Made by a program: the position numbers and the translations under genes
Assembly: GCF_001698225.1 (NCBI RefSeq)
Contig: NZ_CP016594.1
Coordinates: 2,108,001 to 2,172,000, forward strand
Length of the DNA: 64,000 nucleotides
Source: Gordonia terrae
GTDB lineage: Bacteria > Actinomycetota > Actinomycetes > Mycobacteriales > Mycobacteriaceae
Reading direction: 5' to 3'
Shown here: positions 1 through 64,000 of the stretch, piece by piece
Layout of the letters: each line of letters begins with the position of its first letter
Position numbering within the stretch: the stretch's first letter is position 1
The notes under the pieces: model-generated
The model's database searches: none
What the model was told of the DNA's origin: nothing
Seen by the model: the letters and a program-made list of their open reading frames with translations, nothing else

Positions 1-893
1 CCCGCGGTCAGGGTGCCACCCGCCTCCGAGCAGATCGCGGTGAACCGGTTGGCCGTCTCGTCATCGGCGATGACACCCCACAGTGACTCCTGGGGCTGTG
101 CGGCGTCCGCGGAGCTCTCGTCCGGGGCGGGCTCTGCTGGTCGGGCGGGCTCGGTCGTGAGCAGGCCGGGCATGTCGCCGGCCCCGGCGGCCAGGAACTC
201 CGACCACAGGCCGACGGCCGGGTGGTCGCGGCCGGTCTGGTCGGCGATCCGGCGTTCCTCGGCGCTGAAGTCGACATAGCTGCCCACCTCCGGCAGATTC
301 GCGCCACGATGCTCTCGCGCCGCGCGGTACAGCGAGACCAGTTCCTGCTGCGCCATGATCAGGGAGTATCCGTCCACCAGCGAATGGTCGGCGGCGAAGA
401 GCAGGGTGAACGACCGCTCGCGACCGACCGTCGCGAATCGGTACGCCGGCCAATGCAGCGGCGCGGTGGCGCGATCGAACGAACCGGCCAGCTGCTCGAC
501 GAGCGGGCCGGACTCGGCATACCAGCCGATCCGGCCCATCTTCAGTTTCACGCTGCCCGGTGCGGTGGTGAGTCGCTGCAGTCCGGAGCCCTTGATCACG
601 ACGTGACTCCGCAGGACCTCGTGCCGGTCGATCCACTGGGTCAAGACCGAGCGGATGGCCGGGATCGACAGCGGCTCGTCGAACTCGATGCTCAGCCCGA
701 GCCACGCCTCGCGTCCACCCTCACGACGGTTGCGGATCCGGAACTCGAACGCGTCGCGGAGATGCTGCTCGTGGTTGTGCGAGGTCAACCGGGGGTCGTA
801 ATCCCAGGTGCCCAGCCCGCCCGGCACATACGGGGTCCATTCGACGAGGCCGCCGGGCTCGATGGGTTCGTCGCGGATCTGGATGAATTTCAT
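1..893 (-). CDS. PapA-type acyltransferase, partial (3' end off window)
   Basis: Partial gene: about 297 codons are visible and the C-terminus lies beyond the left edge. The protein has the CoA-dependent acyltransferase / condensation fold of mycobacterial PapA proteins, which esterify sugars or diols of surface lipids. The catalytic HxxxDG motif is intact (H170, D174, G175, in the context [11 protein letters not shown]). The N-terminus ([14 protein letters not shown]) closely resembles that of the acyltransferase starting at 49911 (MKFTELSDYPVPAG), so the two are probably paralogues. The ATG at 891-893 overlaps the stop of the upstream sufE-like gene in an ATGA arrangement, implying translational coupling. 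In M. tuberculosis accA3 follows at this place, so this gene is an insertion into conserved order. The fold is clear. The acyl donor and acceptor cannot be deduced. Confidence 0.8.
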
Positions 894-1327
894 GCCCCGG
901 AGAGGTCGGGCACCTGGTGACGCACCTGGGCCTTGATCCGGCCCAGCATTCCCGCCATCCCCCGCAGACGGAGCGGGCTCACCGCGCTCCCGAGTCCGAG
1001 CTCGTAGTAGAAATCCGATGGCACGTCGAGGATTTCGCGCGCCGACGCGGTGTCGAGCCCTTGGTGCAGGATCGCGGCGAACCCGCGGGTCGTCGGCGCC
1101 TCGCGCGGCGCACTGAAATGCAACCGCACCGACGCCGGGTCGGCGGCGTCCACCGACAGGAACACCGGCGACTGGCACTCGGGTACCGGTTCCATCGCAT
1201 CCTGCTCGAGATGCGCAGGCAGATCGGGCAATTCGCCGGCGAACTCGAGCAGGAGCGTGATCTTGTCGGAGTCGCCGAGCGCACCGAAGTCGTCGACGAT
1301 CTCGGCCAGGGCTGGGGGCAGGCTCAT
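890..1327 (-). CDS. SufE-like sulfur acceptor protein
   Basis: 145-residue SufE-family protein. SufE proteins take persulfide sulfur from a cysteine desulfurase and pass it to Fe-S or thiocofactor assembly. The acceptor cysteine is visible as C51 in the segment [10 protein letters not shown], which matches the SufE pattern around the active-site Cys. The start used is the ATG at 1325-1327; an upstream in-frame extension is Arg/Pro-rich and does not resemble the family. It lies 13 bp downstream of the rhodanese sseA, the same pairing as Rv3283-Rv3284 of M. tuberculosis. Its stop overlaps the start of the PapA-like gene. Function is assigned by family; the actual sulfur donor is unknown. Confidence 0.85.
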
Positions 1328-1340
1328 CGTGCGGTCGGGC

Positions 1341-2237
1341 TCACTCGCTGCCGGGTACGGCGCCCGGCTCGTCGCCGACGGCGATCGGAACCCGCACGGC
1401 ATTGCCCCACTCGGTCCACGAGCCGTCGTAGTTGCGGACCGCGGAGTGACCGAGCAGGTGCGTGAGCACGAACCACGTGTGGCTCGACCGCTCGCCGATA
1501 CGGCAATAGGCGATGGTGGGTGTCTGCGGATCGAGATCGGCGTAGATCTCGTCGAGCTCGGCGCGGCTGCGGAAACGGCCGTCGGGCGCCGCGGACTTCG
1601 CCCAGGGGATGGAGATGGCGGTGGGGATGTGCCCGCCGCGTAGCGCGCCCTCCTCCGGGTAATCCGGCATGTGGGTGCGCTCGCCGGTGTACTCCTGCGG
1701 CGAACGGACGTCGACCAGCGGCTCGGTGCCCAGGGCCTGAAGGACCTGCGGTGCGAACGCCCGGATCGCGGTGTCGTCGCGCTCGACGACCGGGTAGTCC
1801 GACCGCGGGTAATCGGGAACGTCGAAGGAGGTGTCGCGGTCCTCGGCCATCCAGGCGTCGCGCCCGCCGTCGAGCAACCGGACGTCCTCGTGACCGAACA
1901 GGGTGAACACCCACAGCGCGTAGGCAGCCCACCAGTTGCTCTTGTCGCCGTAGATCACGACGGTGTCGTCGCGCTCGATTCCCTTGCTGCGCATCAACTC
2001 CGCGAACTGCTCGCCGTTGATGTAATCGCGCGTGACCGGATCGTTGAGATGCAGGTGCCAGTCGATCTTCTGGGCCGTCGGGATGTGGCCGATGTCGTAG
2101 AGCAACACATCCTCGTCGGACTCGATGATCTTGAGTCCCTTGGCGCCGAGATGCGCCGAGAGCCACTGGGTCGTCACCAGCCGTTCGGGGTGGGCGTATT
2201 CGGCGAAGGCCGGATTCGGGTCGGTGTCAACGCTCAC
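1341..2237 (-). CDS. sseA: Thiosulfate sulfurtransferase (rhodanese) SseA
   Basis: 298-residue two-domain rhodanese. It transfers sulfane sulfur from thiosulfate, or a similar donor, to thiophilic acceptors in the cytoplasm. The second rhodanese domain carries the catalytic cysteine, C245, in the loop [12 protein letters not shown]. The first domain retains the SseA-typical segment [19 protein letters not shown]. The GTG at 2235-2237 is chosen as start because GGAGAG sits a few bases upstream and the resulting N-terminus ([15 protein letters not shown]) aligns with M. tuberculosis SseA. Upstream in-frame codons look non-coding. It forms an operon with the sufE-like gene and lies divergently from the zinc-peptidase lipoprotein at 2389. 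Confidence 0.93.
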
Positions 2238-2388
2238 GGTGCTCTCCAGCTCGCTGTTCGGACGTTCCTCGTGGATCACGCGGACCATCTGCGGTCCCGC
2301 TGATAAAGGGTAGGGCATCGGCCGGAGCGTGCTTCGATCAGACGACAAACCGCAGGTGAAGCGGGTCATCGCCTGCTAGGTTCGCCGA

Positions 2389-3393
2389 ATGATCGATCGA
2401 CGTGGCCCCCTCGCGGTGCGGTGGGTGGTCTCCCTGGCCGCGGTGGCGGCGCTGACCGTCGGAAGCGGATGCTCGCTGATCCCGTCCGACGACTCGGGGC
2501 GGGCTCCGGGGTCGTCCGCGTCGACGAACGCCACCCCGAGTCCGACGCCGTCACGCCCGCCGGGTTCCTCGGGTTCGGATTCCTCTCGGCCGTCCGACGT
2601 CGACCCGGCCCAGTGCCGCCCCGACGACTGTCCGAAGCTGCCGACGCCGACCGCGGAACTCATGACGAGCGGGGTGACCCCGGCCAACGTCGGCACCGCG
2701 GTCCCCGAGTACCTCACGACGCTCCTCGACGACCTCGACCAGACGTGGGGCGGATGGTTCGACGAGCTCGGCTGGGGCGATCCCGCGCCGGGCCGGGTGC
2801 TCATCGGGTCGGGCACCTCGTTCACCACCGAATGCATTGTCGGTGATGAGGATTCGCGCCCCGTGCCGATTCCCTCCAACGAGGCGAACGCGTTCTTCTG
2901 CAGCGCGGACACCGAGCCGAACGGGCAGGGCACCCCCACCGAGGGCAGCGTCGTACTGCCGGTCGAGACCTTCGCGGCCATCTGGGACGGCAACGTCTTC
3001 GGGGTGCCGTCGCCGATCGTCGGCGACTTCACCGCCGCGATCGTCGTCGCGCACGAATACGGCCACAACGTGGTGTTCCGGATGGCCGAGGCCTTCGACA
3101 TCCCGGACCGCCGACTCCCGGCCGGCAAGAACAGCGAGCTCATCGCCGATTGCCTGGCCGCGAACTGGGGTGCCACCGCCTACCAGCGGGATGCGCTCGG
3201 CGCCAAGGAGATCCTGCAGGTCGCGAGTCTGCTGCCGATCATCGGCGACACCGGGGGCGCCTCCGGACACGGGTCGGCGCGCGAACGCGCGGTGGCCCTG
3301 ACGGTCGGCCTCACCGGCCCGCAGTTCAACCGCCAGGGCCAGCCCGAGGACTGCATCGAGCGGTACTGGCCGGAGTTCTTCGAGGCGGAGTGA
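2389..3393 (+). CDS. Putative zinc metallopeptidase lipoprotein (YpfJ-like)
   Basis: 334-residue exported protein. Residues 1-26 form a signal peptide ending at a cysteine in VGSGC; the lipobox is atypical (Gly at -3), so lipid anchoring is likely but not certain. Residues about 30-75 are a Ser/Pro/Thr-rich linker. The peptidase domain has the HExxH zinc motif at 222-226 (AHEYGHNVV) and a downstream ELIADC segment with E250 as probable third ligand, the arrangement of the YpfJ/neutral zinc metallopeptidase family. Several cysteines suggest disulfides outside the membrane. It is inserted between sseA and maf, which are neighbours in M. tuberculosis, and is on the opposite strand to both. The substrate is unknown. 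A 21-bp repeat array follows its stop. Confidence 0.82.
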   Translation: MIDRRGPLAVRWVVSLAAVAALTVGSGCSLIPSDDSGRAPGSSASTNATPSPTPSRPPGSSGSDSSRPSDVDPAQCRPDDCPKLPTPTAELMTSGVTPANVGTAVPEYLTTLLDDLDQTWGGWFDELGWGDPAPGRVLIGSGTSFTTECIVGDEDSRPVPIPSNEANAFFCSADTEPNGQGTPTEGSVVLPVETFAAIWDGNVFGVPSPIVGDFTAAIVVAHEYGHNVVFRMAEAFDIPDRRLPAGKNSELIADCLAANWGATAYQRDALGAKEILQVASLLPIIGDTGGASGHGSARERAVALTVGLTGPQFNRQGQPEDCIERYWPEFFEAE

Positions 3394-3406
3394 TTTCGAC
3401 AAGCTC

Positions 3407-3511
3407 AATCAGCGGTGGGGCGCGCTCGATCAGCGGTGGGGTGCGCTCGATCAGCGGTGGGGTGCGCTCCATCAGCGGTGGGGTGCGCTCGATCAGCGGT
3501 GGGGTGCGCTC
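3407..3511. repeat. Five tandem copies of a 21-bp repeat
   Basis: Five contiguous 21-bp units start at 3407, 3428, 3449, 3470 and 3491. The core is ATCAGCGGTGGGGTGCGCTC; unit 1 differs by a C for T and unit 4 begins with C instead of G. The array fills the gap between the convergent zinc-peptidase and maf genes, ending two bases before the maf stop codon. It is preceded by TTTCGACAAGCTCAATC, which resembles intergenic repeats I recall as common in actinobacterial genomes. The units are seen directly. A role in transcription ending or as replication-slippage debris is inference. Confidence 0.95.
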
Positions 3512-3513
3512 GC

Positions 3514-4182
3514 TCACCGGTGCCAGAAGTCGGTGACCGACAGGCCGACGTCGCGCAGGAGGGTGCGGACCAACGGCAGCCCGATGCCGATGACCGACGA
3601 CGGATCACCCTCGATGCGCTCGACCAGCCAGCCGCCGAGGCCGTCGAGGGTGAAGGCGCCCGCGACCTGCAACGGTTCGCCGCTGGCGACGTACCGGTGG
3701 ATGACGTCGTCGTCGGCGTCGGCGAAGTGGATCGTGGTGGAACTCGTGCCGCCGGCGGTGGCGCGCCGGTCCAGCCGGATCAGGTGGTGTCCGGTCAGCA
3801 GGTCGGCGCTACGACCGCGCATGTCCGACCACTGCGCGACAGCGCGCTCGGGCGTGTGCGGTTTACCGAGGAGCTGATCGCCCAGGTGGAGCATCGAGTC
3901 ACAGCCGATGACGACGACAGGATCGCCGGAGCCGGCCAGTTCGGCGATCTCCGGGAGCGCCGCGACCGCCTCTGCCTTGGCGCGGGCCAGTTCGGCGACG
4001 ACCACACCGGCCGGCGTGGAGCCGGGAAGCCGTGCGAGGAGAGCATGCTCGTCGACGTCCGACACCCGAACGACAGGTTCGACGCCGGCCGCCCGCAGGA
4101 TGCGGAGCCGGGCCGGCGAGGCCGAGCCGAGCACGAAGATCGGGCCGGTGGGACCCGGCCCGATCTCGGATGAGCGTGTCAC
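3514..4182 (-). CDS. maf: Maf-like nucleotide pyrophosphatase
   Basis: 222-residue Maf/HAM1-type house-cleaning enzyme that hydrolyses non-canonical nucleoside triphosphates to monophosphates. The N-terminal LGSASPARLRILRAAG matches the Maf signature (S-x-SPxR-x-x-LL), and VVIGCDSMLHL and GKPHTPERA are the conserved metal and substrate regions. A C-terminal VIGIGLPLVRTLLRDVG is also typical. It sits one base downstream of the accE stop region and continues the accD5-accE-maf gene order known from M. tuberculosis (Rv3280-Rv3282). The biological substrate in this branch is not settled. Confidence 0.92.
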   Translation of the reverse strand: MTRSSEIGPGPTGPIFVLGSASPARLRILRAAGVEPVVRVSDVDEHALLARLPGSTPAGVVVAELARAKAEAVAALPEIAELAGSGDPVVVIGCDSMLHLGDQLLGKPHTPERAVAQWSDMRGRSADLLTGHHLIRLDRRATAGGTSSTTIHFADADDDVIHRYVASGEPLQVAGAFTLDGLGGWLVERIEGDPSSVIGIGLPLVRTLLRDVGLSVTDFWHR

Positions 4183-4183
4183 C

Positions 4184-4402
4184 TCAGTAGCGGAGGTTGG
4201 TGAAGCTCCCGGGACCGCCCCACTGCGGGCGCAACCGGTCGATGGGCCGGCCCCAGTCGTTGCGCGTCGCGGGCTCGGAGTCGCCGCCGCCCGAGCCGGC
4301 CCCGGCGAGGACGGTCACCAGCACGGCGAGGTCCTCATCGGTCGGCTGGCCGCCGACGACGGTCAGGAACGGACGCTCGGACTTCGTCGACTCTTCGCTC
4401 AC
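4184..4402 (-). CDS. accE: Acyl-CoA carboxylase epsilon subunit (AccE-like)
   Basis: Small 72-residue protein ending GRPIDRLRPQWGGPGSFTNLRY. Epsilon subunits of actinobacterial acyl-CoA carboxylases stabilise the biotin-carrier alpha and carboxyltransferase beta complex. The motif FLTVVGGQPTDEDLAVLVTVL near the N-terminus and the WGRP...RP-W C-terminal pattern are characteristic. The GTG at 4400-4402 is taken as start; the longer reading frame upstream runs through accD5 and is a shadow. The gene lies 32 bp downstream of accD5 and just upstream of maf, as in M. tuberculosis. M. tuberculosis AccE5 is much longer (177 residues), so this is a short version lacking a long N-terminal extension. 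Confidence 0.88.
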   Translation of the reverse strand: MSEESTKSERPFLTVVGGQPTDEDLAVLVTVLAGAGSGGGDSEPATRNDWGRPIDRLRPQWGGPGSFTNLRY

Positions 4403-4434
4403 GGAATTCTCGCTCTCGGGACGACCGGCTGATG

Positions 4435-6063
4435 TCACAGGGGGATGTTGCCGTGCTTCTTCGGCGGCAGATTGACCATCTTGCGCTCGAGCAGCTTGAG
4501 CGCGGTGGCGATCTGTCCGCGGGTGTGGCTCGGCGGGATGACCGCGTCGACGTATCCGCGTGCGGCCGCCACGTACGGGTTGACGAGGGTGTCCTCGTAC
4601 TCCTCCTGCAGCTGCAGGCGCAGGGCGTCGACGTCCTCGCCCTTGGCGGCGGCGTCCTTGAGCTGACTGCGGTAGACGAACCCGACCGCGCCCGAGGCGC
4701 CCATGACCGCGATCTGGGCGGTCGGCCACGCCAGGTTCACGTCGGCACCCATGTGCTTGGAACCCATGACGTCGTAGGCGCCGCCATAGGCCTTGCGGGT
4801 GATGACGGTGATCTTGCCGACCGTCGCCTCGCCGTAGGCGTAGAGCAGCTTGGCGCCGCGGCGGATGATGCCGCGGTACTCCTGGTCGGTGCCGGGCAGG
4901 AAGCCGGGGACGTCGACCAGGGTGACGATCGGGATGTTGAAGGCGTCGCAGGTGCGGACGAAGCGCGCGGCCTTCTCCGAGGCGTCGATGTCGAGGCAGC
5001 CCGCGAACTGGGTGGGCTGATTGGCGACGATGCCGACGCTGCGGCCGTCGACGCGTCCGTAGCCGATGATGATGTTGGTCGCGTATTCGGCCTGGACCTC
5101 GAGGAACTCGTCGTCGTCGAGGATGCGGCGGATCACCTCGTGCATGTCGTACGGCTGGTTCGGCGAATCCGGGATCAGCGTGTCGAGTTCGAGGTCCTCC
5201 TCGGTGAGGGTGTCCTCGATGGAACCGGCGGCCGGCTGCGCGACCGGCAGGCGCGGTGCGTCCGCCCGGTTGTTGCTCGGCAGGTAGCCGAGCAGCTCCT
5301 TGACGTACTCGAGGGCGTCCTCCTCGTCGGAGGCGACATAGTGGGCGGTGCCCGACTTCGACATGTGCGTGTGCGCACCGCCGAGCTCCTCCATCGTCAC
5401 CTCTTCGCCGGTGACCGTCTTGATGACGTCGGGGCCGGTGATGAACATCTGGCTGGTCTGGTCGACCATCACCACGAAGTCGGTGAGCGCGGGGGAGTAG
5501 ACGTGACCGCCGGCCGCGGCGCCCATGATCAGCGAGATCTGCGGGATGACGCCGGAGGCGCGCACGTTGCGGTGGAAGATCTCCCCGTACAGACCGAGCG
5601 AGACCACGCCCTCCTGGATACGGGCACCGGCGCCGTCGTTGATGCCGATCAGCGGACGGCCGGTCTTGATCGCGAGATCCATGACCTTGACGATCTTCTC
5701 GCCGTAGACCTCGCCGAGGCTGCCGCCGAACACGGTCGAGTCCTGCGAGAAGACGCAGACCTCACGGCCGTCGATGGTGCCGTAACCCGAGACGACGCCG
5801 TCGCCGAGCGGACGGCGCTCGGCGAGTCCGAAGTTGGTGCTGCGGTGCCGGGCGAGGGCGTCGAGCTCGACGAACGACCCCTCGTCGAGCAGGTGCGTGA
5901 TGCGCTCCCGCGCGGTCAGCTTGCCCTTGGCGTGGGTCTTCTCGACGGCGGCCTCACCCACCGGGTGCTTCGTCTCGTCGAGACGATTACGCAGATCGGC
6001 GAGCTTTCCCGCCGTGGTGTGGATGTCGGGAGCGGCGGCGTCGTCGCGAGAAGCAGTGGTCAT
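4435..6063 (-). CDS. accD5: Acyl-CoA carboxylase carboxyltransferase subunit AccD5
   Basis: 542-residue beta subunit of acetyl-/propionyl-CoA carboxylase. It transfers CO2 from carboxybiotin to acyl-CoA, giving malonyl- and methylmalonyl-CoA for fatty and mycolic acid synthesis. Two crotonase-fold halves are visible, including [14 protein letters not shown] and [13 protein letters not shown] in the N half and [21 protein letters not shown] and [13 protein letters not shown] in the C half. The ATG at 6061-6063 gives the expected length and N-terminus. It heads the accD5-accE-maf group and is divergent from birA, whose product biotinylates the partner alpha subunit. The matching accA3 would be expected beyond the left edge by synteny. 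Confidence 0.96.
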
Positions 6064-6221
6064 GACTGACGATGCTAACTACCCGGGTGTGAGCCACGTC
6101 AACCGGATCAACGTGAGATATCCCTCAGGTTTCCGAGCGATCGGTCGGTGGGATGGGTGCACCTCGTCGAAACAGGCGGTACCCGACCGTTCCACCGCGG
6201 CGGACAGTAGGTTCGTTGTCC

Positions 6222-7013
6222 ATGAGCCTCGACGCCGATCTGCTCCGTACCCGACTCGCCGACACCCGGTGGCACCGGATCGAGGTGGTCGAGGCGACCG
6301 GCTCCACCAACGCCGACCTCGTGTCGCGCGCGGCCGCCGAACCCGTCGGGGGAACCGTCCGCATCACCACCGACCAGACGGCGGGACGCGGTCGCCACGC
6401 CCGCACGTGGACGGCGCCCGCCGGCACACAGCTGGCCATGTCGGCCGCGATCGACGTCGCCGACCACACCGAGGACCTGGGCTGGCTCTCCCTGCTGGCC
6501 GGCCTCGCCGCGGTCCAGGGCGTCGACGACGCGATGGGTGTGCGCCCGACGCTCAAATGGCCGAACGATGTGCTGATCGACGGCAAGAAGGTCGCGGGGA
6601 TCCTCTCGGAGTACACCCGCTCCGAGCACGGCCCGACCGGGCCGGGAGGAGTGGCGGTGATCGGCACCGGACTCAATACCACGATGGCGGCGGACCAGCT
6701 GCCGGTCCCGACCGCGACCTCGCTCGGTCTCGCGACCGGCCGCGACGTGCCGCTGACCGACCTGGCCGCGTCGTACCTACGGGCGCTCTCGGACCTGCTC
6801 GACCTCTGGCCGCACGACCTGGACGGGCTGGCGGCGCGATACCGCGACAGCAGCGACACCATCGGCCGCCGCGTTCGTCTGGTCCTACCCGGCGATCGCG
6901 AGGTCGTCGGCACCGCGGCCGGGGTCGACCATTCCGGCCGGATCGTCGTCGACGCCGATGGCCAGCAGGTGGTGGCCGCGGCGGGCGACGTGACCCATCT
7001 ACGGCCGGAGTGA
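6222..7013 (+). CDS. birA: Biotin--[acetyl-CoA-carboxylase] ligase
   Basis: 263-residue biotin protein ligase that activates biotin as biotinyl-AMP and attaches it to the carrier lysine of acyl-CoA and pyruvate carboxylases. Seen motifs are ATGSTNADL, the biotin-binding TAGRGRHARTW, and the ATP/biotin segment KWPNDVLIDGKKVAGIL. A C-terminal SH3-like domain closes the protein. There is no N-terminal helix-turn-helix, so it is a mono-functional ligase and not a repressor of the E. coli type. The ATG at 6222 starts the family-like N-terminus; an in-frame upstream ATG at 6153 would add Arg/Pro-rich residues lacking homology. It is divergent from accD5 across 158 bp. Confidence 0.94.
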   Translation: MSLDADLLRTRLADTRWHRIEVVEATGSTNADLVSRAAAEPVGGTVRITTDQTAGRGRHARTWTAPAGTQLAMSAAIDVADHTEDLGWLSLLAGLAAVQGVDDAMGVRPTLKWPNDVLIDGKKVAGILSEYTRSEHGPTGPGGVAVIGTGLNTTMAADQLPVPTATSLGLATGRDVPLTDLAASYLRALSDLLDLWPHDLDGLAARYRDSSDTIGRRVRLVLPGDREVVGTAAGVDHSGRIVVDADGQQVVAAAGDVTHLRPE

Positions 7014-7080
7014 CTTCGACTCGGCTCGTCGACCTCGACGCGCTCCTTCGTCGCTTGCTCGGCCCGGCGGCTGCGCTCCT

Positions 7081-7097
7081 CGCCGGCTCAGCCGGCG
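7081..7097. terminator. Inverted repeat between convergent birA and membrane-protein gene
   Basis: CGCCGGCT-C-AGCCGGCG is an almost perfect 17-bp inverted repeat overlapping the stop codon (7088-7090) of the minus-strand gene and lying 67 bp after birA. It can form a short GC hairpin serving both strands. There is no T-run, so terminator function is only a guess. Confidence 0.35.
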
Positions 7098-7705
7098 GGG
7101 GACTGCAGGCTCTTGCCGGCCATGGCCGGGATGATCGTCAGGGAGGGCAGGCCGATCACGAGGTGCACGATCGCGGTCTCGATGCCCACCGAGATCTGGT
7201 TGTAGGTCAGGATCGGGATGAGCACGGCCGCCACGAGCAGCAGGCCGACGATCCAGCGGTAGAACTGGTCGGGCGATGGGGTGACCATGTGCAGGACGTA
7301 CCAGAGGGCGCCGGCGGCGAGGGCGCACAGGAAACCGACGACCCCGAACCAGAGCTCGCTGGCGGCGACCGGGTTCCACACGCCGAGCTTGCCCGATTCG
7401 TTCACCTTCTCGACGAACGCGGAGATGATCCAGGCCACCAACCAGGCGGCCAGGCCGGTGACCACACCGGTCATCACCACACCGCCGGCGAACGTGACGG
7501 GATTGATGTCCGGGCCGCGACGGGGTTTCGGCGGCCGGCCCTGCTCATAGCCGCCCTGGGGATAACCGCCCTGGCCGGCGTACGGATCGGCCGCGTAGGG
7601 ATCTCGCGCGTACGGGTCGTTCTGACTGCTGTACGCGCGTGACTCAGGGGTGTAGCCGGACTCGTAGCGCGCGGTCCGCGGGTCACGGGGATCCTGGTAG
7701 CTCAT
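7088..7705 (-). CDS. Four-helix membrane protein with Tyr/Pro/Asp-rich N-terminus
   Basis: 205-residue membrane protein of unknown function. Residues about 1-65 are hydrophilic and repetitive (DPYARDPYAADPYAG, then GGYPQGGYEQG), a low-complexity cytoplasmic tail common in actinobacterial envelope proteins. Four hydrophobic helices follow, at about residues 72-98, 115-140, 150-170 and 175-197. The ATG at 7703-7705 is preceded by GGAGAA at good spacing. It is inserted between birA and the PH-domain gene, which are neighbours in M. tuberculosis, and is convergent with birA. I see no catalytic motif. A role at the division or elongation machinery would be speculation. Confidence 0.75.
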   Translation of the reverse strand: MSYQDPRDPRTARYESGYTPESRAYSSQNDPYARDPYAADPYAGQGGYPQGGYEQGRPPKPRRGPDINPVTFAGGVVMTGVVTGLAAWLVAWIISAFVEKVNESGKLGVWNPVAASELWFGVVGFLCALAAGALWYVLHMVTPSPDQFYRWIVGLLLVAAVLIPILTYNQISVGIETAIVHLVIGLPSLTIIPAMAGKSLQSPAG

Positions 7706-7900
7706 GGCGTTCTCCTCGCCGACCGGTCGCGAAGCCGATGGTCGGATCTGGTGTCGGGGCCCTGACATGCTCACTGCTCTCCGACGGCGGTGGCCTGTGG
7801 TTGGCAGTCTACTCAGGCCGTCCCGCGATCCGGCGGTGTCCGAGCGGCGCGTTCACGCGGGTTGGCCCCGGTCGGGCCGGTGCCGTTTATGCTGGGCCGC

Positions 7901-8506
7901 ATGGCCTATCCGCGGGAGAACCTGGCACCGGGAGAGCGTGTCGTCCTCCATCGACATCCGCACTGGAAGTGCCTGCTGGGTCCGTTCCTGCTGTTCGCGA
8001 TCGTGACGGCGGCCGCGGGCGTGCTGGTCGGGGTCATCACCGCATCATCGCTGCGGTCCACACCGCAGACCGTTCTGCTCCTCGTGGTCGCGGTGGTGTG
8101 GGCCGCGGGCTTCTGCTGGTACTTCATTCGCCCGCTCTTGGCATGGAAGACAACACATTTCGTGCTCACCGATCGGCGGGTGATGTTCCGCAACGGGATC
8201 ATCACCCGGTCGGGCATCGACATCCCGATCCGCCGGATCAACACGGTCGAGTTCCGGCACGGCCTCGTCGACCGCATGCTGCGCACCGGCACGCTGGTCA
8301 TCGAATCGGCGTCGGACGAGCCGCTGTCCTTCGACGACATCCCGCAGGTGGAGCGGGTACATGCGCTGCTGTACCACGAGGTACTCGACGTCCACGACGA
8401 CGAGGATCATCCGCTGGAAGGACGCCGGCGCGACTCCTATGACCAGCCCGCCGCGGGCATCGGTCACCACGGGGACCATTCCGACCGCGCGGCCCGAGAC
8501 CGATGA
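7901..8506 (+). CDS. PH-domain (bPH2-like) membrane protein
   Basis: 201-residue membrane protein, counterpart of Rv3278c by position. A short N-terminal segment (GERVVLHRHPHWK) is followed by two transmembrane helices (about residues 26-48 and 55-75). A bacterial PH-like domain then begins with FVLTDRRVMFRNGIITRSGIDIPIRRINTV, with segments before and after it typical of the family. The C-terminal 35 residues are charged and His/Asp-rich. The start is the ATG at 7901; longer frames upstream are low-complexity. Its last codons overlap the response-regulator ATG (ATGA), which couples it to the two-component system and suggests a membrane-sensing link, though this is inference. Confidence 0.87.
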   Translation: MAYPRENLAPGERVVLHRHPHWKCLLGPFLLFAIVTAAAGVLVGVITASSLRSTPQTVLLLVVAVVWAAGFCWYFIRPLLAWKTTHFVLTDRRVMFRNGIITRSGIDIPIRRINTVEFRHGLVDRMLRTGTLVIESASDEPLSFDDIPQVERVHALLYHEVLDVHDDEDHPLEGRRRDSYDQPAAGIGHHGDHSDRAARDR

Positions 8507-9177
8507 CCACCGTGCTGCTCGCCGAGGACGACGCCGCGATCGCCGAACCGCTCGCACGGGCGCTGTCGCGCGAGGGGTACGGCTGCGAGGTCGTCTCGAC
8601 CGGCGCCGACGCCCTGGAGAAGGCACTCGACACCCGCTATGAGTTGCTCATCCTCGACCTCGGGTTGCCGGTGCTGGACGGCTTGGAGGTGTGCCGGCGC
8701 GTGCGGGCCCAGCGGCCCGCGCTCGCGGTGCTGATGCTGACCGCGCGCACCGACGAGGTCGACTTCGTGGTCGGACTCGACGCCGGCGCCGACGACTACG
8801 TCGGCAAACCGTTCCGCCTGGCCGAACTGCTGGCCCGGGTACGTGCACTGCTGCGGCGGCGCCAGCCCGGCGACGTCGTGCTCGAGGGCGGTGCCCTGCG
8901 CCTCGACGCCCGTGCACGCCGGGTCCTGGTCAACGGACACGACCTCACCCTGGCGAACCGTGAGTTCGACCTCCTGCGTTTCCTCATGGAACGCGCCGGT
9001 GAGGTGGTGACCCGCGAAGAGATCCTCACCGAGGTGTGGGGTTCGGCCGACCTGCGGTCGTCGAAGACCCTCGACATGCACATCTCCTGGTTGCGCCGGA
9101 AGATCGGCGACGACCGCCACGACCGTCCCCGCCACATTGTGACCGTGCGCGGGGTCGGTTTCCGGTTCGATCCGTAG
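8503..9177 (+). CDS. OmpR-family response regulator
   Basis: 224-residue two-component response regulator. The receiver domain covers residues 1-118 with acidic pocket E8/D9/D10, phospho-acceptor D52 (LILDLGLPVLDG), switch Thr in MLTART and conserved Lys in YVGKPF. The C-terminal winged helix (about 128-222) has the DNA-recognition region SSKTLDMHISWLRRKIGDD and ends in HIVTVRGVGFRFDP. It overlaps the PH-domain gene by four bases and is followed six bases later by its histidine kinase. It is close to the MprA/PrrA/TcrA type of actinobacterial regulators, but the regulon cannot be read from the sequence. The operon is absent at this spot in M. tuberculosis. Confidence 0.95.
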   Translation: MTTVLLAEDDAAIAEPLARALSREGYGCEVVSTGADALEKALDTRYELLILDLGLPVLDGLEVCRRVRAQRPALAVLMLTARTDEVDFVVGLDAGADDYVGKPFRLAELLARVRALLRRRQPGDVVLEGGALRLDARARRVLVNGHDLTLANREFDLLRFLMERAGEVVTREEILTEVWGSADLRSSKTLDMHISWLRRKIGDDRHDRPRHIVTVRGVGFRFDP

Positions 9178-9183
9178 ACGCTC

Positions 9184-10581
9184 ATGCGCCGTCGCCTGCT
9201 CACGACCATGATCGCCGTCCTGCTGGCGGTCGGTGGTCTGCTGGGCATCCCGCTGAGCGTCGTCGCGTGGTGGTGGGTGGCCGACAACGCGCATCAGGAC
9301 CTCGACAACCGGCTCAAGGTCATCGCCGATCAACTGATCCGGCAGGAGGGGGCCGACGGCCGGATCCCGCCGGAGTCCCTCGATCGCGAGGCCTTCCAGC
9401 TGCTCTTGCCGCCGAACGGCCGCCTGACCGTCACCTTCCCCGATCTGTCGGGGACCCCGCAGCGCACGGTCGTGGGTGCCGAGATCGGCGGTTCCCGACT
9501 CTCGGAATCGATCGCGCTGGGTGCCGCGGGAACGCTGACCCTGTCGATCCCGCTGGACGAGGTGCGCAACGACCAGTTCACCGCGGCCTCGATCGTCGCC
9601 GTCATCGTCGTCGCGTCCGTGATCGGCGGCACGCTGGTCGCGGCGGTCACCGCGGGGCGGATCGTCGATCCGCTCACCGATCTCGCGAACCGCGCGGCGA
9701 CCATGGGCCGGGGAGATTTCCGGACCCAGTGGAAGATGTACGGGATCACCGAACTCGACCGGGTGTCGCGCGCGCTGGCCGACGCGAACACCGAGCTCGC
9801 CCTGCGCCTCGAGCGCGAGCGGGAGGTCGCCGGGGACGCGTCGCACCAGCTGCGCAGCCGGCTCACCGCCATCCAGCTGCGTCTGGAGGAACTGACCCTC
9901 CACGACGACCCCGCGGTGATCACCGAGGCCGAAGCCGCGCTCGACCAGGTGGAACGGCTGTCCACCGAACTCGACGAGCTGGTCGAGGCGTCACGTGCCG
10001 ACGAGCCCGCCCCGGAGTTCGTCGACATGTCCGAGATGCTGACGACCCTGGTCGGCGACTTCCGGCACGCCTTCGAGGCACGGGGCCGGGAGCTGGTCGT
10101 GACCTTCGACGGGGTGCCGCATGCACTGACCTCGAATCCGGGCCGGCTGCGCGAGGCGGTCAGCGTGCTCGTCGACAATGCGCTGCAGCACGGCCGCGGG
10201 ACCTGCCGGATCCATGTGGGGACCCTGCCCGCGGGCGATCTGGTGCGCATCACCGTCGCGGATGAGGGCGAGGGGGTGGCCGACGAGATCGCCGTCCACA
10301 TCTTCCGACGGGGATTCTCGGCCGGACACCGACCCGGTGCCGGCCGGAGCGGGGTCGGGCTGTCCCTGGCCCGGGCCCTCATCGAATCCGACGGGGGACG
10401 GCTCGAACTCACCGTCCGTCGGCCACCGGTGTTCGCGATCGTCGTGCCCGCCCGGCTGGTCACCGGACGCGAGCACGTCGGGACCGACCGCGGTGATTCC
10501 GAACTCGCCGAGGACATCGACGAGAAGACCGGCCGGGCCGCGGAACCACGCGTCAGGCGTGACCGAGTTCCTCATCGTTGA
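9184..10581 (+). CDS. Sensor histidine kinase
   Basis: 465-residue membrane histidine kinase, partner of the regulator six bases upstream. It has two transmembrane helices (about 7-30 and 135-157) flanking an extracytoplasmic sensor of about 100 residues with no recognised domain. A HAMP linker, the DHp helix with phospho-acceptor H221 (ASHQLRSRL) and an HATPase_c domain (LVDNALQHG N-box, ADEGEGV G1 box, GRSGVGLSLARAL G2 box) follow. The last 45 residues are charged and unstructured. The 3' end overlaps the convergent GtrA-like gene by 29 bp, so both transcripts must read through each other's ends. Confidence 0.94.
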   Translation: MRRRLLTTMIAVLLAVGGLLGIPLSVVAWWWVADNAHQDLDNRLKVIADQLIRQEGADGRIPPESLDREAFQLLLPPNGRLTVTFPDLSGTPQRTVVGAEIGGSRLSESIALGAAGTLTLSIPLDEVRNDQFTAASIVAVIVVASVIGGTLVAAVTAGRIVDPLTDLANRAATMGRGDFRTQWKMYGITELDRVSRALADANTELALRLEREREVAGDASHQLRSRLTAIQLRLEELTLHDDPAVITEAEAALDQVERLSTELDELVEASRADEPAPEFVDMSEMLTTLVGDFRHAFEARGRELVVTFDGVPHALTSNPGRLREAVSVLVDNALQHGRGTCRIHVGTLPAGDLVRITVADEGEGVADEIAVHIFRRGFSAGHRPGAGRSGVGLSLARALIESDGGRLELTVRRPPVFAIVVPARLVTGREHVGTDRGDSELAEDIDEKTGRAAEPRVRRDRVPHR

Positions 10582-11113
10582 GCTCGGCGAGGGAGGGATG
10601 CAGATCGGTCGATCCGGCGTCGCCACCCCGCAGCTGCTCCTCGGGGAAGGCGAACTTCCGCAGCGCCCAGAACCGGAACGCCATCTGCAGGAGGTTGCCG
10701 ATGATGAAGCCGAGCACGAAGTCGACGACCACGACCTCCGACACGGTGAGGTTCGAGCGCATGTCGAAGACGTTGTTGGCGACGAACAGCGGGGCGGCCT
10801 GCAGGATCACGCCGACGCCGCTGATGGCGAAGAACAGCATGGCCTCGTGGTGACGCTCGCGTCCGCCACGGTTCTTGAAGGCCCACTCGCGGTTGAGGAT
10901 GTAACTGAGGATCGTGGCCAGGACCCCGGAGATGACCTTGGCGATGACCGGTTTTTGTTCGAGCACGGTGAGGCTCAGGCTGTAGAAGATCGCCATGTCG
11001 AAGACGAACGTGGTACCGCCGACCATCGCGAACTTGATCAGTTCGTGGTGCCGCATGACGAGCCGACGGACCGGCGCGGGAAGGCGGGCGATCATCTCGT
11101 CGATCAATGGCAC
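10553..11113 (-). CDS. GtrA-like membrane protein
   Basis: About 186-residue GtrA/DPMS-like membrane protein, positional counterpart of Rv3277. GtrA-type proteins are thought to help flip or transfer polyprenyl-linked sugars during cell-wall glycan modification. The core begins ELIKFAMVGGTTFVFDMAIFY and contains four hydrophobic helices, including the typical ILNREWAFKNRGG loop between the second and third. The start is uncertain: GTG at 11111-11113 is used, but ATG at 11093-11095 is as good, and neither has a clear ribosome-binding site. It is divergent from purK and overlaps the histidine kinase tail. Confidence 0.85.
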   Translation of the reverse strand: MPLIDEMIARLPAPVRRLVMRHHELIKFAMVGGTTFVFDMAIFYSLSLTVLEQKPVIAKVISGVLATILSYILNREWAFKNRGGRERHHEAMLFFAISGVGVILQAAPLFVANNVFDMRSNLTVSEVVVVDFVLGFIIGNLLQMAFRFWALRKFAFPEEQLRGGDAGSTDLHPSLAELNDEELGHA

Positions 11114-11192
11114 AAGATCCGAGTGTACGAAACGACAACCGCCGGGCGCTTCCTGGGCGGGGGCGTGCGAATGACGCCGCGCCCATGCCACG

Positions 11193-12494
11193 ATGGTTCG
11201 CGTGAATTCACGCGAGCAGGCCGACGGCGCCGTGTCCCCGTCGTCCCAGGTGCCGCCGGTGCCGGACGCCGAACGTACGAACGGCCGGTCGTCGGGGATG
11301 CCGACCGTCACCATGATCGGCGGTGGCCAGCTCGCACGGATGACCCACCAGGCGGCCATCGCCCTGGGCCAGTGCCTCCGGGTGCTCGCCGCCTCGGAGT
11401 CGGATCCGGCGGCCCAGGTCAGCGCCGACATCGTTCTGGGGTCGCACGACGAACTCGATGATCTGCGCCGGGCCGCGGCCGGGTCCGTCGCCCTGACCTT
11501 CGACCACGAGGGCGTCCCCCTGGCGCATCTACGCGCGCTCGAGGCCGAGGGCGTGGCCGTGCTCCCGCCGTCGAAGGCACTGCACTTCGCGCAGGACAAG
11601 CTGGCGATGCGTGTCCGGCTGGCCGAACTCGGCCTGCCCGTGCCCGACTTCGCCGACCTGTCCGGCGATCGCGCCGCCGCCCGCGCGCGTCTGGTCGAGT
11701 TCGGCGAGGCCAACGACTGGGCCATCGTCGTGAAGGCAGTGCGCGGCGGTTACGACGGCCGCGGCGTCTGGCTCGTCGACGGTGCGCAGGACGCACTCGC
11801 CGTCTTCGACGACTACCCGGACGACGCGCCGGCGCTGCTCGCCGAACAGAAGGTGCCGATGCGGCGAGAGCTGTCGGCGATGATCGCGCGGTCCCCGTTC
11901 GGGCAGGGCGGGGCGTGGCCGGTGGTCGAGACCATCCAGCGCAACGGTCAGTGCGCCGTCGTCCTGGCGCCGGCGCCCGGGCTCGACGGCGAGGTGGCCG
12001 CGCGCGCCCAGCAGATGGCGCTGCGACTGGCCGACGAGCTCGGCGTGGTCGGTGTGATGGCGATGGAGCTCTTCGAGACCGTCGACGGCGAACTGGTCGT
12101 CAACGAGCTGGCGATGCGGCCGCACAACAGCGGGCACTGGACGATCGACGGGGCGGTGACCTCGCAGTTCGAGCAGCATCTCCGCGCCGTCCTCGACTAT
12201 CCGCTCGGCAGCACCGCACCGAGCGCTCCGCTCACGGTGATGGCCAACATCCTCGGCGCCCAGGAGGCGCCGGCGATGTCGATGGACGAGCGGATGCACC
12301 ATCTGATGGCCCGGATGCCCGAGGCCAAGGTGCACCTCTACGGCAAGGGTGAGCGACCCGACCGGAAGATCGGGCACGTGAACATCGTGGGGCGCGAAGG
12401 GGATTCGCCCGAGTCGGTACGCGAGCGTGCCGAACGGGCGGCCCAATGGATGTCGCAGGCGACGTGGACCGACGGATGGGATGAACATTCATGA
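11193..12494 (+). CDS. purK: N5-carboxyaminoimidazole ribonucleotide synthase
   Basis: 433-residue ATP-grasp enzyme that makes N5-CAIR from AIR, bicarbonate and ATP in purine synthesis. The N-terminal [15 protein letters not shown] is the PurK nucleotide-binding signature. [15 protein letters not shown] is the ATP-grasp loop, and [18 protein letters not shown] carries the Mg/ATP ligands. About 38 residues precede the conserved core; an N-terminal extension of this kind also occurs in the M. tuberculosis enzyme. ATG at 11193 or GTG at 11202 could be the start, and a 16-bp palindrome covers both. The stop overlaps the purE start (ATGA). Confidence 0.95.
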
Positions 12495-13003
12495 GTGAGA
12501 CACACGGCCCGCGGGTCGGCCTGATCATGGGCAGCGACTCGGACTGGCCGACGATGAAGGCCGCGGCCGAGGCGCTCGCCGAGTTCGACGTGCCGTTCCA
12601 GGTCGGGGTCGTCTCGGCGCACCGCACCCCGCAGCGCATGCTCGACTATGCGGCCGGTGCCGCCGGTCACGGCATCGAGGTGATCATCGCGGGAGCCGGT
12701 GGCGCCGCACACCTTCCGGGCATGGTCGCCTCTGCGACCCCGTTGCCCGTGATCGGCGTGCCCGTCCCGCTCCGACACCTCGACGGACTCGATTCGCTGC
12801 TGTCGATCGTGCAGATGCCCGCCGGTGTCCCGGTGGCGACCGTCTCGGTCGGCGGGGCCCGCAATGCCGGTCTGCTCGCGGTGCGGATACTGGCGTCGTC
12901 GGACGCCGGCCTCCGGGAACGCATGGTCGAATTCCAGAAGGGTCTCGAGCAGATGGTGCTCGACAAGGACGCCGCGTTGCAGCAGGAGCTGTTGGGCGAG
13001 TAG
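12491..13003 (+). CDS. purE: N5-carboxyaminoimidazole ribonucleotide mutase
   Basis: 170-residue class I PurE, which converts N5-CAIR to CAIR, the step after PurK. Signature segments are [15 protein letters not shown] (substrate phosphate binding), [13 protein letters not shown] (with the catalytic His in SAHR) and [15 protein letters not shown]. Length and motif spacing are normal. It overlaps purK by four bases, the usual purK-purE coupling in this order. The next gene is on the opposite strand and ends 15 bp away. Confidence 0.97.
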
Positions 13004-13017
13004 GTCTCTCGTCTCGG

Positions 13018-13860
13018 TCAGGCCGGTGGTCTTGTCGCAGCCTGCAGGCCGAGCTTTTCGGTGAAGAAGTCGATGACCCGGTCGTAGGCCTCGCGGGTGG
13101 GCTGTCCCGGTTCGTCGATCAGGTCCTCGGTCAGCACCGAATGTGGCTGTGGCAGCATCGAATCCGGGTTCGCGGACTCGTCGGGTAGTTCGACGCCGAT
13201 GAAGGCGTCGCCGAGAAGCTCACGAAGGTGGGCGAATCGGGCCTCCGGCACGAGCCGGTCCCCGCGGAACCGCAGACCCATGACCTCCAGGCCCCGCGCG
13301 CACCGGGCTTGCACCAGAGCCAGATCCGACTCACTCACGTCGATGGCACGGGCCCGTCCCGGCAACACCGCGAACGGCAGCGAGGGTTGGGACAGGACCG
13401 GGGCCAGCATGCGATCGTCGGTGGCCATCGCCAGAGCGAACCCGCCGGTGAAACACATCCCGACCGCGCCGACGCCGGGGCCGCCGCACCGGTCGTGCTC
13501 ACGGGCGGCCAGCGCGCGCAACCAGGACGCGACCGGGGAGGTCTTGCCGGTCGCCAGGATCGTGAACTCACGGGTGATGCAGGCCCGGGCGATGGTGCCG
13601 AGCATGTTCGTCGCCGAACCGACGGCACCGAGGTTCTCCGGACGCGGGTCCCGGCCGTCGACACCGAACAGCGATGGGAGGACGGCTGTGGCACCGGCGC
13701 CGGCGATCCGGCGCGCCACGTTCGCCACCTTGGGGCTGATCCCCGGCATCTCGGCGATGACGATGACCGCCGGGCCGCTGCCGAGCCGGTGGACTCGGCG
13801 GGTGGTCCCGCACAGGGTCACGTCCTCGGTGTCGAAGTCCGCGAGCGCATCGTCGGCCAT
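13018..13860 (-). CDS. Dienelactone hydrolase family protein
   Basis: 280-residue alpha/beta hydrolase of the dienelactone hydrolase type. The nucleophile is the cysteine C136 in GAVGMCFTGGFALAMA, the GxCxGG elbow of this family. The predicted oxyanion and acid regions lie around LPVLSQP and the later VEARF/HLREL helix; the His is probably the one in LPQPHSVLTEDL near residue 245. The ATG at 13858-13860 gives a family-like N-terminus (VHRLGSGPAVIVIAEMPGI). It lies five bases downstream of the deazaflavin-type gene, so they form a pair. The substrate is unknown; the chromosomal place next to purE gives no hint. Neither gene belongs to the surrounding conserved block. Confidence 0.85.
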   Translation of the reverse strand: MADDALADFDTEDVTLCGTTRRVHRLGSGPAVIVIAEMPGISPKVANVARRIAGAGATAVLPSLFGVDGRDPRPENLGAVGSATNMLGTIARACITREFTILATGKTSPVASWLRALAAREHDRCGGPGVGAVGMCFTGGFALAMATDDRMLAPVLSQPSLPFAVLPGRARAIDVSESDLALVQARCARGLEVMGLRFRGDRLVPEARFAHLRELLGDAFIGVELPDESANPDSMLPQPHSVLTEDLIDEPGQPTREAYDRVIDFFTEKLGLQAATRPPA

Positions 13861-13864
13861 CCGA

Positions 13865-14239
13865 TCACGCCCGGTGCAGGGTGCCGAGGAGCGCGGAGTC
13901 GAACAGTCGCGCCGGGATGCGCGCCCCACGCGCGATGTCGGGCGAGTCCGACGGCACCACCCGTGGGCCGGTCACCCGGTAGTGCCGGTTCTTCCGGATC
14001 AGTCCGAAGCTGCCCGCGGCCTGCACGTTGCGGACCCAGTCGGTGTGCCGCCCGTAGGTGAGGATGATCGTGAGCCGGTCGCCGTCGACCCACGCGAGCA
14101 CCGGGATGGAGTAGTGCTTGCCGGATTTGCGGCCGACGTGTTCGACCATCGCGTAGGGGGCCAGCCGGGGCGCCCACTGTCGCTGGAGGGGGTTCGTCAC
14201 GCGCTTGTTCAGGCGGGCCACCGCGCGGGGGATTCGCAT
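13865..14239 (-). CDS. Deazaflavin (F420)-dependent nitroreductase-family protein
   Basis: 124-residue protein of the Ddn/F420-dependent split-barrel family. These proteins use reduced F420 to reduce quinones and nitro compounds. The typical segments HVGRKSGKHYSIPVL and YGRHTDWVRNVQAAG (F420 phosphate/lactyl binding) are present. The C-terminal half (RKNRHYRVTGPRVV) is also standard. It is upstream of the dienelactone hydrolase with five bases between them, probably co-transcribed. It could bind another flavin, as members of this fold vary in cofactor. Confidence 0.88.
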   Translation of the reverse strand: MRIPRAVARLNKRVTNPLQRQWAPRLAPYAMVEHVGRKSGKHYSIPVLAWVDGDRLTIILTYGRHTDWVRNVQAAGSFGLIRKNRHYRVTGPRVVPSDSPDIARGARIPARLFDSALLGTLHRA

Positions 14240-14278
14240 GTCCCCACTGTGCCCGATCGGCGGCGTGCCCGCCGGAAT

Positions 14279-14998
14279 TCAGGACAGGACCAGCGTGGCC
14301 TTCTCCATCTCGGCGATCGCCGAGACCCGTTCCGGCGAGGCCCCCGTGACGTGAACGAGGCTGCCGCCCACCAGTAGTGGTGTCAGGAGATGGGCGATCA
14401 CCAGATCGCCCGTGTGCCACGGCCGGGTGGACACCACGCGGGAGCCCGGTCCGATGCCGTCGCGTGCCGCGACGGCCCGAGCGTCGTCGAGCGCCTCGCC
14501 GATCAGGGCGCCCTCGACGGTGGCCGAGGCCGGATGGCGGGACGAGTACTGATCGCCGTGGACGCGGACGACGCTGCCGTAATCGCCGACACCGGGCGGC
14601 AGGTCGCGCAGCGGCAACGCGAACGGATCGAGCGAGGAAACCACGACCTCGTCCACGTCCGGGTGATCGTCGAGACGGTCACGGCTGGTGAACAGGACCT
14701 CCGCGCCGTCGTGGGAGTCGAGACGCACCTCGGCGCCCGCCCAGAGCGCGCCCAGCAGAATACCCGCTGTCTGCCAGTGTTCCGGGAGGTCGACGGCGAC
14801 GACACCGCCCGCCATGATCCCGATCTCGTCGACCAGGTAGTTCGCCGTCTTCGCCGCCCAGTTGCCCAGCGTGGCGGCGGACAGTTCGGTGCGCTCCCCG
14901 GTCGAGTCGTCGTAGTAGGTCAGCAGTGGCCGCGAATGGTCGGCGACCGCGGCGAAGACGGCATCGGTGATCGTGTTCGGATTGTTCAGTTCACGCAC
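14279..14998 (-). CDS. TIGR03089-family AMP-binding-like protein
   Basis: 239-residue protein matching the mycobacterial TIGR03089 family (Rv3268 in M. tuberculosis). It looks like an N-terminal fragment of an acyl-CoA synthetase: LLTYYDDSTGERTELSAATL, NYLVDEIGI and VVAVDLPEHWQTAGILLGALWAGAEV follow the AMP-binding order. It lacks the large P-loop and the C-terminal domain, so independent ligase activity is doubtful. The GTG at 14996-14998 is the start and lies inside the last codons of the LCP gene (13-bp overlap). Constant linkage to the LCP ligase suggests a cell-wall role, but the function is unknown. Confidence 0.87.
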   Translation of the reverse strand: MRELNNPNTITDAVFAAVADHSRPLLTYYDDSTGERTELSAATLGNWAAKTANYLVDEIGIMAGGVVAVDLPEHWQTAGILLGALWAGAEVRLDSHDGAEVLFTSRDRLDDHPDVDEVVVSSLDPFALPLRDLPPGVGDYGSVVRVHGDQYSSRHPASATVEGALIGEALDDARAVAARDGIGPGSRVVSTRPWHTGDLVIAHLLTPLLVGGSLVHVTGASPERVSAIAEMEKATLVLS

Positions 14999-17073
14999 AT
15001 CGGCCCCTCGTTGCCCGCGGTGATGGGCGGGCGCTTGTTGCCGACGCGCTCGCTCGCCGGTGTGTTGTCGGTCTGGTCGCCGGTGTCGCTGATGGAGCCG
15101 GGGCCGGCGTAGGTGTTGGTCAGCACGACCTTGAGCTGGTCGTCGCCCAGGGCGGGATCCGCCACGACCCGGGCGCCGCCCAGATCTTTCGCGAGGAGGC
15201 GTGCGGCGTCGCTCTCGTCTTTGGCGTACACGATCGAGTCCTTCGTGTCGGCCTTGCCGCTCGAGGTCGCCCCGACCCGGAAACCCTTGTTGGTCAGGAT
15301 GTTCGCCACATTCGACGCGAGGCCGTCGATGGTGCCTGCGTTGACCACGTCGACCGTGTAGTCGCCGCGCTGGATGCCCTGCGACTCCTTCGGTGCCAGC
15401 AGGTCGCCGGTGAAGGCCTGCACCTCGCGCGGGTCCACCTCGACCACGCTCTGCTGTCCGTCCTCACTCCAGCCCTGCTCGGTCACGATCGGGATGGTCG
15501 CGAACTTCACCCGACCGCCGCTGAGATCCTTGAGCTGCTCGGCGAATCGGATGATGTCCCAGTCGTCGTCGATGACCACCGAGCGCGAGACCGCGTTCTG
15601 CAGCTCCGACAACTTGCCCGGGTCGGTCAGTGTGTTCGCGGAGATGATCTTCTGCGTGAGCGACGCCATGAACGCCTGCTGTCGCGTGATGCGGTCCAGA
15701 TCGCCTCGGGGGAGCCCGTGACGCTGGCGTACGAAGCTCAGGGCCTTCGGGCCGTCGAGGGTTTGACGACCGGCGCGGAACCGCGCGCCGGTGAAGGGAT
15801 CGCGGACCGCCTGGTTCAGGCAGACGTCGATGCCGCCGGCTGCGTTCGTCAGCAGCACGAAGCCCAGCAGGCCGACCTCCGCGTAATGGTCCACCTGCAC
15901 GCCGGTCAGATTGGCGACCGTGTCCACCAACGCTTTCCGGCCCGCGAGCGTGCCCTCGGACTCGGCTTCACCCTCGGACTTGCCCTCGCCGACCGCCCGC
16001 GCCCGGACGCTCTCGCGAGTCGTGCCGTAGGCGGCGTTGATCTTGCTCATGCCGATTCCGGGTACGTCGACGTAGGAGTCGCGGGGGATCGAGATCGCTG
16101 TCGCCGACGAGCCGTCGTCGGGGATGCGGATCAGCAGGATGGTGTCGGTGTTGGTCGCGACCTCGTCCCCGGAGCGCAGGAGCTTGAGCTCCTCCGGGGA
16201 GAGTGGGTTGCCCTTGGCGTCGGTTCGCGAGTCGGTGCCCACCAGGAGGATGTCGACGGCCCCGTCGGCTGCGCCGCCGAGGTCGAGTCCGCCGAGTTGA
16301 GTGATCCGGGTCTGCAGGTCCGACATGGTGTTCCAGGCGTAGCCGGTGCACAACAGGACCGCGACCGATGCGACGGCGATGAGCGCGCGACCCCACCCGG
16401 CGCCGGCAGCCCAGCCGCCGGTTCGGGGTCGGCGGCCCGGCGGGGTGGTCGGCGGGGTGGTCGCAGCTGCCGACTTGGCCGAGGTCGCTGCCTTCGCCGG
16501 CGTCGTCTTCGTGGCGGATGTCGCTGCCTTGGGCGATGTCGCCGGCTCGTCCCGCGTGCGGCGGCGGCCGGCCCTCGGCTCGGCCGCCTCCGTACGGGGT
16601 GTCTGCTCACGCTTCTTCTTCGCACCCGGAGCCGGGCGCGTGTGGATCTCGCCGGAGGTCCGTCGGACGGGCCGCGGCTCACCGGGACGACGCGGTCGGG
16701 TCGGTACGGGTTCCACCGACTCGGGTGCCGCCCGGCGGTCGCCGGACGTCCGGCGACCGGTGGTTCGCGGATCGGCGGCCGCCCGGCGCCGCGGGTCGCG
16801 GGCGTCAGCGGCGCGACGCCGCGGGTCCGGCGGTGGCTGCCGGCGCGCGCGGGGCGGGGGAGTGCCGGGTTCACCGGGACGCTGGTCGGAGCCGCGGGGG
16901 ACCCCGCGGCCGTCGGGTCCACCGTCGTGCGGGGGTCGCACCGGGCGTCGCCGGGCACCGGGCTGCTCCGGGCCGCGCCGATCGCCGGGCATCGGCTGAC
17001 GCCCATCCGGACCCGGCCCCGCCGGACGGCGCGTCTGCGAACGCCGGCGCGGGCCGTCGGGTGGTGAATCCAC
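14986..17073 (-). CDS. cpsA: LytR-CpsA-Psr (LCP) cell-wall ligase, CpsA-like
   Basis: 695-residue LCP-family membrane protein. LCP enzymes attach arabinogalactan or other glycopolymers from a polyprenyl carrier to peptidoglycan outside the membrane. Residues 1 to about 205 are a Pro/Arg-rich disordered cytoplasmic tail. One transmembrane helix (ALIAVASVAVLLCTGYAW) follows, then the LCP catalytic domain (DILLVGTDSR, ISIPRDSYVDVPG, INAAYG, FVRQRHGLPRGDLDRITRQQ with the essential Arg cluster) and a C-terminal LytR_C domain. The GTG at 17071-17073 has AAAGG upstream. It is divergent from rmlD and coupled to the TIGR03089 gene. It corresponds to Rv3267 by order. Confidence 0.93.
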   Translation of the reverse strand: MDSPPDGPRRRSQTRRPAGPGPDGRQPMPGDRRGPEQPGARRRPVRPPHDGGPDGRGVPRGSDQRPGEPGTPPPRARRQPPPDPRRRAADARDPRRRAAADPRTTGRRTSGDRRAAPESVEPVPTRPRRPGEPRPVRRTSGEIHTRPAPGAKKKREQTPRTEAAEPRAGRRRTRDEPATSPKAATSATKTTPAKAATSAKSAAATTPPTTPPGRRPRTGGWAAGAGWGRALIAVASVAVLLCTGYAWNTMSDLQTRITQLGGLDLGGAADGAVDILLVGTDSRTDAKGNPLSPEELKLLRSGDEVATNTDTILLIRIPDDGSSATAISIPRDSYVDVPGIGMSKINAAYGTTRESVRARAVGEGKSEGEAESEGTLAGRKALVDTVANLTGVQVDHYAEVGLLGFVLLTNAAGGIDVCLNQAVRDPFTGARFRAGRQTLDGPKALSFVRQRHGLPRGDLDRITRQQAFMASLTQKIISANTLTDPGKLSELQNAVSRSVVIDDDWDIIRFAEQLKDLSGGRVKFATIPIVTEQGWSEDGQQSVVEVDPREVQAFTGDLLAPKESQGIQRGDYTVDVVNAGTIDGLASNVANILTNKGFRVGATSSGKADTKDSIVYAKDESDAARLLAKDLGGARVVADPALGDDQLKVVLTNTYAGPGSISDTGDQTDNTPASERVGNKRPPITAGNEGPMCVN

Positions 17074-17310
17074 TGGTGAACGGTCCCTTTCGAGGTCGAC
17101 ACATCGCGACGGGACGTCGACGCGACAGGGGTCACGCCTGAGGATGCCGATGCTGATGTGCAGGACGAGTCAGGTGTTGTGTGCTCTCGTCAGGCTACTG
17201 AAGTGATTCCGGAATTCGAGAACGCAACGCCGGGCGGGCGAGTAGCCGTCGTCACGTACGCGATCCGGGCCGGGTGGAGGACGTTCCCCGGGTCCGGCAC
17301 GATGGGGCCC

Positions 17311-18252
17311 ATGCGTGTCACGCCGAGCAACCCCACCGTGTACATCGTCGGCGCCGGCGGACAACTCGGAACGGCCCTGCAGGATCGCTCGGCGGGGGTT
17401 CCCGACACCGTCGTGCGCCCGCTCACCTCGGCCGACATCGACATCGCCGACCCGACCTCGGTGGCCGCCGCGCTCGGCGACCTCGCCCCCGACGACGTGG
17501 TGGTGAACTGCGCGGCCTACACCGACGTCGACGGCGCCGAGTCCGACACCGAGGGCGCGCGCCGCGTCAACACCGCCGGGCCCGAGGTCCTCGCCGCCCG
17601 GACCGCCGATGCCGGCGCGTGGCTGATCCACGTCTCCACCGACTACGTGTTCCCCGGAACCACCGACGAGGGAGGCCGGCCGTCGGCGGGCGACGGATAC
17701 GAACCCGACGACGTCTCCGGCACCCCGGCCACCGTGTACGGCCGCACCAAACTGGACGGCGAGCGCGCCGCTCTGTCCGCGGATCCGCGGACCACCGTCG
17801 TGCGGACGGCGTGGGTCTACACCGGCGGACCCGACAGCCGCGACTTCGTCGGCACGATGCGACGGCTCGAACAGTCGCGGGAGACGGTCTCGGTCGTCGA
17901 CGACCAGCTCGGGTCACCCACCTACTCGCACGACCTCGCCGACGGACTCTGGGAACTCGTCGCCGGCGGGGCGCGGCCCGAGGTCGCCGGCGCCGTCCTG
18001 CATGCGACGAATTCGGGCAGCGCCACCTGGTTCGCCGTCGCACGCGGGGTGTTCGAGGAGATCGGAGCGGGGCCCGACCGGGTCCGGCCCACGACGACTG
18101 CCGAGTTCCCGCGCCCGGCGCCGCGCCCGGCCTACTCGGTGCTGTCCGGACGGTCCTGGACGGCTGCCGGACTCACCGCGCTCCGTCCGTGGCGACACGC
18201 GCTGCACGCGGCGATCGCCGCGTCGGACGCCGGCACCGGTTCGTTACCCTGA
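17311..18252 (+). CDS. rmlD: dTDP-4-dehydrorhamnose reductase
   Basis: 313-residue SDR-type reductase performing the last step of dTDP-L-rhamnose synthesis, the donor for the rhamnose of the peptidoglycan-arabinogalactan linker. The NAD(P)-binding GAGGQLG is at 14-20, the catalytic Tyr/Lys pair is Y143/K147 (YGRTK), and HVSTDYVFPG carries the Ser/Thr. The ATG at 17311 fits the family N-terminus. It starts the rmlD-wbbL-manB group, with five bases before the wbbL GTG, and is divergent from the LCP gene across 237 bp. Order and direction equal Rv3266c-Rv3264c of M. tuberculosis. Confidence 0.95.
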   Translation: MRVTPSNPTVYIVGAGGQLGTALQDRSAGVPDTVVRPLTSADIDIADPTSVAAALGDLAPDDVVVNCAAYTDVDGAESDTEGARRVNTAGPEVLAARTADAGAWLIHVSTDYVFPGTTDEGGRPSAGDGYEPDDVSGTPATVYGRTKLDGERAALSADPRTTVVRTAWVYTGGPDSRDFVGTMRRLEQSRETVSVVDDQLGSPTYSHDLADGLWELVAGGARPEVAGAVLHATNSGSATWFAVARGVFEEIGAGPDRVRPTTTAEFPRPAPRPAYSVLSGRSWTAAGLTALRPWRHALHAAIAASDAGTGSLP

Positions 18253-18257
18253 GCGGC

Positions 18258-19136
18258 GTGTCTGTTCAGCCAGCCGTGGTGACGGTGACCTATTTCTCCG
18301 GCGATCACCTCGTGACCTTCCTGCGTAGTCTCGCCGCGGTCACCGACGTCATGCCGCAGGTCGTCATCGCCGACAACGGTTCGGAGGACGGCGCGCCGGA
18401 ACGGGCCGAGCAGGAGTACGACACGGTCACCCTCGTCCGGACCGGCGGCAACATCGGATACGGCGGCGCGATGAACCGCGGTGTCGCGGAGATCGACCCC
18501 GATGTCGAGTTCATCCTCATCTCCAACCCCGATGTCGAGTGGAAGCCGGGTGCCATCGAGGAGCTGATGGCCGCGGCGCAACGGTGGCCGCGCGCGGGCT
18601 CGCTCGGTCCGCTGATCCGCGAACCCGACGGGTCGATCTACCCGTCGGCCCGCCGGGTCCCCGACCTCGTGTCGGGCACCGGACACGCGATCCTCGGCAC
18701 GGTCTGGAAGTCCAATCCGTGGACCGCGGCCTACCGTGCCGACGACGAGACCCCGTCGGAGCGTGCGGTGGGGTGGCTGTCGGGTTCGTGTCTGCTCGTT
18801 CGGCGCGAGGCGTTCGACGCCATCGGTGGCTTCGACGCCCGCTACTTCATGTACATGGAGGACGTCGACCTCGGCGACCGGCTCGGCAAGGCGGGCTGGC
18901 AGAACGTGTACGTGCCCACCGCGGAGGTCGTACACACCAAGGGGCACAGCGCAGGTCGGCATCCGGAGAAGATGCTGCCCGCGCACCATCGAAGTGCCTA
19001 CCGGTTCCAGGCGGACCGCAACCCGGGGCCCTGGCGCGCGCCGCTGCGACTGGCCCTGCGGATCGGGCTGGGCGTGCGATCCCGGCTGGCCGTTCGTGCG
19101 GCGCGCCGCGCGTCGGCGAGCGAAAACGACGGCTGA
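18258..19136 (+). CDS. wbbL: Rhamnosyltransferase WbbL (decaprenyl-PP-GlcNAc linker)
   Basis: 292-residue GT2-family glycosyltransferase. In mycobacteria WbbL adds L-rhamnose from dTDP-rhamnose to decaprenyl-diphosphoryl-GlcNAc, finishing the linker between peptidoglycan and arabinogalactan. Visible motifs are IADNGSEDGAPE, RTGGNIGYGGAMNRG, FILISNPDVEW (the DxD-like metal site) and VGWLSGSCLLVRREAFDAIG. FMYMEDVDLG holds the probable catalytic base. The GTG at 18258 is the start, five bases after rmlD, so the two are translated together. Function is assigned from sequence and conserved gene order. Confidence 0.94.
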   Translation: MSVQPAVVTVTYFSGDHLVTFLRSLAAVTDVMPQVVIADNGSEDGAPERAEQEYDTVTLVRTGGNIGYGGAMNRGVAEIDPDVEFILISNPDVEWKPGAIEELMAAAQRWPRAGSLGPLIREPDGSIYPSARRVPDLVSGTGHAILGTVWKSNPWTAAYRADDETPSERAVGWLSGSCLLVRREAFDAIGGFDARYFMYMEDVDLGDRLGKAGWQNVYVPTAEVVHTKGHSAGRHPEKMLPAHHRSAYRFQADRNPGPWRAPLRLALRIGLGVRSRLAVRAARRASASENDG

Positions 19137-19216
19137 GTGTTGAAGTGAACACCGAACGTCAGTGAACACCGAAGGCCGCAGTGGCCTCCGGTCACCTCGA
19201 GGAAGGAACCGATCCA

Positions 19217-20350
19217 GTGGACAACTACACCGTGCGTGAGTCGGTGGAAAGACAGTCCGTGGGGGGATCGGACGACATCAGGGAGGACGTCGAGGCCGTC
19301 ATCCTCGTGGGCGGCAAGGGAACCCGTCTGCGTCCGCTCACCTTGTCGGCGCCCAAGCCGATGCTGCCGACGGCCGGACTGCCCTTCCTCACCCACCTGC
19401 TGTCGCGTATCCGCGCGGCGGGGATCCGCGACATCGTGCTCAGCACCTCGTTCAAGGCCGAGGTCTTCAGCGAGTACTACGGCGACGGTTCGAAATTGGG
19501 CCTGCGCATGCGTTACGTCACCGAGGACGAGCCGCTGGGCACCGGCGGCGGCATCCGCAACGTGCTCGACGAACTGACCGCGAGCACGATCGTGGTGTTC
19601 AACGGCGACGTCCTCGGTGGCACCGATGTCGGTGACGTCATCGACAGTCATCGTGCCGCCGACGCCGACGTCACCATCCATCTCGTGCGCGTCAGCGACC
19701 CGCGCGCGTTCGGCTGCGTGCCCACCGACGGCGACGGTCGCGTCACCGCGTTCCTGGAGAAGACGCAGGACCCGCCGACCGACCAGATCAACGCCGGCAC
19801 ATACGTGTTCAAGCGCGAGGTGATCGAGTCCATCCCGTCCGGGCTGCCGGTCTCGGTCGAACGTGAGGTGTTCCCCCGACTGCTCGCCGAGGGCGCGCAC
19901 GTCCATGCGCATGTCGACCACGCCTACTGGCGGGACATGGGCACGCCCGAGGACTTCGTCCGCGGCTCGGCCGACCTCGTTCGCGGGATCGCGCCGTCAC
20001 CGGCCCTGGGTGACCGTCGCGGCGAATCCCTCGTCCACGAGGGTGCGGGCGTCGGCCCGGGTGCCCTGCTCATCGGCGGAACCGTGGTCGGTCGGGGCGC
20101 CGAGATCGGCCCACGTGCCCGTCTCGACGGCGCGGTCATCTTCGACGGCGCGGTGATCGAGGCCGGCGCGGTCGTGGAACGGTCGATCATCGGCTTCGGT
20201 GCCCGCATCGGGCCGCGCGCGCTGGTCCGGGACACGGTCATCGGCGACGGCGCCGACATCGGCGCGCGCTGCGAGTTGTTGCGCGGTGCGCGGGTGTGGC
20301 CGGGTATCGAGATCCCCGACAACGGGGTCCGGTTCTCGACGGACGTCTAA
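19217..20350 (+). CDS. manB: Mannose-1-phosphate guanylyltransferase (ManB-like)
   Basis: 377-residue sugar-phosphate nucleotidyltransferase making GDP-mannose or a related nucleotide sugar for lipomannan, PIM and glycolipid synthesis. The GxGTRLRPLT pyrophosphorylase motif is at 33-42, and ADVTIHLVRVSD, GTYVFKREV and HVDHAYWRDMGTPEDF are typical. The C-terminal third is a left-handed beta-helix of hexapeptide repeats (GALLIGGTVVGRGAEIG and following). The GTG at 19217 has GGAAGGAA eight bases upstream, so the ATG-like codon at 19181 is rejected. It is the last gene of the conserved block; an O-methyltransferase from a different M. tuberculosis block follows on the other strand. Confidence 0.93.
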   Translation: MDNYTVRESVERQSVGGSDDIREDVEAVILVGGKGTRLRPLTLSAPKPMLPTAGLPFLTHLLSRIRAAGIRDIVLSTSFKAEVFSEYYGDGSKLGLRMRYVTEDEPLGTGGGIRNVLDELTASTIVVFNGDVLGGTDVGDVIDSHRAADADVTIHLVRVSDPRAFGCVPTDGDGRVTAFLEKTQDPPTDQINAGTYVFKREVIESIPSGLPVSVEREVFPRLLAEGAHVHAHVDHAYWRDMGTPEDFVRGSADLVRGIAPSPALGDRRGESLVHEGAGVGPGALLIGGTVVGRGAEIGPRARLDGAVIFDGAVIEAGAVVERSIIGFGARIGPRALVRDTVIGDGADIGARCELLRGARVWPGIEIPDNGVRFSTDV

Positions 20351-20368
20351 TCCGGCCGGTGAGTTTGC

Positions 20369-21016
20369 CTAGCGGATCTTCGCGGCGGCGAGCACTCCGG
20401 GCCCCAACGGGATGACCACCGGCAACAGTTGCTCGTCGTCGGCGATCAGCAGTGCCGCCTCGCGGGCGGCCGCCGTCGGCGGCTCGGTACGGGCGGGATC
20501 GCCGACCGTGCCGTCGGCGGTGGCGTTGTGGACGACCACCACCCCACCCGGGCGGAGCATCCGGACCGCCTCACGGACGAATCGGGGCAGGTCGAGCAGG
20601 GGCCCGTCGACGAAGACCAGATCGTAGGACGCATCGGACAACCGCGGCAGGACCTCGACGGGGGTGCCGTTGATGAGCCGGGTACGACCGGGGGCGATGT
20701 CGGCGCCGGCGAAGGACGCCCGTGCGGCCCGGTGGTGTTCGGGTTCGGGGTCGATGGTGGTCAGCACGCCCTCGGTCGACATGCCGTTGAGCAACCAGAG
20801 GCCGCTCACCCCGGTGCCGGTCCCGATCTCCACGACGGCATGTGCGTCGGCTGTCCGGGCGAGCAGGGCAAGCAAGGCGCCGACCGCCGGGGAGACCGGC
20901 GTCGCGCCCAGTTCCTCGGCGCGGGCGCGGGCGGCGATGACGGCGTCGTCCTCGACGATGGCCGACTCGGCGTAGGCGATCAGGTCGGGGCGCGCGGACG
21001 GCGTTGACTCGGTCAC
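20369..21016 (-). CDS. SAM-dependent O-methyltransferase (Rv1220c-like)
   Basis: 215-residue class I methyltransferase of the catechol/caffeoyl-CoA O-methyltransferase type. SAM-binding motif I is VVEIGTGTGVSGLWLL, followed by LTTIDPEPEHHRAAR and YDLVFVDGPLLDLPRFVREAVRML, and the metal-site Asp is probably in FVDG. In M. tuberculosis its homologue is also divergent from sigE. It starts with GTG at 21014-21016 across a 290-bp gap from sigE. The methyl acceptor is not known for the family member in mycobacteria. Confidence 0.88.
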   Translation of the reverse strand: MTESTPSARPDLIAYAESAIVEDDAVIAARARAEELGATPVSPAVGALLALLARTADAHAVVEIGTGTGVSGLWLLNGMSTEGVLTTIDPEPEHHRAARASFAGADIAPGRTRLINGTPVEVLPRLSDASYDLVFVDGPLLDLPRFVREAVRMLRPGGVVVVHNATADGTVGDPARTEPPTAAAREAALLIADDEQLLPVVIPLGPGVLAAAKIR

Positions 21017-21216
21017 GCGTCGAGGTTAGTCCGAGCCCGCGGCCGAGCCGGACGCGGCACGCCAGACCTGCACGAATCCGCTCGCAACCGGACGGCCGAC
21101 GCATCCTCAGGCAACACTCAGGCGCCTCATACGGCGGCCACACTCGGATAGGAGAGGGTGAGAGCTGTTCCGGTTGGGACAGTTCCCGGGAGGTCGGTGT
21201 GAACGCCCGGCAGTTC

Positions 21217-21243
21217 GGGAATACCCAACCGGAGTCACCTGTT
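21217..21243 (+). promoter_or_regulatory. ECF-type (SigH/SigE-like) promoter upstream of sigE
   Basis: GGGAATA at 21217-21223 is followed after 17 bases by GTTCG at 21241-21245. This matches the GGAAT-N16-18-GTT pattern of SigH/SigE-dependent promoters in mycobacteria. It lies 64 bp before the sigE start, in the same relation as the SigH-dependent sigE promoter known in M. tuberculosis. The match is seen; activity is inferred. Confidence 0.5.
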
Positions 21244-21306
21244 CGACTTCGGTGAGTGCTTGGGTCACCGGGTGCGTGTTCACGAGAGAGGAACCGACCA
21301 CCGACC

Positions 21307-21918
21307 ATGATCGATCCCCGCGAATCCGCCGATGCCGTGCCCGCGGGCACCGCAGGTTTCGACGCCACCGGCGATGAACTGCTCATGCCGTCCTGGGACG
21401 ACCTGGTACGCGAACACGCCGACCGCGTCTACCGTCTGGCCTATCGCCTGTCGGGCAATCAGCACGACGCCGAGGACCTCACGCAGGAGACCTTCATCCG
21501 GGTCTTCCGCTCGCTGTCGAACTACCGTCCCGGCACATTCGAAGGCTGGTTGCACCGCATCACCACCAACCTGTTCCTCGACATGGTCCGCCGCCGCAGC
21601 AAGATCCGCATGGAGGCGTTGCCCGAGGAGTACGACCGCGTGCCGGCCGACACCCCCGATCCGCAACAGATCTTCGACGCGACGAATCTCGACCCCGACC
21701 TGCAGCGCGCCCTGGACACGCTGGCGCCCGACTTCCGCGCCGCCGTGGTCTTGTGTGACATCGAAGGGCTGTCCTACGAGGAGATCTCGGCGACGCTCGG
21801 CGTCAAGCTGGGTACCGTGCGCAGCCGCATCCACCGCGGCCGGCAGAGCATCCGCGACGCCCTCGCGGCACAGGGCCACACGAGCAGCCGGTCGGTCGCG
21901 ATCGGCTCGCATTCCTGA
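21307..21918 (+). CDS. sigE: ECF RNA polymerase sigma factor SigE
   Basis: 204-residue extracytoplasmic-function sigma factor of the SigE group, controlling the envelope and heat-stress response. Region 2 is clear ([18 protein letters not shown] then [12 protein letters not shown]) and region 4 contains [22 protein letters not shown] for -35 recognition. The ATG at 21307 is used, with GAGAGGAA upstream at a rather long spacing; the N-terminal tail of about 35 residues is variable in the family. It is followed by its anti-sigma factor rseA, the protease htrA and tatB, the same order as Rv1221-Rv1224. Confidence 0.95.
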
Positions 21919-22169
21919 GTTCGGTGTAGCGCCGCCGCGCGTCCCGGGAACCCTGCTCCGCCCAGCTTCGTTGTGAGTCTCGGATAAGCTGAGATGTTGC
22001 CTGTGCCGCTGCGCACAATGCCGACGACGTCCCCGGTCCGCCGAGGAGTGCGCGTTCGGCCGACGGCATCGGATGCCGCCGGTCGGTACCGTGGCAGAAG
22101 AGCAGCAGGCCCAGTGGCAACAGAGGATTCATCGTGCGGCGGTTTCGTCGTGGAGAGGGGTGAACGACG

Positions 22170-22694
22170 ATGATGGACGGCGATCGCGGGCGTCCGACCG
22201 GGAGTGGCGGTGTCGAACCACCTACCCCCAACCTCCGTCGTCGGCGGTCTTCCTGGACTCCCAGCAGGTGGAACACCTGGAGTCCGGCTCCCTCGTCATT
22301 CCTGCCCAATCGGGGCTACCGTGCGCCGGGAACGGCCGGCGGGCGCGGCTTCGCACCCACCGAGCACCTGGCCCCCGAGGCGGTCGCGGCCTTCGTAGAC
22401 GGTGAACTCGGCATGTCCGCGCACGCGCGCGCCGCTCACCACCTCGCGCTGTGCCACGAGTGCGTGGCGGCAGTGGAGGCGCAGTCCCTGGCCCGCACCC
22501 GTCTGCGCGAGTCCGGCCGCGTGTCGATCCCGGACTCCCTGCTCGGCCAGCTCTCCCAGATCCCCACCCGCGAGATCGACATGACCTCCGGACGACCCCG
22601 CCCGACGGAGTTCGGGCCGACGGTGTCGCCCGACGCGCCGACCGACGGCATCCCCGCGGCCCGTGGCCGCGCCTTCCGCCGCCGGGGCCGGTGA
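22170..22694 (+). CDS. rseA: Anti-sigma-E factor RseA
   Basis: 174-residue soluble zinc-associated anti-sigma factor that binds and silences SigE. The ZAS motif H-x3-C-x2-C is H91, C95, C98 (HHLALCHEC), following the conserved LAPEAVAAFVDGEL segment that contacts the sigma factor. The C-terminal 45 residues are disordered. Two adjacent ATG codons (22170 and 22173) follow a GAGAGGGG ribosome site; the first is used. Its TGA overlaps the htrA GTG (GTGA), so both are translated together. By M. tuberculosis analogy its degradation releases SigE under stress. A 251-bp gap with no gene separates it from sigE. Confidence 0.9.
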   Translation: MMDGDRGRPTGSGGVEPPTPNLRRRRSSWTPSRWNTWSPAPSSFLPNRGYRAPGTAGGRGFAPTEHLAPEAVAAFVDGELGMSAHARAAHHLALCHECVAAVEAQSLARTRLRESGRVSIPDSLLGQLSQIPTREIDMTSGRPRPTEFGPTVSPDAPTDGIPAARGRAFRRRGR

Positions 22695-24223
22695 ACGTGG
22701 CCCCCAACGCCGATTCTCCCGACGCCGATTCTCCCGATCCCGGTGACGCGCAGTTCGCGCGTCGGGCCGAACCGCCCGAGTCGCAACGGCTGACGCCGTC
22801 GAGGCCGCGGCACGCACCCGTCTCGCCGTCGACCGCGCAGGTGTTCGGCCGGCCGTCGGGTGTGCGTGGTTCGTTCGCCACCTCAACGGACGGTCGGTCG
22901 CCCGAGCCCCAGGTCGCGGCCCCGGACCCGGTCCTCGCCGAGGCCTTCGGTCGGCCGGTGGGGTCGACCGAGACCCTGCAGCGGGATCCGCTCGCGACCT
23001 ACGGTCAGACCGAACAGCCCCGGACGCCGGACGACCCGTGGCGCGACCCGGAGAGTCCGGCCCGGCTCGACGCACCTGCGCTGGCCACCGGGGCACCGGA
23101 GACCCCCACAGACGCCGGTCCGAAACTCGGCGTTCGCGACATCCTGCTCGGCAAGCGCCTCAGCTGGGTGGCCCTGGCGACGCTCGCGGTGATCGCCTTG
23201 CTCATCGGACTCGTCGGCGGCCTGATGGGCCGGTACACCGCGGAAGTGGCCGCGCCGCTCACCAGCGACACGGTCGAGCTGTCCACCGACGACACCGGCG
23301 GCGACGCCGGGCCGCGGTCGTCGGTTGCCGAGGTGGCCCGCGCCGTGGAGAAGTCGGTCGTCGCGATCGACGTCCGCGCCGCCGGTGCCTATGCGACCGG
23401 GTCGGGATTCGTCATCGACAAAGAGGGTTACATCCTCACCAACAATCACGTGATCTCGATGGCCGCGAACGACAAGAGCGCCAAACTCGAGGTCGTCTTC
23501 TTCGATCGCCAGCGCGTCCCGGCGCGGATCGTCGGACGCGATCCCAAGACGGACCTGGCGGTGCTGAAGGTCGACAATGTCGAGAACCCGACGGTGTCGG
23601 TCCTCGGCAGTTCCGGCGACCTCCAGATCGGTGAAGAGGTCGTCGCCTTCGGATCGCCGCTCGGACTGAACCGAACCGTGACCAGCGGCATCGTCAGCGC
23701 GACCGATCGTGCCGTGGCGCTGACCCCCGATGCGGAGTCCGACACCGACGCGGTGATCGACGCCATCCAGACCGACGCCGCGATCAACCCGGGCAACTCC
23801 GGAGGCCCCCTGGTCAACGCCGAGGCCCAGGTGGTCGGGATCAACACCGCGGGACGCCTCGGCGCAGGCGGCGGCAACATCGGGCTCGGTTTCGCGATCC
23901 CGATCGACGAGGCCAAGCCCATCGCGGAAGCGCTGATCCGTGACGGCCGCGTCAACCATCCGCAGATCGGGGTCAACGCGAGTTCGGTCCGCAACGAACG
24001 GGTCCTCGGAGCGCAGGTCCGCAACGTCGTGGCCGGCAGTCCTGCCGAACGGGCGGGGGTTCGCGAGAACGACGTGATCACCTCGTTCAACAACCGCCCC
24101 ATCGAGAGCGCCGACGAGTTGAACGTCGCGATCCGGACCGCGAACATCGGTGAATCCGTCCCGTTCCAGTACTGGCGGGCGGGTCGGACGTTCAGCGGTA
24201 CCATCACACCGGCGAGCGACTAA
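22691..24223 (+). CDS. htrA: HtrA-like membrane serine protease
   Basis: 510-residue HtrA/DegP-type protease for envelope protein quality control. Residues 1 to about 155 are a Pro/Asp-rich cytoplasmic tail, then one transmembrane helix ([20 protein letters not shown]), a trypsin-like domain with catalytic triad H253 (NNHVIS), D288 (KTDLAVLK) and S370 (NPGNSGGPL), and one PDZ domain at the C-terminus. The GTG at 22691 overlaps the rseA stop (GTGA). Upstream codons in the same frame fall inside rseA and are rejected. It is the Rv1223 counterpart in the sigE locus. Confidence 0.94.
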
Positions 24224-24254
24224 CCACACCAGCGCACAAGTCAGGACGAGGCAC

Positions 24255-24734
24255 ATGTTCAGCAGCATCGGATGGGGCGAGATCGCGATCCTGGTGGTCG
24301 CGGCGCTGGTCATCCTCGGCCCCGAACGCCTCCCCGGTGCCGTCTCGTGGACGATGCAGTCGCTCAAGAAGGTCCGCGAATATGCGACCGGTGCGAGCGC
24401 TCAGCTCAAGGACGAGCTCGGTCCCGAGTTCGACGATCTGCGCAAACCGCTGGCCGATCTGAACGAGCTCCGGGGTATGACGCCGCGTTCCATCGTCACG
24501 AAACATCTTCTCGACGGCGACGATTCGCTGTTCCGTCTGAACGAGAGCGCGACGACGGTCAATCGGAACACCACCCCGGCGGCGCCGGAGATCAAGCCCG
24601 TCTCGGCGCCGCTGTCGTTCGAGAAGCAGGATTCCGCCGACAGGTCCGACTCCGCGACGGGCAACCGCGCCGCTCCGGACCGCTCGCCGCGCACGGGGTC
24701 GCGTCCCGCCGCAGCGGACTGGGACGCGACCTAG
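24255..24734 (+). CDS. tatB: Sec-independent translocase protein TatB
   Basis: 159-residue TatB of the twin-arginine export system, which together with TatC receives folded proteins. The N-terminal helix [23 protein letters not shown] is followed by the amphipathic helix ([19 protein letters not shown]). The rest is a hydrophilic, variable tail rich in Ser, Ala and Asp. The ATG at 24255 has an AGGA site upstream and starts exactly at the conserved MFSSIGWGE. It is the last gene of the sigE locus, 31 bp after htrA, and converges with mrp. Confidence 0.95.
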
Positions 24735-24743
24735 GCGAACCGG

Positions 24744-25889
24744 TCAGGCGTTCCGGATGGTGTCGAGTCCCAGACTCATCCCGGCCAGACCGCGCTTGCG
24801 CGCCGCCAGCTTGCCGGCGATCGCGCGCAGTGCGGACCCCGAGGCCGATTCCGGCGCCGACAGCACGACCGGGACCCCGGCATCGCCACCTTCGCGCAGG
24901 GCGGTCTCGAGCGGCACCTGACCGAGCAGGTCGACCTGAGCGCCCACGGCACGCGTGAGGCGTTGTGCCACCTGCTCACCGCCGCCGGACCCGAACGGTT
25001 CCATGCGGCTGCCGTCGGGCAGTTCCAGCCACGACATGTTCTCCACGACACCGAGGATCTTCTGGCGCGTCTGCAGGGCGATGGCCCCGGCGCGCTCGGC
25101 GACCTCGGCCGCGGCCTGCTGCGGGGTCGTCACAACCAGGATCTCCGCACCCGGGATGAGCTGGGCGATGGAGATGGCGACGTCGCCGGTGCCCGGCGGC
25201 AGGTCGAGGAGCAACACGTCGAGGTCGCCCCAGTACACATCCGCGAGGAACTGCTGGAGAGCGCGATGGAGCATCGGGCCACGCCACGTCACCGGGGTGT
25301 TCCCGTCGGTGAACTGTCCGATGGAGATGAAGCGGACCCCGTGGTTGATCGGCGGCATGATCATGCGCTCCACCTGGGTGGGCTTGGCGTCGCTGCCGAG
25401 CATGCGGGGAACCGAGTGACCGTAGATGTCGGCATCGAGGACGCCGACGCTGAGCCCGCGCTCGGCGAGTGCTGTCGCGAGGTTGACGGTGACACTCGAC
25501 TTGCCGACGCCGCCCTTGCCCGACGCCACCGCATAGACGCGGGTGAGCGAACCGGGTTGGGCGAACGGGATGACCGGTTCGGCCTTGTCCCCCCGGAGCT
25601 TCTTGCGTAGTTCGGTTCGCTGCTCGTCGTCCATCACGTCGAGTTCGACGCGGATCGCGCCGACGCCCGGGACGTCGGCCACGGCTGTCTCCACGCGCTG
25701 CGAGATCTCGGTGCGCATCGGACAGCCCGACGTCGTGAGGTATACGCCGACGTCGACACTCGCGTCGTCGTTGACCGTGACCGACTTGACCATCCCGATG
25801 TCGGTGATCGGCTTGCCGATCTCGGGATCCTTGACCTTGCCCAGAGCGGCGCGAACTGCCGATTCCGTGGGCGCGACTCCTGTTGTCAT
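24744..25889 (-). CDS. mrp: Mrp/NBP35-type iron-sulfur cluster carrier
   Basis: 381-residue ApbC/Mrp P-loop ATPase that carries and delivers Fe-S clusters. An N-terminal MIP18-like domain (about 8-85, with SGCPMRTEI) precedes the ATPase. The deviant Walker A is GKGGVGKS at 124-131 and LLLDLPPGTGDVAI is the Walker B/switch region. I do not see the C-terminal CxxC cluster-binding pair of other Mrp proteins in the expected place, so this may be the variant typical of mycobacteria. It is the Rv1229c counterpart; genes Rv1225c-Rv1228 are missing between tatB and mrp. Confidence 0.93.
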   Translation of the reverse strand: MTTGVAPTESAVRAALGKVKDPEIGKPITDIGMVKSVTVNDDASVDVGVYLTTSGCPMRTEISQRVETAVADVPGVGAIRVELDVMDDEQRTELRKKLRGDKAEPVIPFAQPGSLTRVYAVASGKGGVGKSSVTVNLATALAERGLSVGVLDADIYGHSVPRMLGSDAKPTQVERMIMPPINHGVRFISIGQFTDGNTPVTWRGPMLHRALQQFLADVYWGDLDVLLLDLPPGTGDVAISIAQLIPGAEILVVTTPQQAAAEVAERAGAIALQTRQKILGVVENMSWLELPDGSRMEPFGSGGGEQVAQRLTRAVGAQVDLLGQVPLETALREGGDAGVPVVLSAPESASGSALRAIAGKLAARKRGLAGMSLGLDTIRNA

Positions 25890-25947
25890 CTGGTCCAGAC
25901 TACCGGCGGCACCGACGACGCCCGGCGGAGGTCCTCCGATCGCGGTG

Positions 25948-27072
25948 TCAGCGAACCGGAACCGGCGCGCCGGAAGCGCCCGGCCGGTTCGGTCCGGCGT
26001 TGCCCGCCGGGGCCTGCTTGGTGGCCGGAGCGTCCTTCTTGGTCGGCGGGGGTGCGGGCTGGCCCGGGAACAGCGGCGGGATCGACGGCAGGCAGACGAT
26101 GATGCACGGCTGCGGCGGCGGGCTCGGCCGGCGCGAGGAGGACGACGAGGACGACTCGGACCCGGGTGTGCTCGGCGTGCTCGGCTTGCTGGACTTGCTC
26201 GAACTGCTCGACGGCTTGCGCTTCATCTCCGGGATGGGGTTCGTCGGCATCACGCCTGTCGCATACGCCCCGGCCCAGCCGAGCACGTTCGCGACGTACT
26301 CCATCGAGCGGTTGTAGCGCAGCACCGCCGAGACCCGGGTGCGCTCGTTCATGATGTCGGTGACACCGGCGCACAGGTACCGGCCGGCCGAGTAGGTGGC
26401 GTCGAAGATGTTGTTCGGGTCGGGTTTCCCGTCCCCGTTGGCGTCGGAGCCCCACGCGGCCCATGTGCTCGGGATGAACTGCATCGGGCCCATGGCGCGG
26501 TCGTGTCCGGCGTCGCCGTCGATGCGCCCGCCGTCGGTGTCCTTGATGACGGCGTTGCCGGCGAGGGAGCCGTCGAGGACCGGGCCGGCGATCGGATTGA
26601 TGGTCGTACCGTACTGATCGACCGAGCCGTTGCTCGCGTGATTGGACTCGATCCGGCCGATGCCGGCGAGCAGGAACCACGGGAGCTTGCACTGGGGGCT
26701 CTCGGCCGCGACGCGGTTCGCGGCCAGCTTGTAGGCCTGGAGGACCACGCCGGGGATTCCCAGCGGACCCGACGGGAGATCGGTGGCGAGCCGGAACTGT
26801 GGTGCCGGCAGGGCGGTCGCGGGCTTCTCCGGCGGAGGCGCGAAGCCGAGCAGGGCGACCGGTGAGCCGGCGACGACCTCGGCCAGCACCACGGGGGCAG
26901 CCGGTTCGGTGACGGGTGCGGCGACGGTGCCACCGGAGGCGCTCGATGTCGCGGTGCCCAGCACCAGCGCACCGACCAGGCCACCACCCACGGCGAGAGT
27001 CGCGGCGCGGCGCGGGAAAGAGGACGGACGACGCGGTCCGCGGCGGCGGCGAACGATGTCGAGAGGCCTCAT
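25948..27072 (-). CDS. Secreted lytic transglycosylase-like protein
   Basis: 374-residue exported protein with a lysozyme-like transglycosylase domain, counterpart of Rv1230c. An N-terminal Arg-rich region and hydrophobic segment (TLAVGGGLVGALVLGTATSSASG) serve as signal peptide. In the core WFLLAGIGRIESNHASNG, the Glu in RIES is the likely catalytic acid; AMGPMQFIPSTWAAWG and YSAGRYLCAG are typical SLT pieces. The last 110 residues are a Ser-rich linker and Pro-rich tail. The enzyme would cleave peptidoglycan between MurNAc and GlcNAc. The ATG at 27070-27072 is the start. No neighbour forms an operon with it. Confidence 0.9.
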   Translation of the reverse strand: MRPLDIVRRRRGPRRPSSFPRRAATLAVGGGLVGALVLGTATSSASGGTVAAPVTEPAAPVVLAEVVAGSPVALLGFAPPPEKPATALPAPQFRLATDLPSGPLGIPGVVLQAYKLAANRVAAESPQCKLPWFLLAGIGRIESNHASNGSVDQYGTTINPIAGPVLDGSLAGNAVIKDTDGGRIDGDAGHDRAMGPMQFIPSTWAAWGSDANGDGKPDPNNIFDATYSAGRYLCAGVTDIMNERTRVSAVLRYNRSMEYVANVLGWAGAYATGVMPTNPIPEMKRKPSSSSSKSSKPSTPSTPGSESSSSSSSRRPSPPPQPCIIVCLPSIPPLFPGQPAPPPTKKDAPATKQAPAGNAGPNRPGASGAPVPVR

Positions 27073-27375
27073 CGACCGCTCCCGTCGCCCGACACGGCCC
27101 CGGGACGCTGCCCGGTCATGTCCACTCCGTTGTCAACACACACATCTGCCCCCGAGAACGTGGCGATCACCACCCGCGGCCCGGTTCGAGAGCCGCTCGC
27201 ATGGATGCACCGGACGAATCCGTCGTGTCGTGGTCGACACCGGGATCCGGTCCGAACTGTGACCCACCATACATATGGGTCTGACGTCCCAGACACGAAC
27301 TCCACTATTGGTGTCAGTGAACCCATCGCGCCGACGGGCTCTGGTTGTCACGTCGGGGCCGGTGCACTCCGAAGA
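27073..27375. other. Intergenic region with no recognised gene
   Basis: 303 bp between the DUF1003 gene and the transglycosylase, both on the minus strand. It must hold the transglycosylase promoter. It is slightly richer in AT than the genes (CATACATATGGGT near 27270). I see no reading frame with family features, no strong hairpin and no RNA motif. Confidence 0.6.
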
Positions 27376-27900
27376 TCAGCGCGAGCGGTCGCGCGGACCC
27401 GTACCGGCGGGCGGCTCGTCGTCGGACGTGGCGCCGAGTCGTTCGGTGAGTTCGTCGAGCAGGTCGTCGAGTTCCTTGCGCAGGTAGTCGCGCGTCACGG
27501 TGTCACCGACCGCGAGCCGGACGGCGGCGAGCTCACGTGCGAGGAACTCGGTGTCCGCCTTCGTCTGGGCGGACCGCAGCCGGTCCTCTTCGAGCGAGAC
27601 TCGGTCACGGTTCTCCTGCCGGTTCTGGGCCAGGAGGATCAGCGGGGCCGCGTACGCCGCCTGGGTGGAGAACGCGAGGTTGAGCAGGATGAACGGGTAC
27701 GGGTCCCATCTGATCGACACCGCGACCAGGTTGAGCGCGATCCACACGATCACGACGACCGTCTGGATCGCCAGATAGCGCCCGGTGCCCAGGAACCTGG
27801 CGACCCGCTCGCTGTACATCCCGACGACGTCGGAGTCGAGATTGAACGAGATCGTGCGACGGGTGCTGGGGGTGTCGAGTTTGCGTCCCGGTTCGCTCAT
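27376..27900 (-). CDS. DUF1003 family membrane protein
   Basis: 174-residue DUF1003 protein of unknown function. The family pattern is seen: a hydrophilic N-terminus, two transmembrane helices separated by the conserved RWDPYPFILLNLAFSTQAAYAAPLILLAQNRQ, and a coiled C-terminal tail (ENRDRVSLEEDRLRSAQTKADTEFLARELAAVR). The ATG at 27898-27900 overlaps the stop of the MgtE-N/CBS gene by four bases, so both are made from one message. In M. tuberculosis Rv1231c and Rv1232c show the same order. The constant pairing suggests a shared membrane role, perhaps linked to Mg or ions, but this is not shown. Confidence 0.9.
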   Translation of the reverse strand: MSEPGRKLDTPSTRRTISFNLDSDVVGMYSERVARFLGTGRYLAIQTVVVIVWIALNLVAVSIRWDPYPFILLNLAFSTQAAYAAPLILLAQNRQENRDRVSLEEDRLRSAQTKADTEFLARELAAVRLAVGDTVTRDYLRKELDDLLDELTERLGATSDDEPPAGTGPRDRSR

Positions 27901-29198
27901 CGGATGACGTCTCCGACGGGCTCGACGGCGTCCTCGGGCTCGGTCTCGCGCCAGTCGCGCGGCAGGATCTCGTCGAGGAGGTCGTCGACACTCACCGCGC
28001 CGAGCAGGTGCCCGGCCTCGTCCACGACGGGTCCACAGACCAGGTTGTAGGTCGCGAAGTATCTCGTCATCGTCTCCAGGGAGTCCTCGGGGTGGAGTTG
28101 GACGAGGTCGGTGTCCAGGATGCCGCCGACGAGATGGGCGGGGGGCTCCCGGAGCAGGGCCTGCAGGTGTACGCACCCGAGGTACTTCCCGGTCGGCGTC
28201 GCCGTCGGCGGGCGGACGACGAACACCAGGCTCGCCGCGGCGGGCGTGAGGTCGGGATTGCGGACGCGGGCGAGCGCCTCGGCGATGGTCGTCGACGGGG
28301 TCACCACGATGGGCTCGGAGGTCATCACACCGCCGGCGGTGTCGGGGGAGTGGAGCAGCAGGCGTCGGAGCGGTTCGGACTCGACGGGGTCCATCTCCTC
28401 CAGGAACGCCTCGGCCTCGGTGTCGGGCAGTTCGCCGAGCAGATCGGCCGCGTCGTCGGGGTCCATCGCCTCGAGGATGTCGACGGCGCGGTCGCGACCG
28501 AGCGCGGCGAGCACCTCTTTCTGATCGTCGGGCGGTAATTCCTGCAGCACGTCGGCGAGCCGTTCGTCATCCAGGGCCAAGGCGATCTCGTCGCGCCGTT
28601 TCGCGGGCAGTTCGCGCAGGGCGTTGGCGACGTCGGCCGGCCGCATGCCCTCGAACTGCAACAACGCCTGTGCCACTCCCTGTCCCGGGAGGTTCAATGC
28701 GCTCTGGGTGATGCCCTGCACGCTGGACCACTCCACGACCTGGGTCTCGTGGCGGCGTCGGAGACCGCGGCGGCCTGCGCGGATTGCGACGCGGGAGACG
28801 ACCCAGTCGCGGGTCCGGGTCTTCTCGATGCCGAGGTCGATCACCGTCACGTCGGCGTCGGCGAGTTCGGGTAGGTCCGGATCGACGACCCGGACGTGGG
28901 TGTCGAGAACCTGCCCGATGGCCAGCGCCTCGCCGGGCCGCAGGTGGAGCCGGCGGAGGCTGACGGTACCGGTGTTGAGGGCAACGGCCTGCGGCTCGAT
29001 CGCCGTCACGCGCAGCATGGGAACGAAAATCCTACGCCGGGTGGTCAATTCGACCGCCAGACCGAGGACGCGCGGTTGTTGTCCGGACATGCGGATCGAG
29101 ATCACCACGTCGCGGACGCGACCGATCGATTCACCGTCGGGACCAAGGACGGCCAACCCGACTAATCTGGCCACGAACACCTTGCTCACCGACGACAT
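27897..29198 (-). CDS. MgtE-N and CBS domain protein (Rv1232c-like)
   Basis: 433-residue cytosolic protein. An N-terminal PRC-barrel-like part (residues 1-150) is followed by an MgtE intracellular N domain (VAQALLQFEGMRPADVANAL and repeats such as LADVLQELPPDDQKEVLAAL) and a CBS pair (about 285-420). It resembles the regulatory half of MgtE Mg transporters but has no transmembrane part, so it may act as a sensor on another protein, for example the overlapping DUF1003 product. The ATG at 29196-29198 is taken; a longer start reading MGLDRE lacks homology. ATGA overlap with the DUF1003 gene is clear. Confidence 0.88.
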   Translation of the reverse strand: MSSVSKVFVARLVGLAVLGPDGESIGRVRDVVISIRMSGQQPRVLGLAVELTTRRRIFVPMLRVTAIEPQAVALNTGTVSLRRLHLRPGEALAIGQVLDTHVRVVDPDLPELADADVTVIDLGIEKTRTRDWVVSRVAIRAGRRGLRRRHETQVVEWSSVQGITQSALNLPGQGVAQALLQFEGMRPADVANALRELPAKRRDEIALALDDERLADVLQELPPDDQKEVLAALGRDRAVDILEAMDPDDAADLLGELPDTEAEAFLEEMDPVESEPLRRLLLHSPDTAGGVMTSEPIVVTPSTTIAEALARVRNPDLTPAAASLVFVVRPPTATPTGKYLGCVHLQALLREPPAHLVGGILDTDLVQLHPEDSLETMTRYFATYNLVCGPVVDEAGHLLGAVSVDDLLDEILPRDWRETEPEDAVEPVGDVIR

Positions 29199-29323
29199 GG
29201 GAGTAAGGGTAGTGCCATCGGGTTCCGTGGAGGCCGACGGCAGACACCGAACGCCCACCGGTGGGAGACGAGTCTCACGGTCGAGTCCCACCGCAGCAGT
29301 CGCACAACAGGGAAGGCCCCGAC

Positions 29324-29812
29324 ATGACCAATCCCATGCGCCCGAGCCGCGAGACGCCGGGCCTGCCCACCCCGCCGAAGGGCTGGCCGATCGGTTCCTA
29401 CGGAACCTACGCCGAGGCCCAACGCGCGGTGGATTTCCTCTCCGACGAGAACTTCACCGTGCAGGACGTCACCATCGTGGGCGTCGATCTCATGCAGGTC
29501 GAACGAGTCATCGGCCGGTTGACATGGGGCAAGGTGGTCGGCGGCGGGCTGGTGTCCGGTGCCTGGCTCGGCTTCTTCTTCGGCTGCCTGGTGGCGCTCG
29601 TGTTCACCGGTTCGCCCATCGCGCCCATCCTCGTGGGCATCGTCGGCGGCATGGTCTTCGGTGTGATCTCCGCGACCATTCCGTACGCGGCCACGCGCGG
29701 CCAGCGTGATTTCGCCTCGACGATGCAACTCGTCGCGGGACGCTATGACGTGCTGTGCGACCCGAAAAGCGCAGAGAGGGCACGCGACATGCTCACCCGT
29801 CTGACCTTCTGA
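29324..29812 (+). CDS. General stress protein 17M-like membrane protein
   Basis: 162-residue protein, counterpart of Rv1234. The N-terminal part (PIGSYGTYAEAQRAVDFLSDENFTV) is the YflT/GSP17M domain. Two transmembrane helices (VSGAWLGFFFGCLVALVF and ILVGIVGGMVFGVISATI) follow, and the end is hydrophilic. The ATG at 29324 has AGGGAAGG nearby. Function is unknown beyond a link to stress in Bacillus homologues. It precedes the lpqY-sugABC operon on the same strand and is divergent from the CBS gene. Confidence 0.86.
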   Translation: MTNPMRPSRETPGLPTPPKGWPIGSYGTYAEAQRAVDFLSDENFTVQDVTIVGVDLMQVERVIGRLTWGKVVGGGLVSGAWLGFFFGCLVALVFTGSPIAPILVGIVGGMVFGVISATIPYAATRGQRDFASTMQLVAGRYDVLCDPKSAERARDMLTRLTF

Positions 29813-29882
29813 GCCGACGTCTCCCGCTCGGACACGGTGGGATCACAATCGCTCGCGGAGTGGCACGCCCATGCCGAATGTG

Positions 29883-29910
29883 TTGCATGTCACGAATCCT
29901 CACGTATAGC
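29883..29910 (+). promoter_or_regulatory. SigA-like promoter candidate for lpqY
   Basis: TTGCAT at 29883-29888 and TATAGC at 29905-29910 are separated by 16 bases, in one of the more AT-rich parts of the 165-bp gap upstream of lpqY. This is a reasonable housekeeping promoter match, though uncommon in this GC-rich DNA. Activity is inferred. Confidence 0.4.
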
Positions 29911-29977
29911 GTTGCACTTCGGACGCTCACGGCGGAGCACCTGGTGCGCCCGCCGCGTACGACATCGAGGAGGCTGC

Positions 29978-31429
29978 GTGCGGAGCAGGGTCAGGACTGA
30001 CGGATCTACCAGACGCGTGAGACGGAAGGTCCTCGCCGCGGCGGTGGCAGCGGCGGCCATGCTGCCCGTGCTGTCCGCATGCGGCTCGGGATATGAAGCG
30101 GGCGTACTCAATTTCTATCCGCCGGCCGACGGCGCGGACACCTTCGCCGAGATCGGCGACAAGTGCTCGGCCGATTCCGGCGGGGCGTACAAGGTCGTGA
30201 CGACTCCGCTGCCCAAGGGCGCCGACGATCAGCGTCTGCAGCTCGCACGGCGCCTCGCGGGCAACGACAGCGGTCTGGACCTGATGGGTATGGACGTCGT
30301 GTGGACGGCCGAATTCGCCGACGCGGGCTGGATGGTGCCGGTGCCCGACGACATGGCGGCGGAGATCTCGGCACGCACCCTGGGCGGCCCGCTCGACACC
30401 GCGGTGTGGAAAACCGACGACGACGAGCGTGAACGGCTCTACGCCATCCCGTTCTCCACCAACACCCAATTGCTGTGGTACCGGCCGGATGTCCTCGCCG
30501 AGGACGTCGACCGACGCCGCCCGGCGTCGACGTGGAACGGCATGCTCGAGGACGCGCTCGTCAGCGGACGCAACGGCGGCCCGACCTACATCATGGTGCA
30601 GGGCAGGCAATACGAGGGCCTGATGGTGTGGTTCAACTCGGTGCTCGCGAGTGCCGGCGGCCAGATCGTCGATCCGCAGGACCCCGACAAGGTCACCCTG
30701 AACGACACCCCTGAACACCGCGCCGCCACGGTGCGCGCCCTGGAGACCCTCAAGCGCGTGGCGACCGCACCGGGGGCCGATCCCTCGCTGACCAACTCCG
30801 ACGAGGGCGCCGCGCGACTCGGGATGGAGAGCGGAGAGGCTCTGTATCAGGTCAACTGGCCGTTCGTCTTCGCCGGCATGCGCGAGAACGCCGTCGCCGG
30901 AAGCGTCGCCTTCCTCGACCTCACCCAGTACGCGAACCTCTACGCCGACACCGCGAACCCGCCGACGGCGGCGCAGGTCGTCCCGCTGAACCGGGAGATG
31001 CGGCGGGTCTTCGACTTCGCGCCCTACCCGGGCTTCGAGGGACTCCCCACGAAGACGACCCTGGGCGGGATCAACATCGCCGTCGCCAGCACCTCGAAGC
31101 AGCAGGATCTCGCCTTCCAGGCCGCGGAGTGCATCACCAGCGAGGCGTCGCAGAAGGCGTTCTCGTTCAGCGCCGGACCGCCGCCGGTCATCGAATCCAT
31201 CTACGACGACGCCGATTTCCGGCTCGCCTACCCGATGGCCGACGAGATCAAGCGGCAGCTCGAACCCGAACACGCCGCGCTGCGCCCGAAGTCGCCCGAT
31301 TACCAGGCGATCTCGACGCTGCTGCAGGCCAAGTTGAGTCCGGTCGGCGCCTGGGAGCCGGAGGCTCTCGTCGACGAACTCGCCGAAGCGGTCCAGAAGG
31401 CCATCGACGGGGAAGGGCTGATCCCGTGA
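29978..31429 (+). CDS. lpqY: Trehalose-binding lipoprotein LpqY
   Basis: 483-residue solute-binding lipoprotein of the LpqY-SugABC importer, which recycles trehalose released from trehalose mycolates. The signal peptide ends at the lipobox LSAC (VLAAAVAAAAMLPVLSACGS). The mature part is a family-1 sugar-binding protein; segments such as DLMGMDVVWTAEFADAGW, NTQLLWYRPDVLAEDV and KTTLGGINIAVAS follow M. tuberculosis LpqY. The GTG at 29978 is preceded by GAGGAGG; GTG at 30017 is an alternative. The stop overlaps the sugA GTG (GTGA). Specificity for trehalose rests on family and operon, not on individually checked residues. Confidence 0.92.
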   Translation: MRSRVRTDGSTRRVRRKVLAAAVAAAAMLPVLSACGSGYEAGVLNFYPPADGADTFAEIGDKCSADSGGAYKVVTTPLPKGADDQRLQLARRLAGNDSGLDLMGMDVVWTAEFADAGWMVPVPDDMAAEISARTLGGPLDTAVWKTDDDERERLYAIPFSTNTQLLWYRPDVLAEDVDRRRPASTWNGMLEDALVSGRNGGPTYIMVQGRQYEGLMVWFNSVLASAGGQIVDPQDPDKVTLNDTPEHRAATVRALETLKRVATAPGADPSLTNSDEGAARLGMESGEALYQVNWPFVFAGMRENAVAGSVAFLDLTQYANLYADTANPPTAAQVVPLNREMRRVFDFAPYPGFEGLPTKTTLGGINIAVASTSKQQDLAFQAAECITSEASQKAFSFSAGPPPVIESIYDDADFRLAYPMADEIKRQLEPEHAALRPKSPDYQAISTLLQAKLSPVGAWEPEALVDELAEAVQKAIDGEGLIP

Positions 31430-32646
31430 GCGACAACACGACACCCGGAGACGACGAACGGACCGGCGACCGGCCGGGCCGTGATGTTTCGGGCGACGAC
31501 GCGCGGTTCCGCGCCGGACGTCATGCCCTGCCCGACGACGCCCCGCCGCAGACCGGCCCGATCCCGATCGTCGGTGACACGCCGCCGGTGCAATCCGACC
31601 AGGTGTGGACCCCGCCGCCGGGCGGACGGCACGACGCCGCGCCGGTGAGCGGTCCGGCGGGCGCACCCGCTCCGGCCGCCGGTCCGGCTGCTGCCACCGC
31701 AGCCGGCACGACGGCGGTCGCCGAGCGTCCGCGAGCCGACGACGCACCGGCCGCACCGCGCAAGCGCAGCGAGGGCAAGGCCGCCGAGCGCCGACTGGCC
31801 TTCTGGCTCGTCGCGCCGGCCGCGCTCATGATGATCCTGGTCACCGGTTACCCGATCGTGTACGCGGTCTGGTTGTCGCTGAACAAGATGAGCCTCTCGG
31901 CGCCCGGCGAACGCGAGTTCGTGTGGTTCGCCAACTACGCGACCGTCCTCACCGACAACTATTGGTGGACCGCCTTCGGTGTCACGGTCGGCATCACGGT
32001 CGTGTCGGTGATCATCGAGCTCGTTCTCGGCATGGCCATCGCGCTCGTGATGCATCGAACGATCTTCGGGCGCGGCACGATTCGTACCGTCGTCCTCATC
32101 CCGTACGGCATCGTGACGGTGGCAGCGGCGTTCTCGTGGTACTACGCCTGGACACCCGGCACCGGATATCTCGCGAATCTGCTGCCCGACGGCAGTGCTC
32201 CCTTGACCGAGCAATGGCCCTCACTGGCGATCATCGTCCTGGCCGAGGTCTGGAAGACGACCCCGTTCATGGCCCTGCTGCTGCTGGCCGGACTCGCGCT
32301 CGTGCCGGACGACCTCCTCAAGGCGGCCCAGGTGGACGGTGCCGGAGCGTGGACGAGGCTGTGGCGCATCATCCTCCCGCTGATGAAGCCGGCGATCCTG
32401 GTGGCGCTGCTGTTCCGCACACTCGACGCGTTCCGCGTTTTCGACAACATCTATGTCCTCACCAGCGGGTCCAACAACACCTACTCGGTGTCGATGCTGG
32501 GTTACGACAATCTGTTCGGCGCCTTCAATCTCGGCGTCGGTTCGGCGATCTCGATCCTGATCTTCATCTGCGTCGCGATCATCGCGTTCGTGTTCATCAA
32601 GGGGTTCGGCACCGCCGCACCGGGTTCCGACGACGAGGGGAGGTAA
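31426..32646 (+). CDS. sugA: Trehalose ABC transporter permease SugA
   Basis: 406-residue permease with six transmembrane helices, the first being [26 protein letters not shown]. The cytoplasmic coupling loop [20 protein letters not shown] (EAA-like) contacts the ATPase SugC. Unusually, about 115 residues rich in Pro, Ala and Asp precede the first helix; SugA of M. tuberculosis lacks such a long tail. The GTG at 31426 overlaps the lpqY stop. It could in principle start later, but no better ribosome site is seen before the first helix. Confidence 0.92.
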
Positions 32647-32650
32647 GCCG

Positions 32651-33481
32651 TTGAATACGAGCGGAAAGTCCAAGGCCTGGTGGTCGATCGCCAACATCCT
32701 GGTGATCCTGTACGCGCTCATCCCACTGCTGTGGATCATCAGTCTGTCGTTCAAACCGGCAGGTAGCGTGACCGACGGGCGATTCTGGCCCAGTGAGTTC
32801 ACACTCGACAACTACAAGAACATCTTCGAGACGAGCGCATTCACCTCGGCGCTCATCAACTCGATCGGTGTCGGACTCATCACGACGGTCATCGCGGTGA
32901 TCCTCGGGACGATGGCGGCCTATGCGGTGGCGCGCCTGGACTTCCCGGGCAAGAAGCTCCTGATCGGCGCCGCCCTGCTGATCGCGATGTTCCCCCAGAT
33001 CTCGCTGGTGACCCCGTTGTTCAACATCGAGCGACGACTCGGCTTGTTCGACACCTGGCCCGGCCTGATCCTGCCCTACATCACGTTCGCGCTGCCGCTG
33101 GCGATCTACACCCTGTCCGCCTTCTTCCGCGAGATCCCGTGGGAGCTGGAGAAGGCCGCCAAGATGGACGGCGCCACGCCGTGGCAGGCCTTCCGCAAGG
33201 TCATCGCACCCCTCGCGGCGCCCGGCGTCGTGACCGCGGCGATCCTGGTGTTCATCTTCGCCTGGAACGACCTGCTCCTGGCGTTGTCCCTGACGTCGAC
33301 CGAACGGGCGATCACCGCACCGGTGGCGATCGCGAACTTCACCGGCAGTTCGCAATTCGAGGAACCGACCGGGTCGATCTCGGCCGCCGCGGTGGTCATC
33401 ACCATCCCCATCATCATCTTCGTGCTCTTCTTCCAACGTCGAATCGTGGCCGGCCTGACCTCCGGCGCCGTGAAGGGATAA
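32651..33481 (+). CDS. sugB: Trehalose ABC transporter permease SugB
   Basis: 276-residue second permease of the trehalose importer with six predicted helices. The EAA-like loop is [29 protein letters not shown]. The start is TTG at 32651, preceded by GGGGAGG at proper spacing and giving [13 protein letters not shown]; no ATG or GTG lies nearby. It sits four bases after sugA and three before sugC, so the four genes form one operon. Confidence 0.93.
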
Positions 33482-33484
33482 CCC

Positions 33485-34660
33485 ATGGCAGACATCGTTC
33501 TGGACAACGTCTCCAAGCAGTATCCCGATGGCTCGACGGCCGTACACGGGGTCGACATCGAGATCGCCGACGGCGAATTCGTGATCCTGGTGGGCCCGTC
33601 GGGCTGCGGCAAGTCGACGACGCTCAACATGATCGCGGGCCTCGAGGACATCTCGGGGGGTGAACTGCGGATCGGCGGCGAGCGCGTCAACGAGCGCGCG
33701 CCGAAGGACCGCGACATCGCGATGGTGTTCCAGAGTTACGCGCTGTACCCCCACATGTCGGTCCGCGAGAACATCGCCTTCCCGCTGACCCTCGCGAAGA
33801 TGCCGAAGGATCAGGTGGCCGCGAAGGTCGACGAGGCCGCGCGCATCCTCGACCTCGGGCAGTACCTCGACCGCAAGCCCGCGAACCTCTCCGGTGGTCA
33901 GCGGCAGCGCGTCGCGATGGGACGCGCGATCGTGCGGTCGCCCAAGGCGTTCCTGATGGACGAGCCACTGTCGAACCTCGATGCGAAGCTGCGCGTGCAG
34001 ATGCGCACCGAGATCTCGCAGCTGCAGCAGCGTCTGGGCACCACCACGGTCTACGTGACCCACGACCAGACCGAGGCCATGACCCTCGGCGACCGCGTGG
34101 TCGTCCTGCGCGGCGGGTACGTGCAGCAGATCGGCACACCGCAAGAGCTGTACAACAATCCGACCAATGTGTTCGTGGCCGGCTTCATCGGTTCGCCCGC
34201 GATGAACTTCCTGTCCGGTCGCCTCGGCTCCGACGGCATCGAGACCGCGATCGGCACGATCTCGCTCGACGACCACCGTGCGGTGGTGTCGCGTGCCGGC
34301 GACGTCGGCAGCGGCGGGGACGTGCTGATCGGCATCCGCCCGGAGCATCTCGAGGACGCGTCGCTCGTCGATTCGACGACCCGCGGTCAGGGGGCGACGT
34401 TCACCGCGAACATCGATGTCCTCGAGTCGATGGGGTCGGACATCTACGCCTACTTCAGCGTCGGCTCGAGCCGGGCGTCGAGCGATGCCCTCGCGGAGCT
34501 GTCCGCCGACTCCGGAACCGATCTCGGCGGCAACCAGCTCATCGCACGACTGTCCCCGGACTCGAAGGTCACCCGCGGCAGTTCGGCCGAACTGTTCTAC
34601 GACGCCTCGAAGATCGCGGTGTTCGATCAGAGCTCGGGAGCATCGCTGCGGGTTCGCTGA
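33485..34660 (+). CDS. sugC: Trehalose ABC transporter ATPase SugC
   Basis: 391-residue ABC ATPase of the MalK type that powers trehalose uptake by hydrolysing ATP on the SugAB dimer. Walker A is GPSGCGKST at 37-45, the signature LSGGQRQR at 135-142 and Walker B LMDEP at 157-161, with the H-loop in VYVTHDQTEAM. The C-terminal TOBE/MalK-like regulatory domain (about 240-391) includes IGIRPEHLEDA. It closes the operon and is followed by an inverted repeat at 34669-34704. Confidence 0.95.
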   Translation: MADIVLDNVSKQYPDGSTAVHGVDIEIADGEFVILVGPSGCGKSTTLNMIAGLEDISGGELRIGGERVNERAPKDRDIAMVFQSYALYPHMSVRENIAFPLTLAKMPKDQVAAKVDEAARILDLGQYLDRKPANLSGGQRQRVAMGRAIVRSPKAFLMDEPLSNLDAKLRVQMRTEISQLQQRLGTTTVYVTHDQTEAMTLGDRVVVLRGGYVQQIGTPQELYNNPTNVFVAGFIGSPAMNFLSGRLGSDGIETAIGTISLDDHRAVVSRAGDVGSGGDVLIGIRPEHLEDASLVDSTTRGQGATFTANIDVLESMGSDIYAYFSVGSSRASSDALAELSADSGTDLGGNQLIARLSPDSKVTRGSSAELFYDASKIAVFDQSSGASLRVR

Positions 34661-34668
34661 GCCGCGTC

Positions 34669-34704
34669 CTCCCGGCGGTGGGTCACCGCTTGCGCCGCCG
34701 GGAG
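34669..34704. terminator. Stem-loop between convergent sugC and ParB-like gene
   Basis: CTCCCGGCGG at 34669-34678 pairs with CCGCCGGGAG at 34695-34704: a 10-bp perfect stem with a 16-base loop. It starts nine bases after the sugC stop and extends into the last codons of the convergent gene. It could end transcription from both sides. No T-run is present. Confidence 0.5.
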
Positions 34705-35540
34705 TGGTCGAGCAGCTCGTCGAAGACGTGCTCGTCCCAGATGTGCCTGCGCACGAGGCGATAACGCTCGCAGGCGACCCACATGTACAGCTCGGCGTCG
34801 CTCTCGAGGTCGGGTCGGATACCCGCGCGCCGGGCCATCCGCACGACCGGCAGGAACTCCTCACCGAACCAGCGCCGGGCGGTCTCGGCGCGGCTGAGGA
34901 ACTCGCCGATCTCCTGGCTCAGACGGAATCCCCAGGCCTCGACGTTCTCGGCGAGTTCGGCGTAGTCGAACGGGAAGCTGAGCCGGATGGCGTCGGCCTG
35001 GGCGCCCTCGAGCGGTACGCGCGACAAGAACAGCCGACGATGGTCCTTGAGGACCAGATCGGATGTCCCGGTGATGCCGTCGGGGGAGATGCGCGTGTGG
35101 ATGAGGGTGACGTAGGCGTCGATCGTGGCCCAGTTCCGCGCGATCGCGATGGACACGCGGTGGTGGCCGTCGATGACGAAGTGCATGGACCCGATCCGGT
35201 AGAGCTGCACCGGTGGCACCGACTCGCCGCGTCGTTGCGCTGCGGCCAGGCGCTGCCAGCGTTCACGCCCACGCGACGAGGTGGGCCGGAAGTAACGGTC
35301 GAAGTCCTTCGTCCGGTCGACGCTGCCGACGATCGAGGACACCTCGACCACCTGGAGCCCGAGTGAGGTCTCGCCGGTTCGGCCGAGCGCGGCGACCACT
35401 TCGTCGAACGGCAGGATGGTGTTCACGTCGGCCGGCTGACGCATGAACCACTGCGCGAGACGTGCTCGTTCGGCCTGGCGCCGCAGCCGGGCGAAATCGT
35501 TCTCGGCGTCGGCGTCGGGAAAACCGGTGTCACGCGCCAT
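34683..35540 (-). CDS. ParB/sulfiredoxin-fold protein of unknown function
   Basis: 285-residue soluble protein. The segment LYRIGSMHFVIDGHHRVSIAIARNWATIDAYV matches the ParB/Srx nuclease-fold core, whose DGHHR motif binds nucleotides in related proteins. The N-terminus (DFARLRRQAERARLAQWFMR) is a charged helix, and the C-terminal third is helical with many Arg and Glu. It lacks a ParB helix-turn-helix, so chromosome partitioning is unlikely. The ATG at 35538-35540 lies 11 bp inside the end of the metallophosphoesterase gene, so the two are co-translated. Homologues in related genera are annotated as ParB-like; the function is unknown. Confidence 0.75.
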   Translation of the reverse strand: MARDTGFPDADAENDFARLRRQAERARLAQWFMRQPADVNTILPFDEVVAALGRTGETSLGLQVVEVSSIVGSVDRTKDFDRYFRPTSSRGRERWQRLAAAQRRGESVPPVQLYRIGSMHFVIDGHHRVSIAIARNWATIDAYVTLIHTRISPDGITGTSDLVLKDHRRLFLSRVPLEGAQADAIRLSFPFDYAELAENVEAWGFRLSQEIGEFLSRAETARRWFGEEFLPVVRMARRAGIRPDLESDAELYMWVACERYRLVRRHIWDEHVFDELLDHSRRRKR

Positions 35541-36219
35541 ATCTGCGCCTCACGATCTCGACGTCCCGGGTCACGGGATCGATGTCGAACTGACAGAACC
35601 CGACGACGTTCATCGACGTCGTCGACGACCCGATGGGCAGATCCGCCGGCCGTTCGCCGTAGGGATGGACATGCCCGTGGATCAGCAGCGCGGGCTGCAG
35701 CGACCGCACCAGCGGATGGAAACAGTCGAAACCCCGGTGGGGGAGATCGTCCCGGTCGCCGACGCCGCGCGCCGGGCTGTGGGTGAGCAGGATGTCGGCG
35801 CCCCGTGGCGGCGACAGGGCGGCGGTGCACCGCAGGCGGAGCGAGCGCAGCCGCTGCTGGGTGTCGGTGTACTGGTTGGTGCCCCCGTTGTACCGGCGGC
35901 TGCCGCCCAGACCGCTGATGCGGAGCCCGGCGACCGAGACGGTCCGACCATCGGCGTTGACCGCACCGCAGGGGCCGGGGTCCTCGACCGGGAGGCCTGC
36001 GCGGGTCCAGCCGGTCCGGCCGCGCCGGTACCCGCGTAGGTCGCGGTCGTGGTTGCCGGGGACGAACACGCACGGCGAGTCGCACAGCGACGACAGGATC
36101 TCGAGGTATTCGAACGGCAGGTCGCCGGCGCCGAGGATGAGGTCGGGACGGGATTCGATCCCCACGCCGAAGGTGAGGGAATCCACCACCTCGTCGGCGA
36201 CCGCCAGAACCCGGACCAT
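35530..36219 (-). CDS. Metallophosphoesterase family protein
   Basis: 229-residue calcineurin-like phosphoesterase. Metal-ligand motifs are in order: D near residue 8 (AVADEVVD), GAGD (residue about 32), GNHD (about 56), HSPARG (with the conserved His) and GHVH near 180. The first motif lacks the usual DxH pattern (AVADEVVD), so it may bind one metal or use another residue. The start is ATG at 36217-36219. It overlaps the ParB-like gene; together they may act on a nucleotide or phosphodiester, but the substrate is not known. Confidence 0.83.
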   Translation of the reverse strand: MVRVLAVADEVVDSLTFGVGIESRPDLILGAGDLPFEYLEILSSLCDSPCVFVPGNHDRDLRGYRRGRTGWTRAGLPVEDPGPCGAVNADGRTVSVAGLRISGLGGSRRYNGGTNQYTDTQQRLRSLRLRCTAALSPPRGADILLTHSPARGVGDRDDLPHRGFDCFHPLVRSLQPALLIHGHVHPYGERPADLPIGSSTTSMNVVGFCQFDIDPVTRDVEIVRRRYGA

Positions 36220-36277
36220 TGCTCCAGGCTAGAGGAGCGCCCCGGACCCGCGCGCGGGAGTCGGTAGCCTGTCGGGT

Positions 36278-36871
36278 GTGAGCGAAGCCGTGACAGAGGT
36301 CGTCGGACGATTCCTGGAAGACCGGCTGGGGGAGACGCCGCAGCGGGCGTCGGTGACGTTCCTGGGCGTTGAGCCGATCGACGTCCTGCGGTTCGCGGCC
36401 GCCGATACCGGTGATCGCCCCACGGTGGTCTACGTGACGTCGGGGTGTGCGCGGCATCCGATGTCCGATCCCACCGACCTGCACGCGGATCCGGTCCGCG
36501 GACCCCGTGCCGAGCTCGTCGTGCGCATGTCGTCGGGGACACCGCTGCCGGGCCTGCACAAACGGATGGCGACGCTGGCGGCCGCGCCGGCCGTCGAGGG
36601 CCTGATCATCGCCGCCGACGCACTCGTCGATCTCGGCGAACCCCTCTGGGACGGTTCCCCGTTCACCGCGGTACTGCTCGAGGCCGACGAACTCGGCATC
36701 GTCGAACTGCCCGAACCGATGGACCCGGTCACCATGCTCCGGGCCATCCCGATCACCGCCAACGAGGCCGCCTGGGTGCGGCTGAAGGGGGCCGACGCGC
36801 TGCGGGAGGCGTGGCGGGAGGCGGGTATCGACGTGACCAGGCCCGACCGGGCGTCGGCAACTCCGGCCTGA
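36278..36871 (+). CDS. Suppressor-of-fused (SUFU) domain protein
   Basis: 197-residue protein of the bacterial SUFU-domain family (PF05076-like). The pattern ...VLRFAAADTGDRPTVVYVTSGCARHPMSDP and RAELVVRMSSGTP is characteristic: in the family a typical segment is TSG.S..PM. The C-terminal part (LWDGSPFTAVLLEADELGIVELPEPMDPVTMLRAIPIT) also fits. In bacteria such domains often appear in immunity-like or unexplained contexts, but here no toxin neighbour is seen. The GTG at 36278 is the start. It is divergent from the metallophosphoesterase. Function unknown. Confidence 0.75.
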   Translation: MSEAVTEVVGRFLEDRLGETPQRASVTFLGVEPIDVLRFAAADTGDRPTVVYVTSGCARHPMSDPTDLHADPVRGPRAELVVRMSSGTPLPGLHKRMATLAAAPAVEGLIIAADALVDLGEPLWDGSPFTAVLLEADELGIVELPEPMDPVTMLRAIPITANEAAWVRLKGADALREAWREAGIDVTRPDRASATPA

Positions 36872-37052
36872 GACCTCTCGAGGGGTTCCGGCCTCCTGGT
36901 GAATCGCGGGCGAACACATGCGTTCCGAGGTTTCGGAACGTATGACAGAGGGAACGTCTGAGCATCGAGAGCACGGCTGGTCTGAGAAGGTGAGGGCGCA
37001 TGGAGTCACGGGGAGCAGGGACCATCGGCACGACAGACGGGCGGTGCCACGC

Positions 37053-37769
37053 GTGACCCTCACATCATCGTCGCTGCCCACGACGACCGCCCCCCGGCCC
37101 GAGCTCGATGTCTATCTGCCGCAGCAGGACACCCAGTTGCTGATCGACACCCTGCGCTCCCGCGGCGTCGCGGGAGCCCGCGTCCTCGACCTGTGCACCG
37201 GCAGCGGCGCCATCGCCATCGCGGCGGCCCGGGCGGGTGCGACCGAGGTGACCGCGGTGGACGCGTCCGCCGAGGCGGTTGCGTATGCGCGACAGGCGGC
37301 GGCCGAGGCCGGGGTGCGCATCGAGGTGGCCCACGGCGACCTCCGCCGTCATCGGGGCCGGTACGACGTCGTCACCTGTAACCCGCCGTACGTACCGACC
37401 CCGCCGGAATCCGAGGCGGCCCTGCATCCGGCCGGACCTTCGCACGCATGGGACGCCGGCCTCGACGGCCGGGCCGTCCTCGACCCGCTGTGCGCGCACG
37501 TTCCGGACCTGCTGGTGCCCGGCGGCACCCTCGTGCTCGTCCATTCGGAATTCGCCGACGAGGAGGCCTCGCTGCGTGCCCTCCGTGCCGGTGGCCTGAC
37601 CGCCGAGGTGGTGGCCGAACGGGTCATCCCGTTCGGCCCGGTTCTCTCGGCGCGTGCGGGCTGGATGGAGGAGATCGGGATGCTCGAGCGCAACCGCCGC
37701 ATCGAGCGACTGGTCGCGATCGTCGCGGTCGCGCCCGGCGAATCCGGTCCGGCGGGTGGGTCGGCGTGA
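37053..37769 (+). CDS. HemK/PrmC-like SAM-dependent methyltransferase
   Basis: 238-residue class I methyltransferase with the NPPY motif (VVTCNPPYVPTP) of enzymes that methylate glutamine amides or adenine/guanine amino groups. Motif I is VLDLCTGSGAIAIAAARAGATEVTAVDAS. Release-factor-modifying enzymes have a longer N-terminal domain, which is missing here, so the target is not a standard PrmC one; it may be a mtq2-type protein. The GTG at 37053 is assigned without a clear ribosome site. The stop overlaps the next start (GTGA), coupling it to the CDGSH protein. Confidence 0.82.
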   Translation: MTLTSSSLPTTTAPRPELDVYLPQQDTQLLIDTLRSRGVAGARVLDLCTGSGAIAIAAARAGATEVTAVDASAEAVAYARQAAAEAGVRIEVAHGDLRRHRGRYDVVTCNPPYVPTPPESEAALHPAGPSHAWDAGLDGRAVLDPLCAHVPDLLVPGGTLVLVHSEFADEEASLRALRAGGLTAEVVAERVIPFGPVLSARAGWMEEIGMLERNRRIERLVAIVAVAPGESGPAGGSA

Positions 37770-37969
37770 GCGGCGACGCCAAGCGCAACGCGGTGCGGGT
37801 GATCCGCGGTGGTCCGGTGCTCGTCTCCGGACCCGTCGACATCGAACTCCCGGACGGCGCGAAGGTCGAATCGGACCGGTTCATGGTCGCCGTGTGCGCC
37901 TGCGGGCGCAGCAAGACCTACCCGCTGTGCGACACCAGCCACCGCAAGAAGCGTCGCCGGACGGACTGA
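37766..37969 (+). CDS. CDGSH iron-sulfur domain protein
   Basis: 67-residue single-domain CDGSH protein. The 2Fe-2S ligation set C-x-C-x2-S/T-x3-P-x-C-D-x2-H is complete in CACGRSKTYPLCDTSH. Proteins of this type carry a 2Fe-2S cluster ligated by three Cys and one His, and take part in redox or cluster transfer. The C-terminus is strongly basic (RKKRRRTD). The GTG at 37766 overlaps the methyltransferase stop. The coupled gene and the redox protein at 38029 suggest a small iron-handling module, which is an inference. Confidence 0.93.
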   Translation: MSGDAKRNAVRVIRGGPVLVSGPVDIELPDGAKVESDRFMVAVCACGRSKTYPLCDTSHRKKRRRTD

Positions 37970-37990
37970 CGCCCCGAACGAGCGGGCGTC
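37968..37990. terminator. Hairpin after the CDGSH gene
   Basis: GACGCCC at 37968-37974 and GGGCGTC at 37984-37990 form a 7-bp stem with a 9-base loop, beginning in the CDGSH stop codon. It separates convergent transcripts from the diiron-type gene. No T-run. Confidence 0.35.
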
Positions 37991-38028
37991 CCCGGATCGC
38001 GGCGTCTCACCGCGCGCGGTGTCGGATG

Positions 38029-39066
38029 TCAGATGCCGGGGAAGGCGCTCTCGCCGCGCTCCCAGGAGGACAGGACATGACGGTCGAGCGCGTCCTCGAC
38101 GAACAGGAAGGCGCGGATCCCGAAGATCACGTCGGCCTCGGTGTCCGGTTCGCTGCGGATGAGATCACCCACGACGTCGGTGCGCAGGATCTGCTCGTGA
38201 ACCGCGTCGGCCTCGACGTGTTCGCGGTAGAAACGTCGGCAGGCCTCCGGCGCATCGAGCTGCTCCAGGCCGGCGAGCAGGCGCTGGGATCCGGGGGGCG
38301 AGGTGATCTCGGTGGCCGCCAGATGGCCGACCGCGGCACCCCGGTACCGGCGATGAAGTCCGAACAGTGACATCAGGTTGACCGGCGTCAGCGCGACGCC
38401 GGGCACGGTGTCGAGGTACCCGAGGTAATCGGCGCGGAGGTCCGAGGCCCGCAGCAGGTCGGCGAAGAGTTCCTGATGGACGGCGTCGCCGCGGCCACCG
38501 CCGAACTCGTCGAACTCGACCGCGACGAAGGCGGCTTTCGCGTGGCCCCGGAGACGCGGGATCGCCCACGCGTGCGGGTCGGCCTCTTTCAGGTGATAGA
38601 GCGAGCGCATCGCGAACAGCTGGCGGTACTGCTCCCACGTGCCGGCGTCGCGGAGTCGGTACGAGGCACCGTCGCCGTCGGGGTTCTCGATGCAGAGCTC
38701 GTCCATCTCGTGGTCGGCGGAGTCCTCGGCGGCCGCCGCCGGCACGTCGCGGTGCAGGGCAGCGAGGAACGAACGCTCGAGCGCCGCCCGGATCGTGAGC
38801 AGCGCGGGATTCCATTCCCACTCGGTGGCGGCATCGACGAAGCCAACGTAGTGCATCTCGTAGCAGAGGTAGAGGGCGAGCTGCAGGTCATCGCCGTACG
38901 GGTCGGCGTCGTCGACCGGCAACTCGGGGATCGACGCTGATGCGGGGTCACCCCGGAGGAGATCGATGACGGTGGCCGACAGAGGTCCGCGCGCACCCGG
39001 CAACAGCGGTCGCCGGAAGGTCGTGTCGTGCTCCGTCGAAACGTCGACCATCGGGTCAGCTGACAC
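38029..39066 (-). CDS. Iron-containing redox (haem-oxygenase-like diiron) protein
   Basis: 345-residue helical protein of the haem-oxygenase-like diiron oxidase/"iron-containing redox enzyme" family. Glu/His pairs that could bind two irons include YEMHYVGF (about residue 87-94), LERSFLA, HLKEADPHAW, EFDEFGGGRGDAVHQELFA and FYREHVEADAVHEQI, the last with a typical HVEAD...HEQ pattern. The GTG at 39064-39066 is chosen because AGGAGG lies eight bases upstream; ATG at 39049 is an alternative. It converges with the methyltransferase-CDGSH pair. In related actinobacteria I recall these three families as frequent neighbours, but I cannot check this here. The substrate is unknown. Confidence 0.82.
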   Translation of the reverse strand: MSADPMVDVSTEHDTTFRRPLLPGARGPLSATVIDLLRGDPASASIPELPVDDADPYGDDLQLALYLCYEMHYVGFVDAATEWEWNPALLTIRAALERSFLAALHRDVPAAAAEDSADHEMDELCIENPDGDGASYRLRDAGTWEQYRQLFAMRSLYHLKEADPHAWAIPRLRGHAKAAFVAVEFDEFGGGRGDAVHQELFADLLRASDLRADYLGYLDTVPGVALTPVNLMSLFGLHRRYRGAAVGHLAATEITSPPGSQRLLAGLEQLDAPEACRRFYREHVEADAVHEQILRTDVVGDLIRSEPDTEADVIFGIRAFLFVEDALDRHVLSSWERGESAFPGI

Positions 39067-39206
39067 CTGTGCGTCCTCCTGTCGTCTCCGGGCGTCCGGC
39101 ACGGCCGAGCGCGGACTCTCCCGGATAACCGATTCGGGCACGGGACAAACCTCGGCGCTGGCGAGACGGTCGTGATCGTCGTCCCAGCATAGGCCCCGCG
39201 ATCGGA

Positions 39207-39848
39207 TCAGCTGATCTCCGCGCGCAGCGACTTGTCCAGCGAGACGCGGACCAGCGCGGCCGCCAGGGCCTCCGGACGTCCGTCCGCGAGGTCGGCGAGC
39301 CGTCCCGGATCGTCGGGTAGCCCGAGGTCGCGGGCCGCGGCCAGTGCGCGTGTGTCGAAATACGGTGTCGCCCACTCCCACACCGACTGGACCTCGCGCA
39401 GGAAGATGTCGGCCCCGACCGGGCCGATACCGGTGAACCCCTGGAGCAGTTCTGCCGCGCGGCCGGGGTCGGAGCCGGCATCGTCGGCGAGACGACGCAG
39501 ATCACCGTGATACTCGTCGAGGACCCTCTGAGCTGCCTCGCCGAGACGGGTGGCCGTGCTCTCGTCGTACCGGACGTAGTGGCCCCGACCCAGGGCGTCG
39601 ACGAGGCTCTGCCACTCGGCTCGGGCCATCTTCTCCGGCGTGCGAAAACCGGCCGCGAACAGTTCGCGTGCGGCCGCGACGGCGATGTCCGCGGAGATCC
39701 TGGTGCTGAGGAGCAGGGCGAGGACCAGCAGCTCGAACAGCGGGGATGGGGTGTTCTTCAGTGTGATGCCTGCGTCGTCGGCATAGGTACGGCCGGCCCG
39801 GTCGAGCAGGATGCGCGCCGTGTCGCGGGCGTGGTTGGTGCGGGTCAT
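39207..39848 (-). CDS. HhH-GPD (endonuclease III-like) protein
   Basis: 213-residue helical protein of the HhH-GPD DNA glycosylase superfamily. The helix-hairpin-helix is GFTGIGPVGADIFLREV, with the conserved Gly pattern. The N-terminal half (FELLVLALLLSTRISADIAVAA) is the six-helix barrel. I do not see the catalytic Lys of bifunctional enzymes in the HhH position (V in GPVGA instead of K), and the Fe-S cluster Cys set is absent. So it may be a mono-functional glycosylase or inactive. The GPD-type Asp would be near D in FDTRALAAARDLG. The ATG at 39846-39848 is the start. No operon partner. Confidence 0.82.
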   Translation of the reverse strand: MTRTNHARDTARILLDRAGRTYADDAGITLKNTPSPLFELLVLALLLSTRISADIAVAAARELFAAGFRTPEKMARAEWQSLVDALGRGHYVRYDESTATRLGEAAQRVLDEYHGDLRRLADDAGSDPGRAAELLQGFTGIGPVGADIFLREVQSVWEWATPYFDTRALAAARDLGLPDDPGRLADLADGRPEALAAALVRVSLDKSLRAEIS

Positions 39849-39915
39849 CGCGAACGACTACCCGTCGTGTCGGCTGGGCAATCCCCCGGTCGGGCGTCTG
39901 GTCACGCGGGGGTGA

Positions 39916-41001
39916 TCACAACCAGTGACTGCGACGGAACACCACGAACAGGCCGGCGCAGAGCGCGACCAGGCAGCCGAGTACCACGGGATAACCCCAT
40001 TCCTGGTGGAGCTCGGGCATGTGGTCGAAGTTCATGCCGTAGATGCCGGCGACCATGGTGGGTACCGCCGCGATCGCGACCCAGGCCGAGATCTTGCGCA
40101 TGTCGGTCGACTGTTGGATGCCGACCTTGGCGGCCGCGGCCTGCAGGAGCGAGGTCAGCAGTTCGTCGTACTCGAGAACGCGATCGATGACGGTGGTGAG
40201 ATGGTCGCTGACATCCCGGAACTGCCGTCGGATCTCTTTGGGCACCAAGGGGTTACCGCTCGCTGTCAAACTCTGCAGCGGTGTCGCGAGCGGTGTCACC
40301 GCGCGCCGTAGTTCGAGCACTTCGCGACGCAGGAGATAGACCGGGTCGATGTCGAGCGAGTGACCCTGTCGGCCGAAGACGACCTCCTCGATGGCCGCGA
40401 CGTCGACGTCCATCCGCTCCGTGACCGCAAGGTAGCTGTCGACCACCTTGTCGGCGACAGCGTGCAGGACCGCGGTCGGACCGAGGGCGAGGCGATCGGG
40501 ATGGGCTTCCAGGCGGCGGCGCAGCTCCGACAGTTCGGTGTGCTCGCCGTGCCGCACGGTCAGGACGAAATCCGGTCCGGCGAAGACCATGATCTCGCCG
40601 GTCTCGACGACCTCGCTCGCCTTGGCCATCGTCTCGTGCTCGACGTACTGCACGGTCCGCAACACCAGGAACTGGGTGTCGTCGTACACCTCGAGTTTCG
40701 GTCGTTGATGTGCGTGTACCGCGTCCTCGACCACGAGCTCGTGCAGCCCGAACGTGGCACCGACATCGGCCATCTGCGCGTCGTCGGGGGCATGGAGACC
40801 GACCCACACGAAGCCCTCGCCTGCAGCGCGCACCCGCGCGAGACCCTCGGTGTAGCTGACGCGCCCCGGCTGCCGGTGACCGTCGATGTAGACGGCGCAG
40901 TCCACGATCGCACGCGCCACCGGGACGCGGATCTGCGGGAGCGGTCGGCGGTCGCGGCGCGGTGACAACCCGCGCGGACCGGGCCGGGGGAGCGAGGGCA
41001 C
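39916..41001 (-). CDS. corA: CorA-family magnesium/divalent metal transporter
   Basis: 361-residue CorA channel. The cytoplasmic funnel occupies residues 30-290 and two helices follow; the signature GMN is at about 322-324 (IYGMNFDHMPE) after the first helix. The loop MPEL corresponds to the Mg-attracting periplasmic loop MPEL typical of CorA. It starts with GTG at 40999-41001, matching the N-terminal position of Rv1239c. It is the last gene of the Rv12xx block before the insertion locus. In M. tuberculosis Rv1239c is also next to sugC; here five accessory gene groups separate them. Confidence 0.94.
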   Translation of the reverse strand: MPSLPRPGPRGLSPRRDRRPLPQIRVPVARAIVDCAVYIDGHRQPGRVSYTEGLARVRAAGEGFVWVGLHAPDDAQMADVGATFGLHELVVEDAVHAHQRPKLEVYDDTQFLVLRTVQYVEHETMAKASEVVETGEIMVFAGPDFVLTVRHGEHTELSELRRRLEAHPDRLALGPTAVLHAVADKVVDSYLAVTERMDVDVAAIEEVVFGRQGHSLDIDPVYLLRREVLELRRAVTPLATPLQSLTASGNPLVPKEIRRQFRDVSDHLTTVIDRVLEYDELLTSLLQAAAAKVGIQQSTDMRKISAWVAIAAVPTMVAGIYGMNFDHMPELHQEWGYPVVLGCLVALCAGLFVVFRRSHWL

Positions 41002-41065
41002 GGCTGCCGATCTTACCCGGGCGCCTCGTTCGATCCCCAGGCTCCGCTGCAGATACGGTGGCGGG

Positions 41066-42043
41066 GTGCCTGAACGTCTTGTCCGCAAACGTCTCGTCAC
41101 GGTGGCCGGCCTCCTCGTCGTCCTGGCGGTGGTGCTCGCCGGCTGCGCCGACGATCCGTCGACCCCGCCGCGCGGGCTGGTGATCGGATCGTCGGACGAA
41201 CCGGCGATGCGGGTGATGGCCGAGGTGTACGCGGGGGCGCTGCGCAACGCGGGCTCGGTGGTGTCCGCCGACCAGCTCCGCGGGGACATGCCGACGCTGC
41301 TGGACGAGATGGATCGAGCCGAACTCGATCTCTTCCCGGGCTTCACCGGGGAATTGCTGACGATGCTCTCCCCGTCGTCGTCCGCGATCGGCGCCGAAGA
41401 CGTCTACCGCGACCTCAATCGCTCACTGCCGCAGGGAGTTTCGGTGGGGGACGAGACTCCGGTGTCGGCGGCCCCACAGATCTTCGTGTCGACGACCCTC
41501 GCTGGGGACGTCGGCGCCACCGGTCTCGCGGACTGTGCCCGGCTGCCCGCGGGCCTGCCGGTCGCCGCTCTCGGTCAACCGGACGCGGCCACCATGCGGG
41601 CCTTCGCCGATGCGGGGTGCGCGTTCGGTCCGGTCGAACTCGTCGCTTCCTCCGAGGACGTGCTCCGCCGCGCCGCAGGCGGCACGGCGGTCGGCCTGCT
41701 GACGCCGCTCGAGATCGCCGGGGAAGACGCCGACGGCACGTCATCGGAGGTGCAGGCGCTCCGGACGTCGCAGGGGGGCGGCGACACCGCGGACAGCCCC
41801 GGCACCCCGGCCACCGACGCCCGGCCCGCGGGCGCCGAGCAGGCCGATCAGACCGGTCCGCGGGCGGAAGTACTCGTACCGGTGTTCCGGTCCGCGGCGC
41901 TGAACCGCGACCAGGTCAAGGCGATGAACAAGGTGGCAGGTGAGATCACCACCGCCGACCTCGCCACCATGTCCGCAGAGGTCGACGGCGGGTCGGACCC
42001 ACGCGAGGTCGCCCTCGCCTGGCTGGGCGAACACGGCCTGTAG
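41066..42043 (+). CDS. OpuAC-like osmolyte/choline-binding lipoprotein (orphan)
   Basis: 325-residue lipoprotein of the glycine betaine/choline/proline ABC substrate-binding family. The lipobox is LAGC (VLAVVLAGCADD). The core runs VIGSSDEPAMRVMAEVYAGALRNAG then LDLFPGFTGELLTML, features of OpuAC/ProX domains. An Asp/Gly/Pro-rich insertion of about 50 residues (GEDADGTSSEVQ... to TGPRAEVLVPVFR) interrupts the second lobe. No permease or ATPase gene is adjacent, so it is an orphan binding protein. The GTG at 41066 is divergent from corA across 64 bp. Confidence 0.82.
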   Translation: MPERLVRKRLVTVAGLLVVLAVVLAGCADDPSTPPRGLVIGSSDEPAMRVMAEVYAGALRNAGSVVSADQLRGDMPTLLDEMDRAELDLFPGFTGELLTMLSPSSSAIGAEDVYRDLNRSLPQGVSVGDETPVSAAPQIFVSTTLAGDVGATGLADCARLPAGLPVAALGQPDAATMRAFADAGCAFGPVELVASSEDVLRRAAGGTAVGLLTPLEIAGEDADGTSSEVQALRTSQGGGDTADSPGTPATDARPAGAEQADQTGPRAEVLVPVFRSAALNRDQVKAMNKVAGEITTADLATMSAEVDGGSDPREVALAWLGEHGL

Positions 42044-42070
42044 ACCGAGACACGACAACGCCGTGTACTT

Positions 42071-42208
42071 GCGGCCCGCTCGCTCCGCTCCCGGCGCCGG
42101 GTAGCTGCGGCCCGCTCGCTTCGCTCCCGGCGCCGTGTCCATGCGGCCCGCTCGCTCCGCTCCCGGCGCCGTGTCCATGCGGCCCGCTCGCTCCGCTCCC
42201 GGCGCCGG
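42071..42208. repeat. Four tandem copies of a 36-bp repeat
   Basis: Units begin at 42071, 42107, 42143 and 42179, with a constant 36-bp period. The first 30 bases (GCGGCCCGCTCGCTCCGCTC, then CCGGCGCCG) are nearly invariant; the last six vary (TAGCT or TCCAT types). The same core recurs singly at 42262-42290 and, unexpectedly, inside the kgd coding region at 60703-60724. The array lies between the convergent binding-protein and SDR genes. The repeat is contiguous with no unique spacers, so it is not CRISPR. It is a REP-like intergenic repeat. Confidence 0.95.
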
Positions 42209-42212
42209 GACG

Positions 42213-42237
42213 CCAACACGCCCCGACCGCGTGTTGG
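42213..42237. terminator. Stem-loop between repeat copies
   Basis: CCAACACG at 42213-42220 pairs with CGTGTTGG at 42230-42237 (8-bp stem, 9-base loop CCCCGACCG). It separates the four-copy array from the single repeat copy and may terminate both convergent genes. Confidence 0.45.
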
Positions 42238-42261
42238 TGCCACGGCGTCGCCGCAACCCTT

Positions 42262-42290
42262 CGGCCCGCTCGCTCCGCTCCCGGCGCCGT
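42262..42290. repeat. Single isolated copy of the 36-bp repeat core
   Basis: CGGCCCGCTCGCTCCGCTCC and the following CGGCGCCGT match the array core without change. It lies 14 bp before the stop of the SDR gene. Confidence 0.9.
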
Positions 42291-42304
42291 GTGTCCGGCT
42301 GGTG

Positions 42305-43135
42305 TCAGCCGGCCTTCGACAGCGCCCAACCGGTCAGCTTCGCCGACACCCACTGGTACTTCGACGCGACGAGGCGCACTGCGAGATCGAGGACCTTGGC
42401 GTCGGTGCCTACCAGGATGCGCGCCTTGTTCTTGCGCACGCCCTCGATGATCACGTCCGCGGCGTCCTCGCTCGTCATACGGGCGAGGTAGCGATCGAAC
42501 AGTGCGGCCGTGGCCTTCTGGTCGTGGTCGCCGGACACGGTCGCGTTGCGGGCGATCGCGGTCTTGATGCCGCCGGGGTGCACACAGGACACCTGCACCG
42601 GATGCTTGGCGACGATCATCTCCTGGCGCAGCGCCTCGGTGAACCCGCGCACCGCGAACTTCGCGGAGTTGTAGGCGGCCTGTCCCGGTTCGGCGAGCAA
42701 TCCGAACAGCGACGACGTGTTCACGATGTGCCCGTCGCCGGAGGCGATCAGGTGCGGCAGAAATGCCTTGGTGCCGTTGACGACTCCCCAGTAGTCGACG
42801 TCCATCACCCGTTCGATGTCCTTGAACTCGGTGCGCTCGATCTCGCCGTGGTGAGCGATACCCGCGTTGTTGAACACGACGTTGACCACGCCGAAGTGCT
42901 CGGCAACGGTGTCGGCGTAGGTGAGCACGGCTTCGCGCTCGGCGACGTTGAGCAGCTGCGAGTGGACCTCTGCGCCCGCCTCTTTCACCAGCTTCTCGGT
43001 GACGGCCAGACCGTCGGGGGTGACATCGGAGATGGCCAGCCGCGCACCGCGACGTGCCAGCTTGACCGCGATGTCACGGCCCATTCCCGAACCGGCTCCG
43101 GTGATCACGACGACCTTGCCGCGAAAGTCCTTCAT
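42305..43135 (-). CDS. Short-chain dehydrogenase/reductase
   Basis: 276-residue classical SDR. The cofactor motif TGAGSGMG is at 12-19, NNAG at 89-92, and the catalytic Tyr/Lys are Y155 and K159 (YNSAK) with Ser near 141. It is similar to SDRs found beside Baeyer-Villiger monooxygenases, which convert alcohols to the ketone substrate. The ATG at 43133-43135 has AGGAGA upstream. It lies 29 bp after the monooxygenase, so both are likely one operon controlled by the divergent TetR gene. The substrate is unknown. Confidence 0.92.
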   Translation of the reverse strand: MKDFRGKVVVITGAGSGMGRDIAVKLARRGARLAISDVTPDGLAVTEKLVKEAGAEVHSQLLNVAEREAVLTYADTVAEHFGVVNVVFNNAGIAHHGEIERTEFKDIERVMDVDYWGVVNGTKAFLPHLIASGDGHIVNTSSLFGLLAEPGQAAYNSAKFAVRGFTEALRQEMIVAKHPVQVSCVHPGGIKTAIARNATVSGDHDQKATAALFDRYLARMTSEDAADVIIEGVRKNKARILVGTDAKVLDLAVRLVASKYQWVSAKLTGWALSKAG

Positions 43136-43164
43136 GTCTTGTCTCCTGTGGTGGGTTCGGTCGG

Positions 43165-44727
43165 TCAGGCGTTGGCGGTGGCGGGCGCGGCGACGTCCTC
43201 GCCCGTGGCGGAACCGGCCGGTGCCGCGGGTGCGACGGGGCGCCGGGCGCCGCGGGTCACATCGTAGGCGGCGACGTCGAAGGACCGGGTCGTCTGCCGG
43301 AAGGCGAAGGTGAAGCCGGGCCACAGCGTCGTGATGTTGCCATTGGCGTCCTTGTACCAGGAGGCACATCCGCCGTTCACCCACACGCTGTTGCGCAACT
43401 TGTGCTGGATGCCGGCGTTGAACTCCTGCTGAGCGGAGAGTTTCACCTCGGTCCGCGTGATCCCTTGGGCACGAGAGGTTTTCAGGTAGTCGACGAGGTA
43501 GTTGAGCTGCGACTCGATCATGTACACCATCGAGGTGTGGCCCAGTCCGGTTGACGGACCGACCATCAGCATCATGTTCGGGAAGCCGTGGACGAACGAA
43601 CCCTTGTAGCCCTGCATGCCGATCTCGTTCCACACCTGCGCGAGGCTGCGGCCGTCCTTGCCGATGATCTTCTCGAACACCGGGGAGTCGGTGACGTGGA
43701 ATCCGGTGGCGACGACGATCACGTCGACCTCGCGCACGGTGCCGTCCCGCGACACGATCCCGGTCGGCGTGATCCGGTCGATGCCGTCGGTCACGAGGTC
43801 GACGTTGGGTCGGGCGAGGGCCGGGTACCAGTCGTTGGAGCGCAGGATTCGCTTGCAGCCCACCTGGAACGTCGGGGTGGCCTTGCGACGCAGTTCGGCG
43901 TCGCGGCCGATACCGCGCAGGATGTTGGCGCGGCAGAGCAACTCGACGGGCTTGAGCGCCTTGGGCGAGTAGGTGAGGCCGAATGCGACGACCTCGTTGG
44001 CGGCGTAGATCCCGCCGCGGACCGCGGACTGGTAACCCGGGACGTTCTTGTAGGCCCAGTGTTCGACCGAGCTGTACGCCCGCTCGGTGCGCGGGACGAT
44101 CCACGGTGCGGTGCGCTGGTAGACGTCCAGCCGGCCGGCGACCTTGGCGACCTCGGGGACCAGCTGAATGGCCGATGCGCCGGTGCCGATCACCGCGACG
44201 CGCTGGCCGCCGAAGTCGTGGTCGTTGTCCCAGCGGGCGGAGTGCACGATCTTGCCCTCGAAGGACTCGATGCCCTCGATGTCCGGGAGGTTGGGCTCAC
44301 ACAGCGGGCCGACACCGCCGACGAGGACCCGCGCACGCACCTGGTCGGTCTTCCCGTCCTGCAGCGTGTCGATGATCCACCGGCCCTCGTCCTCGTTCCA
44401 CTCGGTCCGGGTCACCTCGGTGCCGAAGCGGGCCTTGGCGGCGATGCCGAACCTGTCGGCGACCCCGTTGATGTAGTCGTGGATCTCGGGCTGGTGCGAG
44501 TACGACCGCGACCAGGTGGGATTCTTCGCGAACGAGAAGGAGTAGAGCTGCGAGGGCACGTCGCACGCAGCGCCGGGGTAGGTGTTGTCACGCCAGGTCC
44601 CGCCGAAGTCGCGGCCGCGATCGAGGAGGACGAAGTCGTCGAAGCCGTTCTGCTTGAGGCGGACCGCGGCGCCCAGACCCGAGAAGCCGGCACCGATGAT
44701 GGCGATCTCTACATCGTTCGTTGTCAT
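43165..44727 (-). CDS. Flavin-containing (Baeyer-Villiger type) monooxygenase
   Basis: 520-residue FAD/NADPH monooxygenase. FAD-binding GAGFSG is at 12-17, NADPH-binding GTGASA near 181-186, and the Baeyer-Villiger fingerprint FxGxxxHxxxW(D/P) is FEGKIVHSARWD at 156-167. These enzymes insert oxygen next to ketones to give esters or lactones. The last 25 residues are Ala/Pro-rich. The ATG at 44725-44727 is the start. With the SDR downstream and the TetR regulator divergent, the set looks like a regulated ketone or alcohol oxidation unit. Confidence 0.93.
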   Translation of the reverse strand: MTTNDVEIAIIGAGFSGLGAAVRLKQNGFDDFVLLDRGRDFGGTWRDNTYPGAACDVPSQLYSFSFAKNPTWSRSYSHQPEIHDYINGVADRFGIAAKARFGTEVTRTEWNEDEGRWIIDTLQDGKTDQVRARVLVGGVGPLCEPNLPDIEGIESFEGKIVHSARWDNDHDFGGQRVAVIGTGASAIQLVPEVAKVAGRLDVYQRTAPWIVPRTERAYSSVEHWAYKNVPGYQSAVRGGIYAANEVVAFGLTYSPKALKPVELLCRANILRGIGRDAELRRKATPTFQVGCKRILRSNDWYPALARPNVDLVTDGIDRITPTGIVSRDGTVREVDVIVVATGFHVTDSPVFEKIIGKDGRSLAQVWNEIGMQGYKGSFVHGFPNMMLMVGPSTGLGHTSMVYMIESQLNYLVDYLKTSRAQGITRTEVKLSAQQEFNAGIQHKLRNSVWVNGGCASWYKDANGNITTLWPGFTFAFRQTTRSFDVAAYDVTRGARRPVAPAAPAGSATGEDVAAPATANA

Positions 44728-44758
44728 GGTGTCACCATAGGGTGGTACTGAACACGTG

Positions 44759-44786
44759 TCAATAGCTATTGAACAAGACTCAATAG
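44759..44786. promoter_or_regulatory. Candidate TetR operator between monooxygenase and tetR
   Basis: TCAATAGCTATTGA at 44759-44772 is a perfect 14-bp palindrome, and a third half-site TCAATAG lies at 44780-44786. It is in the 100-bp gap between the divergent monooxygenase and TetR genes, 31 to 58 bp from the monooxygenase start, and AT-rich against the GC-rich surroundings. A TetR dimer site fits; binding is inferred. Confidence 0.6.
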
Positions 44787-44827
44787 GAGTAGGCTGGCCG
44801 GGTGGCCAGAGTACGAGGAAGTGAACC

Positions 44828-45529
44828 GTGTCGGTGGTGAACGCCAAAGGGGTGAACGCCAAGGGGATCAACGACAGGGGGATCAACGACAAGTCGATCG
44901 ACGCCCAGGGCGGTGACCGGCGCACCCCGCACAAGCGCACGCGGATGAGTCCCGAGGCGCGACGCGACCAGCTGATCGAATACGGCCTCGCCATGGTCGG
45001 GGACCGGCCGCTCGAGGAGATCACCATCGATGCGATTGCCGATGCCGCCGGGGTGTCCCGGGCGCTGCTGTTCCACTACTTCGCCTCGAAGCAGGAGTTC
45101 CACGTCGCGATCGCGCAGGCGCAGGCGGACCGGATGCTCGCCCGCACCGAGCCCGATGCGTCCCTGGGCGATCCGATAGCGATCCTCTCGGCCTCGATGG
45201 CCGCGTTCGTCGACTACGTGAGCGAGAACCGCACCGCCTACACCGCGTTGATCCGTGGTGCCTCCAGCTCCGACGCGGCGATGCGGGAGGTCTTCGACCG
45301 GACCCGAGAGGTGATGGTCGCCCGGGTGCTCGACCACGCGCCGGTTTTCGGGGTCGAGGTGACCCCGGTCGTGGTGATGAGCGTGCACGGCTGGATCGCC
45401 TTCGTCGAGGAGACGACGATCCGCTGGCTCACCGCCGAGACGCCCGATGCCGGGACGATCACCCGGGACGAACTGCTCGCCCTGATCACCGCCGCGCTGC
45501 CGGCCCTCGCGGCGGCGACCATCGGGTAG
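44828..45529 (+). CDS. TetR-family regulator with N-terminal pentapeptide repeats
   Basis: 233-residue TetR-type repressor. The helix-turn-helix is ITIDAIADAAGVSRALLFHYFASKQEF (about 63-89); the C-terminal ligand domain is of the TetR_C type. Residues 4-24 are a repeated pentapeptide (VNAKG, VNAKG, INDRG, INDKS), encoded by four 15-bp units from 44837 to 44896. The GTG at 44828 has GAGGAA upstream; if a later GTG or the ATG at 44945 is used, the repeats would not be translated. It is divergent from the monooxygenase-SDR pair and probably represses it. Confidence 0.92.
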   Translation: MSVVNAKGVNAKGINDRGINDKSIDAQGGDRRTPHKRTRMSPEARRDQLIEYGLAMVGDRPLEEITIDAIADAAGVSRALLFHYFASKQEFHVAIAQAQADRMLARTEPDASLGDPIAILSASMAAFVDYVSENRTAYTALIRGASSSDAAMREVFDRTREVMVARVLDHAPVFGVEVTPVVVMSVHGWIAFVEETTIRWLTAETPDAGTITRDELLALITAALPALAAATIG

Positions 45530-45533
45530 GGGT

Positions 45534-46943
45534 TCAGAGGCCGACGACCCGCGCGGTGTCGGACCCGCCGCCGGGTTCGATGCCGTCGGCGTCCGCGAGG
45601 TCGACGCCGGTGCGCAAGGTCCGGATCAGTTCGTCGGTGAACGCGCGGATGGTGCGGTGGGCGGTCAGCGTGTCGGGGTGCCGGGCGCGCAGCGCCAGCC
45701 CGTCGCCGGTGCGCGAGATCCAGAACTGCGCATCGTCGGCGGTGGTCGCGTTCGAGATGTGGTGGGCGTCGATGACCCGATGGCGGTCCGCGCCGGGGAG
45801 CAGCCGGTAGTCGACGTAGGACACCATGAAGATGTCCGACCGGGTGCGGCGCAGTCCGCCCATCGCCTCGATGACCTGCGGAACGGGTACTTCGCCGAGC
45901 GTCACGGCCCGGCGCAGCTCGGGCCCGGTGCGCCGGATCGTCTCGATCAGGTCACCGGTGCTCACGACCCGTAGTGGTGCATTGGTGGTGAACCACCCGA
46001 TGGCAGTGCGCCACTTCTCTTCCCGACGTGTGTGCATCGGGAACAGCAGCGGCAGTTCGGGTCCGCCGCCGCAGCGGCGGACCGCGTCGGCCATCGCGGC
46101 CAGGGTTCCGCCGAACACGCTGGCGCCGTTGCGTCGGCACAGCTCGGCGAACAGCTCCGTCGCCGCCGGCCCGAGCAGCGTGCGCACCTCGGTGGCCTGT
46201 GCCGCGACGGCGCCGGGTTCGACCCCGAGGTCCAGGGGAAAGGTGGGCAGGGCGCCGTCCCGGTCGTCGAAGAAGCGGAGCCAGGCGCGCATCCGGGGAT
46301 CGGTCGGTGCGACCGTGGACGCCTGTGACTCGGCGGCGCAGAAGTCGACGAAGCTCCCGCTCATCGCGGTCTCCGCGGGATCGAAAGATGCTCCGTGGCA
46401 GCGATATCCCTCATACAGGCGATGCAGGTCGTCGATCACGATGGAGATCGAGTAGGCATCCACGTGGCAGTGGTCGAAGCCGCAGATGATCGTCGACGCG
46501 TCGGCGCGGTCGATCGCGGCGAACAGGTACGCGGGATGGCCGAAGGGGTGACACGCACGATCGAGCGTGTCGCGAAGCCGTTCGCGCAGAACGGTGTCGG
46601 AGGTCGTGTGGATCACGGTGTCGGCGCGGAGTACGAGGTCGTCCGGGTCGTGGGAATGCCGCCGGACCCCCTCCGGACCGGCCGAGAACGACGACCGCAG
46701 GGTGCCGTGTCGCGCGACGAGAGCGTGGTAGGCGGACCCGAGCGCCGCGCGGTCCACCCGGCCGCGGACGGTGAACGCGGCGGCCAGCCAGGTGCTCGAC
46801 TCACCGGCCGAGGCCAGGTGCACGGTCTGGTTGAACGACGGTGGGACATCGGAGATCTCGGACCGGGCGGTCGAGGTGTCCACGGACCAGGACAACAACT
46901 CGCCCGCAGGCGGGCAGTAGCGATCGATGGTGGTGACGTGCAC
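45534..46943 (-). CDS. PapA-type acyltransferase with HxxxDA motif
   Basis: 469-residue condensation-domain acyltransferase of the PapA group, likely transferring an acyl chain from CoA or a carrier to a glycolipid hydroxyl. The active-site loop reads FDHCHVDAYS: H158 and D162 are kept, but the usual glycine is A163. The N-terminus (MHVTTIDRYCPPAGELLSW) is the PapA type. Other pieces are PTFPLDLGVEPG and FPMHTRREEKWRTAIGWFTTNAP. The start is GTG at 46941-46943 with GAGGA upstream. It is third in the operon, six bases after the preceding acyltransferase. Confidence 0.85.
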   Translation of the reverse strand: MHVTTIDRYCPPAGELLSWSVDTSTARSEISDVPPSFNQTVHLASAGESSTWLAAAFTVRGRVDRAALGSAYHALVARHGTLRSSFSAGPEGVRRHSHDPDDLVLRADTVIHTTSDTVLRERLRDTLDRACHPFGHPAYLFAAIDRADASTIICGFDHCHVDAYSISIVIDDLHRLYEGYRCHGASFDPAETAMSGSFVDFCAAESQASTVAPTDPRMRAWLRFFDDRDGALPTFPLDLGVEPGAVAAQATEVRTLLGPAATELFAELCRRNGASVFGGTLAAMADAVRRCGGGPELPLLFPMHTRREEKWRTAIGWFTTNAPLRVVSTGDLIETIRRTGPELRRAVTLGEVPVPQVIEAMGGLRRTRSDIFMVSYVDYRLLPGADRHRVIDAHHISNATTADDAQFWISRTGDGLALRARHPDTLTAHRTIRAFTDELIRTLRTGVDLADADGIEPGGGSDTARVVGL

Positions 46944-46949
46944 TCGTCC

Positions 46950-48446
46950 TCACGCTCCTCTGCGCAGGGCCGTGGCCGCGGCCGGGTCGGATGGCCCTGA
47001 TGTCGCCGCCGGCCCACGGATCTGCCGGTCGCCGGCGCGCGCGATGTCGGCGATGACCGCGCGCAGATGGTCGTAGTAGGGGCGCGCCACGGACTCCGCG
47101 AACGGGGTGCCCGGGATCTGGCTGCCCAGGTAGAGCTCGTCATGGTCGCGGTTGATCCACGCCGACGCGTTGGCCGTCCGGCCCTCCCCGGTGAACAGCG
47201 CACCGCGCCGGAAGGCCTCCCGCGACGCACCGGGGAACCATCGGAAATCGATGTAGGAGAGGAGGTTCGGGGCGGTGATGATCGCATCCGGGGTGGCGCC
47301 CGCGGCGGCGATGGCGGCGAGCGCGGCCGCCACCGGCACCGTCGCGAGGTCGCGCGCGTGCCTGCGGGCCGTGTGGGCCGCCGGGATCAGCTCGGCGAAG
47401 GTCGACGCTCCGGCCAGGGCGAACGCCACCGGCGCGAAGGTGCAGAACCACCCCTGCGACGTGGCATACCCGTCGAGAGCGGCGCGGGTGTTGAACACCG
47501 TCATGCCGTAGTACTCGTCGGCGCCGGCCAGCTCTCGGTCGGTGATCGCGATGGCCGCGTAGATGCCGTCGATGAAACGGCCGCCCGCTGCTCGGCACGC
47601 GGCGTCGAAGGCGGTGATTCCGGCGCCGTCGAGGAGCGAGACCTCGACACCGGTCACCTGTGCGGTGTCGCCCGGAGCCAGGCCCAGGTCGAGGGGGAAC
47701 CGCGGCATCTGCAGGTCGTGCCTGCGGAAGATGTCCTGCCAGGCCCGGGTCTGGGGGGAACCCGCCAGATGCTGCGCGGTCGACTCCGCCTCGGCCGCGG
47801 CGTAGGTGAAGTAACCCCCGGCGGCCGGAGCCGGCTCGCCGGGCACCGCATGATCGGGCTCGTCGCCTCCGACCAGTTCCGCATAGATCTGCGCGATCTC
47901 GTCGAGCGCCAGGGCCTGTGACGCGCCGTCGGAGAGGGCGTGATCGCACGCCAGGAAGAGGGCGAAACCGCCGGGCCGGCTGATGGCTCCGAAGGCGAAT
48001 CCGGGAAAGGCGTCGCTGGAGGTCTCGCGGTCGAACCGGTCGATGAGGTACGGGTGCACATCGTCGGCCGTCTCCAGTCGGCGGTCGACGTGCCCCTCGA
48101 ATTCGACGGCGGCGGGATCGACGAGGTGGGCGGTGACGTCCCCGTCGCGGCATTCGAACCACGTGCGCAGCACCTCGTGACGCTGTACGAAGAGAGTCAG
48201 GGCGGTGCCCAGCGCCGCGGTGTCGAGGTCGCCGTCGATCTCGGTGCCCGATCCCAGGTATCCGCGATGCGTGCGCCCCGTGGCCCGGGCGACCGCTGCA
48301 CCGCGCACGTGGTTCTCGGCCAGGAAGGTGACGGGTGCCGCGTGGACGACCGCGCTCGCGGCGGCTTCGCGGCAGACCTCGGTCGGATCGAAGCGCACGG
48401 CTGTTCCAGGTTGCGGCCGCCAGTTGCCCATCGCCGTGATTCTCAT
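46950..48446 (-). CDS. PapA-type acyltransferase with canonical HxxxDG motif
   Basis: 498-residue condensation-domain acyltransferase, middle gene of the three-gene operon. The catalytic loop is ACDHALSDGAS with H169, D173 and G174, so all canonical residues are kept. Other PapA-like pieces are the N-terminal WRPQPGTAVRF, PRFPLDLGLAPGDT and QGWFCTFAPVAF. The ATG at 48444-48446 has a textbook GAGGAGGAAA site; longer upstream frames run inside the neighbour. It follows the 48463 gene by 16 bp. It could equally act on a diol or sugar; no substrate can be read from sequence. Confidence 0.87.
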   Translation of the reverse strand: MRITAMGNWRPQPGTAVRFDPTEVCREAAASAVVHAAPVTFLAENHVRGAAVARATGRTHRGYLGSGTEIDGDLDTAALGTALTLFVQRHEVLRTWFECRDGDVTAHLVDPAAVEFEGHVDRRLETADDVHPYLIDRFDRETSSDAFPGFAFGAISRPGGFALFLACDHALSDGASQALALDEIAQIYAELVGGDEPDHAVPGEPAPAAGGYFTYAAAEAESTAQHLAGSPQTRAWQDIFRRHDLQMPRFPLDLGLAPGDTAQVTGVEVSLLDGAGITAFDAACRAAGGRFIDGIYAAIAITDRELAGADEYYGMTVFNTRAALDGYATSQGWFCTFAPVAFALAGASTFAELIPAAHTARRHARDLATVPVAAALAAIAAAGATPDAIITAPNLLSYIDFRWFPGASREAFRRGALFTGEGRTANASAWINRDHDELYLGSQIPGTPFAESVARPYYDHLRAVIADIARAGDRQIRGPAATSGPSDPAAATALRRGA

Positions 48447-48462
48447 CGGGTTTCCTCCTCGA

Positions 48463-49911
48463 TCATGCGGGTCGGGCGTCGTCCATCGCGGCGGGGCCGG
48501 CGAAGGGCGCGCAGGTGTAGGAGGACAGGGGCAGGGCGGTGCCCTCGGTCGCGAGCGCCTGCAGGATCGACGAGTAGGTCGTGATGAGGTCACGGATGCT
48601 CGCGTCCGCCGGATCGTGGCCGGGGTGTCGTGCGGACACCGTGATCCCGCCGGGCACCCGTGCGATCCAGAGGTAGACCTCCCGGTCCGATCGCGACCCG
48701 CCGCGCAGGATCTGCGCCCTGGCCGCATCCCACTCGTCCGCCCCGGCGACGTGACGGATGTCCAGATACGACACGACGAACTCCGGTTCTCCTCCGACGC
48801 CCAGCAATTCGACGACGCGCTGGTAGGGGAACGACGGCAGGTGCCGGACCGCGTCGATCGCGGACGCCGTGGCGGCCAGGGCGTCGTCGAAGGTGCCCGC
48901 GCCGGAGAGGTCGATCTCGAGCGGAGCCAGCCCGACATACCAGCCCACCGATCCCGCGTACCGGGCCTCCGATCGTGTATGCATCGGCATGGTCAGTCGT
49001 AGCGTGTCGCGGCCGGTGAGGGTGCGCAGGGCGACCGCGAGGGCGGCGAACACGGCCGTCTGCGTTCCGTGTCCGCCTGCTCGGGCCGCGGAGCTCACGA
49101 AAGTCGCCAGGCGGTCGGTTGCCACGTATTCGGAGATTCCGCGCTGCCGCGGTGTGCGCGCCCGGTCCCGCGTCTGCAGGTGTGGGCGGACCAGCGGGAG
49201 GCCGATTCCCGGGGCGTTCGCGGAGTCGTCCAGGAATGTGCGCCATCGCGTGACGGCCGGATGCTCGGCGGTCATGCCGAGCCCCACCGCCCGGTCGTGG
49301 ACGCTGAAGTCGAGATGACTTCCGACAGCGGTCATCTCGGTGGACGTGCCCATCCGGGACGAGGTGTACAGGCGACGGATCTCGGTCATGCTCAACAGGA
49401 TCGAGTACGCATCCATGATCACGTGGTCGGCGGCGAAGGCGACGGTGACGCCGCGCGACGACTCGATGGTGGTCACGAGGCAGTGCGGCCAGCGTGTCGG
49501 CGCGAGTCCGGCGTCGAAGGTCTCGATGAGGAACTCGCGGACATCGTCCCCCGAGTCGAAGTCACCGGCGACCTCGGCATCGACGCCGAGATGGGCGCCG
49601 CGGTAGGTGCGACGCGCATCGGCGCTCGTCGGGTCGGACGTCGAGTGAAGCGCTTCGTGGCGCGTGAGCCACCGGCGCAGGCAGGTGTCGAAGCGTTCGA
49701 CGTCCAGATCGTTCTCGATCTCGAAAATCGCTCCCAGCCAGGAGTGTTCGTCCGAGGCGCCGTTGGCCGATCGCTGTATCGACGCCGACTGATCGTAGGT
49801 GAACGGGCGTGGATCCGGTTGCCAGCCCGAGGGATCCGTATGTGTGGTCGGCGTCCAGATCGTCACCGTCCCGGCAGGTACGGGGTAGTCGGACAGCTCG
49901 GTGAACTTCAT
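48463..49911 (-). CDS. PapA-type acyltransferase with HxxxDA motif
   Basis: 482-residue condensation-domain acyltransferase, first gene of the three-gene operon. The loop is FAADHVIMDAYS: H163 and D167 are present, and A168 replaces glycine. The N-terminus MKFTELSDYPVPAG is shared with the partial acyltransferase at the left edge, which has HxxxDG. The region LRLTMPMHTRSEARYAGSVGWYVGLAP is typical for the PapA channel domain. The ATG at 49909-49911 lacks a strong ribosome site, so a leaderless or hairpin-influenced start is possible. It lies downstream of the 567-bp divergent control region. Confidence 0.86.
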   Translation of the reverse strand: MKFTELSDYPVPAGTVTIWTPTTHTDPSGWQPDPRPFTYDQSASIQRSANGASDEHSWLGAIFEIENDLDVERFDTCLRRWLTRHEALHSTSDPTSADARRTYRGAHLGVDAEVAGDFDSGDDVREFLIETFDAGLAPTRWPHCLVTTIESSRGVTVAFAADHVIMDAYSILLSMTEIRRLYTSSRMGTSTEMTAVGSHLDFSVHDRAVGLGMTAEHPAVTRWRTFLDDSANAPGIGLPLVRPHLQTRDRARTPRQRGISEYVATDRLATFVSSAARAGGHGTQTAVFAALAVALRTLTGRDTLRLTMPMHTRSEARYAGSVGWYVGLAPLEIDLSGAGTFDDALAATASAIDAVRHLPSFPYQRVVELLGVGGEPEFVVSYLDIRHVAGADEWDAARAQILRGGSRSDREVYLWIARVPGGITVSARHPGHDPADASIRDLITTYSSILQALATEGTALPLSSYTCAPFAGPAAMDDARPA

Positions 49912-50478
49912 GCGCGGTGGTCCATTGCGTCGGTCATCCGTTCCCGGGCCGCGACACCATGCCATGCCGTTCTCGGCATGGCCCCCCGGCCCATGAGTTC
50001 TGATCTGTGACAACAGGAATCGCGCATACCACGATGCATGCGCGCGGCCCCGGACGACGCCTTCCGGAGGAACTCTCCGGGACCGAGCGCCGTGTCGACA
50101 CCGCCTGTGTCTGTAGCGAGCCTAAGTGCATGCGACGGGCGCGTGCAGTGGCACGGGCGCGTGACGTTCATCACCGAGGGGCAGTGTCGGCGTCGACGAT
50201 CCGGGCCGAAGAATCAGGGAAGTGAATTGTGTAACTTCATGTTTCGCTGAACGGCCGTTGCTCCATGAGGTCGGTGCCGAGTCTGATTGCGTTCATGTAA
50301 AGAACTGATGACAAGCCGCCGCCGTGCCCGGGTCGCTGCACCCAGGAATGCGTAGTCAGACGCCATGTCGACGAAAAACGTTGTCGGGCAGCGCCGGATA
50401 TCGTGATCGGTGCCGTTGCGGCACCCGGAACGCTCACCTACCGTGGGGCCGAAGTCGACCACACGCATCGGGGGTGCC
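49912..50478. promoter_or_regulatory. 567-bp divergent control region of the glycolipid locus
   Basis: No convincing gene lies here. Three structures are seen. A 9-bp stem (GCCATGCCG at 49961-49969, loop TTCT, CGGCATGGC at 49974-49982) stands about 50 bp upstream of the acyltransferase start. An 11-bp direct repeat ACGGGCGCGTG lies at 50135 and 50153, 18 bp apart. The segment from 50210 to 50310 is richer in AT than its surroundings. It must carry the promoters of the acyltransferase operon and of the ABC exporter operon. No sigma-factor site is convincing. Confidence 0.7.
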
Positions 50479-51480
50479 ATGTCCACGACCGTCCCGGCCA
50501 TCGAGGCCCGCGGTCTGACCAAGGAATTCGGCGGCGCACGGGCCGTCGACGCGGTCGATCTCGTCGTACCCGCCGGTGGCGTCTTCGCGCTGCTGGGAAC
50601 CAACGGCGCGGGTAAGACCACCACCGTGCGCATGCTGGCGACGCTGCTGCGCCCGGACTCCGGCGACGCCCGCATCTTCGGGCACGATGTCGTCGCGGAG
50701 GCGACGGCGGTCCGGTCGCTCATCGGGGTCACCGGCCAATACGCGTCCGTCGACGAGGATCTCACCGCCCGCGAGAACCTGATGATCTTCGGCCGACTGA
50801 TCGGCTCGTCGCGCCGCCGGGCACGCATCCGGGCCGACGAACTGCTGGACGAGTTCGGTCTCGGCACGGTCGCGACCCGGCGCGTGGGGCACTTCTCCGG
50901 CGGTATGCGCCGTCGCCTCGACCTCGCGGCGTCGCTGATCACACGTCCGCGCCTGCTCTTCCTCGACGAGCCCACCACCGGGCTCGACCCCCGCACGCGG
51001 GCACAGATGTGGCAGACGGTGCGCGACATGGTGGCGCGCGGATCGACCGTCCTGCTCACCACCCAATATCTCGACGAGGCCGATGAACTCGCCGATCACA
51101 TCGCGGTCATGGATCGGGGCCGGGTGGTCGCCGACGGGACGGCGGACGACCTGAAGGCCGGCGTCGGCGACATGAGTGTGCGACTCGAGCTCGCCGACGC
51201 CGACGATCTGACGGCGGCGGCCCAGGTGTGTGCGCCGTTCACCTCGAGCGGGGAGCCGACGATCGCTCGCCGCGAGGGGGTCCTCGTGCTGCCGATGGCC
51301 GACATCGACCCGCTCGCCGACATCCTCGGTGCTCTCCGCGCCCGTGGGCTCGCACTCACGTCGGTCAACGTGGTCCGGCCGACCCTCGACGAGGTGTTCT
51401 TCGCGCTGACCGACGGAGGCGACCCCACCCGAACCGCACCGGCTGCAGCGGAGATCGATTCGACGGGAGTGCGGGCATGA
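50479..51480 (+). CDS. DrrA-like ABC transporter ATPase
   Basis: 333-residue ABC ATPase of the daunorubicin-resistance (DrrA) type used to export drugs or complex lipids, including PDIM in mycobacteria. Walker A is GTNGAGKTT at 40-48, the signature FSGGMRRRL near 145, Walker B LLFLDEPTTGLDP, and the H-loop region LLTTQYLDEADEL. The C-terminal DrrA extension (about 230-333, ending VVRPTLDEVFFALTD) is the exporter type. The ATG at 50479 starts it. Its TGA overlaps the permease ATG (ATGA). It heads the exporter operon. Confidence 0.93.
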   Translation: MSTTVPAIEARGLTKEFGGARAVDAVDLVVPAGGVFALLGTNGAGKTTTVRMLATLLRPDSGDARIFGHDVVAEATAVRSLIGVTGQYASVDEDLTARENLMIFGRLIGSSRRRARIRADELLDEFGLGTVATRRVGHFSGGMRRRLDLAASLITRPRLLFLDEPTTGLDPRTRAQMWQTVRDMVARGSTVLLTTQYLDEADELADHIAVMDRGRVVADGTADDLKAGVGDMSVRLELADADDLTAAAQVCAPFTSSGEPTIARREGVLVLPMADIDPLADILGALRARGLALTSVNVVRPTLDEVFFALTDGGDPTRTAPAAAEIDSTGVRA

Positions 51481-52304
51481 GCACCGGTTCGCTGCACACG
51501 AACTCGCTTGCCGCCGAGCCCGCGCCCGAGCCCCCCGACCGGGTCCGGCCGACCGCGGCGGTGATGCAGTCCCTCACGATGACGCACCGGGGTCTGCTGA
51601 AGATCAAACACAATCCGCAGCAGCTGTTCGACGTCATCGTCCTGCCCATCGTGTTCACGGTCATGTTCTCCTCGATCTTCGGCGGGGCGATCGCCGGGAA
51701 CGTCGTGGGATATCTCCCGCTGCTGATCCCCGGGGTACTGGTCCAGGTGTGTGTCGCGGCGTCGGTGGTCACCGGCGTCCAGTTGCGCGAGGACCTCGAT
51801 CGCGGGGTCTTCGACCGGTTCAAGTCGCTGCCGATCGCGCGCATCGCACCACTGGCCGGCGCGCTGATGGCGAACACCCTGCGCTACGTGGTCGCCTCGG
51901 CCATCACGGTGTGCGTCGGGGTGATCATGGGATACCGGCCGGCGAGCCCTGTGGGTGTCGCGGTCGCGTGCGTCCTGATCGTGGTGGTGGCTTTCTCGTT
52001 GAGCTGGATCTTCGCGCTTCTCGGCGTGCTGCTCGACAAGGCGTCGACCGTCCAGGGTGTCTCGATGCTCGTGCTGATGCCGATCACCTTCGTCTCCAAC
52101 GCGCTCGTCCCGGTCGACACCATGCCCGGGTGGATGCAGGCCTGTGCGTCGGCGAACCCGGTCTCACATCTCGTGACGGCGGCGCGCGGACTGGCCGCCG
52201 GCGAGAACGTGGGGACCGACATCGTCTACACGCTTCTCGGCGCGGCGGCTGTCCTCGCCGTGGTGGTGCCGGTGACCCTGCGGACCTACATGCGGCGGAC
52301 CTGA
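51477..52304 (+). CDS. DrrB-like ABC-2 permease
   Basis: 275-residue ABC-2 type permease with six predicted helices. Typical DrrB features are the amphipathic N-terminal segment (MTHRGLLKIKHNPQQLFDVIVLPIVFTVMFSSIFG) and PITFVSNALVPVDTMPGWMQ with NPVSHLVTAARGL. It pairs with the overlapping ATPase; one permease gene is present, whereas PDIM export in mycobacteria uses two, DrrB and DrrC. So the complex would be a homodimer. Substrate is inferred from the surrounding acyltransferases and glycosyltransferases. Confidence 0.93.
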   Translation: MSTGSLHTNSLAAEPAPEPPDRVRPTAAVMQSLTMTHRGLLKIKHNPQQLFDVIVLPIVFTVMFSSIFGGAIAGNVVGYLPLLIPGVLVQVCVAASVVTGVQLREDLDRGVFDRFKSLPIARIAPLAGALMANTLRYVVASAITVCVGVIMGYRPASPVGVAVACVLIVVVAFSLSWIFALLGVLLDKASTVQGVSMLVLMPITFVSNALVPVDTMPGWMQACASANPVSHLVTAARGLAAGENVGTDIVYTLLGAAAVLAVVVPVTLRTYMRRT

Positions 52305-52349
52305 GTGTCCGCGCCGATGACCGATCGATCAGCGCGAGGAGCAGACACC

Positions 52350-53228
52350 ATGAGCACGCCGATCACCTTCTCGGTGGTGGTACCGGTCTACAACGAGGAG
52401 GACACGATCGGCGAGTGTCTCGCCCGGTTGGCGGCACAGTCCGACCGGATCACCGAGATCGTGGTGGTGGACAACAATTCGACCGACGGCAGCCGTGCGG
52501 TGATCGACGCCTGGCGTTCGACTCACCCGTGGATCCGCGTGATCGACGAGGCCCGACAGGGGCTGGTGTACGCGCGGAACTCCGGACTCGATGCCGCGAC
52601 GGGAGATCTCGTCGCCCGCATCGACGCCGACACCCGGGTGCCTCCGGACTGGGCGAGCACGATCGTGGAGTTCTTCGCCGCCGACGTCGGGGAGGACTGG
52701 GCGGCACTGTGCGGGCGAGGGGAGGCCTACGACGTGCCCCTGGCCGGACGATTCGACCGGTGGAAGACCCGCCTGCACCCGCTGAACCGGTTGCGGCGCG
52801 AGAAGCCCGTGACCGAAGTGCCGGTGCTCTACGGCTCGAACATGGTGCTGCGGCGCACGACCTGGGCGGCGATCCGGGACCTGGTCAGCACGCGCCGGAA
52901 CATCTTCGAAGACGTGGACATGGGGCTCTGCGTGAGTGACGCGGGCGGGCGCAACGCCTTTCTCCGCGCGCTGACCGTCGGGGTGTCGCCGCGTCGGATG
53001 GAGACCGGCATGGTGCCGTTCGTCCACTACATGAGCTTCCTCCCGCGAACGTTCCTGCTGCATCGGCGCTTCGGGCTGGCAGCCGGCGCGGCGGCGGTCT
53101 ATGTGCCCGCGATCGCGGTCGCGCACGCGATGCGTCTCGTCGTGCTGCGGTCCTATGACTCCCGGACGGGTCGGATCGATCCGCGAAACCTGCTGCGGGG
53201 CGGTGGTTCCGATCGTGTCCTGCCGTGA
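52350..53228 (+). CDS. Family 2 glycosyltransferase
   Basis: 292-residue GT2 (GT-A fold) enzyme. It begins TFSVVVPVYNEEDTIGECLARL, then IVVVDNNSTDGSRAVI, LVARIDADTRVPPDW (DxD metal site, D-A-D) and FEDVDMGLCVSDAGG (acid pair). The C-terminus holds a hydrophobic segment (AAAVYVPAIAVAHAMRLVVL) that may attach it to the membrane. The ATG at 52350 has GAGGAG eight bases upstream; GTG at 52305 is an alternative that directly follows the permease. It probably adds a sugar to the exported lipid or its precursor on the inner face of the membrane. Confidence 0.9.
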   Translation: MSTPITFSVVVPVYNEEDTIGECLARLAAQSDRITEIVVVDNNSTDGSRAVIDAWRSTHPWIRVIDEARQGLVYARNSGLDAATGDLVARIDADTRVPPDWASTIVEFFAADVGEDWAALCGRGEAYDVPLAGRFDRWKTRLHPLNRLRREKPVTEVPVLYGSNMVLRRTTWAAIRDLVSTRRNIFEDVDMGLCVSDAGGRNAFLRALTVGVSPRRMETGMVPFVHYMSFLPRTFLLHRRFGLAAGAAAVYVPAIAVAHAMRLVVLRSYDSRTGRIDPRNLLRGGGSDRVLP

Positions 53229-53253
53229 TCGCGGGAGTCCGCCCGCCCCGGGA

Positions 53254-54582
53254 TCAGCCGGCGCGCCGACGCGTGGCCGGCGTCGAGACCGTCTGTTCGA
53301 CGATGTCGGCCGCCGACCGTATGGCCTCGGCAGGGGGTACGAGCCGGTCGCGGAGATGGGCGGATCGCCCACGCGTGTCCGCGTCCAGGATTCGGTCGAG
53401 TGTCCGGGTCAGCGACTCCGCGGTCACTCGCGCCATCGGCAACGTGGCGCCCACCCGCGCGCTGCTCAGGGCCCGTCCCCAGATCGGCTGATCGGCTCCG
53501 ACCCAGGTGACCAGGGTGGGCAGTCCGGCGCGCAGGCCCGCCGCCACCGACCCGGCGCCGCCGTGATGGACCGCGGCACGGCACCGCGGCAGTACGGCGT
53601 CGTGATCGACGTGCCCGACCACGCGCACGGCGTCCCCGGATATCGATGCGTCCGAGACGGATTCGCTCGACATGAAACCGCTCCAACCGCCCGACACCAG
53701 CAACCTGATCCCGAGCCGCCGCGCCGCGGTTCGGAATGCGTCGGCCAGGCCGTCGGGGTCGGCCGGCAACATGCTGCCGAAGCCGACGTACACCGGGGCG
53801 TCGCCGGCGTCGAGCCAGTCGGCGAGGCTTCCCGGTCCCGACTCGTCATCGAGTCCGGCATCACCCACCCCGGCTCGTTGCGGTGCGGCGAGAGTGAAGA
53901 ATCCGACCAGCGGCCGACGCCGGCCCCACTGCGTCGTGAGGCTCTCGAAGAGGGCCGGATCATAGGCCTGGATCTCGGGAACCCCGGTGCGGGAGATGAG
54001 TTCGGCGTAGGGGCGGGCCAGGGGGGACAACCCCAGGTCGGATCGCAGGGTGTTCTCGGCCGAGCGGGTGGCGAGCCAGAGGGCTCGCTCGGCGACCCGC
54101 CAGCTCAGGTCATTGATCGCCGCCGGCGCATCGATGCCGAGGTGGGCGAGCAGGGACACCGAGCCGTTGCGTCGAATGGGGCAGTAGTGCAGCGGGATGT
54201 GGGGGATCCCGAGGACCGCCGAGACATTGTGGGCGCGTTCCTGACCCGCGCTGCTCGCGACGAGCGCATCCGCCCCGTCGGCGAGTTCGAGCAGGCGTTG
54301 CTGCATCACTCGGCCGCCGCGCACCGACATGGCCGACACCGCGCGCAACCGGGTGCGCGGGTTCTTGGACCGCATGTCCTCGCGTACCAGATCCGAGGCC
54401 AGCAGGTCGCGCGTGCTCGCACCGTAGGCCTCGGTGGGAATGCCTGCGCCGCTGCCGAATCCGACCAGATCGGGTGGCGCGGCGAGGGTCACCCCGTGGC
54501 CGCGTCCCAGGAGTTCGGCGGCGAGGGCGACGGCCGGCTGGACATCGCCGCGGCTGCCGTTGACCGCGATCACGAACCTCAA
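53254..54582 (-). CDS. GT1-type glycosyltransferase (UGT/GtfA-like)
   Basis: 442-residue GT-B glycosyltransferase of the family including mycobacterial glycopeptidolipid and phenolic glycolipid enzymes. The N-terminal NGSRGDVQP (8-16), GFGSM at 267-271, HHGGAG at 339-344 and DQPIWG at 364-369 are the nucleotide-sugar signatures. The start is TTG at 54580-54582, giving MRFVIAVNG, with GAGGGG upstream. It is divergent from the GT-acyltransferase operon and convergent with the GT2 gene. Homology suggests transfer of a deoxyhexose or hexose to a lipid acceptor; the sugar is not known. Confidence 0.92.
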   Translation of the reverse strand: MRFVIAVNGSRGDVQPAVALAAELLGRGHGVTLAAPPDLVGFGSGAGIPTEAYGASTRDLLASDLVREDMRSKNPRTRLRAVSAMSVRGGRVMQQRLLELADGADALVASSAGQERAHNVSAVLGIPHIPLHYCPIRRNGSVSLLAHLGIDAPAAINDLSWRVAERALWLATRSAENTLRSDLGLSPLARPYAELISRTGVPEIQAYDPALFESLTTQWGRRRPLVGFFTLAAPQRAGVGDAGLDDESGPGSLADWLDAGDAPVYVGFGSMLPADPDGLADAFRTAARRLGIRLLVSGGWSGFMSSESVSDASISGDAVRVVGHVDHDAVLPRCRAAVHHGGAGSVAAGLRAGLPTLVTWVGADQPIWGRALSSARVGATLPMARVTAESLTRTLDRILDADTRGRSAHLRDRLVPPAEAIRSAADIVEQTVSTPATRRRAG

Positions 54583-54616
54583 CGTCGAACCCCTCGCGTG
54601 TCGGTGTGGTCGGATG

Positions 54617-54646
54617 GGCGACCGATTCTAAACACGACCGGTCGCC
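54617..54646. promoter_or_regulatory. Inverted repeat in divergent glycosyltransferase promoter region
   Basis: GGCGACCG at 54617-54624 and CGGTCGCC at 54639-54646 form an 8-bp perfect inverted repeat with a 14-base, AT-rich spacer (ATTCTAAACACGAC). It lies in the 104-bp gap between divergent glycosyltransferase genes, so it may be an operator or part of overlapping promoters. No regulator gene is adjacent. Confidence 0.45.
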
Positions 54647-54686
54647 GCGGCGCGCGGCCCGAGACGCGGATCACCGGGACGGTGTC

Positions 54687-56072
54687 ATGAGGATCTCGTT
54701 CGTCATCAACGGAACCCGCGGGGACGTCCAACCGGCATCGGTGCTGGCGAGGGCGCTCGCACTCCGTGGCCACGATGTGCGTCTCGCGGTGCCGCCCAAC
54801 ATGGTCCGGTCCGCCCGGACCTGGGCGGACGGCGCCGTGCGGCCGGAGGTCGTGCCGCTCGGCCAGGACACGCGTGCCCACCTCGAGATGGTGGCACGGG
54901 CCCGCGCTCAGGCTGGGCGTCACCCGCTGCGACGTCTGCGCGTCCTGCTGTCGCTGCGAAACGCCGGATGGGACCACCTCGTCACCGACATGGCAGCGGT
55001 CGTCGACGGAGCGGACGTCATCGTGACCGGGTTGATCACCGAGCAGCCCGCGCTCGCCTTCGCCGAATCGGCCGGTGTCCCGTTGGTGTCGATCCACCAC
55101 GCCCCCGTACGCCGCAACCACCGGGTCGGCCCTGTTCCCGGCCGGCTTCCGGGCGGCCCCCGTGCCGTCCGCGCGCAATGGGTCGCCTACGACGCCGTTT
55201 TCGGGCTGCTCACCAGGCGACGGGAGCGTCGCCTCCGCGCCGCACTGGGTTCGACCGGGACGTCAGAGCCCTACTCCGCTCGACTGCGGGCGGCGGCGGG
55301 TCGGGAGTTGCAGGCCTACGACCCGTTGTTCGGAGTGCCCGACGACCGGTCCGGACCGCACGATCGGTTGTGGGTCGCCGACTCGACGGCTCGCCCGCGA
55401 CCGACGGTGGGGTTTCTCGGGTTGCCCGTGGACTGTCCGGTCACCGGCTCCGACGCACTCGCGTCCTGGCTCGACGCCGGCGACGCCCCGGTCTACGTGG
55501 GTTTCGGCAGCATGCCGTTGCGGGGAGAGGAGAGCATCCTGCGCGCCGTCGCAGAGCTCGGCCGCCGGCTCGGTCGTCGGGTTCTGGTCTGTGCCGGCTG
55601 GTCCGAACTGGGCGCCGAGGTGCGCAGCGGTGTGGAGTCCGACGCGGTGCGGGTCGAGACCCAGGTCGACCACCGCACGGTCTTCGGCCGGTGCGCGGTC
55701 GTGGTCCACCACGGGGGCGCCGGGACCACCGCGGCCGTGCTGCGCGCCGGCCGGCCGTCGGTGATCTGCTGGTACGGCGCGGATCAGCCGTTCTGGGGTG
55801 CCGAACTCGAACGGCTGGGTGTCGGCGTGTCGATGCCGATGGCCCGTGTGGGACGTGACCTGGACGTGGATCGGCTGTGCGATGCCGTCGCGGCGATGCT
55901 CGACCCCGCGGTCGCCGATCGGGCCGCGCGACTGACGACGGTCCTGGTGAGCGAGGACGCGGCGCTGGTGGACGCCGTGCACGCGGTCGAGAGTTCGGTG
56001 ACAAGCTCATGCACGAGGGAACCGTGTTCGCGGGGACCGCAGACGCGTAGCGGAACGAAGGTGGACGTATGA
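54687..56072 (+). CDS. GT1-type glycosyltransferase, first gene of GT/acyltransferase operon
   Basis: 461-residue GT-B glycosyltransferase similar to the 53254 gene. NGTRGDVQP opens it (8-16); VYVGFGSM, VVHHGGAGTTAAVLRAG and GADQPFWG follow. The first domain differs in the acceptor region (HHAPVRRNHRVGPVPG), so the lipid acceptor is likely different. A Cys/Ser/Arg tail (SSCTREPCSRGPQTRSG) ends it. The ATG at 54687 matches the conserved start; the stop overlaps the next ATG (ATGA at 56069-56072). Confidence 0.92.
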   Translation: MRISFVINGTRGDVQPASVLARALALRGHDVRLAVPPNMVRSARTWADGAVRPEVVPLGQDTRAHLEMVARARAQAGRHPLRRLRVLLSLRNAGWDHLVTDMAAVVDGADVIVTGLITEQPALAFAESAGVPLVSIHHAPVRRNHRVGPVPGRLPGGPRAVRAQWVAYDAVFGLLTRRRERRLRAALGSTGTSEPYSARLRAAAGRELQAYDPLFGVPDDRSGPHDRLWVADSTARPRPTVGFLGLPVDCPVTGSDALASWLDAGDAPVYVGFGSMPLRGEESILRAVAELGRRLGRRVLVCAGWSELGAEVRSGVESDAVRVETQVDHRTVFGRCAVVVHHGGAGTTAAVLRAGRPSVICWYGADQPFWGAELERLGVGVSMPMARVGRDLDVDRLCDAVAAMLDPAVADRAARLTTVLVSEDAALVDAVHAVESSVTSSCTREPCSRGPQTRSGTKVDV

Positions 56073-57547
56073 CGACGATGCAGTCGCACGCGGGAGGACG
56101 ACCCGAGGGCGAGCGGGCGGCCGGGGCAGAGCGGGGCGTGCGTGGCCTCGCGACACGCGTACGCGCCGAGGGGTCGGCGATCCGGGGCGACCGGCTGACC
56201 TCGGAAGACGCCCCGTTCTGGTTCGTCACACCGGCACTCGGCTGGTCGGTCGTGCTCCAGCTGGTCTGGGTGTTCGACGAGGAGGTCTCGATCGAGGCAC
56301 TCACCGCGATGAACGCGGCACTGGCGCGCGGTCGGCTGAACCGCATGCTCGTCGTGCCGGATGTCCGCGGGGCGCGTCCGCGCTGGGTCGACGCGCCCGA
56401 CGCACCCGGACTGGCAGCCGACAGCCAGCCGGTGTCGGAGACGGAGATCGACGAGTGGGCGACCGCCGAGATGTCCGCTGTTCCTCTCGATGCCGAAGGT
56501 GGGCGGTGCTGGCGATTGCGGTCGGTCCCCACCGCGGACGGCGGCACCGTGGTCTCCCTGTGCGCCCTGCACGTGGTCACCGACGGTCGTGGCATGCTCG
56601 CGGCCGCAACCGAGGCCGCCGAGGCCTCGGCGGTGCCGCTCGACCCCGCGTCCGGTCCCGGGGCCGCGGCGGCCGACGAGCCGACCCTCCCGTCGGTGTC
56701 GTGGCGTCGCCGGCGGGCCGGCGATGTCGTGGATGCCGGGTCGCAGGTCGTGGCGGTCGTCGCCGGACTCGCCCGGGCGGCACTCGAACAGCGCAAGGCC
56801 GGCGGCCCCGAACCCGACCCGCGCCCGGCCCGGCCCCCGATCGCCGAACGGTCGCCCGCCGCCGAGTTCACCTGGGCCACCGCAACCGTGCCGGCGGCGG
56901 ACTTCGACCGGGTCGCCGCCGAACACGACGGCACCGCCAACACCCTGTTCATCGCCGTGGTCAGCGGCCTGTTGCGCTCGAGTGGCCATGCACCGCTGCC
57001 GAATCCGATCAAGGTCGGGGTTCCGGTGGACCGTCGCGAGAGCGAGGCGGACACCAGGTCCAATCCGATCGCGGGCGTGTCGGTGTACCTGACCGACGAG
57101 CCGGTCGCCGGCGGCGACCTCGGCGGCATCAGGTCCGCGTGCAAGGCGGCCTTCGTCCGCCTGTCCGAGGGCCGGCGGGCCCCGCACATCCATCTGCGAC
57201 CGCTGGCCTGGTTCCTGCCGCCGGCCGTGATCGTCAAGATCGTCAGCGCCGGCAACGGGATTCCCGACGCGGTGATCTCCAACCTCGGTGACGTGCCGCC
57301 CGCGGCGACGGTGCTGGGGGGCAGGCCGGCGCGCAAGATCGCCTTCCGCGGAATGGCGCAGGGCGTCGACGCCTCGGCGGGACAGCGATTCGGCGACGGG
57401 GTCCAGTCGTGGCTCGTCCGCACGCGGGACCAGGTGACCTTCACCGTGCTGGGCTGCGACGAGACCAGTTTCTCCTCCGACGCCGTCGTCGCGGACCTGC
57501 TCGACCGTGAACTGACGGCGTGGGGGCTGCCCCACGAGATCTGGTGA
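56069..57547 (+). CDS. Acyltransferase-superfamily protein (WS/DGAT-like, HxxxDG)
   Basis: 492-residue protein of the condensation/wax-ester-synthase-like superfamily. The HxxxDG loop is LHVVTDGRG with H168, D172 and G173. A C-terminal SNLGDVPP segment (ISNLGDVPPAATVLGG) recalls the SN-x-PGP region of WS/DGAT enzymes. Residues 180-265 form a Pro/Ala/Arg-rich insertion. It belongs to a different subgroup from the PapA proteins at 45-50 kb. The ATG overlaps the glycosyltransferase stop. I infer acylation of the sugar added by the neighbouring glycosyltransferase, but a structural role without catalysis is possible. Confidence 0.82.
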   Translation: MTTMQSHAGGRPEGERAAGAERGVRGLATRVRAEGSAIRGDRLTSEDAPFWFVTPALGWSVVLQLVWVFDEEVSIEALTAMNAALARGRLNRMLVVPDVRGARPRWVDAPDAPGLAADSQPVSETEIDEWATAEMSAVPLDAEGGRCWRLRSVPTADGGTVVSLCALHVVTDGRGMLAAATEAAEASAVPLDPASGPGAAAADEPTLPSVSWRRRRAGDVVDAGSQVVAVVAGLARAALEQRKAGGPEPDPRPARPPIAERSPAAEFTWATATVPAADFDRVAAEHDGTANTLFIAVVSGLLRSSGHAPLPNPIKVGVPVDRRESEADTRSNPIAGVSVYLTDEPVAGGDLGGIRSACKAAFVRLSEGRRAPHIHLRPLAWFLPPAVIVKIVSAGNGIPDAVISNLGDVPPAATVLGGRPARKIAFRGMAQGVDASAGQRFGDGVQSWLVRTRDQVTFTVLGCDETSFSSDAVVADLLDRELTAWGLPHEIW

Positions 57548-57579
57548 CCCATCGAACCCGGTGATACCGAGGAGAACAC

Positions 57580-58953
57580 ATGACTGCAACGGTGACCGAC
57601 ATCCCACCCGCCCAGGTGCTTCGCGTGACGGGCCCCGACGAGTCCTATCTGCTCGTGGCGGAACTGTTCGGGATGGGTGCCCCGATCCAGATCACGTGGG
57701 TCTTCGACGACGATCCGGGGGATGAGGCGATCGACTCGCTGCGGGCCGGCCTCGCGGCCGGACCGCTGCACCGTGCCGTGTCCCGTCGTCGGGTCCCGTT
57801 CGCCCGCCACCGCTGGGTTCGGTCGCCGCATCCGGCGCAGGCCGGGCGGGTGGCGGTCGTCGACGCCGACAGGGTCGGGGAATGGGCCGATTCGGTGCTC
57901 CGCGCGAGTCGTCTCGATCCCGTGCACGGGTCCGGATGGCAGCTCGACTCGGCGCGGATCACCGGCGGCGGCCGTGCGGTGTCGTTGCTCGCCTCCCACA
58001 TGATCACCGACGGCCACGGTCTGTACCGGCTGGTGGCCGACGCGGCGGCAGGGCGGACCGCGAGCCTTCCCACGACCGGCAGCGGACGCTCCTGGGACGC
58101 CGTGCGCGCCGATGCCGCCGACGCCGCGCTGTCGATACGGGCCGCCGCGCGATCCGTGGGGATTCTGCTCCGCGAGGCCCGGGCGGCGCGGTCTGCCCGC
58201 TCCGGCGACGACCAGGCCGATCCGCGGTCCGCACGAACAACCCCGAGGCGGGTCCCACCAGGGTCCGACCCGGACACGACGCTGGCGACAGTCGACGTCT
58301 CGGCGACCGAGTGGGCCGCGCGCGCCGCGGAACACGGCGGCACCGGAAACTCGTTGTTCACTGCGCTCCTGGCCGGGATCGTGCACCGTTCGGGTCGTCC
58401 GCTCGACGGCCCGATGACGGTGTGCATCGCGGTCAGCACGAGAGACGGCGACGACGACCACCGCGCCAACGCATCGGGCGGGGTGTGGGTCCGGATCGCC
58501 GATCCCGTCGAACCGGGCTCCGACCTCACCACCATCCGGTCGTCGAGCAAGCGGGCCTTCGTCGAGTACGCCGAGTCCGGTGGCGATCAGGCAGCCGACA
58601 ACCTCCAGCCGATCGTTCGCATGTTGCCGCGGCGACTCATCGGCCGGCTGATGCGCGCGATCCCGGGACCCGACACGACCGTGTCGAACCTGGGGACGAC
58701 CCCGGAGTCGGCGTTGCGCATCGGCGGCCGCACCGCGTCCCGGTTCGCCATCCGAGCGGTCATGCAGGGCATGCCCGCGCAGGAGCGGCGGGTACGCGGT
58801 CCGGCGATCGCCGCCTGGGCGGTCACCTACGGCGACACGGTCACCCTCACCTTCTTCGGCATCGACCCCGACCACTTCGGCGACGCCGGGCGGTTGCGCA
58901 CCCTGATCGCCGACGAGCTGACCGCCTGGCGGGTCGGGCACCGGTTCTGGTGA
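57580..58953 (+). CDS. Acyltransferase-superfamily protein (WS/DGAT-like, HxxxDG)
   Basis: 457-residue paralogue of the preceding gene. Both share the start region (VFDxDP/E...), an HxxxDG loop (SHMITDGHG; H140, D144, G145), a variable Ala/Arg-rich insertion after it, the VSNLGTTPE motif and similar ends (ELTAWRVGHRFW here, ELTAWGLPHEIW before). So a tandem duplication followed by divergence is evident. The ATG at 57580 is 32 bp after its neighbour and has a GAGGAG site. Its stop overlaps the GTG of the next glycosyltransferase (GTGA). Confidence 0.83.
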   Translation: MTATVTDIPPAQVLRVTGPDESYLLVAELFGMGAPIQITWVFDDDPGDEAIDSLRAGLAAGPLHRAVSRRRVPFARHRWVRSPHPAQAGRVAVVDADRVGEWADSVLRASRLDPVHGSGWQLDSARITGGGRAVSLLASHMITDGHGLYRLVADAAAGRTASLPTTGSGRSWDAVRADAADAALSIRAAARSVGILLREARAARSARSGDDQADPRSARTTPRRVPPGSDPDTTLATVDVSATEWAARAAEHGGTGNSLFTALLAGIVHRSGRPLDGPMTVCIAVSTRDGDDDHRANASGGVWVRIADPVEPGSDLTTIRSSSKRAFVEYAESGGDQAADNLQPIVRMLPRRLIGRLMRAIPGPDTTVSNLGTTPESALRIGGRTASRFAIRAVMQGMPAQERRVRGPAIAAWAVTYGDTVTLTFFGIDPDHFGDAGRLRTLIADELTAWRVGHRFW

Positions 58954-60248
58954 CGGCGCACCACATCTCGATCGTCCTGTACGGCAGTCGGGGCGACATC
59001 CAGCCGGGGGTCTGTCTGGCCCTCGAACTGCAGGCGCGCGGCCATCGCGTCAGCGTCCTCGTCCCGCCGAACCTCTCCGGCCTCGCGCGGGCCACCGGGG
59101 TCGGGGACGTCCACGAGATCGGCCTCGACTCCGATGCGGCATGGTCGTCGGATGGCGCGCGGTCGGCGCGCTCGAGTCGTAACCCGCTGGCGCGGATCGC
59201 ATTCGCGCTGCGCACCGTCCGAGGCGGATTCGACGCCCTCGACGCCGACCTCGAGCGTCTGTTCGTCCCGGAGTCGGCGCCGCTGCACGGCACCGGTCTC
59301 CTCGTCGCCGCGCCACTGTGCCAGGACCGCGTGATCGCTGTGGCCGAACACCTGGGCGTCCCGCTGACCGTGCTGCGATACGGCCCGATGTCGGAGAATG
59401 GACTCATCGGTGCCGTGCCCGGCCTCACCGAACGATGGTCACCGGCCGCCAAGCGCCGGTCCTGGCGCGTCGCCGACCGGCTGACCTGGGCCGCGACCGG
59501 TTGGAACGAGAACCGCTTCCGGCGCCGGATCGGACTCCGCCCGAGCCGAGGGCCGCTGCCGTGGCGTCTGGTCGCCGACCGAACCCCGCAGATCCAGGCC
59601 TACGACGCGGAGATGGTGCCGGGTCTCGCCGCCGAGTGGGACGACCGCAGACCCCTTGTCGGTTTCTTCGACCTCCCGGCGTCGAGCCGGCCCGGCATCG
59701 CCGAGATCGGCGCGGACACAACCGAACTCGCCGAGTGGCTGGACGCCGGCGAGCCGCCGCTGTTCCTCACCTTCGGCAGCATGCCGATCCTCGACCCGCA
59801 CACGCTGGTCGCACGCTGGCGTACCGCTGCGCGTGCGCACGGGGTGCGGTGCCTCATCGCCATGGGAGAAGCGACCGGCATCGACCCCGACGACCCCGAT
59901 GTCTTCCACACCGCCGGCGTCGACCACGCGTCGGTGCTACCGCGGTGTGTCGCCGCGGTCCATCACGGCGGCGCCGGGACCACCGCGGCCGGCCTGCGGG
60001 CCGGACTCCCGACCCTCGTCTGCGCGGTCACCGCCGATCAGCCCTTCTGGGGCGAGCGGGTCCGGGCGCTCGGTGTGGGGGCGACCGTCCGGCTGTCGAC
60101 GTTCACCGACGAGGATGCACACGCGGGCCTGCGAACCGTACTCGCCGCCGAGACCCGTTCGGCGGCCGCTGCATTCGCGCGAAGGATGACGTCCCCGGAC
60201 AAGTCCGTCGCCGCCGCGGCCGACATCTGCGAATCCCGGCTGAGATGA
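58950..60248 (+). CDS. GT1-type glycosyltransferase, last gene of operon
   Basis: 432-residue GT-B glycosyltransferase. GSRGDIQP at 12-19 opens the acceptor domain; TFGSM, VHHGGAGTTAAGLRAG and TADQPFWG are the donor-domain motifs. Together with the 53254 and 54687 genes it gives three GT1 enzymes with distinct acceptor domains, enough for a short oligosaccharide. The GTG at 58950 overlaps the acyltransferase stop. A strong stem-loop follows at 60260-60297 and ends the locus. Confidence 0.92.
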   Translation: MTAHHISIVLYGSRGDIQPGVCLALELQARGHRVSVLVPPNLSGLARATGVGDVHEIGLDSDAAWSSDGARSARSSRNPLARIAFALRTVRGGFDALDADLERLFVPESAPLHGTGLLVAAPLCQDRVIAVAEHLGVPLTVLRYGPMSENGLIGAVPGLTERWSPAAKRRSWRVADRLTWAATGWNENRFRRRIGLRPSRGPLPWRLVADRTPQIQAYDAEMVPGLAAEWDDRRPLVGFFDLPASSRPGIAEIGADTTELAEWLDAGEPPLFLTFGSMPILDPHTLVARWRTAARAHGVRCLIAMGEATGIDPDDPDVFHTAGVDHASVLPRCVAAVHHGGAGTTAAGLRAGLPTLVCAVTADQPFWGERVRALGVGATVRLSTFTDEDAHAGLRTVLAAETRSAAAAFARRMTSPDKSVAAAADICESRLR

Positions 60249-60259
60249 CGGCACCGACG

Positions 60260-60297
60260 ACCGCGGCCACCAACCCCGAAGGGCTGGTGGCCGCGGT
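60260..60297. terminator. Strong stem-loop between glycolipid locus and kgd
   Basis: ACCGCGGCCACCA at 60260-60272 pairs with TGGTGGCCGCGGT at 60285-60297: a 13-bp perfect stem with a 12-base loop. It stands between two convergent stops (60248 and 60310), a good site for a bidirectional terminator. Confidence 0.65.
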
Positions 60298-60309
60298 GCG
60301 ACGGTCGTC

Positions 60310-63300
60310 CTACTCGCCGAACGCCTCGTCGAGGATCTCCTGCTGCTCGACCGCGTGGACCTTGCTCGATCCCGAGGACGGCGCGGACATCGCACGGCGC
60401 GACACCCGGCGCAGTCCGCCGAGCACGTCCGGCAGCACCTCGGGCAACCAGAGGCCGAGGAACGGCCACGGGCCCTGGTTGGCGGGTTCTTCCTGAACCC
60501 AACGGAATTCGCTCGCGTTACCGTACTGCTCGAGCGTCTTGCGGAGCCGGCGGTGCGGAACCGGGTAGAGCTGCTCGATGCGCACGACGGCGATGTCCTC
60601 GCGCTTCTCCTTGTCGCGGCGGGCGGCCAGCTCGTAGTAGAGCTTGCCGCTCACCAGCAGGACGCGCTTGACCTTGCTGCGGTCGGCGCTCGAGTCATTC
60701 GACCCGCTCGCTCCGCTCCCGGCGTCGGCCTTCTCGAAGTGCGGGTCGTCGATCACCGAGCGGAACTTGTCGTCGGTGAAGTCCTCGACCGGGCTCACCG
60801 CGGCCTTGTTGCGCAGCATCGACTTCGGGGTGAAGACGATCAGCGGGCGGCTGATGCCGTCGAGGACGTGGCGGCGCAACAGGTGGAAGTAGCTCGCCGG
60901 CGTCGACGGCAGGGCCACCGTCATCGAACCCTCGGCACACAGCTGCAGGAAGCGCTCGATGCGGCCCGAGGTGTGGTCGGGTCCCTGCCCCTCGTGACCG
61001 TGCGGCAGCAGCAGCACGACGTCGGAGAGCTGGCCCCACTTGGCCTCACCCGACGAGATGAACTCGTCGATGATGGACTGCGCGCCGTTGACGAAGTCGC
61101 CGAACTGCGCTTCCCAGACCACGAGCGCGTCCGGGTTGCCGACCGAGTAGCCGTATTCGAAGCCGACGACCGCGAACTCCGAGAGCGGGGAGTCGTAGAC
61201 CATGAACCGGCCGCCGTTGCTCTCCTCGTCGGCGGGCTGCAGATGGTTGAGCGGGGTGTACTCCGAGCCGGAGCTGCGGTCGATGAGCACCGAGTGACGC
61301 TGGGTGAAGGTACCGCGACGCGAATCCTGGCCGGACAGACGCACTGTGCGCCCCTCCATGACCAGCGACCCGAACGCCAGCAACTCGGCGAACGCCCAAT
61401 CGATGTTGCCCTTGCGTGCGGCCTCGGCACGACGCTCCAGGACCGGCTTCACGCGGGGGTGCGGGGTGAAGCCGTCGGGCACGTTGACGAAGGCGTCGCC
61501 GATCAGCTCGAGCGTCGTGCTGTCGACCGCGGTCACCAGCTTCGTCGGCAGTGTCTGGTCGGACTCGACGGACGGCGACGGCTCGACGCTGAACTTCTCG
61601 AGTTCCTTGACCTCGTTGAAGACGCGCTCGAGCTGACCCTGGTAGTCGCGCAGCGCGTCCTCGGCCTCCTTGGTCGAGATGTCACCGCGGCCGATCAGGG
61701 CTTCGGTGTAGCTCTTGCGGACGCCGCGCTTGGTGTCGATCACCTCGTACATCGCCGGCTGCGTCATCGACGGGTCGTCGCCCTCGTTGTGTCCGCGGCG
61801 GCGGAAGCACACGAGGTCGATGACGACGTCCTTGTTGTAGGCCTGGCGGTAGTCCACGGCGAGCTTGGCGGCCCAGACACAGGCCTCGGGGTCATCGCTG
61901 TTGACGTGGAAGATCGGCGCACCGATCATCTTCGCCACGTCGGTGCAGTATTCGGTCGACCGGGAGTGCTCGGGTGCGGTGGTGAAGCCGACCTGGTTGT
62001 TCACCACGATGTGCACGGTGCCGCCGGTGCGGTAGCCGGGCAGCATCGCCATGTTGAGCGTCTCGGCGACCACGCCCTGACCGGCGAACGCGGCGTCGCC
62101 GTGCAGCATGAGCGGCAGGATCGGGAACCGATCGTCGTCGTCCATGAGGTCCTGCTTGGCGCGCACCAGACCCTCGAGAACCGGGTCGACGGCCTCGAGG
62201 TGGCTCGGGTTGGCCGTGAGCGACACGTTGATCTCGTTGTCGCCGAACATCTGGTAGTACTTGCCCTCGGCACCGAGGTGGTACTTCACGTCGCCCGACC
62301 CGTGCGCCTGCGACGGGTTCAGGTTGCCCTCGAACTCCGTGAAGATCTTCGAGTACGGCTTGCCGACGATGTTGGCGAGCACGTTCAGGCGGCCACGGTG
62401 CGGCATGCCGATGACGACCTCGGAGAGGTTGTGCTCGGCGCTCTGGTCGATCACCGCGTCCATCATCGGGATGACCGACTCGGCGCCCTCGAGCGAGAAG
62501 CGCTTCTGCCCGACGTACTTGGTCTGCAGGAACGTCTCGAACGCCTCGGCGGCGTTGAGCTTGCTCAGGATGTACTTCTGCTCGCCGACCGGCGGCTTGA
62601 CGTGCTTGATCTCGACCCGTTCCTGCAGCCACTTCTGCTGCTCGGGTTCGAGGATGTGGGTGTACTCGACACCGACGTGCCGGCAGTACGCGTCACGCAG
62701 GATCGACAGCACGTCCCGCAGCTTCATCTTCTCCTGGCCGTGGAACCCGCCGACCTTGAAGCTGCGGTCGAGATCCCAGAGGGTCAGGCCGTAGTTCTGG
62801 ATGTCGAGGTCCGGATGGCTGCTGCGTGCGTCGCTGTCCATCATGAGCGGATCGATGTCGGCCATCAGGTGGCCGCGGCTGCGGTAGGCCGCGATCAGCT
62901 CCAGGACCCGGGTGCTCTTGTCGACGAGGCCCGCGGGCAGGTCGCGACGCCAGCGGATCGGCTCGTACGGCACGTGGAACGCGGTGAAGATCTCGTCGTA
63001 GAACGCGTCGTCGATCAGGAGTTCGTGGATCGTGCGCAGGAAGTCGCCCGACTCCGCGCCCTGGATGATCCGGTGATCGTAGGTCGACGTGAGGGTCATG
63101 AGCTTGCCGACGCCGAGCTCGGCGATCTGCTCCTCGCTCGCGCCCTGGAACTCGGCCGGGTACTCCATCGCGCCGGCACCGATGATGGCGCCCTGGCCCT
63201 TCATCAGGCGGGGGACCGAGTGCACGGTGCCGATGGTGCCCGGGTTGGTCAGCGAGATGGTGACCCCGGAGAAGTCGTCGGCGCCGAGCTTGCCGTCACG

Positions 63301-63999
63301 GGCCCGGCGGACGATGTCCTGGTAGGCGGTGTAGAACTCGGCGAAACCCATCGTCTCGCACTGCTTGATCGCAGCGACGACCAGCGTGCGGTTGCCGTCC
63401 TTGCCGACCAGGTCGATGGCCAGACCCAGGTTGGTGTGTGCGGGCGTGACGACGTTGGGCTTCCCGTCGATCTCGGCGAAGTGCCGGTTCATGTTCGGGA
63501 ACGCCTTGATGGCCTGAACGATCGCGTAACCCAGGATGTGGGTGAAGCTGATCTTGCCGCCGCGGGTACGCGCGAGGTGGTTGTTGACGACGATCCGGTT
63601 GTCGATCATCGCCTTGGCGGGCACGGCCCGGACGCTGGTGGCCGTCGGGATCTCCAACGACAGCGCCATGTTCTTCGCGATGGCCGCGGCGGGACCGCGC
63701 AGCACCTTGTTGCCATCGGCGTTCTCGGACTTCTGGCCTTCGGACGCGCTCGCCTTGCCTGCTTCCGGCTTGGTGGGCTTGGGCTGCGATCGCGCCGAAC
63801 CGTCGCGACTGGCGACGCTGTGGCCCGATGCGGCCTTCGTCGCGGTGGACTCCTTGGCGGGGGCGGGCTTGCGCGGCGCGGTGCGGGCGGGCGTCTGATC
63901 CAGGGTGACCTGCTTGCGCGGTGCGGCCTCCGCGGCCGGTGCGGACGCGCTGCGCGCGGACCCGTTGGTCGATGAACTCGAGGACGAGGAGGTGGTGGA
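60310..63999 (-). CDS. kgd: Multifunctional 2-oxoglutarate enzyme Kgd (5' end off window)
   Basis: Partial: 1229 residues are visible and the N-terminus lies beyond the right edge. Kgd combines 2-oxoglutarate dehydrogenase/decarboxylase E1 with an E2-like succinyltransferase domain, linking to the TCA cycle. An Ala/Ser/Pro/Lys linker (from the edge to about 63715) is followed by the E2-like domain ([21 protein letters not shown]) and the ThDP-dependent E1 part ([56 protein letters not shown]). The C-terminus reads [12 protein letters not shown]...[17 protein letters not shown] short stretch at 60703-60724 equals the intergenic 36-bp repeat core and adds residues AGSGASGS before the [21 protein letters not shown] segment. 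Confidence 0.96.
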
Positions 64000-64000
64000 A

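Follow-up and report, generated by a model that had tools for sequence, protein, structure and literature searches.

A predicted gene cluster for an acylated oligosaccharide lipid in Gordonia terrae

Results

Gene content of the locus

The window, i.e. the whole stretch of 64,000 nucleotides of G. terrae DNA that was analysed, carries between a tetR gene and kgd (45534-60248) a set of 11 genes, all present as uninterrupted open frames, which encode three PapA-type and two WS/DGAT-like acyltransferases, three GT1 and one GT2 glycosyltransferases and a DrrAB pair. The minus strand carries papA_a (45534..46943, 469 aa), papA_b (46950..48446) and papA_c (48463..49911, 482 aa); the start at which papA_b was listed lies too far upstream (giving 662 aa), and the protein has about 498 aa. 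They are followed on the plus strand by drrA (50479..51480), drrB (51477..52304) and gt2 (52305..53228), on the minus strand by gtA (53254..54582), and again on the plus strand by gtB (54684..56072), wsA (56069..57547), wsB (57580..58953) and gtC (58950..60248). The preliminary description of this DNA had listed five acyltransferases, three GT1 and one GT2 enzymes and a DrrAB-like exporter, and the frames and the domain or family matches bear this out. Its further claim that PKS, NRPS, FadD, MmpL and methyltransferase genes are absent holds for the genes of the cluster and its flanks and for another ten large frames of the 64 kb, in which Pfam detected none of them; the PKS, NRPS, FadD and MmpL that are the hallmark of the PDIM/PGL, GPL and DAT/PAT loci were thus not found at the Gordonia locus. 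The cluster itself showed no trehalose gene.

The cluster is flanked by a TetR regulator gene (44828..45529, plus strand) and by kgd (60310..63705, minus strand), whose product has four 2-oxoglutarate dehydrogenase-type domains; both are core genes outside the cluster. The preliminary description had placed the insertion between corA and kgd, but corA (39916-41346) is separated from the actual insertion point, tetR-kgd, by an SDR gene, an FMO gene and the TetR gene itself. TetR was considered as the regulator of the cluster and rejected: it is a core gene, with matches in 57 of 59 Gordonia genomes, and is still there where the cluster is missing.

The divergent intergenic region between papA_c and drrA (49912..50478, 567 bp) is probably a promoter region. 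Its GC content is 0.64 versus 0.71 cluster-wide and it shares alignable blocks with G. lacunae and Gordonia 'Campus'; it has no 12-mer in common with any of five loci farther away in relationship, and a search for a consensus promoter found none there. One promoter-like and three terminator-like sites turned up, a yield at or close to that expected by chance, and an Rfam search gave no match.

The acyltransferases

The three PapA proteins match the Pfam Condensation domain PF00668 (papA_a 4e-15, papA_b 3e-14, papA_c 1.8e-18). The best PDB match of all three profiles is PapA2 (6aef), a trehalose-2-sulfate acyltransferase (E of 7e-45, 1.5e-54 and 1e-46 for papA_a, papA_b and papA_c, respectively), the runners-up being condensation domains (3e-19, 2e-11 and 1e-18). 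PapA5 is missing from the solved-structure lists of all three (E up to 0.01); PapA1 and PapA3 do not appear there either, and the likeness to the PapA1-3 branch is therefore a likeness to PapA2. The HxxxD motif is retained by all five acyltransferases in their family alignments, as H-x3-DA in papA_a (9/9 aligned sequences), H-x3-DG in papA_b (11/11) and H-x3-DA in papA_c (11/11). In a tree of 91 rows (89 distinct), papA_a, papA_b and papA_c each form one side of a branch with an SH-aLRT of 99-100. Taken one by one, the parts are widespread: among 397 genomes of the order, 73 encode proteins like papA_b (1e-60). The papA_c family comprises 127 proteins found.

At the left end of the window, an orphan papA_c'-like gene, of which only a part is present (1..893, minus strand; the gene runs on to the left), lies beside sufE and rhodanese genes. 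Its product shares 37% identity with papA_c' of R. fascians, and the arrangement biotin carboxylase - papA - sufE - rhodanese is that of Rhodococcus sp. G-MC3. It could possibly supply the system, in trans, with one more acyltransferase.

The wsA protein matches the WS/DGAT model TIGR02946 at 1e-7, its 31 bits lying far below the cut-off of 310. The top match of its structure model (pLDDT 76) is the AzeD dehydratase (5e-17), followed by condensation domains and by the wax ester synthase 6chj (5e-15); the modelled wsA thus appears to share the WS/DGAT fold without reaching the cut-off of the curated family model. The wsB protein has no domain match of its own and its structure model is poor (pLDDT 54); its assignment comes from homology to wsA, the two families aligning over 435 columns (hhalign probability 100, E 5e-69), and from the 11 members of its family, 2 of which match TIGR02946 and 1 PF03007 at 9e-4. 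The wsB family numbers 84 proteins found, and ws-like proteins (1e-30) occur in 56 of the 397 genomes.

The glycosyltransferases and the exporter

The domain search is clear for three GT1 enzymes, all of the EryCIII-like_C type (PF06722: gtA 8e-16, gtB 9e-11 and gtC 6e-13, the last two in the longer frame), and for one GT2 (PF00535, 6e-32). A tree is further evidence for the assignment of gtA, whose protein family counts 2446 members found, and the gtC rows form a single clade of 12. Orthologues of gt2 with 61-79% identity are present in 9 other Gordonia among 61 genomes searched; a contig scan based on gt2 gave 24 loci, of which 2 belong to the family (L034 and L035) and 22, distant GT2 from other groups, were dropped. 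In Nocardia callitridis, a GT1-GT2 fusion protein is encoded on a contig of 508991, a length identical to that of the contig with the wsB- and papA_c-like proteins of this species.

The ATPase drrA exceeds the cut-off of TIGR01188 (343 versus 312 bits). The permease drrB matches PF01061 (7e-26) and scores below the cut-offs of the DrrB-family models (79 bits versus 147 and 69 versus 223; TIGR00025, 4e-22). These assignments bear on the idea that the glycosyltransferases and acyltransferases modify a surface polysaccharide or lipoarabinomannan and that DrrAB exports a lipid-linked repeat. The presence of a GT2 together with an ABC-2 exporter, and the lipoglycans that Gordonia is reported to make (PMC4365757), would be compatible with such a role, which we nevertheless consider improbable: drrA falls in the DrrA subfamily, drrB is far nearer to the DrrB-type model than to the capsule KpsM model (0.006), the cluster is without polymerase, ligase or sugar-nucleotide gene, and five acyltransferases would be many for a polysaccharide.

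Conservation of the cluster

The gene set recurs in Gordonia, Williamsia sterculiae, Millisia brevis and Rhodococcoides, and the sequence comparison indicates that the cluster is a conserved unit whose grouping is not due to chance, since the same genes are found together in other genomes. The c-b-a order of the papA genes on one strand is found in all 24 loci with a complete triad among the 31 compared; a universal c-b-a order was rejected, as the more distant loci L151, L152 and L155 deviate from it. The tetR-kgd site, surveyed in 30 of the 57 Gordonia genomes with a TetR match (59 searched), is occupied in 7 loci, partial in 6, empty in 16, where kgd follows tetR directly or closely, and unresolved in 1, so that the locus is accessory and shows gain and loss at this site. 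Related genomes thus support the conserved association of the acyltransferases with the glycosyltransferases and the exporter, and also the accessory nature of the locus supposed in the preliminary description. The partial sites, and the presence of wsA alone between tetR and kgd in G705 and G022, could evoke a mixed or decaying collection of paralogues with no common product, but the full sets in several genera at different chromosomal places and the constancy of the triad order in the 24 complete triads make this most improbable.

Among 30 related loci, 25 have four to six acyltransferases and the number of glycosyltransferases varies from 0 to 4; the sugar chain is therefore probably what differs most among species. 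PapA triads with no glycosyltransferase seen nearby occur in five loci (L090, L151, L152, L153 and L155), and a Mycobacterium-like locus joins PapA, WS and GT1 proteins with PKS, methyltransferase and MmpL, from which it follows that the PapA/WS/GT parts alone do not fix the product.

Related loci in reported lipid producers

The combination of a PapA triad, a WS pair and at least one glycosyltransferase recurs in two reported producer species, the correspondence between producer strains and sequenced genomes being at the species level only. R. fascians, listed as a producer of trisaccharide lipids (PMC4365757, section 8), has in one place in genome G667 (assigned to the species through P0101, 98.8%) four PapA (the triad and papA_c'), two WS and one GT1, and 4 of the 6 free-standing Condensation proteins of this genome (E up to 1e-8) are at that locus. 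R. corynebacterioides, formerly Nocardia corynebacteroides (PMC9233653) and under that name a listed producer of pentasaccharide lipids (PMC4365757), has the PapA triad, two WS, a GT2 and two GT1, with three glycosyltransferases in each of two genomes so labelled (one of them through P0205, 100%), and papA_c' brings the acyltransferases seen in genome G103 to six. Rhodococcus sp. I2R makes di- and trisaccharide lipids (PMC8396431), and its papA spacing (1478/1434/2911) is close to that of the related locus L097 (1483/1446/2941).

A count of two sugars (trehalose) plus one per glycosyltransferase fits R. fascians (one enzyme, trisaccharide) and R. corynebacterioides (three enzymes, pentasaccharide); by a crude estimate, which includes incomplete stretches and related genomes, both fits are expected in about 0.09 of random deals of glycosyltransferases among 30 loci. 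As a law this count was rejected, two of the three producer taxa fitting: Tsukamurella makes tri- and tetrasaccharide lipids (PMC4365757), the latter requiring two glycosyltransferases on this count, and its related locus, a different set with PapA_C-type proteins, showed a single one in each of four genomes; in a fifth genome none was seen.

Discussion

The 11 genes very probably build and export a sugar-chain lipid bearing several fatty acids, as judged from their sequences. We consider it likely that this product is a non-polyketide acylated oligosaccharide lipid whose core is most likely trehalose, because the PapA proteins are of the PapA2 type and related loci are found in species reported to make trehalose-core lipids. 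A multi-acylated oligosaccharide lipid on a borrowed core, made without PKS or NRPS, had been proposed in the preliminary description; the gene set and its co-occurrence support it, and the core is here refined to trehalose.

In the model that we propose, the GT2 and the three GT1 proteins, whose sequences do not reveal the donor and acceptor sugars, would lengthen trehalose from primary metabolism in the cytosol with units taken from nucleotide sugars. Acyl-CoA would supply the acyl groups that the three PapA and the two WS/DGAT-like proteins attach to the sugars as esters. DrrAB would then move the product over the plasma membrane, and in the mycolic outer membrane or in the medium it may serve as a surface lipid or biosurfactant. 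The lipid of this Gordonia would perhaps contain up to six sugars. More tentatively, and with real doubt, these loci may represent the first family of genes linked to the acylated oligosaccharide lipids of actinobacteria. An acylation module (PapA c-b-a and the WS pair) would be joined in it by glycosyltransferases whose number varies and sets the chain length, and the present member would make an as yet unseen hexasaccharide lipid (trehalose and four sugars) with five acyl groups, or six with the orphan papA_c'-like gene, exported by DrrAB.

The mycobacterial PDIM/PGL locus combines, as the Gordonia cluster does, a PapA-family acyltransferase, GT1 enzymes and a DrrAB-type exporter, which in M. 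tuberculosis serves PDIM, a diol lipid. The acceptor decorated by the glycosyltransferases and acyltransferases could accordingly be another lipid-linked or polyol core, for which a diol, glycerol, phosphatidylinositol mannoside and a glycopeptidolipid-like aglycone are candidates; the solved structures that gtC matches most closely glycosylate aglycones (e.g. sterols and vancomycin), and many NRPS genes lie elsewhere in the genome. However, unlike the PDIM/PGL locus, the Gordonia cluster has no PKS or FadD that we could find, neither PKS nor NRPS was found in or beside it, and its PapAs resemble PapA2 and not PapA5. Together with the R. fascians and R. corynebacterioides loci, these observations make a core other than trehalose rather unlikely.

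Among the closest known systems are the succinoyl di- and trisaccharide lipids of Rhodococcus sp. I2R and R. fascians (PMC8396431, PMC4365757). The R. fascians locus shares the PapA triad, the two WS and a glycosyltransferase with that of Gordonia and adds papA_c', but has one glycosyltransferase and no DrrAB in the fetched stretch, versus four and DrrAB in Gordonia. In I2R, four papA genes in a similarly spaced locus are already listed as putative glycolipid genes, WS and GT genes not being described in section 2.7 of that paper as one cluster with them (PMC8396431). The pentasaccharide succinic octaester of N. corynebacteroides SM1 (PMC4365757, Table 3) has its counterpart in the R. corynebacterioides locus; gtC and DrrAB are not in the stretches fetched from this species, and eight esters are reported versus six acyltransferases in G103. 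The DrrAB pair is thus not universal among the related loci. In the case of the M. tuberculosis DAT/PAT, a PapA-type enzyme likewise acylates trehalose in the cytosol before export, but the pathway uses Pks3/4, FadD21, Chp2 and MmpL10 (PMC4183827), none of which the Gordonia cluster contains. Finally, TlsA, the succinoyl trehalose lipid synthase of Rhodococcus sp. SD-74, is a PapA-like acyltransferase needed for a trehalose lipid and has about 30% similarity to the I2R PapAs (cited in PMC8396431).

The locus had been presented as a candidate undescribed one, which is too strong for the lipid class: chemical descriptions of oligosaccharide lipids from Rhodococcus, Nocardia and Tsukamurella go back to 1989 (PMC4365757), and the I2R papA genes are in print as putative. 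The lipid class is known; as far as we found in the open-access literature, no gene set has been assigned to it, and for several glycolipid biosurfactants listed from Gordonia no structure is given (PMC4365757, PMC9009618).

In conclusion, the locus offers candidates for the enzymes that add every sugar and acyl group of lipids that are of interest as biosurfactants and antiviral agents (PMC8396431). It predicts which genera and species would make such lipids, and it yields a simple count open to verification by mass spectrometry. Furthermore, the family suggests how mycolic-acid bacteria can make complex surface lipids without polyketide synthases.

Organization of the cluster

The eleven genes of the cluster (45534-60248), which are bounded by a TetR gene and kgd in a genome of 5.70 Mb on one contig, are arranged in four blocks: the leftward papA_c-papA_b-papA_a, the rightward drrA-drrB-gt2, gtA, leftward and alone, and the rightward gtB-wsA-wsB-gtC. 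Three of the proteins are of the Condensation/PapA type. The products of wsA and wsB are assigned to the WS/DGAT-like part of this superfamily. For wsA, the assignment is based on a weak family-model match and the fold of its predicted structure; for wsB, whose predicted structure is poor, it is based on homology to wsA and on weak model matches in two of 11 family members. The GC content of the cluster is 0.709, versus 0.693 in the left flank and 0.672 in the right one; no tRNA gene was found across the window, and a scan of 38000-64000 against Rfam gave no match. The region's genes share 88-99% identity with those of Gordonia lacunae, and a wsB protein labelled Gordonia terrae is 98% identical to the window's; the genome is accordingly that of a terrae-like Gordonia.

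Conservation and modular make-up

A search with gt2 in 61 genomes yielded, apart from the window's own gene, orthologues in nine Gordonia, at 61-79% identity. The 20-kb stretches round these nine orthologues and G. lacunae were then aligned with the window genes, and papA_b, papA_c, drrA, drrB, gt2, wsA, wsB and at least one GT1 were found within the stretch in all ten Gordonia, papA_a not being seen in two of them (L061 and L062). The co-occurrence of acyltransferases, glycosyltransferases (GTs) and exporter in related genomes, on which the preliminary description depended, is borne out by these ten stretches, which carry all three kinds. Two arrangements are encountered: type I, the window's own order, with two to four GTs, and type II, found in G. 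polyisoprenivorans and two others, in which the order is different and the GTs are gt2 and gtC only. Four GTs are carried by G. lacunae, three by G. insulae and G. aichiensis, and two by G. soli and G. polyisoprenivorans.

In a wider search with the wsB profile, which also detects wsA, 79 of 401 genomes of the family, from 9 of 31 genera, had strong relatives (E up to 1e-65). The same modules are present in Williamsia sterculiae (L109), Millisia brevis (L110), R. trifolii (L104, L118), R. corynebacterioides (L087 with the overlapping L101; L088) and R. fascians (L115). Genes were counted over 30 loci, one per genome and two for the window genome, some of them clipped by the edges of the fetched stretch. 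Four to six acyltransferases are found in 25 of these loci, the others being L096 and L104 (clipped), L108 (nine, with two triads among them) and, with two apiece, L092 and L094; the number of GTs varies from 0 to 4. The small loci of genus g24 (L092-L094) hold a single PapA, a single GT1 and a single WS along with drrAB; no GT was seen near the PapA triads of L090, L151, L152, L153 and L155. Of 397 genomes of the order, 73 have papA_b-like proteins at E up to 1e-60 and 56 have ws-like proteins at E up to 1e-30: the single parts are common, and it is their combination that recurs.

In the PapA tree (91 rows, 89 of them distinct, the two repeats coming from the overlap of L087 and L101; L151, L152, L153 and L155 stand outside it), the rows of types a, b and c are each set apart from all others by a single branch (SH-aLRT 99, 100 and 100). 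The triad is complete in 24 of the 31 loci compared and reads c-b-a on one strand in all 24; order or strand deviates in L151, L152 and L155, which are more distant. The PapA triad is one old module. In the GT1 tree, gtC is a single clade, and the labels gtA and gtB are loose outside Gordonia because they need four and three changes, respectively. In Nocardia callitridis, a gtA-like GT1 is fused to a GT2 in one chain.

A polymorphic insertion site

Of 59 Gordonia genomes, 57 have the tetR gene, and the site was surveyed in the best 30 tetR loci. It is occupied in six, where papA_a adjoins tetR, and in a seventh (G017) according to the alignment of the window genes. It is empty in 16, where kgd takes the place of papA_a beside tetR, six of them with a gap of ~1.3 kb that leaves room for a small gene. 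Six sites are partial, with wsA in G022, G014, G705 and G018, an edge-clipped piece of wsA in G002, and gtB with a nearby wsA in G019; the order tetR-wsA-kgd was confirmed on a longer stretch in G705 and G022. The remaining locus (G021) was left unclassed. In L111, L112, L126, L128 and L129, from several Gordonia, wsA, or gtB with a nearby wsA, lies between tetR and kgd or adjoins tetR. At such sites the remainder of the cluster has apparently been lost. Since wsA aligns over its full length in L111 and L112, the lone gene of these loci may be used independently.

In G. insulae and G. soli the tetR-kgd site is empty and the cluster is at another place. It adjoins rhodanese and biotin carboxylase genes in Rhodococcus sp. 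G-MC3 (G338) and R. corynebacterioides, and a carboxyltransferase gene on the other side in R. corynebacterioides and in R. fascians; the Tsukamurella locus is flanked by carboxyltransferase, Maf and biotin carboxylase genes. The carboxyltransferase and biotin carboxylase neighbours are presumably accD5 and accA3. The neighbourhoods differ between genera, and the cluster therefore occupies different sites in different genera.

The biotin carboxylase-to-carboxyltransferase neighbourhood that houses the cluster in the Rhodococcoides genomes examined is also found at the left end of the window (rhodanese, 1341-2369; carboxyltransferase, 4435-6063), where the only member of the cluster set is an orphan papA_c'-like gene between biotin carboxylase and sufE. 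A relative of the fourth Rhodococcoides PapA (papA_c') thus stands at that other site in the window genome. The order biotin carboxylase-papA-sufE-rhodanese-Maf-carboxyltransferase was noted in window 1-6063, ~40 kb from the cluster, and in L165.

Core sugar and number of glycosyltransferases

Among 177,635 distinct PDB chain sequences, the best match of the papA_a, papA_b and papA_c profiles is PapA2, the trehalose-2-sulfate acyltransferase (7e-45, 1.5e-54 and 1e-46); condensation domains come next (3e-19, 2e-11 and 1e-18), and PapA5 is absent from the match lists at E up to 0.01. By this sequence relationship, trehalose is favoured as the probable acceptor.

The backbone of the known oligosaccharide lipids is glycosylated trehalose (PMC4365757). 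Listed producers are R. fascians NBRC 12155 (succinic trisaccharide lipid), Nocardia corynebacteroides SM1 (pentasaccharide succinic octaester) and Tsukamurella tyrosinosolvens DSM 44370 (tri- and tetrasaccharide esters) (PMC4365757); Nocardia corynebacteroides is the former name of R. corynebacteroides (PMC9233653). By similarity, a method blind to other GT families, the R. fascians locus has one GT, and Pfam adds none in three genes on its right side, the side covered by the scan; both R. corynebacterioides loci have three, with none among eight flanking genes of one of them (G103) by Pfam. The two sugars of trehalose plus the number of GTs give three sugars for R. fascians and five for R. 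corynebacterioides, which equals the reported numbers. Tsukamurella goes against this count, a tetrasaccharide needing two GTs versus the one found: one GT1 was detected by similarity in four genomes (L159, L160, L163, L164) and none in a fifth genome (L161, L162), the Pfam scan covering eight genes of L164, four of L159 and seven of L161. A papA_c-family match is present in 16 of 16 Tsukamurella genomes, and the locus is a candidate source of the oligosaccharide lipids known from this genus. The four loci with a GT1 each hold PapA_C-type genes (PF16911; three in L164), one WS-like and one PapA_c-like gene.

Of the six Condensation proteins of R. fascians that are free-standing (E up to 1e-8), four are encoded inside the locus; the rest of its Condensation matches, 42 in total, are in frames of at least 1,189 residues. 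The locus has six acyltransferases, and the largest trisaccharide tetraester of Rhodococcus sp. I2R bears, in our reading of Table 3, six acyl groups including succinate (PMC8396431), an agreement noticed post hoc. Contig 9 of I2R carries papA3-papA1-papA3-papA3 with start spacings of 1478, 1434 and 2911 (PMC8396431), to be compared with 1483/1446/2941 in L097, 1459/1434/2947 in L091 and 1567/1432/2945 in L115.

Other loci

The window genome has a second PapA c-b-a locus at about G000:C1:1163000-1172000 (genes ~8751-17060 of L113, G000:C1:1155001-1175000). It contains the triad, one GT1, one WS-like gene and an esterase of PF00756, which we take to be the family of the mycolyltransferases, and may direct a second trehalose-type lipid. 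The same genome has a single PapA-like gene (G000:C1:2416248-2417651) and one open frame of 13,451 residues whose many Condensation domains mark a giant NRPS (G000:C1, ~4334000-4372000). Elsewhere, the 20-kb L149 (G070:C1:2566001-2586000; genus g23, probably Mycobacterium) has a PapA, three WS-like genes and a GT1 beside PKS, methyltransferase and MmpL genes. In L152 (G417:C5:396001-416000; genus g27, a 2.2 Mb genome), papA_b, papA_c, papA_a and a single WS gene adjoin the RNA polymerase beta subunit gene. Similarity revealed no GT there, and these genes are perhaps a minimal acyltrehalose set.

Discussion

Oligosaccharide lipids are already known as a class, and so are the enzyme families. 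In the open-access literature searched, outside which most subscription papers lie, no gene set is assigned to oligosaccharide lipids, and for Gordonia glycolipids none is assigned beyond lists, such as that of Gordonia genes by annotation (PMC9009618). What looks new is the family of genes, the way it is built from modules, and its Gordonia version.

The gene set, its conservation, its relations and the polymorphism of its site are observed; the substrates, the order of the steps, the product and its export are inferred. Trehalose would most likely be glycosylated and acylated in the cytosol, and the product would then most likely be exported via DrrAB. This order is proposed by analogy with DAT, whose synthesis by PapA3 precedes its MmpL10-dependent translocation (PMC4183827). 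In the window strain, the count would predict a lipid with at most six sugars and with five acyl groups, six if the orphan papA_c'-like gene is included.
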